From the NCBI GenBank assembly GCA_026770585.1, contig MU647230.1, positions 32,976 to 60,112 of the forward strand: a stretch of DNA of 27,137 nucleotides. Reading direction: 5' to 3'. The stretch comes from Baffinella frigidus. Its lineage: Eukaryota; Cryptophyceae; Cryptomonadales; Baffinellaceae. The translations under genes were made by a program, and so were the position numbers. Shown in pieces: positions 1 to 27,137 of this stretch. Numbering within the stretch: position 1 is the first letter of the stretch; every line of letters starts with the position of its first letter. The notes beneath the pieces were generated by a model. That model ran no database searches, was not told the origin of the DNA, and was given only the letters and a program-made list of their open reading frames with translations.

Positions 1-8
1 CTCTCTCG

Positions 9-40
<32 letters not shown>

Positions 41-127
41 ATCAGTCCTCTCAGATTCCATGTGCTCCCTCGAAGCGGGGCGATGTGTCTATTTTAAACC
101 CGAACATTTCTCTCTCTCTCTCTCTCT
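1..127. repeat. CT microsatellite at window start
   Basis: CT dinucleotide runs occupy about 1-42 and 110-127, with a short unique stretch between them. Similar CT tracts recur in introns across the window, so this is probably intronic sequence of gene 1. Confidence 0.8.
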
Positions 128-128
128 T

Positions 129-404
129 TGACACCCTCGCTCTCCGCTCGCTCTAGCTGAGAGGGGTGAGGGGTGTTGGTTCCGCTGCGAGTGGTGTTGA
201 CCCTACACCCTGAACCCTCAACCCCTAACCCCCTCACGTCTCTGGCCTCACAACCTGTCAACGAGGCGGAGCGCAGAGACAGCCTCTCTGTTGGCCTCAA
301 GGTCCGTGACACCCTCGCTCTCCGCTCGCTCTCTGCTCGTTCTCGCTGAGGGGTGTGAGGGGTGTTCGTTCCGCTGCGAGTGGTGGTGACCCTACACCCT
401 AAAC
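129..404 (+). repeat. Direct repeat of about 90 bases, two copies
   Basis: The segments 129-215 and 307-404 are clearly related. Both begin GACACCCTCGCTCTCC, both contain GGTTCCGCTGCGAGTGGT or a near copy, and both end in CCCTACACCCT. The second copy follows a possible exon (266-301) directly, so the repeat may begin at a splice donor. Confidence 0.65.
266..301 (+). CDS. Possible upstream exon of gene 1
   Basis: An open stretch reading AERRDSLSVGLK lies between ACGAG| and |GTCCGT. It ends in phase 0, which fits the phase-0 start of the exon at 730. The acceptor context is poor and there is no homology I recognise, so this is weak inference. Confidence 0.25.
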
Positions 405-860
405 GGGTTTAGGGTGTAGGGGTTTAGGGTGCAGGGTTACCACCACGTTAGTTTCGGGTTTAGGGCCACCCTCACCCCCCCCTCACGGCAGGTGGGGGTA
501 GACGTGGTGGCACAGAAACCCCAAACCCCAAACCCCAAACACTCAACCGTTAACCTGAACCCTCAACCCTAACCAAGGTGGAGGTAGGCTCTCTCTCTAT
601 CTCTCCCTCTCCCCCTTTCTCCCTGAGAGGTGTGAGGGGTTTTGCCCCTCATGGCAGGTGAAACCATAAATGTTAAACCCTAAACCCTAAACCCCAAACC
701 CTTAACCTGAAGCCTGAAGCGTAACGAAGGTGGAGGTAGACGTGGTGGCGAAGGTCGAGGACTTCTTCGTCGGCCTCAACGCGGGTCCTCTCCCCCACAG
801 TCTTTAGTGCTCAGGGTGTATGGTTTAGGGTTCAGGGTTTAGGGTTTTCCCAAACCCCTA
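390..860. repeat. Mixed-orientation telomere-like arrays
   Basis: Degenerate CCCTAAA/CCAAACC and TTTAGGG units alternate here, with orientation switches near 398 and near 850. They lie in introns of gene 1 around the exon at 730-784. Units vary (TTTAGGG, TGTAGGG, TTCAGGG), so these are interstitial arrays and not a chromosome end. Confidence 0.7.
484..594 (+). repeat. Partial echoes of the exon at 730
   Basis: At 484-505 the sequence GGTGGGGGTAGACGTGGTGG, and at 573-588 AAGGTGGAGGTAG, copy the first bases of the exon at 730-784 (GTGGAGGTAGACGTGGTGG). Both are cut off after a few codons, one by a CCAAACC array and the other by a CT microsatellite. Confidence 0.6.
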
Positions 861-1634
861 CACCCTGCGCCTGTCAGTTACGAGGCGGGTCTATGAGTCA
901 CGAGGCGGGCCTATCTATCCCGAGGCGGGCCTGTTCGCGCGCGAAAAGGCGCTCCCGCAGCCAACCCGGCCTCCTCAGCACGAGGAGACCTCATCCGGGG
1001 ACATGTTTAATTCAAAAGAAAACGGATCCCTATTTGTTCATAGGAGTTGGACGAAGGTTAATTAGGGCCCTCATTAAAATCAATTAGGGCCAGAATCCGG
1101 TTTGATAGGCCATTTTCTTTTGAATTGAACATGTTCCCGGATGAAGTCCCGCGTTAGTAATTCTGACCGGCTGTCTTCTCGCGGGCGATCGTGTTCGTGG
1201 TTTCATGCTATCTAAGGCGTTGACGTGTACCATATTACGGTGGCTGTTGCTATCTTGGCAGATAATACCCCACACAGTCTAGCTCTTCCTGACTCGGGTT
1301 GACTGATCGTCTTCACTCCAGAAGCTGCCGGATTTGCACCCAAACCCCGGGGAATTGACTTCCAGTCTCGCCATGTTGGCGAGACCAAACCGTATTAGGC
1401 AGCGCTAGACAGTGGGCTTCGCAAAACCCAAACGTTCTTCTATTTGACACGGTCTGGTGCCAAACATTTTAAAACGTGGGACTGGCGCAGGTACCTGGCT
1501 CAAGATCCGAATGAAACAGATTGCTGAATCGGCCGCCCGGCACCTTGAAGGCCTTCCAGCTGCTGTACTCCCTCAACCCTCAACCCGAACCCCGAAACCT
1601 CAAACACGAAACACGAAACACCCAACACGAAACC

Positions 1635-1715
<81 letters not shown>

Positions 1716-3664
1716 ACCCCAAACCCGAAACCCGAAACACGAAACACCCAACACGAAACCCTAAACCTTGAACCCTGAACCCTAAACCCTGAACCCTAAA
1801 CCCTCAACCTAAACCTAAATCCTAAACCCTACACCCTGCACCATCAACCCGAAACCATAGACCGCAAACCCTAACCCCTGAAGGCGTTTTGCCGCAGGGC
1901 GCACCGGAAGGCGCGAGCATAGAGCAGCTGCTGCGCGGAACTGGCCTGGTTGCACTCCCCGAGGTGCATACAGACACACACCCTAACCTCTAATTCCCAG
2001 AAAAGAACGCTCCACCACCAAAGCTGCTTTCGATCGATTGTGAACTCGGGATCATGGTACAAATTTAAATCGCTCTGATGCAACACGTTTGACCATGGGG
2101 GGTGGCAAACCCTAAACCCGAAACCCGAAACCCGAAGCCCGAAACCCGAAACCCAAAACCCGAAACCCGAAACCCGAAACCCGAAACCCGAAACCCGAAA
2201 CCCGAAACCCTAACCCCTAACCCATGAACCGCAAACAGGTGGAGGAGGCGGAGAGCGACCAGGAATGGCTCTTCAACGACAACCCTGGCGGTACCCCCCC
2301 ACCAGAGAATCAACTTACGAAATCAACTTACGGTCGCCAGAGAATCAACTCACGAAATCAACTTACGGTCGCAGTATGCTGGCAGAGAGAGACCTTTCAT
2401 GAGAAGTGTTCCAGTTCTGATGGCGTCCATCTTGCAGGGGCCCCCACGCCCAAAGTTGACGATCCTGGTGCTGAACTCTAGCTCTGTCCCACTTGATTTC
2501 GTTTCATCGTTAAAAAACTTGAGCCGTCATTATTATTTTTAAAGGAGGATCTCCAGTAGAGCTGGTCTCTGATGAGTTGACACTTTTCGGACCTCGAAAA
2601 ACTTCTAAACTTTCAAACTCTTTTAGTCAACTCGTACGAAATTTACCACAACGTAAATTTCTTACAATTTCGCTGTAGTAAATTTCAGGTGAGTTGACTA
2701 AAAGAGTTTGGAAGTTTGGAAGTTTTTCGAGGTCCGAAAAATGTCAACTCATGAGAGACCAGCTCTACAAATTAACTGTCCATCTACGGCTAAATTGTTT
2801 TAATGATGAGACGAAATCAAGTGGGACAGAGCAAGGAACTGTCAACTTACTCAACTGTCAACTTGTCAAAACGAAGGGTGGCTCCTCACCCGAGAGTGAG
2901 TGTTGTTCACTTAGTGCGGTCCACGTGTCGCCATAAGTGGCCAGGGATTAGCCACAAGTATCCCCCCACCAGAGGGTTCCTTTCGTTCTCCTAGCGTCCA
3001 TCTTGCAGGGTCAGGGCATAAACCCCAAATCCCACATCACCCAACCCCTGAACCTTAAACCCCGGGTTGCCCTGAACCCTCAACCCCGCTGGCCGAATCC
3101 GAAACCTTCAACCCTAAACCCTCAACTCTAACTACTCTCGCAGACAACACAAGCGTCTCGGGGCAAACGTTGGGTGGGGTGTATCTTATTCCCACCAGAG
3201 CTCGACACCTAGTTCTCTCCGAGGCTTTACAGGGGTACCTCGCTCATAAGAAAGTAGTGCCCCCCCCCTAGGACCACCATAGGGCCCTAGGCATAGGCCT
3301 ACTGTAGGGTCCTAGGGGGGGGGGGGTTCTTATGAGCGAGGTAACCCTGTACACCCTGAACCCTGAACTCTAAACCCTTTTCCCCCCATACAAGGGTACC
3401 TCGCTCATGAGAAACCGTCCCCCCCTTAGGACCACCATAGGGCCCTAGCTAGGCATGGGCCTACGGCCTACTGTAGGCCCTAGGGGGGCGCGGTTTCTGA
3501 TGAGCGAGGTACCCCTGTACACCCCCGCAGACAACACGGGGGTCTTGAAGCAAATGAGCTTCGACCCGAACCCCTAAATCCTAAACCCTGAACCCTAACC
3601 CCTAACCCCTGAACCCTCAACCCTCAACCCTGAAACCTAAACCCTAAACCTTGAACCCTAAACC

Positions 3665-3717
<53 letters not shown>

Positions 3718-3844
3718 ACTGTAAACTACCCTCGCAGGCAACACGGGCGTCTCGGGGCAAATGAGCTTCGATCCCGCCAGCACTCTAGTACGCCCGCGCC
3801 TCTCTGTTGACGAGATCCTCCGTCGCGCACGTGGCAAGACCTAG
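730..3844 (+). CDS. Unrecognised spliced gene, 3' part (five exons, stop at 3842-3844)
   Basis: Exons assembled by hand: 730-784, 1491-1564, 1898-1963, 2239-2290, 3738-3844. Each is bounded by AG before and GT after. Phases agree at every join (1, 0, 0, 1), and the total of 354 bases gives 117 residues and TAG. The conceptual product begins VEVDVVAKVEDFFVGLNAG, passes through EQLLRGTGLVALPE and an acidic EEAESDQEW, and ends LSVDEILRRARGKT. I recognise no family. Acceptors end in GCGCAG, GCCGCAG, GCAAACAG and CTCGCAG. The last three follow CCCTAAA- or CCCTCAA-type arrays, which act as the upstream intron sequence. Introns hold MITEs and echoes of the first and last exons. The 5' end is not found and may lie outside the window. 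The shared phases make the gene convincing; its function is unknown. Confidence 0.72.
885..945. repeat. GAGGCGGGCC-type GC-rich motif cluster
   Basis: Three tandem occurrences of CGAGGCGGG(C/T)CTAT-like sequence. The same motif, mostly in reverse orientation, recurs at 3925-4080, 4326-4346, 15503-15512 and 22680-22692. Confidence 0.6.
991..1144. mobile_element. Foldback element, family E, copy 1
   Basis: A 154-base element with inverted ends TCATCCGGGGACATGTTTAA and its near complement ending CATGTTCCCGGATGA. It has the same length as the copy at 11190-11343 and shares internal sequence such as CCCTATTTGTTCATAGGAG. No clear target duplication is visible for this copy. Confidence 0.85.
1145..1490. 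other. Intron sequence with small hairpin
   Basis: No exon is seen here. 1290-1366 is a degenerate copy of repeat P (ACTCGGGTTGAC to GAATTGACTTCC). Near 1364-1385 there is a perfect hairpin, GTCTCGCC-ATGTT-GGCGAGAC. The stretch ends at the acceptor of the exon at 1491. Confidence 0.5.
1565..1885 (+). repeat. CCCTCAA/CCCTAAA array in intron of gene 1
   Basis: A long array dominated by exact CCCTCAA heptamers (about 1628-1718), flanked by CCCGAAA, CACGAAA and CCCTAAA variants. It ends shortly before the acceptor TTTTGCCGCAG of the exon at 1898. It is C-rich in the sense strand of the gene. Confidence 0.9.
2100..2238 (+). repeat. CCCGAAA array ending at a 3' splice site
   Basis: About fifteen CCCGAAA heptamers followed by CCCTAACCCCTAACCCATG and the acceptor GCAAACAG of the exon at 2239. 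The array is the only candidate for a pyrimidine tract at this splice site. Confidence 0.85.
2296..2372 (+). repeat. Tandem duplication of about 34 bases
   Basis: Two tandem copies of AGAATCAACTTACGAAATCA plus ACTTACGGTCGC lie directly after the donor of the exon at 2239-2290. They look like decayed intron sequence. Confidence 0.7.
2478..2835. mobile_element. Outer foldback element, family K, with a second element nested inside
   Basis: Ends CTAGCTCTGTCCCACTTG and the complementary CAAGTGGGACAGAGCAAG define a 358-base element related by its terminal CTAGCTCTG to the elements at 21074 and 26671. The central 2559-2765 is a separate long palindrome. Only short sequence such as GATTTCGTTTCATCGTTAAA and its complement belongs to the outer unit. 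Confidence 0.8.
2559..2765. mobile_element. Nested inner foldback element with TA flanks
   Basis: Long inverted arms of roughly 75 bases start GAGCTGGTCTCTGATGAG and end CTCATGAGAGACCAGCTC, around a core of ACGAAATTTACCACAACG. TA precedes and follows the element, which fits a TA target duplication on insertion into the outer element. Confidence 0.8.
3230..3349. mobile_element. Foldback element, family B, copy 1
   Basis: A near-perfect palindrome with ends CAGGGGTACCTCGCTCATAA and its complement, flanked by TA on both sides. The core carries CCTAGG-ACCACC-ATAGGGCCCTAGG and CTACTGTAGGGTCCTAGG. It is about 120 bases and non-coding. Confidence 0.9.
3391..3517. mobile_element. Foldback element, family B, copy 2
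   Basis: Same termini and core as copy 1, with TA flanks. It ends 9 bases before the CCCGCAG acceptor of the second last-exon echo, so the element occupies the region just upstream of a splice acceptor. Confidence 0.9.
3570..3731 (+). repeat. CCCTAAA/CCCTCAA array before the last exon
   Basis: A degenerate array with a block of exact CCCTCAA units (about 3664-3718), followed within about 20 bases by the acceptor ACTACCCTCGCAG of the exon at 3738. Confidence 0.9.
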
Positions 3845-4197
3845 TCCTTAATACCCTAGGCTTAACTATCCGGTTTTCAGGATGTTAGCGCACGAACCTC
3901 CGCCTCATGAACCGCGTGAGACAGGCCCGCCTCGGGACAGATAGGCCCGCCTCGGGGGAAAATGGCTCCAAGGGTGAGTCCTTTTCCCCTGAGGCGGGCC
4001 CGTCCAGGACCCGGTCCTCACACCCGCCTCGGGACAGGCCCGCCTGGGGAGGACCTAGTCCAGGACGAGCCCGCCTCGGGCCGTTAGATCGACTGTACTC
4101 GGGGTAAGCCCCTTGAAGGCTGCACGTGCGTTCGGGAGTGAACATCGGAAGCCGCGCACGCCTCTTCCCGTGAGGGTGTGGTGACGCCTCAGGAATA

Positions 4198-4314
4198 CAG
4201 GGGTGCCTGGCTCATATGAAACTCCAACCCCCCTAGGATCACCATAGGACCCTAGGCATAGCCCTACTGTAGGGTCTTAGGGGGGGTTAGTTTCTGATGA
4301 GCGAGGTACCTCTG
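4198..4314. mobile_element. Foldback element, family B, copy 3
   Basis: Ends CAGGGGTGCCTGGCTCAT and ATGAGCGAGGTACCTCTG with TA on both sides and the CCTAGG core. Its arms are more diverged than in copies 1 and 2. Confidence 0.9.
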
Positions 4315-4375
4315 TAGCGTGAGTCGGGCCCGCCTCGGGACAGATAACGTCTCTTTCTGACGCTGCTCCGTGCGG

Positions 4376-4486
4376 GTATACCCCTTACGTGGCCAGGTAG
4401 TCAAATTTGACTGCCAAGAGGTCCTAGGCAAGTCCTACGGCCCTACGGTAGGGCGCATGAGCCTACTGGCTACTTAAGGGGTATAC
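4376..4486. mobile_element. Foldback element with GTATACCCCTTA ends
   Basis: Inverted ends GTATACCCCTTACGTGGCCA and GGCTACTTAAGGGGTATAC enclose about 111 bases. The core again contains CCTAGG and a CCCTACGGTAGGG palindrome, as in families B and J. It is a single copy in the window. Confidence 0.8.
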
Positions 4487-4580
4487 ATTCCGCATTGCGG
4501 CCGTATTGGATTTAATAAAGTTGTCTCTCTCGCATTGCAGGATCTTACCCCCCCCCCCCCCCTCCCAAGGAGGCTAGGTT

Positions 4581-7500
4581 TCAGAAGGACCCATAGAGAG
4601 GTCGCGCACACTCGACAGCGGCCTTTTTTCGGGCGTAGACAACATCTGTCCGTAGGATGTACTTGGTACCCTGGTGTGCCCCGCGTGGTTGTCAGAGGGG
4701 GGTAGCATCGTATTGAGCACGGACAGAAATCCGAGGGCCCCAGAGGGTTTTGTCCCTGTTGCCAGAGTGCAACGTTTTGGGCGAATAGATTCACATTGGT
4801 TGAGAAGAGGAGATGAGCCGCACGGGGACGCTGGGACACGTTGCACATTCCTGAAGCGGCTTTGACCGGTCGCGAGGGACAGGACCTATCTGCCTCACTC
4901 GGGTTGACCGACTTTTCTCAAGGAGACATGCTGGGCGTGCGGTACAAATCCGTCAACTCTGGAGCGAAAACGAGCCCGGGCTCACCAGACTGGTGAGCCC
5001 AAACATACTGAGACAGAGCTAGAGGACTGTTGCATCTTTTCTTGGTGCGGACCTGCGTCACAGGGCGCGCCTGGTTTAGGGTTTCGGGTTTCGGGTTTCG
5101 GGTTTGAAACGTTGAAGGCTCGGCGCGCACCACGCCAGATTGATCGAGGGAAACCGACGCCTTATCCACGCCAGATCTGGCGTCGTTGACTTAAGGATTC
5201 AAGGGGGTTCCCCTGAAAGATGTCAAAAGTGGATGTTTCGATCCCTCTGGCGTGGCACCTGCGTCACAGGGCGCGCCTCGTGCTGCCAGCAGTCCACCCC
5301 ATGCCTGTTTCGGGTTCAGGCTTCAGGGTTTGGGGTTTGGGGTTTGGGGTTTGGGGTTTAGGGTTTAAGGTTTAGGGTTTGGGGTTTAGTGTTTAAGGTT
5401 TAGGGTGTAGGGTTTAGTTAGGGTTTAGGGTTCAGGGTTTAGGGTTTAGGGTTTAGGGTTTAGGGTTTAGGGTTTAGGGTTTAGGGTTTAGGGTTTAGGG
5501 TTGCCTGTGCAGCAGCGCCAGGCCAGGTACTGGTGTGATGCGCGCGCTTTCCTGCTTTAGGGTTTAGAGTTTAGTGTATAGGGTTTAGGGTTTAGGGTTC
5601 AGGGTTTGTCAGTAATACAGCCTTCTTCCCCCATGTGTGTTGAGTGCGCATGACCGCACTCCCGATCCTGCTTTCCTGCTTTCATCCGGGAGCATCATGT
5701 AACGAAATAAAAATGGCAACAAAATCTACTACACCTTTGCTTTACTATCACTAGTAGGAGCCTTTTGTGTAGTAAATTTCGTTGCCCATTCTCATGAAAT
5801 TAAATGATGTTCCCGGATTAGCTTGCAAGGAAAGCTTGAGCCTGAAGTGAGGACGAGCGTTATTGATGCAAACATGGGCATGCCTGTGCATGCCCAGTCC
5901 CCAGTCCGTAGGAACACCCCTGTGTTCCTACGGGTTGCCTACCGGAGGGTCCTAGGTCTTATCGCTTAGGGGTTATTCAAAGTCCCTTCGAAGTCCGCTG
6001 GGTGGCCTGTGCACCAGCGCCGAATCTAGCAGAGGCGTGATACGCGCACTTTCCTGCCCGGAAGGAAAGCTTCAGGCTCAAGAGAGAAGGAGATTTTTTT
6101 ATGCCAACATGGCCGTTAAGTCCCCCCCACGGAGGCTAGGTCGCAGCAGGACCATAAATGAAGTCACGCACACTCTTCAGGCTCACCACACAACGGGCTA
6201 CGAGGGAATTTTCGGGCACTCATTGCCCAAGTGTCTGTTACCTTATCCGTAAGAACCCCCCTATGTCACTACAGGTTGCCTACCATAGGGTCCTAGGTCT
6301 TATCGTTTAGAGGTTATTCAAAATCCCTTCGAAGTCCGCTGTGTGGGAAGGGAAAGTGCGGTCATTACAGATCAAAACCAACATGGCCACCATGCATTCC
6401 ACAGAGAGAATGATATTTTCAATGCCAACATGGCTATGTTGCAGCAGGACCAAGAGAGCAGTCACGAGAGAGGTGTCCCAGCCACCAGCCCTCCCAGGCG
6501 GACCAAATCGACGATTGTTTGGAGCCATTTCCTCGGGTGGCACATTCGTTTTCGAAGGTGCCGCCCGAGGAATTGGCGCATGCCCCAGCCTCGATTTGGT
6601 CCATCTCGGAGGGCTGGTGGAAAAGCTAGTTTCGGAAGCTTCCAGCTCTGGAAGGCTTTTTGGGACCTGAAGCGGATCAAATTCCCTCTACGCTCTCCCC
6701 CTTTTCAGACTTTGAAAAATTTCAGGCCTCGAAAGGGGATTTGACCCGCTTCAGGTACCAGAAAAGCCATCCAGAGCTGGAAGCTTCCGTAACGAAAGCA
6801 ACATCCGAACAAGTTCATCGCATCACCTGAAAGAATTCATTTCGCAGCGCGTCCATCTAAAGGATTTTCGGTACAAATCCCGGTATCTAAAGCCCTAAAC
6901 GTACGAAACGGCTCCAAAGTCAAGCCACATATGAGATAGAATCTATCACGTGACGGGACGCGAGTGGGCCACTCGAGAATGCTGGAGGATCCTATTTGTA
7001 TGTGGGGCTGTAAATATTTGTACCAGGATAAGGTGTTCCAACCTCGTGACTGGCCAATATATGGCTAGCTACGTGACCAATCAACGAAAGTTACTACACA
7101 CATGCCCACTTTTAAAATCACATCGGTTTTAAATAGGCCCCTCTAGCATTCTCGTGTGGAAGTGCCTCACGGGAGCACCATCGGGAAAGATGTGTGCCAG
7201 GACGACACCTAATGCGAGCAAGGCAGTGTACCAGGGAAAACTCAAACTAATTAACAGTTGTATGGGGTGTAGGGTGTGGGGTGTAGAGTGCAGGGTGCAG
7301 GGTGCAGGGTGCAGGGTGCAGGGTGCAGGATGCAGGGTGCAGGGTGCAGGCTGTAGGGTATAGGGCGTAGGGTCTAAGGATCACGGAGGGACAGACCTTC
7401 CCCCCGTGCTCATTATAGAAGCACGTTTCGCCCCCACCGTATGAGGACAGGTAGCCTCACTCGGGTTGACAGACTATTCTTAAGTTGCCATGCTGGGTCT

Positions 7501-10093
7501 GCGATACAAATCCGTCAACTTTGGAGCGGAAAAGAGCCCCGACCTGCCCCCCATGCTGATGGTAGAAGCACGTTTCGCCTCCACCGGAGGAGGACAGATA
7601 GATCATAAATTTCTGGGGGAAATTTCGCCAAGACGATAACTAATCCGAGCCGGCTGAATTAAAAACTGTTAACGGTCACACGGGAGGGCACTCAACCTGC
7701 CCTCAGACCTGCCCTTCAGATTTGCCATGGCGTTTGAGCCATTTCGTACTTTTAGGGCTTTAAAATACCTGGTTATGTACCAGAAATCTTTTAGATAGGC
7801 AGTTCCTGAAATTAAATCTATTTAGGTCCGGGACTCGACCTGTCCCCCGTGCTCATTATAGAAGCACGTTTCGCCCCCGCCGCATGAGGAGAGATAGATC
7901 AGCACCGTGTACCTGTTTCCAGGGGTTTGGGGTTTAGGGTTTAGGGTTTAGGGTTTAGGGTTATGGTTATGGGTTTGGAGTTTAGGGTTTAGGGTTCAGG
8001 GTTCAGGGTTCAGGGTTCAGAGTTTTGGGTTCAGGGTTTAGGGTTCAGGGTTTAGCTACTGGAACGTCCTACCCCACCCTATCCTGTAACCGACATCAGA
8101 TTCTGATGGCGACGGCTCCAATTCCCACAACTTTTGGGGGACATTCAAATCATATCAGACCCAAAGTTGACATGTTGTAACCAAAACCTGACTGTTAAAC
8201 CAAAATTCGTTTTACAAAGATTAGATAGACAGAGCGGGCCCAAGCTTTTCAGTAAAGTGTTCAGGGTTTAGGGTTCAGGGTTTAGGGGCCACTCAGGTTC
8301 ATCACCAAGCTGCCTCGAGGCAGCATGGTGATGATTAGAGGGGGGATTTAATGCGGCAACGGTTTTAATTTAAAACTATTGGATTCAATGAAAATTACTA
8401 CACGAACGTTTTAATATTACTAATAAAACTCATTGTGTATGGTAAATTGCATTACCAGAAAGTTTTAAATCAAAATCGTTTTCCTATGCAATTCCTCTAT
8501 TCCAGGGAAATTAGGTCCTCGGAACCATACCCTGTTTGTGGGGGAATACATCGAGGCCGTGGTGGCATGCATAAAGGTCCCTCCTGCGGCACGGAAACGT
8601 GCAGGGGGTTCTCAAAATTCAGGACACGCACCGCCCCTAGCGTGGTCTATCCTCCAAGGACTAGCTCTACAGTAGGACCCTAAGGCGGTGCGTGTCCTGA
8701 ATTTCGAGTAGCCACGCCAGGTCAGAAGCCGATATTTCATTGTTACTACACGATCTTCAAGTAAAGTTGATTCTACCCGGGAAACACGCCAAAAGTGTTG
8801 GGAATTAGAGCTCTTTGCCGCCGCAATAATGTTTAAAAGAAGTATTTTGTACCAGGATACGCCATTTATTGCGAACGAGTGTGTATGAACATCCCACTTG
8901 TGACCTGGCGTGGCCCCTGGACTTCACCATCCGCCATGAGAGCAGACCTCTAGGTCAGGTCCACTTAGTCGCCATAAGTACACTTTGAAGCCATAAGTCC
9001 ACTTAGTAGCGCCAACTCTGAATTTCGAGTAACCTCACACAGCGGACTTCGAAGGGACTTTGAATCACCCCTAAGCGATAAGACCTAGGACCCTACGGTA
9101 GGCAACCCGCAGGGGCATAGAGGGGTTCCTACGGATAAGGTGACGGAAACTCGGGCTCTCAGCGCCCGAAAATCCCTTGGTAGCCCGCTGTGTGGCATGT
9201 ACCGCGTCTCTCGCCCGATGGAGTCGACTTCCTAGCGCTCTCACCAACTTGGTGAGACCGGGCACCTTTTCATTCCAAAGTTAACGGATTTGTACCACGG
9301 ACCCAGACTGTCAACTTTAGAAGAGTACCGCGTTTCTCGCCCGAGGGCGACATCCTCTTTGTCAAGCTCTTGACTCGGGTGAACAGACTATTCTTAAGTT
9401 GACATGCTGGGCGTGCGGTACAAATATGTCAACTTTGGAGCGGAAGAGGACCGTGTCTCTCTTCCCAAGGAATCTACGTCCGCGCCGTCGTAGTGCTTCC
9501 CGAACCTGTTTTGAGGGTTCGGGGGTTGGGGCTTGGGGTTTGGGGTTTAGGGTTTAGGGTTTAGGGTTTGTGTTCTTGGGGTTTAGGGTGTGGGGTTTGG
9601 ATTTTAGGGTTTAGGGTTTAGGGTTTAGGGTTTAGGGTTTAGGGTTTGGGGTTTGGGGTTTAGGGTTTAGGGTTTAGGGATGAGGGTTTAGGGTCTAGGG
9701 TTTGGGGTTAAGGGTTTGGGGGTTGGGGTTTGAGTTTTAGGGTTTAGGCGTTTGGGGTTTGGGGTTTGGGGTTTGGGGTTTGGGGTTTGGGGTTTAGGGC
9801 GTGGGGTTTAGGGTTTATGCTTCAGGGTTTAGGGTTTAGGGTTTAGGGTTGAGGGTTTAGGGTTTAGGGTTGAGGGTTTAGGGTTTAGGGTTTAGGATTA
9901 AGGGTTTGGAGTTTAGGGTTTAGGGTTTGGGGTTGAGGATTAAGAGTTTAGGGTTTAGGGTTTAGGTTTGAGGGTTGAGGGTTGAGGGTTGAAGGTTGAG
10001 GGTTGAGGATTAAGGGTTGAGGGTTGAGGGTTGAGGGTTGAGGGTTTAGGGTTTAGGGTTAGGGTTTAGGGTTTAGGTTTGAGGGTTGAGGAT

Positions 10094-10139
<46 letters not shown>

Positions 10140-10345
10140 GTTTGAGGGTTGACGAACCGCAGTCCAGGGTCGTAGCGGTACAGCCTGATGTTGTCGTTGA
10201 ATCCTACCGCCTGCCGCCCTGCAGGGTTTGGGTTTAGGGGTGAGGGTTCAGGGTTGAGGGTTTCGGTTTTAGGGTTTAGGGTTTAGGGTTTAGGGTTTAG
10301 GGTTTAGGGTGTAGGGTTTAGGGTTTAGAATTGAGGGTGTAGGGT

Positions 10346-10391
<46 letters not shown>

Positions 10392-12946
10392 GGTGTTAGG
10401 GTTTAGGCTTTAGGGTTTAGGGTTTAGGGTGTTGGGGTGTTCGACAGGGTGTTCAACAGAGAGAGATGGATGCCGTCAAACTACGCTAGACCTGAAGGGA
10501 GTCAATCGCAAACGTCAACTCCTGTGAAGCCTCGAGTCAACTTTGGGCCAATGCACGGTTTTCCGGGGATGGGCCCCTTACGGCAACTTTTGATTGCCCC
10601 CATCACGTCGAAAGTAGGGTGCCAACCACCAACCCTCCCGGTTTGACCAAATCATCGATTTCAGACTTGAGATTTACCCTTGCAGAGACCCCAGATCCGG
10701 GGTGTCTGAAAGGGTGCATTGGTGAAAAGCGTATAGGGGGGGCGGGGCCGACCGTCTTTGAGACCGTCCTTGAGAGGGGGTAGCACACCCTCCAAAGCGC
10801 GGCCGAACAGGATTCGGTTTCGGGTTTCAGGTTTCGGGTGTCGGGGTTCGGGTTTAGGGTTCTGAGCCGACTGTCCTTGAGCGCGGGCCGCACACCCTCC
10901 AGAGCACGGCCGAACCGTGAAAGTAGAAACCCCAAATGGTTCTCACATTTTGGTGCATTGGTGAAAAGCGTATGGGGGGGGCGGGGCAGACCGTCTTTGA
11001 GAGCGGGCAGCACACCCTCGAGCGTGCGGCCGAACAGGATTCTTCAGGTTTCGGGTTTTAAGTTTCGGGGTTCGGGTCGATGGGGTTTAGGGCGGGGCAG
11101 ACCGTCCTTAAGAGCGGGCAGCACACCCTCCAGAGCGCGGCCGAGGCCAGTATCCCACAGCGCGTCTGCGATGCCTCTGTCGTGCACCTTCATCCGGGGA
11201 CATGTTTGATTTAAAATAAAATGAATCCCTATTTGTTCATAGGAGATGGACGAAGATTGGTTAGGGCCCTAAGTAAATTTAATTAGGGCCAGAATCCGGT
11301 CTGATAGGCCATTTTCTTTTAAATGAAACGTGTTTCCGGATTAACCTGATGGCGAGGGATGCCTCGTTCAGTCGTTGGTGAGATAATTTATTGATTCCAC
11401 CACCAGCATGACCACGTGCTAATACCCCCTGCGGGGTTTTGGGGGCTACGAGGATCTGAAGTTCTCTCACACACTACACGTTGTGGGGAATGACTCGGGA
11501 AGCATGCTGGCGACTTCCACCAACCCTCCCAATTGGACCAAATCATCGATTTTAGACTTGAGATTTACCCTTGCAGAGACCCCAGATCCGGGGTCTCTGC
11601 AAGAGTAAATCAAGGGTGAATCTACAATATAAAATCGACGATTTGGTCCAATCGTGAGTGTGGGCTGGTGGTTAACAGGAACGTGGTGGGAGCCGGGAGA
11701 GGTCCTGGAAGCGCCGCACGGCTGGGAGCGTCCTCGGCAAAGACCCTCAGGGGCAAAGATCCACCAGCAACCCGTAGCAGCGTTTACCGGATCCTTGCCA
11801 GAATCCGGTAATGGAATCATGTTTTTGATTTATTCGTAGGACCCTACGGTAGGAAATCCTAGAGACCTCGATTTGCTGACGGGAGATACCGAAGAGATTT
11901 CTTCGGTTAAACTGAAAATTACTACAGTACCCGACCCGGTTATAAGCTGCTACGGGTTGCTGGTGGATGATGGGGGCCGGGATGGGAGAGGGAGCGGCGC
12001 GTTGATATAACGTGAACCATTGTTGGAGCTTGAGCCATCTCCTGCAAGGGGAGGGCCGTTTTCGACACGCTGCCCAAGCCAACGACCCACCTCCACTGCG
12101 AGCCACCACCAGCAACCCGTAGCAGCTTTTCCCGGGTCCTTGCAAGGGTCCGGAATTTTATAAAAGAATCTTATTTATTCCTAGGAACCTACAGTAGGAA
12201 GGGCCTAGGGAACTACGAATTGCTGACGGGAGATACCACTGAGATTTCATCGATTTGTACCAGGATCCGAAAGGTTTCAAAACCCGGGATAAGCTGCGGG
12301 TAGTTGCTGGCGGCAAGCATGCTTCCCAAACGTCCATGGCCCATTTTGAACAGCAGATCAAAAGTGGCCCATTTTGAACAGCAGATCAAAAGTGAAGGGG
12401 CTTGGTAGGTATATAGGCATGCGGCGGTGGTGCTCAAGTGGGAAACGTCTTGGCAAGGGATCGCGCTGTGAACACGGGAAACACCTGCGCCCGAAAGTTG
12501 TCGCGATACGCGTCTCCGTACCCCGGGCGCCCCCCGGCAGGCCGCGTGCTCACCATCCCGAGCGACTCGGCCCACGCGACCCAGCTGGCGCACTCTGCTT
12601 CGCTGAGCACGCCTGGAACGGTCAGCAGTTGCCCGTTGTTGCCGGCGTCCGCATGCGCGACACCTACCACCGACGGGGAAGGAAGATCCTTTTGCGAGAC
12701 CCCCGGGGCTGACGCACTCCCGCCGCCCTTTCGCCGCTTTCCAGAGGAGGAGGCCGCTTCTTGCCCGAGCTGGCCACAGGCCGCCCCGCCGCCTTTCCTG
12801 GACTTGCTGGGCATGCCGTGTGCTGCGCTCCCGACACCGCCACGGTCTGCAGTCTGGGCACAGAACCCGCTCGAGACAGAGACGGTGGCGAACAGAGGTG
12901 CGAACAAGAGCAAAAGGGCCAGACGTGTGGTTGTCCGGAGACACAT
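4581..12946 (-). CDS. 2-oxoglutarate/Fe(II) dioxygenase, prolyl 4-hydroxylase type (8 exons, complete)
   Basis: Exons on the minus strand: 12946-12485, 11187-11103, 10218-10158, 9505-9452, 7912-7840, 5551-5505, 5304-5259, 4670-4581. All phases agree and the 918 bases give 305 residues. The product starts MCLRTTTRLALLLLFAP, a likely signal peptide (1-30), then a Gly/Ser/Lys-rich linker to about 100. The oxygenase domain follows: LTVPGVLSEAECASW, AYRDN (about 147), FNDNIRLYRYDPG (about 189), the metal ligands H207 and D209 (KHYDG), YTVLIYLS and GGGETCFY (222-239), distal H269 (CWQHEA) and K279 (GTKYILRTDVVY) ten residues later, the 2OG-binding Lys seen in prolyl 4-hydroxylases. The family hydroxylates proline or similar residues of secreted proteins; the substrate here is unknown. 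Intron 6 has a GC donor (CACAG|GCAACC). Introns total about 7.4 kb of MITEs, TTTAGGG arrays and echoes of at least six exons. The gene appears intact. Confidence 0.9.
4895..4967. repeat. Repeat P, copy 1
   Basis: A dispersed unit of about 72 bases, CACTCGGGTTGAC to GTCAACTCTGGAGCG, including ATGCTGGGCGTGCGGTACAA. Other copies lie at about 7457-7530 and 9371-9443, with degenerate ones near 1290 and 25990. All clear copies lie in introns of gene 2. Confidence 0.75.
5047..5072 (-). repeat. Echo of exon 7 of gene 2
   Basis: ACCTGCGTCACAGGGCGCGC here is identical to 5257-5276 inside exon 7 and its donor. On the minus strand it reads ARPVTQ followed by GT, preceded by CCAG from a CCCTAAACC array. 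The 5' half of the exon is missing. Foldback element H copy 1 lies between echo and exon. Confidence 0.85.
5130..5255. mobile_element. Foldback element, family H, copy 1, at the donor of exon 7
   Basis: Ends CCACGCCAGA and TCTGGCGTGG, internal ACGCCTTATCCACGCCAGAT palindrome, 126 bases. The donor of exon 7 reads CAG|GTG and the element begins with the next base, so almost the whole 5' part of intron 7 is the element. Two further copies lie in gene 3 (17152 and 18150). Confidence 0.88.
5308..5500 (-). repeat. TTTAGGG array filling intron 6 of gene 2
   Basis: Intron 6 (5504-5305) is almost entirely telomere-like: TTTGGGG units, then TTTAGGG variants and about eight perfect TTTAGGG units (about 5434-5500). 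In the sense strand this is CCCTAAA. It runs from the GC donor to the acceptor CCCGAAACAG of exon 7. A shorter array (5556-5608) precedes exon 6. Confidence 0.92.
5682..5820. mobile_element. Foldback element, family F, with GCTT target duplication
   Basis: Ends TTCATCCGGGAGCATCATG and CATGATG-like TTCCCGGATTA; the inner arms contain CTACTACACC and GTGTAGTAAATTTCGTTGCC. Exact GCTT lies on both sides (5678-5681 and 5821-5824). Ends are shared with family E, so E and F probably use one transposase type with 4-base duplications. Confidence 0.85.
5903..6005. mobile_element. Foldback element, family J, partial copy 2
   Basis: One end, TCGAAGTCCGCTGGGTGG, is clear; the other end near 5903 (CAGTCCGTAGGAACAC) is degenerate. 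Internal GTAGGAACACCCC and CCTAGGTCTTATCGCTTAGG match the copies at 6185-6346 and 9035-9195. On the minus strand the element starts two bases after the exon 6 echo (AG|GC). Confidence 0.75.
6007..6053 (-). CDS. Alternative copy of exon 6 of gene 2 (possible mutually exclusive exon)
   Basis: On the minus strand GGGCAG|GAAAGTGCGCG leads an open 47-base unit ending GTGCACAG|GCCACC. It reads ESARITPLLDSALVH, against ESARITPVPGLALLH in the exon at 5505-5551. Length, entry phase 0, exit phase 2, the GCAG acceptor and the AG|GC donor are all the same. The changed residues are the PVPGLALL core strand, so the protein from this copy may fold less well. It could be a true alternative exon or a young duplicate. 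Confidence 0.6.
6127..6175 (-). repeat. Echo of the end of exon 8 of gene 2
   Basis: On the minus strand AGTGTGCGTGAC, GGTCCTGCTG and CGACCTAGCCTCCGTGGG parallel the end of exon 8 and the bases after its stop (AGTGTGCGCGAC, GGTCCTTCTG, AACCTAGCCTCC). A further decayed copy is at 6430-6470. Both lie between exons 5 and 6, not beside exon 8. Confidence 0.6.
6185..6346. mobile_element. Foldback element, family J, copy 3
   Basis: Ends CCACACAACGGGCTACGAGG and TCGAAGTCCGCTGTGTGG, with internal CCTTATCCGTAAGAACCCC and CCTAGGTCTTATCG. Full-length counterpart of the copy at 9035-9195. Confidence 0.8.
6482..6620. mobile_element. Foldback element, family D, copy with CCACCAGCCCTCC ends
   Basis: Ends CCACCAGCCCTCCCAGGCGG and its partner GGAGGGCTGGTGG, followed inward by GACCAAATCG and CGATTTGGTCC. 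The centre has a GGGTGGCAC/GTGCCGCCC hairpin. Family D copies share the CCACC ends and the GACCAAATCG inner motif but have different centres. Confidence 0.85.
6633..6789. mobile_element. Foldback element with GGAAGCTTCCAGCTCTGG ends
   Basis: Long inverted arms, CGGAAGCTTCCAGCTCTGG to CCAGAGCTGGAAGCTTCCG, extended inward by GACCTGAAGCGG-TCAAATTCCC and its complement. It starts 12 bases after the family D element. Single copy here. Confidence 0.85.
6969..7159. mobile_element. Foldback element, family G, copy 1
   Basis: 191 bases with ends CCACTCGAGAATGCTGGAG and CTCTAGCATTCTCGTGTGG. The copy at 21214-21404 has the same length and differs at about ten bases, the closest pair of elements in the window. 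Confidence 0.92.
7258..7372 (-). repeat. TGCAGGG array
   Basis: Tandem GGGTGTA, then GGGTGCA heptamers, a telomere-like variant. In the sense strand of gene 2 it reads TGCACCC. No exon follows directly; the next coding-like unit is an exon 5 echo. Confidence 0.85.
7389..7606 (-). repeat. Two echoes of exon 5 of gene 2
   Basis: Minus strand 7606-7541 reads IYLSSSGGGETCFYHQHGGQ then GT; 7454-7391 reads GYLSSYGGGETCFYNEHGGK then GT. They match the real exon 5 (7912-7840), IYLSSCGGGETCFYNEHGGQ. Both keep the frame and the donor but have lost the first four codons and a phase-correct acceptor. Repeat P lies between them. They contain the GGxTxF segment next to the active site. Confidence 0.85.
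7922..8290 (-). repeat. TTTAGGG arrays upstream of exon 5, with unique insert
   Basis: Arrays at 7922-8056 and 8258-8287 flank a unique stretch (8060-8257) with no exon. The first array ends at the acceptor CCCCTGGAAACAG of exon 5. Its units include exact TTTAGGG and TTCAGGG. Confidence 0.85.
8345..8492. mobile_element. Degenerate foldback of the TTACTACAC type
   Basis: Arms GGTTTTAATTTAAAAC with AAAATTACTACACG, and partner GTGTATGGTAAATTGCATT with GTTTTAAATCAAAATCG. Related to family F by the TTACTACAC inner motif and an ATTACTAATAA centre (compare ATTACTAGTAA at 25040). Confidence 0.7.
8611..8707. mobile_element. Foldback element, family C, copy 1
   Basis: Ends CTCAAAATTCAGGACACGCA and TGCGTGTCCTGAATTTCGAG enclose a CTCTACAGTAGGACCCTA core. 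The copy at 14151-14253 has the same termini. Confidence 0.88.
8711..8914. mobile_element. Foldback element with perfect GCCACGCCAGGTCA ends
   Basis: A perfect 14-base terminal repeat encloses 204 bases. The termini resemble family H (CCACGCCAG) but the interior, with GTTACTACACG and TTTGTACCAGGAT, differs. Confidence 0.8.
9035..9195. mobile_element. Foldback element, family J, copy 1
   Basis: Ends CACACAGCGGACTTCGAAGG and CCCGCTGTGTGG. The interior has ATAAGACCTAGGACCCTACG and GTTCCTACGGATAAGG. It borders an echo of exon 4 of gene 2. Confidence 0.82.
9196..9360 (-). repeat. Two echoes of the 3' half of exon 4 of gene 2
   Basis: Minus strand CTCGGGCGAGAAACGCG|GTAC (about 9345-9310) and ATCGGGCGAGAGACGCG|GTAC (about 9226-9200) parallel the end of exon 4, TTGGGAAGAGAGACACG|GTCC. 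The first keeps the reading DV-LGRETR. The His-x-Asp half of the exon is absent in both. The donor dinucleotide is present in all three. Confidence 0.7.
9509..10152 (-). repeat. TTTAGGG/TTTGGGG/GGTTGAG array filling intron 3 of gene 2
   Basis: Intron 3 (10157-9506) is one continuous degenerate array: TTTAGGG, TTTGGGG and, nearer exon 3, TTGAGGG units. In the sense strand it is CCCTAAA/CCCTCAA, running from the donor of exon 3 to the acceptor CCCTCAAAACAG of exon 4. The variants are grouped in blocks. Confidence 0.93.
10224..10440 (-). repeat. TTTAGGG/TTGAGGG array before exon 3
   Basis: A telomere-like array within intron 2 that ends at the acceptor AACCCTGCAG of exon 3 (10218). 10437-10620 next to it is unique sequence in which I see no exon. 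Confidence 0.9.
10626..10711. mobile_element. Truncated family D element
   Basis: CCACCAACCCTCCCGG-TTGACCAAATCATCGATT and the centre CAGATCCGGGGTGTCTG match the left half of the element at 11517-11671; the right arm is missing. Confidence 0.75.
10741..11040 (-). repeat. Three echoes of exon 2 of gene 2
   Basis: Segments 10981-11040, 10865-10918 and 10741-10815 each carry, on the minus strand, CGGCCG-GCTCTGGAGGGTGTG-like sequence and a CTCAAGGAC|GT-like end, as in exon 2 (11187-11103). The reading ALEGV-PALKD is partly kept. The third has an internal 12-base duplication. GTGCATTGGTGAAAAGCGTA flanks two of them (10715, 10952), so a unit of about 240 bases was duplicated. Confidence 0.85.
11190..11343. 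mobile_element. Introner-like foldback element, family E, copy 2, target duplication ACCT/AGGT
   Basis: 154 bases with ends TCATCCGGGGACATGTTT and AAACGTGTTTCCGGATTA. Exact ACCT lies on both sides (11186-11189 and 11344-11347), which is AGGT on the gene strand. The AG of the nearer AGGT is the 3' splice acceptor of exon 2 (GATGAAG|GTGCAC), and the far AGGT supplies AG|GT, so one insertion would make both splice sites. Confidence 0.85.
11344..11516 (-). other. Intron 1 segment with possible exon 2 echo
   Basis: On the minus strand 11372-11344 (GAACGAGGCATCCCTCGCC then ATCAG|GT) faintly matches the start of exon 2 (GACAGAGGCATCGCAG). The rest, including a CCGCAGGGGG-like patch at 11425-11440, shows nothing further. 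Confidence 0.35.
11517..11671. mobile_element. Foldback element, family D
   Basis: Ends CCACCAACCCTCCCAATTGG and the partner to GGGCTGGTGG, inner GACCAAATCATCGATTTTAG and its complement, centre CAGAGACC-CCAGATCCGG-GGTCTCTG. 155 bases, in intron 1. Confidence 0.88.
11761..11966. mobile_element. Foldback element, family A, copy 1
   Basis: 206 bases with ends CCACCAGCAACCCGTAGCAG and CTGCTACGGGTTGCTGGTGG; interior TTGCTGACGGGAGATACC and GAAAATTACTACAGTACCC. The inner half has a CCTACGGTAGG palindrome as in families B and J. Confidence 0.92.
12106..12313. mobile_element. Foldback element, family A, copy 2 (diverged)
   Basis: Left end as in copy 1; right end decayed (GGGTAGTTGCTGGCGG). Shares GAATTGCTGACGGGAGATAC. 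In intron 1 of gene 2, 140 bases from copy 1. Confidence 0.88.
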
Positions 12947-13247
12947 CCACCACGGCCGGCTGACGGGTACTCTCGCTCTACCTCTCCAGAGAGGATCCGG
13001 ATCCCGCGCTTCAAGTTTCAACGGCTCCAATTCCCATGCGAAAATGGTCAAAAAACGGTGGTCAATCATTTTTTTTTCGTTGTGCCTAGAAGTCTGAGCT
13101 TCAAGTCTCTGTTCAGGCCAAGGCCCGTCACGTCTCCCGTGGCTGTGCCCACCACGGCGGTTCGGTCCCACGGGCCAAGAAACGTGCGTGCTGCTGTACG
13201 ACGTCTATTAAAGCTCCATAAGCTCCATAAGTCTGCTAGAAGGAAGG
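12947..13247. promoter_or_regulatory. Upstream region of gene 2
   Basis: No exon is clear here. The gene 2 start codon at 12946-12944 is chosen because a signal peptide follows at once. The reading frame stays open for 75 codons upstream, so a longer N-terminus is possible. Two tandem AAGCTCCATAAG copies lie at 13211-13231. No TATA-like box is convincing. Confidence 0.35.
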
Positions 13248-13562
13248 ATGGGGTTGAATGATGGGGAGGAAGATATGAGCAGCTTCTTGATGGAAGATAT
13301 GAGCAGCTTCGTGGCTGTGGCGGTGACCGAGTTCTTTTTGTTCTTCATTCTTCCGGGGGCATTAGTCGATGGGCGGGCGAACAGCGAAGGCCTCCAAAAA
13401 CTCGTCTGTGGAACGCTTCTTCTCCTGGTGCTTTTGGGCGCCAACAGCTACTCCAAACGCGCGGTAAACGGATGGTCCACGCTGCATCTGCACTTGCATC
13501 TGCTCCTCGGGCCACTGATGTTCCTCGAGGGTCTGCGAGACTTCGTCGTGCCCTACAGCTGA
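13248..13562 (+). other. Open frame of uncertain strand (hydrophobic on plus, Glu/Gln-rich on minus)
   Basis: A plus-strand frame of 104 codons has two hydrophobic stretches (FVAVAVTEFFLFFILPGAL and LVCGTLLLLVLLG). The complementary minus-strand frame (13631-13362) is rich in Glu, Gln and Lys (EEQMQVQMQRG, EKKRSTDEFLEAFA). One is probably the shadow of the other, and I cannot tell which. It has a 24-base tandem duplication, GAAGATATGAGCAGCTTC, at 13269-13312. No family recognised. Confidence 0.3.
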
Positions 13563-13589
13563 GAGATGTGGGCGCGAGCAAGGGCCCAC

Positions 13590-13788
13590 CGCGTCAACGG
13601 CGAGGAGGGATCCTTCACCACGTTGCTCCATGCGTGACGCGGCTGCTGCTTCAGGCGGGCAAGAAAGGGTAGCCCAAGTTTTTCTGTGGAGACGCCGCTG
13701 CCCTCAGACCTGGGCCACGAGGCTGTGACGAGGCTGCTGCTCGACAATGCACCTACTTTGGAGCAACTCCGGACTGCGAATTTGAAGG
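13590..13788 (+). pseudogene. Degenerate ankyrin-like repeat fragment
   Basis: Plus-strand reading gives RVNGEEGSFTTLLHA, then after a one-base frame change CVTRLLLQAGK, then after another change TPLPSDLGHEAVTRLLLDNA before a possible donor (AAGG|GTGAGG). These fit the ankyrin pattern of DG-TPLHxAxxxGH-xxVxxLLLxxGA. Two related TGACG(A/C)GGCTGCTGCT segments suggest tandem repeats. The 30-N gap lies 80 bases on, so assembly error, introns or decay could all explain the frame changes. Confidence 0.4.
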
Positions 13789-13869
13789 GTGAGGGCCGTG
13801 GCAACGCGCAGGGCCAAGTGCCTGATGTTTGCCATGAACGGAGGTGGGCGGGGGGGTCCAGGCGCGAGG

Positions 13870-13899
13870 NNNNNNNNNNNNNNNNNNNNNNNNNNNNNN
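13870..13899. other. Assembly gap of 30 N
   Basis: Thirty undetermined bases. The true length is unknown, so continuity across this point is not guaranteed. Confidence 0.98.
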
Positions 13900-14150
13900 G
13901 GGCGCTTGATTCGAGTGGACGAGGGTGGCCGATATGTACATACAGTAATAAACTCTCAGTGGCGACTCGAGTACAAGAACTCGTAGCCCCTTAACCAAAG
14001 GTTCTATGCTCTAAGACATAGCCCTACTGTAGGACCCTGCCGAGGCTAAGTGGCGGATGGAAGGGTGTGTTTATTAATTGACGATGGTCGCTGGCTGTAC
14101 ACTGGCAATGCCTTCTCTGGCAAAGGGTTTTCGCTGGCTTAGGGTTCCGC

Positions 14151-14253
14151 AATTAAGGACACGCACCGCCCTAGGGTCCTACAGTAGGCCCATGCCTGGG
14201 GCCCTATGGCCACCCCTATCATTACCCGGCCGGTGCGTGTCCTGAATTTCGAG
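14151..14253. mobile_element. Foldback element, family C, copy 2
   Basis: Ends AATTAAGGACACGCACCG and CGGTGCGTGTCCTGAATTTC, core CCTAGGGTCCTACAGTAGG. The 160 bases before it (13990-14150) hold nothing I can identify. Confidence 0.85.
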
Positions 14254-14264
14254 TAACCCGTGTA

Positions 14265-14488
14265 CAGGGGTACCTCGCTCATAAGAAACTGCGCCCCCTT
14301 AAAACCCTACAGTAGGCCTATGCCTACGGCCCTATGGTGGTCCTATGGGGGGAGCTGTTCACTCCACGGATTCTGTTCACTCCACGCGATCCTGCACTCT
14401 ACAGGGCTACCTCACTCGTAAGAAACTGCCCCCCCCCTAGGGCCACCGTAGGGCCCTAGGCGTGGGCCTACTGTAGGGTCCTAGGGGG
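14265..14488. mobile_element. Two truncated family B elements
   Basis: 14265-14356 and 14402-14488 both start CAGGG-TACCTC and keep the CCTAGG core but lack the second arm. Between them lies GTTCACTCCACG twice (14358-14386). Confidence 0.85.
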
Positions 14489-14914
14489 ACGCGCCCTGTA
14501 TGCACTCTGTGGGCTGGTGGATGTAGCCGCCCTCCCCTTTCGAGGAGCTTGAGTAACCTGTGTCATGAGATAATAAAACATAACACGATTTACTCGAGTA
14601 CAAGACCACGCACTCTGAATTGCCCAGCAGGGCTTGTAGGGAAATTAAGAGGGGTTTCCCGCAAAGAAGGACCTACTGCCCAGGCAGGTAGTTGCGGTGC
14701 CTCTCGGCCGAGAGGTCACAGCACGCCTGGACAGTCACCCCGGAAAAATCTCGAAAGAGCGGCCGACACGGGGTACAGTATGTAGCACAGTGCGGAAGGT
14801 ATGTGCGGCGCTGACTCTGGTTGTTTGGCAATAAATTACCAATCTCTGGACAGTCAGCGGCGCCGTGCAGGGGTTTCTCGCCTACCATAGGAGCCCAGGG
14901 CCGTGCACGTGGTA
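14489..14914. other. Region without recognisable gene; start of repeated GGTAGTTGCGGT unit
   Basis: 14653-14709 (TTTCCCGCAAAGAAGGACC, then CAGGTAGTTGCGGTG) recurs at 15097-15150 and, in part, at 15348-15372. The spacing and truncation resemble the exon echoes of the genes, but no convincing reading frame joins them. Confidence 0.4.
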
Positions 14915-15032
14915 CAGGGGTACCTCGCTCATAAGAAACCGCATCCCCCTAGGACCCTATAGTAGGGCTGTGCCTAGGGCCCTATGGTGGTCCTAGGGGG
15001 GGCGGCGGTTTCTTATGAGCGAGGCACCCCTG
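14915..15032. mobile_element. Foldback element, family B, copy 6, between duplicated flanks
   Basis: Complete element with TA flanks. About 30 bases to its left (CCATAGGAGCCCAGGGCCGT) are repeated to its right (CCGTAGGAGCCTAGGGCCGT), each ending in GGTA. Confidence 0.9.
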
Positions 15033-15214
15033 TACCGTAGGAGCCTAGGGCCGTGCGCATGGTACAGCAACATCTGCAGCAAGCTACTAGCTTGGCAGGG
15101 TTTCTCGCAAAGAGGAACCTACTGGCCTGACGGGTAGTTGCGGTGGCGGTGCAACCAACTTGTCCATCTATCAACCTGGCCTGGTTGATGCTGCATCACA
15201 CCGCACATGGGTTA

Positions 15215-15488
15215 CAGGGATACCTCGCTCATAAGACCCCCCCCCCCCGTAGGGCCACCGCAGGGCCCTAGGCGTGGGCCTACTGTAGGTTCCTAGGGGG
15301 AGGCACTTTCTTATGAGCGAGGCACCCCTGTACTCCAAGCTACTGTCCAGCCAGGTAGTTGCGGTGGCGTTGCGGCGCGTCGCAGTACCCCTTCATCTCA
15401 ACCGCCTGTTCAAGGGTTACCGGGGTTACAGGGGTACCTTGCTCATGAGAAACCGCCACCCTCTAGGACCCTACAGTAGTCTAAGGAG
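15215..15488. mobile_element. Family B copy 7 (complete) and copy 8 (truncated)
   Basis: 15215-15330 is complete with TA flanks. 15429-15488 keeps only the left arm and part of the core. With the copies at 3230, 3391, 4198, 14265, 14402 and 14915 there are eight family B elements in the window, five of them within 1.3 kb here. Confidence 0.88.
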
Positions 15489-15985
15489 GGACTGACAAAG
15501 AACCCGAGGCGGACCCGTGGTACGTATCAAGGGCGTGTCAGGGTTTTAAATCAAAGGGTTGTCGGGGGTTTGGAGGCGCTTGCCTTGGGGGAGTCAGCGC
15601 GTCCGACGGCGACATTCAGAGCGTGTGCCGCGCGGATAAATCCCCCCGCACGCCCGACCTGCCTCCATATAGAGACGTTTCAGAACGTCGCCGTCTCCTT
15701 GTTAGCGAGGCAACCCTCTGTTAATAACAACACAGCCATCATGTATGCACCCCCACACGTTCATAGGGCAACGGACTGAAATCAAGGTACTTGAGTATGA
15801 AGCCCCCCGCACGCCCGACCTGCCTCCGAACAGAGATTTTCAGAACGCGACGGTTCGCGCCACTGGTACAAATCGAGGGCTGAAAGGTTGTGATAAACCC
15901 GTAGGGTGTTCGCGTTTGTGTTGCGGATACAGAGGCAAGGCGCGCGGTGGCTCAGGAAGAGCTAGACTTTGCAGCTGCGACGAAC
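15489..15985. other. Region with a repeated unit, possible orphan exon
   Basis: CCCCCCGCACGCCCGACCTG followed by CCTCC occurs at 15642 and 15805, each followed by AGAG and TTTCAGAACG. On the minus strand the first reads DGDVLKRLYMEA before GCAG|GTCGGG, in a frame the second copy has lost. It may be an exon with an echo, but no partner exon is seen. Confidence 0.3.
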
Positions 15986-15990
<5 letters not shown>

Positions 15991-16031
<41 letters not shown>

Positions 16032-16034
16032 GGG
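15991..16034. repeat. GA microsatellite and G run
   Basis: GA repeats (15991-16020) followed by a run of about 13 G and a short AGAG tail. Confidence 0.95.
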
Positions 16035-16097
16035 AGAGAGAGCCGCAGTGTCGAACGATAGCCGGGGGAACACTGCGTAGTATTAGCGACCTCCATG

Positions 16098-16980
16098 AAG
16101 GGTTCAGGGTGTAGGGTGTAGGGTGTAGGGTGTAGGGTGTAGGGTGGAGGGCGTAGGTTGTAGTGTGTAGTGTGTAGTGTGTAGGGTGTAGGGTGTAGGG
16201 TGTAGGGTGGAGGGTGGAGGGTGGAGGGTGGAGGGTGTGGTGCGTAGGTTGTAGGGTGTAGGGTGTAGGGTGTAGGGTGTAGGGTGTAGGGTGTAGGGTG
16301 GAGGGCGTAGGTTGTAGTGTGTAGTGTGTAGTGTGTAGGGTGTAGGGTGTAGGGTTTAGGGTGTAGGGTGTAGGGCTTATGGTTTGGGGTTTAGGGTTTA
16401 GGGTTTAAGGGTTAGGGTTTACGGTTTATGGGTTTAGGGTTGAGGGTGCTCGGTTGTTATATAATAATTCATTGATACAGGGTTTCGGGTATCAGGTATC
16501 GGGGTCAGGGTTCAGGGTTTAGGGTCTGGGGTTTAGGGTTTAGGGTCTAGGGTTTAGGGTTCAGGGTTCAGGGTTTAGGGTTTAGGGTTTAGGGTTTAGG
16601 GTTTAGGGTGTAGGGTGTAGGGTGTAGGGTGTAGGGTGTAGGGTGTAGGGTTTAGGGTTTAGGGTGTAGGGTTTAGGGTTTAGGGTGTAGGGTTTAGGGT
16701 TTAGGGTTTAGGGTTTAGGGTTTGGGGTTTGGGGTTTGGGGTTTGGGGTTTGGGGTTTGGGGTTCATGGTTTAGGGTTTATGGGTTTAGGGTTGAGGGTG
16801 CTCGGTTGTTATATAATAATTCATTGATACAGGGTTTCGGGTATCAGGTATCGGGGTCAGGGTTCAGGGTTTGGGGTGTAGGGTTTAGGGTTTAGGGTGT
16901 TGGGTTTAGGGTTTAGGGTGTAGGGTTTAGGGTTTAGGGTTGAGGGTTTAGGGCTTAGGGTTTATGGGTTTAGGGTTGAG
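16098..16980 (-). repeat. TGTAGGG/TTTAGGG array of about 880 bases with a 351-base higher-order repeat
   Basis: Blocks of TGTAGGG, TGGAGGG, TTTAGGG and TTTGGGG. A unique segment starting GCTCGGTTGTTATATAATAA and ending in GGTATCGGGGTCAGGG occurs at 16448 and again at 16799, apparently identical, which shows a recent duplication of a 351-base unit inside the array. Confidence 0.92.
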
Positions 16981-17031
16981 CAGCCTCGCGTGACCGGAAG
17001 GCTTCCGCAGCTTCGGTTTCGTTCAAGATTC
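16980..17031 (-). CDS. Possible C-terminal exon, parent unclear
   Basis: The minus strand reads ILNETEAAEAFRSREAAQP and stops in the first CCCTAAA unit of the array. A weak acceptor (GTGGAAAG) precedes it. It could be the last exon of gene 3, but its phase does not join any exon I trust. Confidence 0.25.
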
Positions 17032-17151
17032 TTTCCACGGGGTAGATGCAAGGTTAAATGGCTCAAACTCCAGACCACAATCCCAGGGCTGGTGGTGAGT
17101 GGGACCCCAAATCGACTCTGGAATCTGGGTAAATGAGGTTTAAAAGAGGCA

Positions 17152-17277
17152 CCACGCCAGAATGATCGAGGGAAACCGACGCCTTATCCACGTCAGATCT
17201 GACGTGGTTGACTTAAGTATTCACGGGGTTTCCCTTGAAAGATGTCAAAAGTGGATGTTTCGAGTGCCCTGGCGTGG
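17152..17277. mobile_element. Foldback element, family H, copy 2
   Basis: Ends CCACGCCAGA and CCTGGCGTGG; shares GGGAAACCGACGCCTTATCC and GAAAGATGTCAAAAGTGGAT with the copy in gene 2. 126 bases. Confidence 0.9.
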
Positions 17278-17301
17278 TTCGCCTTCACCAGTTCAATCAA
17301 G

Positions 17302-17337
17302 TCACTCTCCAAAGGAGAGATCCGAACCCCCTCCACC
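17302..17337 (-). CDS. Possible further exon of gene 3
   Basis: A good acceptor, TTTTCTTCTCTTAG|GG, precedes it on the minus strand. Joined in phase 0 to exon 5 it reads GGGGSDLSFGE and stops, ending the protein at 263 residues. Another frame (VEGVRISPLESDLIELV) looks more protein-like but does not fit the phase. Undecided. Confidence 0.35.
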   Translation of the reverse strand, partial: GGGGSDLSFGE

Positions 17338-17444
17338 CTAAGAGAAGAAAATTACAGATCAGAAGGGCCCAGAGTGCAGGCGCACGACCTATACAACACA
17401 TGTATAGCGTATACAATACATGTATAGGGTCATTGAAACAATGC

Positions 17445-17675
17445 CGACCTTGCTGATAGGGGAGGCCTTGAGAGCGTCGAGGAGGGAGAGCAGACCATCG
17501 TTCAATTTACTACACGCATGCTTAATTTACGACACAAATGTGTGATACATTTACTACACAAACGCTTTGCTATTACTAGTATGCTCCAACTGTGTGGTAA
17601 GTTTGGTTACCCAAAAGAAATTCATCGAGCAGGTGCCCGGCCGCGCGCAGCGTCCTTTCCCGTCCGCAACATCGA
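17445..17675 (-). pseudogene. Second copy of gene 3 exon 5, interrupted by a foldback insertion
   Basis: The 5' half (17675-17637: GGGAAAGGACGCTGCGCGCG) and the 3' half (17492-17445: CTGCTCTCCCTCCTCGACGC to ATCAGCAAG|GT) of the exon at 17946-17851 are separated by about 140 bases of a TTACTACAC-type foldback. CTGCTC is present at both edges. The 5' half has a one-base deletion. The 3' half keeps the reading LLSLLDALKASPISK. Confidence 0.7.
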
Positions 17676-17689
17676 AATTCACCACTCAA

Positions 17690-17848
17690 ATGCGGTAACT
17701 TCTTCTTACTTCTTTCTTACTCTCGATACAGGTCCAAATGCGGCAACGGAATTTGCTACACAAATGCTTGACTCCTACTAGTAAGACCTAACCGTGTAGT
17801 CATTTTCGTTGCCGGGTTCTAAAAGAAAAATGAATTTCCCCGGATTAG
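17690..17848. mobile_element. Foldback element of family F at the donor of gene 3 exon 5
   Basis: The right end ATGAATTTCCCCGGATTA is 3 bases from the donor (AAG|GTC on the minus strand). The inner arms CGGCAACGGAATTTGCTACAC and GTGTAGTCATTTTCGTTGCCG-type sequence enclose CTACTAGTAAG. The left end is diverged, so its boundary is approximate. Confidence 0.7.
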
Positions 17849-17850
17849 AC

Positions 17851-19012
17851 CTTGCTGATAGGGGAGGCCTTGAGAGTGTCCAGGAGGGAGAGCAGCCGCT
17901 CGGCCGCGCGCAGCGCTCCTTTCCCATCCCCACGCCCCCCCCTCTCCTGCCATATGATAGATTTATTTGAGGTGATTGTTGAAGTGCCACACGGTGGGTT
18001 TCGAGGGTTTCGTGACCCCTAGATTTAGCGGTAACGTGACCACATTTGCATTAGAAAATCCTAAAAGTTAACTGCCCGCAGGGTAAGTTGACTTTTGATG
18101 AAAGGTCCGTAGTTCTCTGTGTGGATAGATGAGGGAGGGGGCGTACGAACCACGCCAGAGTGATCAAGGGAAACCGACGCCTTATCCACGACAGATCTGT
18201 CGTCGTTGACTTCAGAATTCAAGGGCTTTCCTTTGAAAGATGTCAAAAGCGGATGTTTCGATCCCGGTGGCGTGCGAAGATGAGCGAGTCACGGTTGCGA
18301 GCCCCGGTGACCTTTTGAACAGATTTAATTTAAGCCACCGTTTTGTGCTATCTCGATGGTGAAATTTGCTATCTTAGCCTCGACATAGCTTTACCATCTT
18401 AGCCTCGACATAGCTTTACCATTACATAAAACCCACCCCTGAGATAGCAAAAAGGTGAATTAAATGAAATAGGGTTCCTTAGGAACCTTGCTCAGATAGC
18501 GAGGGGGCAAATAGATCGGGTAATTTTGAGCCGTGTCCAAGTTGTGGGGACTGAAACTCCAAATTGAAGTTTCAGCGCCCACAACTTGACACGACTCGTC
18601 ATTCGTACCCGAATTAAGAAGATCCGTTCATGCTATCCGACCAAGGATCGAGAGGGGGGGGGGGCGTACGAAGATAAGCCCGTCAAGTTTGCGAGCCTCG
18701 GTGACTTTCTGCGCGCGGTCCTGGTCGAAGCAGCGGCACCCTTCCGGGCACGTAATGCCGTACTTCATCTGCAGGATCCTCCTGCGTCGGGCTTTGGGCT
18801 GAGGGGTCATGGTTTGCTTTCCCTGCAATGTCAGCGGATCACGCCCCTCAGCTGCTCAGCGTTGCTCGTCGAGAAAAGGTAAGCGCATCAAAGCTAGCGT
18901 AGCTGCTCAAGGGGAAAGAATCTTCTTAGGGCTTGGGTCTCAGGGCTGGGGGGCTAGGGATTAGGGCTGAGGGCTGACGACGCAGCTGATCCGCGATGCC
19001 CTCTCTCTCTCA

Positions 19013-19055
<43 letters not shown>

Positions 19056-19594
19056 ACACACACACTCTGTCTCTCTCTCTCTCACACCCTTCCGGGCACG
19101 TGATACCGTACTTCCCCTGCGGGATCCTCCTGCATCGGGCTTACGGTTTAAGGCTTAGGCCTTAAGGCTTAGGGATTAGGGCTGAGGGCTTAGGGGCTAG
19201 GGCTTAGGGCTTAGGGCTTAAGGCTTAGGGATTAGGGCCGAGGGCTTAGCAGCTAGGGATTAGGGCTGAGGGCTGAGGGCTGAGGGCTGAGGGCTGAGGG
19301 TTGCGGGTTAGTGGTGAGGGGTTAGCGATAATTCGCGCGCGGTCTGGATCGAAGCAGCGACACCCTTCGGGGCACGTGATGCCGTACTCTCTCTCTCTCA
19401 CAAAAACTCTCTCTCGCTCTCTCTCTCTCACACACACACTCTCTCTCGCTCTCTCTCTCACACACACACTCTCTCTCTCTCTCTCTCTCTATCTATCTCA
19501 CACACATACATACATACACACACACACCATCTCACTCTCTCTCTCTCTCACTCTCTCTCTCTCACACACTCACACACACACACACACACACACA

Positions 19595-19655
<61 letters not shown>

Positions 19656-22510
19656 ACACACACAATCTCTCGCACTCACACTCTCACACACACGCACACA
19701 CACACACACACAATCTTTCTCTCTCTATCACTCTCTCTCTCTCCCTCCCTCCCTCTCTCTCTCACACACACTCTCTCTCTCTCCCTCTCTATCTCTCGCT
19801 CGCTCCCCCCCCACCCCCCCCCTATCTCTCTCGCACTCGCTCTCTCCCTCTCGCTCTCTCTCTTTCTCGCTCCCTCCCTCCCTCTCTCCCGTTGGCGCGC
19901 GCTCTCTGTGTCCGCAACACCTGCGGCACTGTGAATCCACTCGGTGGGCTTCCAGGGTTTCGGATTTGAATTTGGGGCCGGATTCTGGGGTGTTACGTGA
20001 CCAAATTTACACCAGACCATCCTTAAAGTTGATTATCGCTGGGCAAATTGACTTTAAAAAGGTCCGTAGTCCACCGTGTGGCTGTGAATGTATGGGCGTC
20101 CCACAAATACGTGATTCGTGAAACTGCTGCGACGCGATTCGTGAAGCTGCTACGATGCTGCTCTTGTAGAGCAAACTGCCCTAAACCCCAAACCGCTCGC
20201 CTGCACATCTCGTGTGTGTGTGTGAGAGAGAGAGGGTGAGAGTGTGAGTGCGAGTGTGAGTGTGAGTGTGAGTGTGAGTGTGAGTGTGAGTGTGTGAGTG
20301 TGTGAGTGTGTGAGTGTGAGAGAGAGAAAAATATAGAAAGACAGTGCGTATGTACGGCGCTTGCCTGAGAGGCAGAGAGATGCGAGAGAGAGAGAGAGAG
20401 AGAGAGGCCGAGAGACAGATAGATAGAGTGAGAGGCCGAGAGATGCGAGAGAGAGAGAGAGAGGCCGAGAGACAGACAGATAGAGTGAGAGGCCGAGAGA
20501 TGAGAGAGAGAGAAAGAGAGAGAAAGAGAGAGGCCGAGAGACAGAAAGATAGAGTGAGAGGCCGAGAGATGCGAGAGAGAGAGAGAGAGAGAGAGAAGCG
20601 CGTGCCTGCACATCGCGGGGGTCTGCTCGCACGAGGGGTCTTCCCCGTCAGCATAGCAGATCTCGATTTCCTCCCCAGCCGCGATCTCCCGGAGTGCATA
20701 GAGCACCTTCAAAGGGAAACCACCCGAAATTAGGGTAGTTTAGCCTACGAAATTGCCTACCGTAGGCCGTAGGGCTCCCAGACCACTTGTTCTTTTGGTC
20801 CTAGGGAGCACCTGTCAGGAAGAGTCACCAGACTGCTTTCAACTTCATTGCCAGCCAGAACATTTCGTCTAAGTCAACTGCTCCTGAAAATCAGTTTCAT
20901 CAGTCAAATGCGTGTTATGGGAGCAGGTCCATCTAAAAGAAATGGCAATTTACCGCCGAAGATCAGCCAAGTTGACTCAAGGTAAAATATCCTGGCTAGC
21001 AGTTGACTTTCGGCGGGAAAGAAACTTCTAAAGTGTAACCGGGGATGGCGACAGCGAGTTGTTCGACGGTGATCTAGCTCTGCCTGAATTTTATTCCGGC
21101 CTGTTCTTAAAAGTATTTGAGAGCAGAAACCCAGTACAAAAGGGCGGATAGAAGGCCTTGAGGACGAGCCAGAATAAAACTCAGGCTGAGCTAGGAGATG
21201 GGGCTGTGGCTAGCCACTCGAGAATGCTGGAGGATCCTATTTATATGTGGGGTTGTAAATATTTGTACCAGGATAAGGTGTTCCAACCTCGTGACTGGCC
21301 AATATATGGCTAGTTACGTGACCAATCCACGAAAGTTACTACACAAGTACCCACTTTTCAAAGCACATTGGTTTTAAATAGGCCCCTCTAGCATTCTCGT
21401 GTGGACCGCAGTCCAACCTCGACAGCGACCTGCCCCCTTAGCGAACAACGACGTTTCAAGATTGGCTGTTCGAAGCCGCAACCTCTAAAATCCAAACCTG
21501 AAACCCTAAACTCCAAACTCCAAACTCCAAACCCCAAACCCCTAAACCCCAAACCCCTAAACCCCTAAACCCCAATCCCCAAACCCTACGCCCGTACCAC
21601 TAGCCCTTGGAGGTGGCTCAAATATTGCTCTGGGGCATTTTCGATTTACCTTGGATCGGGGTTGGACCCGACCCCGATCCAAGGTCAGAAGGTAAAATCG
21701 AAGACCTCCCAGGGCACTATTTGAGCCACTTGGGATGGCTGGTGGTACGATCATGCAAAAAGCTAACGCCAGCGAGGTACGTACAGCCTACGGATTGCCT
21801 ACGGTAGGTAGGGGGGCTCCTGCGACTTTAAAACTGTTTTGCATTATAAAGTCGTAGGAGCCCCCCCTATCTTCCGTCTACAGGCAATCCGTAGGCTGTA
21901 AGTAACTCGCTGGCGTTAGCTTTTCGCATGACAAAAGGCCAATGGAGGTACCTCGACGCCCTCAACGTAGTTGTGCTCCGCGTTGGGATCGCACGCGTGG
22001 TTCGCCCGCGACATCCGCACGCACAGCACGCTCCCTCCGGCCCCGTCACTCATCATGTTGAGGCCGAACTTCTCCGCGAGAGATCCTCCCACAGGCGCGA
22101 GGTCGATAACGCGGGGGTGTTCATGGGGGGCCCGTAGGCACCGCTCCACCTGCGAGTCATCAACGGATCAGCCACTGACGGATCTCAAGGACGCAACGCC
22201 TCTGCCAGCTTCAAAGGCGGGGAGAGGTGCCAACCATGATGCGAGACCCCTCCTGGAGCGTGCGCAGAGCAACCAGCCCCAGGCCCTTCTCGTCAGAGAT
22301 GTGGCGAACCTCCCAATCCACCCCCTCCTCCCCCGCCGAAAGCGCGCACCAGGTCTTGTGGCCTTGACCCAACCCTCCCGAAAACTTCCAGTCTTTCTTT
22401 TGGCATTCTTTCGAGCAATAGGCGCGCGTGTGGCACTGGCCGCAGCGGAGAGGGGTTGTCAGGGGCTCGAGGCAGAGTGCGCAGTGCCGGCCAACGTTCC
22501 CTGCCTCCAT
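17851..22510 (-). CDS. MYND zinc finger and SET-domain protein (SMYD-like), at least five exons
   Basis: Minus-strand exons: 22510-22235, 22149-21952, 20706-20633, 18781-18670, 17946-17851. Phases agree (0, 0, 2, 0) and give 252 residues without a stop. Exon 1 holds a MYND zinc finger: C10-x2-C13, C23-x2-C26, YC32SKEC36, H51-x3-C55, then the SET start GLGLVALRTLQEGSRIM. Exon 2 has SRANHACDPNAEHN (N142-H143). Exon 3 has ALREIAAGEEIEICY with catalytic-type Y176. Exon 4 is the post-SET Cys cluster, RILQMKYGITCPEGCRC. Exon 5 reads LLSLLDTLKASPISK. SMYD proteins methylate lysines of histones or other proteins; the substrate here is unknown. Intron 1 is 85 bases; introns 2 to 4 carry MITEs, microsatellites and echoes. 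The post-SET spacing C-x3-C-x-C is unusual. The 3' end is unresolved. Confidence 0.85.
17987..18124. mobile_element. Foldback element, family I, copy 1
   Basis: Ends CCACACGGTGGGTTTCGAGG and AAAGGTCCGTAG to TGTGTGG; interior ACGTGACC, TTGCAT and a TTAACTGCCCGCAGGG hairpin. Related copies at 19937 and 24362. Confidence 0.82.
18150..18274. mobile_element. Foldback element, family H, copy 3
   Basis: Ends CCACGCCAGAGTGATC and GGTGGCGTG, interior as in copies 1 and 2. CGAA lies on both sides, a possible 4-base target duplication. Confidence 0.88.
18275..18610. repeat. Intron 4 segment with tandem repeat and long hairpin
   Basis: A tandem CATCTTAGCCTCGACATAGC-type duplication spans 18366-18420. 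A long hairpin lies at 18518-18610, with arms CCGTGTCCAAGTTGTGGG and CCCACAACTTGACACG and inner CTGAAACT-CC-AAATTGAAGTTTCAG. No exon seen. Confidence 0.7.
18998..19084. repeat. CT/CA microsatellite
   Basis: CT runs with short CACACA blocks, abutting the truncated post-SET exon echo. Confidence 0.95.
19086..19390 (-). repeat. Two complementary half-echoes of the post-SET exon
   Basis: Minus strand 19140-19086 copies the 5' half of exon 4 (CGATGCAG|GAGGATCC, reading KYGITCPEGC) and ends in a CT/CA microsatellite. 19388-19322 copies the 3' half (YGITCPEGCRCFDPDRAR), its 5' side being replaced by a microsatellite. GGGCTTAGGG-type arrays lie around them (18928-18975, 19135-19310). Confidence 0.85.
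19388..19880. repeat. Large CT/CA compound microsatellite
   Basis: About 490 bases of CT, CA and CCCT repeats in intron 3 of gene 3. The open frames it contains (Ser/Leu or His/Thr rich) are artefacts of the repeat. Confidence 0.97.
19937..20081. mobile_element. Foldback element, family I, copy 2
   Basis: Ends CCACTCGGTGGGCTTCCAGG and GGTCCGTAGTCCACCGTGTGG; interior GGGGCCGGATTCTGGGG and TTACGTGACCAAATTT match the copy at 24362. Confidence 0.85.
20213..20600. repeat. GAGTGT and GA minisatellite next to gene 3 exon 3
   Basis: GTGTGAGT repeats (20213-20325), then three or four units of about 60 bases carrying GAGGCCGAGAGACAGA and GAGATGCGAGAGAGAG. It lies directly after exon 3 of gene 3. GCCTGCACATC occurs on both sides of it (20198 and 20605). 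Confidence 0.93.
20869..21014. mobile_element. Degenerate foldback in intron 2 of gene 3
   Basis: Arms CTAAGTCAACTGCTCC and GCTAGCAGTTGACTTT with inner TTTACCGCCGAA and TTCGGCGGGAAAG. A small hairpin, GGGCTCCCAGACC with GGTCCTAGGGAGC, lies at 20770-20812. Confidence 0.6.
21074..21194. mobile_element. Foldback element, family K, copy 1
   Basis: Ends CTAGCTCTGCCTGAATTTTA and TAAAACTCAGGCTGAGCTAG; contains CCAGTACAAAAGGGC, as does the copy at 26671. Confidence 0.88.
21214..21404. mobile_element. Foldback element, family G, copy 2
   Basis: 191 bases, about 95 percent identical to 6969-7159 by eye, including AAATATTTGTACCAGGATAA and GGCCAATATATGGCTAG. Lies 19 bases from the family K element. Confidence 0.92.
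21480..21590 (+). repeat. CCCAAAC/CTCCAAA array in intron 2 of gene 3
   Basis: A C-rich array on the plus strand, so G-rich in the sense of gene 3. This is against the usual orientation in this window. Confidence 0.8.
21597..21745. mobile_element. Foldback element, family D, TA flanks
   Basis: Ends CCACTAGCCCTTGGAGGTGG and GGGATGGCTGGTGG, long inner arms with TTTTCGATTTACCTTGGATC and complement, TA on both sides. 149 bases. Confidence 0.88.
21752..21930. mobile_element. Long-armed foldback next to the donor of gene 3 exon 2
   Basis: Ends CATGCAAAAAGCTAACGCCA and TGGCGTTAGCTTTTCGCATG; arms continue through ACAGCCTACGGATTGCCTAC to GGGGGGCTCCTGCGACTTTA. 179 bases. Its right end is 20 bases from the donor GAG|GTACCT of exon 2 (21952). 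Confidence 0.88.
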
Positions 22511-22707
22511 CTCGAACGCCGGAGCACGAGACGGTGGGGCCCGTCCTTACACGGCCTGGCATTTTCCAAAAGTCAACAAACCACGATCAAGAAGGGGAAA
22601 GTCAATTCGTACCTTTTCCAGAGGGAAAAGACCGCAGCCCCAGGTTCGATTTTATCCACTTTTTGACTAAAAAAAGTACGGGCCCGCCTCGGTTAGATAG
22701 TTTCGTC
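22511..22707. promoter_or_regulatory. Divergent promoter region of genes 3 and 4
   Basis: Only 197 bases separate the start codons of gene 3 (minus, 22510) and gene 4 (plus, 22708). The interval contains GGGCCCGCCTCGG (22680-22692), the motif also clustered at 885-945 and 3925-4080. No TATA-like box is evident. Confidence 0.5.
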
Positions 22708-25310
22708 ATGGGCATGCTCCCGAGCTCGCAGCTCCCCCTGCCCCCCTCGGGGGCGCCTGCCGCGCCTGCCGCGATGGTCCAGTGCCTCGACACGCTCTTC
22801 TCGTCGCTGGCAGGGACGCGGCCGGAGGCTGGATTCTCCAAGGTGCGAGCCAGCTTCTGTTGTTGTCGAGGTCCTCGGATTTGCCCAGCACGCACGACCC
22901 ACAGCTCTGCGAAATAGCAGCGCAGCCCCTCACCCCCAGTGTTTTTTGTGTCGCTACTTGATCCACGTTTTTTCTGGCTGGCCTGCCAGCAGCATTTCCT
23001 GCTTCCCGTCTGATCCGGGTCTGTGAGATCCGTCACGCGCATGCTGATGAAGAGATTTCGGGTTCTTGAGATTTTTTGGCAGGATGCAGGTCGGGAGAGA
23101 GTTCCATTCCTGCCGCAAAGTTGCTGCAAACTTCTGGACTGCTCGCACTGAGGAAGATGCGAGATTCTAGTGATGGAACAGGGGAAGCTGCGGAGGGACA
23201 GAGTCTTGTGGGTTCGAGCCACCAGCAACCCGTAGCAGCTTGTACCGGGTCCTTGCAAGGATTCGGGTATTTTATTTAAAACAAAATCTTTCCTATGACC
23301 CTACGATAGGAAACCCTAGGGACCTCGAATTCCTGACGGGAGATACCCAAGAGATTTCTTGGGTTTAGCTGAAAATTACTACAGAACCCCGATCCGGTTA
23401 TAAGCTGCTACGGGTTGCTGGTGGGTTCCGAGGGTCTCCCAAGGACACGTCGAGGATCCGAACCCCCAGGCCTCCGAAGTGAACTCACCGAGTTTGTTTC
23501 CAAAGGTCGATTTGAACCAGGGATGTGCCCTGATCGGGCAACTTCCCACCAACCCTCACGGGAGGACCAAACCGTCAATTTTAAGACCTCAAATTTACCT
23601 GGCAGAGGGGTCAGATCTGACCCCTCTGTCAAAGGAGAGCCGCTCCAAAAAGTCGATTTGGTCCGATTGTGAGGGTCGGTGGTCTCGTTACAAATCGCCC
23701 GTTCGAAACGAACTCGGTTGGGCCTGGTGAGGAGCAAGGGCCGAAAGTGGCTGTTGCAGAGCACTATACACCCCTCAAGATCAAGCTAGAACCTGATCGT
23801 GTTTCGGGCTGGACAGGAGGTGACGAAGGCATACCACCAGCCACCAGAAGTGAACCAAAGCAAAAGTTGATTTCCCCTGCAGACTAACCCTCAGGGTTTA
23901 GTCTGCAGGGGGAATCAACGTTTTCCATTCTTCAATTTGGTTCTCTTCTGGTGGTTGGTGGTAGCAGCGAAGCCCCTCACCTCACATTTCTCTTTGCGGG
24001 GTCTGTCTCTCTCTCTCTCTCTCTCTCGTATCTCTCTCTTCCTCTCTCCCTAACCTCACATTTCTCTGTGTTCGGCAGGAGGTGACGGAGGCTGCTGAGC
24101 GCCTCAACGCTGCGCTCCTCGCCCAGAAAGGCTCCGGTGTGTACCCTAAACCCTGAACCCTGAACCCTGATCGCAGAGCTGTGCGTCGACGCACAGCTCT
24201 GCGAAATAGCAGCGCAGCTCCTCATCCCCAGTGTTTATTTTCTCCCTATTTGATCCACGTTTTTTGCGCCTCAACGCTGCGCTCCTCGCCCAGAAAGGCT
24301 CTGGTGTGTACCCTCAACCACCCTGCACCTTGAACCTTTTTTACAGGAATCGGCATTAACACCATTCGGTGGACTACGAAGGTTTAGATGGGGCCGGATT
24401 CCGGGGGGTGACGTGACCAAATTTGCATCAGATAAGGCCTTGAAGTTAATTGCCTTGTGATGAGAAGGTCCGTAGGATGATCCTAGTCCACCATGTGGAT
24501 CGCCTATATCTCTGCTTTCCGCTGAGGCTCCCGGGATAATCCGGGAACATGTTTAAGTAGGGCCCGAATCCCGTTTGCTAGTCCATCTTCATTTCAATCA
24601 AACAAGTGTCCGGATCCGGGCGTCGCAGGGCAAGACCTGGCGGCGGCGGGTTTGGAGGACATCCCGTTGCAGTAGCTCCTCACGACAAACCCGGGCCTCA
24701 ATCGCCTCTATCCCCGCGTTTTCTCTTAAAAGCTGGCAATGAAAATTACTACGCGACGGGTCACGTCCGACGCAATTGCGTAGTAATTTTCGTGCAGATT
24801 TTTCAAAAGAAAAACGCTCGTTCCCGGATGAAATCCGTGATCCCGTTGGGCGTCCCAGGGCAAGACTTGGCGGCGGCGGGTTCGGAGGACATCCCGTTGG
24901 AGTGGCTCCTCACGACAAACCCGGGGTTGGAAGCCATCACTGCCGCCGAAGCTGTCCATGTAACCCCCACCTCTCATGTGGAAACACTTATAATTTATCA
25001 GCTGGATTTCAATCAAAATTACTACACGTTTTCTTTAACATTACTAGTAAAGATCGTTCTGTTTAGTAAATTTCATTGAATCTAGTTTATAAATGATAAG
25101 TGTTTGCGTATGAAATCCCTGACCCTAAACTCTCAGCAATACACGCTAGTGGCTTCTCACGCCGAACCCGGGTTTGGAATTCATCACTGTTGCCGAAGCT
25201 GTCCACGTAAACTCTTAACCCTTAACCCTTATTACCCCTACCGTTGCGCATCTGGGGAACCCTCTGACCGTCGTTCAATTTTCCTTCGCCGCCACCAGTC
25301 TATTGCAGTC

Positions 25311-25378
<68 letters not shown>

Positions 25379-26454
25379 ACCCGGCAACGCCTCACAGAAA
25401 CCGTTTCCCATCTTAGCAACCACTCGCGTCATCTAACCCTCACCCCTCAACCCTGAGCCCTAAGACGCTCTGGGGGATGGCAGGTATGCGGGGCAACGCG
25501 GAGCGTCCCCTGCCCAGAGGGGCTCGGGGTTGAGAGCTTCGTGTTTCGGGTTTCGGGTTGAGGTGACGTGAGTAATTGCTAAGCTGAGCAACGGTGGCAG
25601 GTGTGCGGGGCAACGGAGCGTCCCATACCCAAAGGGGTCGAGGGTTCAGGGTTTAGGTGACGTCACCTGAACCAACGTGGTTGCTAAGCCAACGTGGTTG
25701 CTAAGCTGAGCAACGGTGGCAGGTGTGTGGGGCAACGCGGAGCGTCCCGTGCCCCTCAGACTGCCCCGGCTACGTTGCGGTACCGTCCGGGCCGCACTTC
25801 CCGCCTCTCTGCCAGCCGTGCTATCCACACTTTTCGCATGTTTCCACACAGTCTTCCTACAGTTTGTTTCAGTTTTCCACATTTTTTCCAGATTTTATAT
25901 TGTTTTTTGTAACGAAGCATCCCCTGCCCCTCAGACTGCCCCGGCTACGTCGCGGTGCCACCAATGACCCGTTACCCCAAATGTTGTCGCATTTGTACCA
26001 CACACCCGGGGTGTCAACTTCCGGTCTCCTCATTTTGAGGAGTCCAGGTTGGGTGAGGCATTGCTAGGTACCGTCCGGGCTGCACTTCCCACCTCTCTTT
26101 CCTTCGTCTTGCCGCACTGTTCCTCCCAGCACTCACACATTCGTGCTGCCTCACCGTGTTCACGCTTGACGAATTTGGCCCTTCCGGAAGGGTCTGGAAC
26201 TGTCTTGAACCTTTGATCGTCGTGGTTTCTCGATTTGGTAAAGCACAGGCCAGACGAAGGCTTCTACTGAAGAGAGAGAGAAATTTGCTGTATTGAGATA
26301 TTACAGCTGAGCGGGACCACAGAAAACCCCAAGGCAGCTGAAGCGTGCTTTCTTTCTCTGATCCGCGCTTGCTTTCTTTCGCAGCTGGGGGGCGTGAAGG
26401 ACCCTTCGACCCTCCTCCTGCTCCGCTCGGTGCACGACGTTCTCGCCTACTGCG
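22708..26454 (+). CDS. Unrecognised spliced gene, 5' part (four exons)
   Basis: Exons 22708-22842, 24079-24136, 24859-24959 and 26385-26454, with GGCAG|, CCCAG| and CGCAG| acceptors and GTGCGA, GTGTGT, GTAACC and GTCCGC donors. Phases agree (0, 1, 0, then 1 open). The product starts MGMLPSSQLPLPPSGAP, continues VQCLDTLFSSLAGTRPEAG, then EAAERLNAALLAQKGSGQ, IPLEWLLTTNPGLEAITA and LLLLRSVHDVLAYC. It is Ala/Leu-rich and probably helical; no family recognised. The start codon opens exon 1 and is followed by an in-frame second Met. The gene is divergent from the SET gene. It has no stop in the window and probably continues past 27137. An extra phase-0 exon at 25728-25784 is possible. Echoes of exons 2, 3 and 4 fill the introns. 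Confidence 0.72.
22980..23218 (+). other. Intron 1 segment, possible skipped exon
   Basis: TTTTTTGGCAG at 23074-23084 is a good acceptor, but the frames behind it do not keep the phase between exons 1 and 2. The rest shows nothing. Confidence 0.3.
23219..23424. mobile_element. Foldback element, family A, copy 3
   Basis: 206 bases, same length and ends (CCACCAGCAACCCGTAGCAG) as 11761-11966. Flanks GGTTCGAG and GTTCCGAG may be an imperfect target duplication. Confidence 0.92.
23546..23682. mobile_element. Foldback element, family D
   Basis: Ends CCACCAACCCTCACGGG and GAGGGTCGGTGG, inner GACCAAACCG and CGATTTGGTCC, centre GGGGTCAGATCTGACCCC. 137 bases. Confidence 0.85.
23834..23961. mobile_element. 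Foldback element, family D, TA flanks
   Basis: Ends CCACCAGCCACCAGAAG and CTTCTGGTGGTTGGTGG; centre CCCTGCAGACTAA-CCCTCAGGG-TTTAGTCTGCAGGG. TA on both sides. 128 bases. Confidence 0.88.
24269..24308 (+). repeat. Echo of exon 2 of gene 4
   Basis: GCGCCTCAACGCTGCGCTCC, CGCCCAGAAAGGCTC and a donor GTGTGTACC repeat the last two thirds of exon 2 (24079-24136). It still reads RLNAALLAQKGSG. The first six codons and the acceptor are replaced by the direct repeat that precedes it. Confidence 0.9.
24362..24498. mobile_element. Foldback element, family I, copy 3
   Basis: Ends CCATTCGGTGGACTACGAAG and TAGTCCACCATGTGG, interior GGGGCCGGATTCCGGGG and GACGTGACCAAATTT. Confidence 0.85.
24534..24615. mobile_element. 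Shortened family E element
   Basis: AATCCGGGAACATGTTTAAG to AACAAGTGTCCGGATCC, about half the length of the 154-base copies, with an internal deletion. Confidence 0.8.
24616..24703 (+). pseudogene. Echo 1 of gene 4 exon 3, with a stop codon
   Basis: GTCGCAG|GGCAAGACC begins a copy of exon 3 (24859-24959). TGG has become TAG in IPLEWLLTTNPG, and the copy stops after CCGGGCCTCAATC where a foldback element starts. It keeps a usable acceptor, so its inclusion would end the protein early. Confidence 0.88.
24704..24831. mobile_element. Foldback element, family F, with AATC target duplication
   Basis: 128 bases. Right end CGCTCGTTCCCGGATGA, diverged left end GCCTCTATCCCCGCG, inner arms AAAATTACTACGC and GCGTAGTAATTTTC. 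Exact AATC at 24700-24703 and 24832-24835. It lies between echo 1 and the real exon 3. Confidence 0.88.
24982..25105. mobile_element. Foldback element between exon 3 and its third copy
   Basis: Arms AAACACTTATAATTTAT and ATAAATGATAAGTGTTT, inner AAAATTACTACAC and GTTTAGTAAATTTCATTG. AT-rich, related to family F by the inner motif. Confidence 0.85.
25106..25215 (+). pseudogene. Echo 3 of gene 4 exon 3 (decayed)
   Basis: ATGAAATCCCTGA matches the bases before exon 3. GTGGCTTCTCACGCCGAACC, TCATCACTG-TGCCGAAGCT and GTCCACGTAA match its second half and donor. The first half and acceptor are lost. Three MITE plus exon units thus lie in tandem (24534-25215). Confidence 0.85.
25308..25376. repeat. 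CT microsatellite
   Basis: CT repeats with single interruptions, in intron 3 of gene 4. Confidence 0.97.
25475..25965 (+). repeat. Four partial copies of a GCGGGGCAACGCGGAGCGTC unit, possible extra exon
   Basis: Copies start at about 25483, 25599, 25721 and, lacking the first half, 25915. The third, GGTGGCAG|GTGTGTG to TACGTTGCG|GTACCG (25728-25784), is 57 bases open in phase 0 at both ends and reads VCGATRSVPCPSDCPGYVA. It could therefore sit between exons 3 and 4 of gene 4. The others are shortened echoes. The Cys-rich reading is not a family I know. Confidence 0.45.
25966..26384 (+). other. Intron sequence before exon 4 of gene 4
   Basis: A degenerate repeat P copy (about 25980-26050) and a second GTACCGTCCGGGC segment (26070; compare 25784) are visible. 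Otherwise nothing is recognised. It ends in a pyrimidine-rich tract and the acceptor CTTTCGCAG. Confidence 0.5.
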
Positions 26455-26461
26455 GTCCGCC

Positions 26462-26915
26462 CCCTACATGTAGTTGTACAGTCTATAGTTTTAAAGTTGC
26501 ATAGTCTATAGTGTTATAGTAGTTTTAGTTGTATAGTCTATGGTTTTATAGTAGTTTTATAGTCTGTACACCTATATTACCTTCCTACATGTCGTTGTAT
26601 AGTCTGTACATGTATTATACATTCCTCGCTCGGTGCACGACGTCCTCTCCTCCTGCGGTCTGGCCCCTCTCTAGCTCTGCCTGAGTAAAACTGGGCTCGC
26701 CATAAAACACATTTAGAGTAGAACTCCAGTACAAAAGGGCAACTAGAATCCTTGTATGGCGAACCCAGTTTTACTCGGGCAGAGCTAGCTACCGCGCGCG
26801 ATCGTTGTATAGTCTATACATCTATATCACCGTCCTACATGTAGTTGTATAGTATGTACATGTATCATACGTTCCTTTCCTGGTGCCCGATCTTTGCCTC
26901 CTTGCCAGCCTTGCT
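26462..26915 (+). repeat. ATAGTCTATA minisatellite with two echoes of exon 4 of gene 4
   Basis: TTGTATAGTCTATA-type units fill 26470-26620 and 26800-26870. After each comes a copy of the end of exon 4: CGCTCGGTGCACGACGTCCT (26626) and the poorer TCCTGGTGCCCGATC (26878), spaced about 250 bases. The real exon is 26385-26454. Confidence 0.8.
26671..26788. mobile_element. Foldback element, family K, copy 2
   Basis: Ends CTAGCTCTGCCTGAGTAAAA and TTTTACTCGGGCAGAGCTAG, arms continued by CTGGGCTCGCCAT and ATGGCGAACCCAG, interior CCAGTACAAAAGGGC. Inserted after the second exon 4 copy. Confidence 0.92.
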
Positions 26916-26982
26916 TCTGCACCCTCTCACCGCGGTAGGAGCTATAAGGCTTAAGGGCCTATCTAGGACCTGTATCGAGAGT

Positions 26983-26985
26983 CAT

Positions 26986-27014
<29 letters not shown>
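26983..27014 (+). repeat. GAA trinucleotide repeat
   Basis: About ten GAA units. Confidence 0.95.
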
Positions 27015-27019
<5 letters not shown>

Positions 27020-27077
27020 CTATCACGGTGACAACCTCGGTTGCGATCCGAACACTCGCGTGTTTTACTCGTGCTTT

Positions 27078-27137
27078 GTAAACCCTAAAAAGCCTAAACC
27101 CCAAGCCTCAACCCGAAACTCTAAGCCCCAACCCCAA
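27078..27137 (+). repeat. Start of a CCCTAAA-type array at the window end
   Basis: AACCCTAAAAAGCCTAAACCCC and related units, C-rich in the sense of gene 4. By analogy with other introns an exon may follow beyond the window. Confidence 0.75.

Follow-up and report, generated by a model that had tools for sequence, protein, structure and literature searches.

Small tandem duplications form at staggered double-strand breaks when CST-Pol alpha fills in the ends and these are joined (PMC8355091, PMC5730883), and the potato RdRp gene carries a tandem duplication that crosses an intron-exon boundary (PMC4974935). Such duplications are already on record, contrary to the original prediction that no named system is known for the pattern analyzed here, namely partial copies of exons (exon echoes) in adjacent or nearby introns. 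The window, i.e., the entire stretch of 27,137 nucleotides that was analyzed, is part of the 382-Mb genome of Baffinella frigidus; its DNA is repeat-rich and contains a single 30-base N gap at 13870-13899. Each single event behind the echoes is a known kind of mutation, and the surprise is their density. To our knowledge, duplications across exon edges are mostly single-case reports, and no description of the echo pattern itself was found in the titles and abstract beginnings returned by literature searches among open-licence papers.

The CST-Pol alpha duplications are, like the echoes, direct, local, often small, found across species and repeatable at one site; the echoes differ in being separated by other DNA, lying up to 1.6 kb apart, having diverged and being known from sequence alone. 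As in the potato gene (PMC4974935), the duplication extends across one exon edge, and a formerly exonic piece comes to lie inside an intron; in potato, however, a new intron and donor arose, whereas no new intron is seen among the echoes and the old splice sites are apparently kept. Intron birth by duplication also entails exonic DNA being duplicated locally, close to splice sites, but in 18 introns the donor region resembles the acceptor region no more than shuffled sequence does, apart from telomere-like array sequence in five of them. This candidate was rejected after comparison of the donor and acceptor ends of 19 introns, which gave no support beyond the arrays: 13 of the 19 were not above shuffles, five were above only through telomere-like array sequence (one marginally), and the nineteenth, g3_i1 (85 nt), is too short to be informative. 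In tandem exon duplication and mutually exclusive exons, second exon copies lie beside the original, as they do here, but the echoes are mostly truncated and are absent from an independent contig of gene 2. Telomere-repeat insertion at a break would be recognized by an array with a flanking duplication and by an empty site in a relative; exon-array junctions are observed here in gene 1, L045 and L049.

The exon echoes are confirmed to be real. For 14 of the 24 exons defined in the window, a copy on the same strand and no more than 2.5 kb away scores above all 60 dinucleotide shuffles, and an inverted-strand copy passes for one of the 24 (one further inverted copy, for g3_e5, ties with the shuffles). 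A fifteenth exon with a copy, g3_e7, appears only when its flank is included. By the shuffle test applied to the exon sequence itself, nine of the 24 lack a copy (g1_x2, g1_x3, g1_x4, g2_e1, g2_e3, g3_e1, g3_e2, g3_e3 and g4_e1), and all four window exons longer than 110 nt belong to these nine. Across the rest of the window, with about four times more DNA, scores reach at most 17.4, and a few there are also above local shuffles. Exon and copy diverge by about 5-26% and have different flanks; 17-78 columns are aligned per window copy, and the offset from the exon ranges from 108 nt to 1.6 kb. The weakest copies are two of gene 2 exon 4 (79% over 28 nt and 74% over 38 nt).

The exons of gene 2, of the 2OG-Fe(II) oxygenase family, are defined by matches to the protein P0014 (fractions here and below are matches over aligned columns):

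12482-12946, minus strand, exon 1, without copies; exact match to P0014 residues 1-155
11103-11187, minus strand, exon 2; exact match to P0014
10972-11033, minus strand, first copy downstream of exon 2, its end and donor; 56/65
10850-10913, minus strand, second copy downstream of exon 2 end; 54/64
10761-10806, minus strand, third copy downstream of exon 2 end; 42/46
9453-9507, minus strand, exon 4; exact match to P0014
9320-9346, minus strand, weak copy downstream of exon 4 end; 22/28
9201-9238, minus strand, copy downstream of exon 4 end; DNA 28/38, 81.8% identity over 11 residues
7840-7914, minus strand, exon 5; match to P0014
7540-7605, minus strand, copy downstream of exon 5 with donor; 56/66
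7388-7454, minus strand, second copy downstream of exon 5 with donor; 60/68
5503-5554, minus strand, exon 6; match to P0014
6000-6057, minus strand, whole-exon copy upstream of exon 6; 46/59
5259-5306, minus strand, exon 7; exact match to P0014
5043-5075, minus strand, copy downstream of exon 7, its end and donor; 30/34
4581-4673, minus strand, exon 8 with stop; exact match to P0014
6122-6180, minus strand, distant copy upstream of exon 8 (exon end); 48/60, the one clear geometry exception

Around exon 2 a longer unit is repeated (10713-10913 versus 10952-11144). The independent, intronless contig of 1005 nt that encodes P0014, which is probably a transcript, contains one copy of each gene 2 exon and no echoes.

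For genes 1, 3 and 4 the exon edges are our own reading rather than that of a transcript, aided for gene 3 by a relative with 65%. The joined exon translations of gene 3 match Pfam zf-MYND and SET. The best protein relative is a Baffinella frigidus protein (65%), whose own best match in the genome is the gene in the window (66%). The features of gene 3 are:

18667-18770, minus strand, exon e4; 34-residue match to P0001
19085-19142, minus strand, copy upstream of e4, acceptor and start; 52/58
19332-19388, minus strand, second copy upstream of e4, fused to a CT tract; 53/59
18266-18317, minus strand, copy downstream of e4, end and donor, first noted here; 42/52
17860-17934, minus strand, exon e5; 25-residue match to P0001
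17446-17668, minus strand, two-piece copy downstream of e5; 17446-17500, 50/55, and 17627-17668, 37/43; apparently split by an inserted element (17501-17626)
15584-15652, minus strand, exon e7; 24-residue match to P0001
15797-15852, minus strand, copy upstream of e7, acceptor and start, first noted here; 49/58
15346-15387, minus strand, exon e8; 14-residue match to P0001
15116-15152, minus strand, copy downstream of e8 end, first noted here; 31/37
14673-14728, minus strand, whole-exon copy downstream of e8, first noted here; 43/57

No Pfam family was identified for gene 1 exon x1, and a search for relatives of gene 4 gave no match. The features of these two genes are:

728-785, plus strand, gene 1 exon x1; open frame KVEVDVVAKVEDFFVGLNA, inferred edges
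479-511, plus strand, copy upstream of x1 (start), cut by a telomere-like array; 490-511 versus 728-749, 21/22
550-587, plus strand, copy upstream of x1 (start and left flank), cut by a CT tract; 33/38
645-660, plus strand, short copy upstream of x1 with the left flank as at 479; 15/16 to 479-494, left out of the geometry count
3738-3843, plus strand, gene 1 last exon; open frame to stop, inferred edges
3108-3167, plus strand, copy upstream of the last exon, array, acceptor and start; 54/61
3515-3568, plus strand, copy upstream of the last exon, acceptor and start, fused to a telomere-like array; 48/58
24079-24137, plus strand, gene 4 exon 2; open frame
24266-24336, plus strand, copy downstream of exon 2, end and donor; 65/71
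23814-23830, plus strand, copy upstream of exon 2, acceptor and start, first noted here; 16/17
24171-24265, plus strand, copy of sequence from gene 4 intron 1 (24187-24265) and a perfect 34-nt palindrome at 24171-24204
24856-24959, plus strand, gene 4 exon 3; open frame
24618-24695, plus strand, copy upstream of exon 3, acceptor and start, with an in-frame stop; 73/78
25148-25210, plus strand, copy downstream of exon 3, end and donor; 54/63
26386-26453, plus strand, gene 4 exon 4; open frame, inferred 3' edge
26627-26668, plus strand, copy downstream of exon 4 end; 37/42
26804-26902, plus strand, copy of 26554-26654; 81% over 101 nt, left out of the geometry count

The stretch of gene 4 intron 1 that recurs at 24187-24265 is 22895-22973, a non-exonic copy also first noted here. 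Alignments were found at the copy sites named in the original prediction, with small shifts for two of them (25106 became 25148-25210, and 19322 became 19332-19388). The exception is 26878, proposed as a copy of gene 4 exon 4: its score against the exon, 7.2, is at chance level, and it copies the echo at 26627 instead. Given that 26804-26902 duplicates 26554-26654, it is a copy of a copy.

The arrangement of the copies follows a simple side rule, whereby pieces of exon starts lie upstream of the exon and pieces of exon ends lie downstream. Among 27 alignments, 23 agree with this rule, two disagree and two are uninformative. One of the two that disagree, 17627-17668, is the second half of the split copy, so that the 27 alignments represent 26 copies; the other is the copy of gene 2 exon 8, which lies on the wrong side, 1.5 kb off. 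An exon edge is crossed by 24 of the 27 alignments, only two span a whole exon, and 25 are incomplete, missing either some of the exon or a splice site. By our reading, a second block beyond the visible copy, i.e., a longer unit, is present in seven pairs (gene 1 x1, gene 2 e2, gene 2 e5, gene 3 e5, gene 4 e2, gene 4 intron 1 and gene 4 e4). Outside exons, tandem duplications whose 17-28-nt units abut without a gap and are 100% identical are found at 12337-12394, 18371-18422 and 25672-25706.

The echoes are probably remnants of small tandem duplications that straddled one splice site and subsequently diverged and were invaded by elements and arrays. A unit reaching from an intron into the exon would leave a truncated exon start with its acceptor upstream, and a unit reaching from the exon into the intron would leave a truncated exon end with its donor downstream. 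Because the full exon would still be bounded by the outermost working splice sites, the message would be unchanged and the duplication free to drift to fixation; the inner copy would then decay, and foldback elements, CT tracts and telomere-like arrays could invade or expand, both between the copies and within them. We infer this neutrality and this order of events, as well as formation of the duplications by error-prone repair of staggered breaks. Several observations count against the tandem-duplication explanation, among them the gene 2 exon 8 copy with its position off the side rule, the excess of copies at short exons described below and the 13 of 20 exon pieces outside the window that have no copy. 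No exon pair directly abuts, the smallest spacer being 46 nt, so that insertion at the junction would have to be common or coupled to the duplication. Furthermore, the exon-copy differences include an excess of synonymous changes over the prediction of simple neutral decay in 18 alignments (40 of 93 nonsynonymous versus 53-57 expected, P 0.0005-0.0035; 34 of 71, P 0.04-0.09, in 14 less redundant alignments). Purifying selection on the copies, suggestive with 18 alignments and weak with 14, was rejected.

Short exons stand out from other unique DNA: 12 of 20 have copies, compared with 52 of 400 matched placements (overlapping draws from 9134 bases) when the copies are removed from the pool and 98 of 400 when they are kept. 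For pairs with at least 89% identity, the counts are 7 of 20 and 23 of 400. This excess runs against a uniform duplication rate, which does not predict it. Uniform duplication was considered since windows at first appeared alike (19 of 84 exon windows versus 86 of 369 of other unique DNA); the copies themselves sat in the latter pool, and the idea was dropped once their removal made the exons stand out.

The pattern also extends beyond one gene while remaining local, as originally claimed: it recurs in four further genes of the genome, one of which sits on an 11-kb contig of possibly non-nuclear origin. A protein search gave 20 exon pieces outside the window, of which 7 have copies (two of the seven doubtful) and 13 have none; an inverted copy is present in 1 of 18. 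By our reading of the alignments, L036, L038, L040, L045, L049 and L051 follow the side rule as well. No Pfam domain was detected in the three forward frames of the L018 stretch. The density of echoes in the window and elsewhere is sufficient to measure the rate, size and junctions of the duplications, and allows one to ask how introns grow and why exon-touching duplications outnumber others.

A different, rather doubtful possibility is that duplication and insert are one event, in which both sides of a staggered break near an exon edge are filled in and then united by filler DNA, be it a telomere-like array appended to the end or a foldback element that is captured, akin to a long target-site duplication of variable size. 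This would account for the fact that none of the spacers is empty and for the direct joining of exon pieces to arrays in gene 1 (3568 and 511), L045 and L049. Moreover, a dispersed element (17742-17855, similar to 5715-5826) ends, judging by its terminal sequence, at about 17847, and the gene 3 e5 alignment starts at 17848. An element is near 31 of 60 inner ends and 21 of 60 outer ends (p = 0.097). However, the foldback element 23832-23963 near one junction appears to be flanked by a TA target duplication of its own and the insert 17501-17626 splits a copy, so that later insertion is likely in some cases; the second blocks in seven pairs suggest a unit larger than the visible copy; and copies are not significantly more frequent at edges with a nearby element (p 0.13-0.38). 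For lack of a significant link in this last comparison, adjacent elements were rejected as the cause of the duplications. These data do not establish the originally proposed unequal exchange at intron repeats. In total, 52 of 120 copy ends lie within 12 nt of a masked element, compared with a background of 7.9% per side for unmasked positions, although an insertion is also where an alignment tends to break off; inner ends are not clearly nearer to elements than outer ones, and the comparison of edges is not significant. A search of viral contigs with one exact foldback-element motif identified no relatives. More generally, with a similarly low probability, exon edges might be hot spots of break repair, where breaks near splice sites undergo fill-in and are healed by telomere-like repeats or by elements that are captured. 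If so, one process would yield the echoes, the arrays of CCCTAAA type found at acceptors and a large share of the intron length, and would explain the several-fold copy excess of short exons over other unique DNA as well as the arrays that separate full from truncated copies in gene 1, L045 and L049.

The remaining explanations fit worse than tandem duplication. Local re-copying, in which template switching copies exon fragments and pastes them anywhere nearby, is very unlikely. On the left edge of the copy at 24187, the perfect 34-nt palindrome does resemble a scar of snap-back synthesis, and the copy of gene 2 exon 8 does not obey the side rule, but this rule holds for 23 alignments against 2 (p about 1e-5, one-sided binomial, the alignments being not all independent) and inverted exon copies are nearly absent both in the window and outside. 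The free placement implied by the original prediction is thus unsupported, because the side of the copies in 23 of 25 informative alignments follows tandem-duplication geometry and exon copies are almost never inverted. That the copies are alternative or poison exons under selection is highly improbable: the donor dinucleotides visible in the copies of gene 2 exons 2 and 5 and the synonymous excess in 18 alignments are compatible with such a function, but nearly all alignments are missing a portion of the exon or one of its splice sites, no copies occur in the independent contig of gene 2, 2 of the 18 alignments examined contain in-frame stops, and the excess is weak in the less redundant set. 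Assembly error or chance similarity, which the repeat-rich DNA and the N gap might suggest, can almost be dismissed given the divergence of the copies, their different flanks, the stops in some of them, the 14 exons that beat all shuffles and the same pattern on other contigs. Because the copies carry splice sites and reading frames, the echoes could mislead gene prediction.

A self-comparison of the window for non-simple repeats, followed by pairwise alignment to set copy limits, reveals, among the matches listed, exon echoes (truncated partial duplicates of an exon in an adjacent or nearby intron) as short-range direct repeats in non-simple DNA. When the best copy within 2.5 kb was scored against 60 dinucleotide shuffles for each of 24 exons, the same-strand copy exceeded all 60 shuffles for 14 exons and the opposite-strand copy for one, with one additional tie; all four exons above 110 nt in length lack a copy in this test. 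A fifteenth exon with a copy, exon 7 of gene 3, becomes visible only once its flank is included. Against the rest of the window, about fourfold more DNA, a few exons also score above local shuffles, with a maximum of 17.4. The intronic exon copies of the original prediction exist, and the positions it named are correct apart from small shifts, except for 26878 (assigned to gene 4 exon 4), which is a copy of an echo and does not itself resemble the exon. Further copies belong to exons 7 and 8 of gene 3, to gene 3 exon 4 (its end) and to gene 4 exon 2 (its start).

The window lies on contig C856 (32976-60112) of a genome of 382,457,362 bases in 1364 contigs. A Pfam scan identifies the gene 3 product as a MYND/SET protein; its best relative is a protein of the cryptophyte Baffinella frigidus (65% identity), and this protein, searched back into the genome, has the window's own gene 3 as its best match (66%). 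Gene 2 is a predicted 2OG-Fe(II) oxygenase, judging from its relative P0014, which contains PF13640 and comes from an intronless 1005-nt contig (source 'lgn'). The gene 2 exons match P0014 exactly except for exon-border residues, and we infer that P0014 is a spliced transcript from this genome or one almost identical to it. Judged against P0014, gene 2 intron 6 apparently uses a GC donor (CACAG|GCAACC; window 5495-5503, minus strand). The protein search with gene 4 gave no relative, and the Pfam scan no match for gene 1.

The geometry of the echoes was assessed in 27 alignments, with 645-660 and 26882-26902 left out as copies of copies or chance-level matches. The best supported explanation is small tandem duplication across splice sites. 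A duplication running from the upstream intron into the exon would leave a truncated exon start upstream, and one beginning inside the exon would leave a truncated exon end downstream; if tolerated, the duplicate would later diverge and be invaded by elements. This side rule is obeyed by 23 alignments and violated by two, the remaining two being uninformative whole-exon copies. One violation (17627-17668) comes from a split copy, of which it is the second half, the first half obeying the rule; the other, the copy of gene 2 exon 8, is a true exception. The binomial p of about 1e-5 overstates independence because several copies share the same exon edge. An exon edge is crossed by 24 of the 27 alignments, a predominance that fits selection, given that after such a duplication the outer splice sites still work, whereas one wholly within an exon would alter the protein.

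Duplication and insertion could possibly have occurred in a single event, as every spacer between exon and copy contains DNA and slightly more inner than outer copy ends have an element nearby (31/60 vs 21/60, p = 0.097); however, at least one near-junction element (23832-23963) reads as carrying a 2-bp target duplication of its own. In 21 of the 27 pairs a second block matches the spacer to the flank, many of these blocks being element-to-element matches; in seven pairs, by our own reading, they are remainders of a longer duplicated unit. For the small tandem duplications, an origin in staggered-break repair is inferred from parts of the literature on such duplications (PMC8355091, PMC5730883). 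A perfect 34-nt palindrome (24171-24204) at the left edge of one copy suggests snap-back synthesis in this single case. Duplication across an intron-exon boundary is reported to have created an intron in a potato gene (PMC4974935); in contrast, the window introns show the donor-acceptor homology of that mechanism only via arrays (5 of 19 introns), and the 85-nt first intron of gene 3 is too short for this comparison.

A score of at least 18 is reached by 12 of the 20 short exons, compared with 28/240 or 52/400 (two draws) same-length pseudo-exons in unique non-exon, non-echo DNA, with overlapping placements all drawn from 9134 bases; with echo territory kept in the pool, 98/400 do so. Because the excess persists in pairs with at least 89% identity (7/20 short exons vs 23/400 pseudo-exons), slower decay of exons does not by itself explain it. 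The excess could stem from more rapid turnover of intron DNA or from breaks favouring exon edges. Copy-bearing edges (20/48) have no significant association with nearby elements, and other unique DNA with copies in the window is no closer to exons. The titles and abstract beginnings retrieved from the open-licence literature yielded no description of comparably dense intronic exon fragments; the dense echoes and the exon excess seem to be new, although the single duplication event is already known.

P0014 holds a single version of each gene 2 exon, without the extra copies of exon 2 (three), exons 4 and 5 (two each) and exons 6, 7 and 8 (one each); as P0014 is one contig, rare isoforms using echoes may occur. 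A whole exon is spanned in 2 of the 27 alignments. In 18 alignments, a set without the gene 1 copies, gene 3 exons 7 and 8 and the short copies at 9320 and 23814, in-frame stops are found in two, and exon and copy differ by 53 synonymous and 40 nonsynonymous changes. A simulation that exposes a neutral copy and a constrained exon equally to mutation predicts 53-57 nonsynonymous changes (P 0.0005-0.0035, for partly redundant alignments), a shortfall that may hint at selection on the copies; it is weak in the 14 less redundant alignments, where 34 of 71 are nonsynonymous (P 0.04-0.09).

Outside the window, exon pieces were picked by protein or family search alone and compared with direct and inverted copies within about 1.5 kb against 60 single-letter shuffles.

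Exon pieces outside the window (n = 20), by genome contig
C371: gene 3 relative, 2 pieces
C1202, C39, C94, C6: chaperonin (PF00118), 10 pieces
C97, C237, C319, C53, C497: proteasome (PF00227), 6 pieces
C62: HSP70, 2 pieces, of 17 HSP70 matches

The extension of echoes beyond the window genes is supported: a direct copy exceeds the shuffles for 7 of the 20 pieces (inverted, 1 of 20) and 13 have none, with two of the seven doubtful, namely locus L042, which is marginal, and L036, whose 11-kb contig is possibly not nuclear. As read by eye, L036, L038, L040, L045, L049 and L051 obey the side rule; L045 and L049 share the gene 1 layout (telomere-like array, CAG, exon start, array, CAG, exon). In raw counts, 6 of 18 exon pieces score at least 18 directly and none inverted, and flank windows, foldbacks unmasked, 33/216 and 32/216, respectively. 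Of 16 stretches elsewhere, 7 were at least partly readable (four beside the window are all N); there, the best local copy is direct in 174 and inverted in 51 of 540 unmasked 60-nt windows (raw counts, foldbacks unmasked). L004 shows, by eye, repeated exon-like pieces and telomere-like arrays.

On the sense strand of their host gene, telomere-like arrays are predominantly C-rich (AACCC; window introns, L038, L040, L045, L049, L050, L052). Sense-strand AACCC:GGGTT counts are 86:8, 160:9, 71:16 and 21:15 for genes 1 to 4, and 348:56 at 13 loci elsewhere (two overlapping); L032, L047 and L048 lean the opposite way, with few motifs each. At least two AACCC motifs lie within 70 nt upstream of 10 of the 21 window acceptors. 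CTAAC or CTAAA may act as a branch point, in which case array orientation would be selected. Foldback elements of several families (about 100-370 nt) occupy dozens of window sites (e.g., 23832-23963, 3222-3357, 2478-2835). The TACAGGGGTACC family has eight direct-strand window members at 60% or higher; one exact motif of this family is absent from the viral contigs searched. At window 5547-5682, a telomere-like array and other DNA lie between two direct copies of the 12-nt sequence CTTTCCTGCTTT (5547-5558 and 5671-5682), a pair that looks like a long target duplication.
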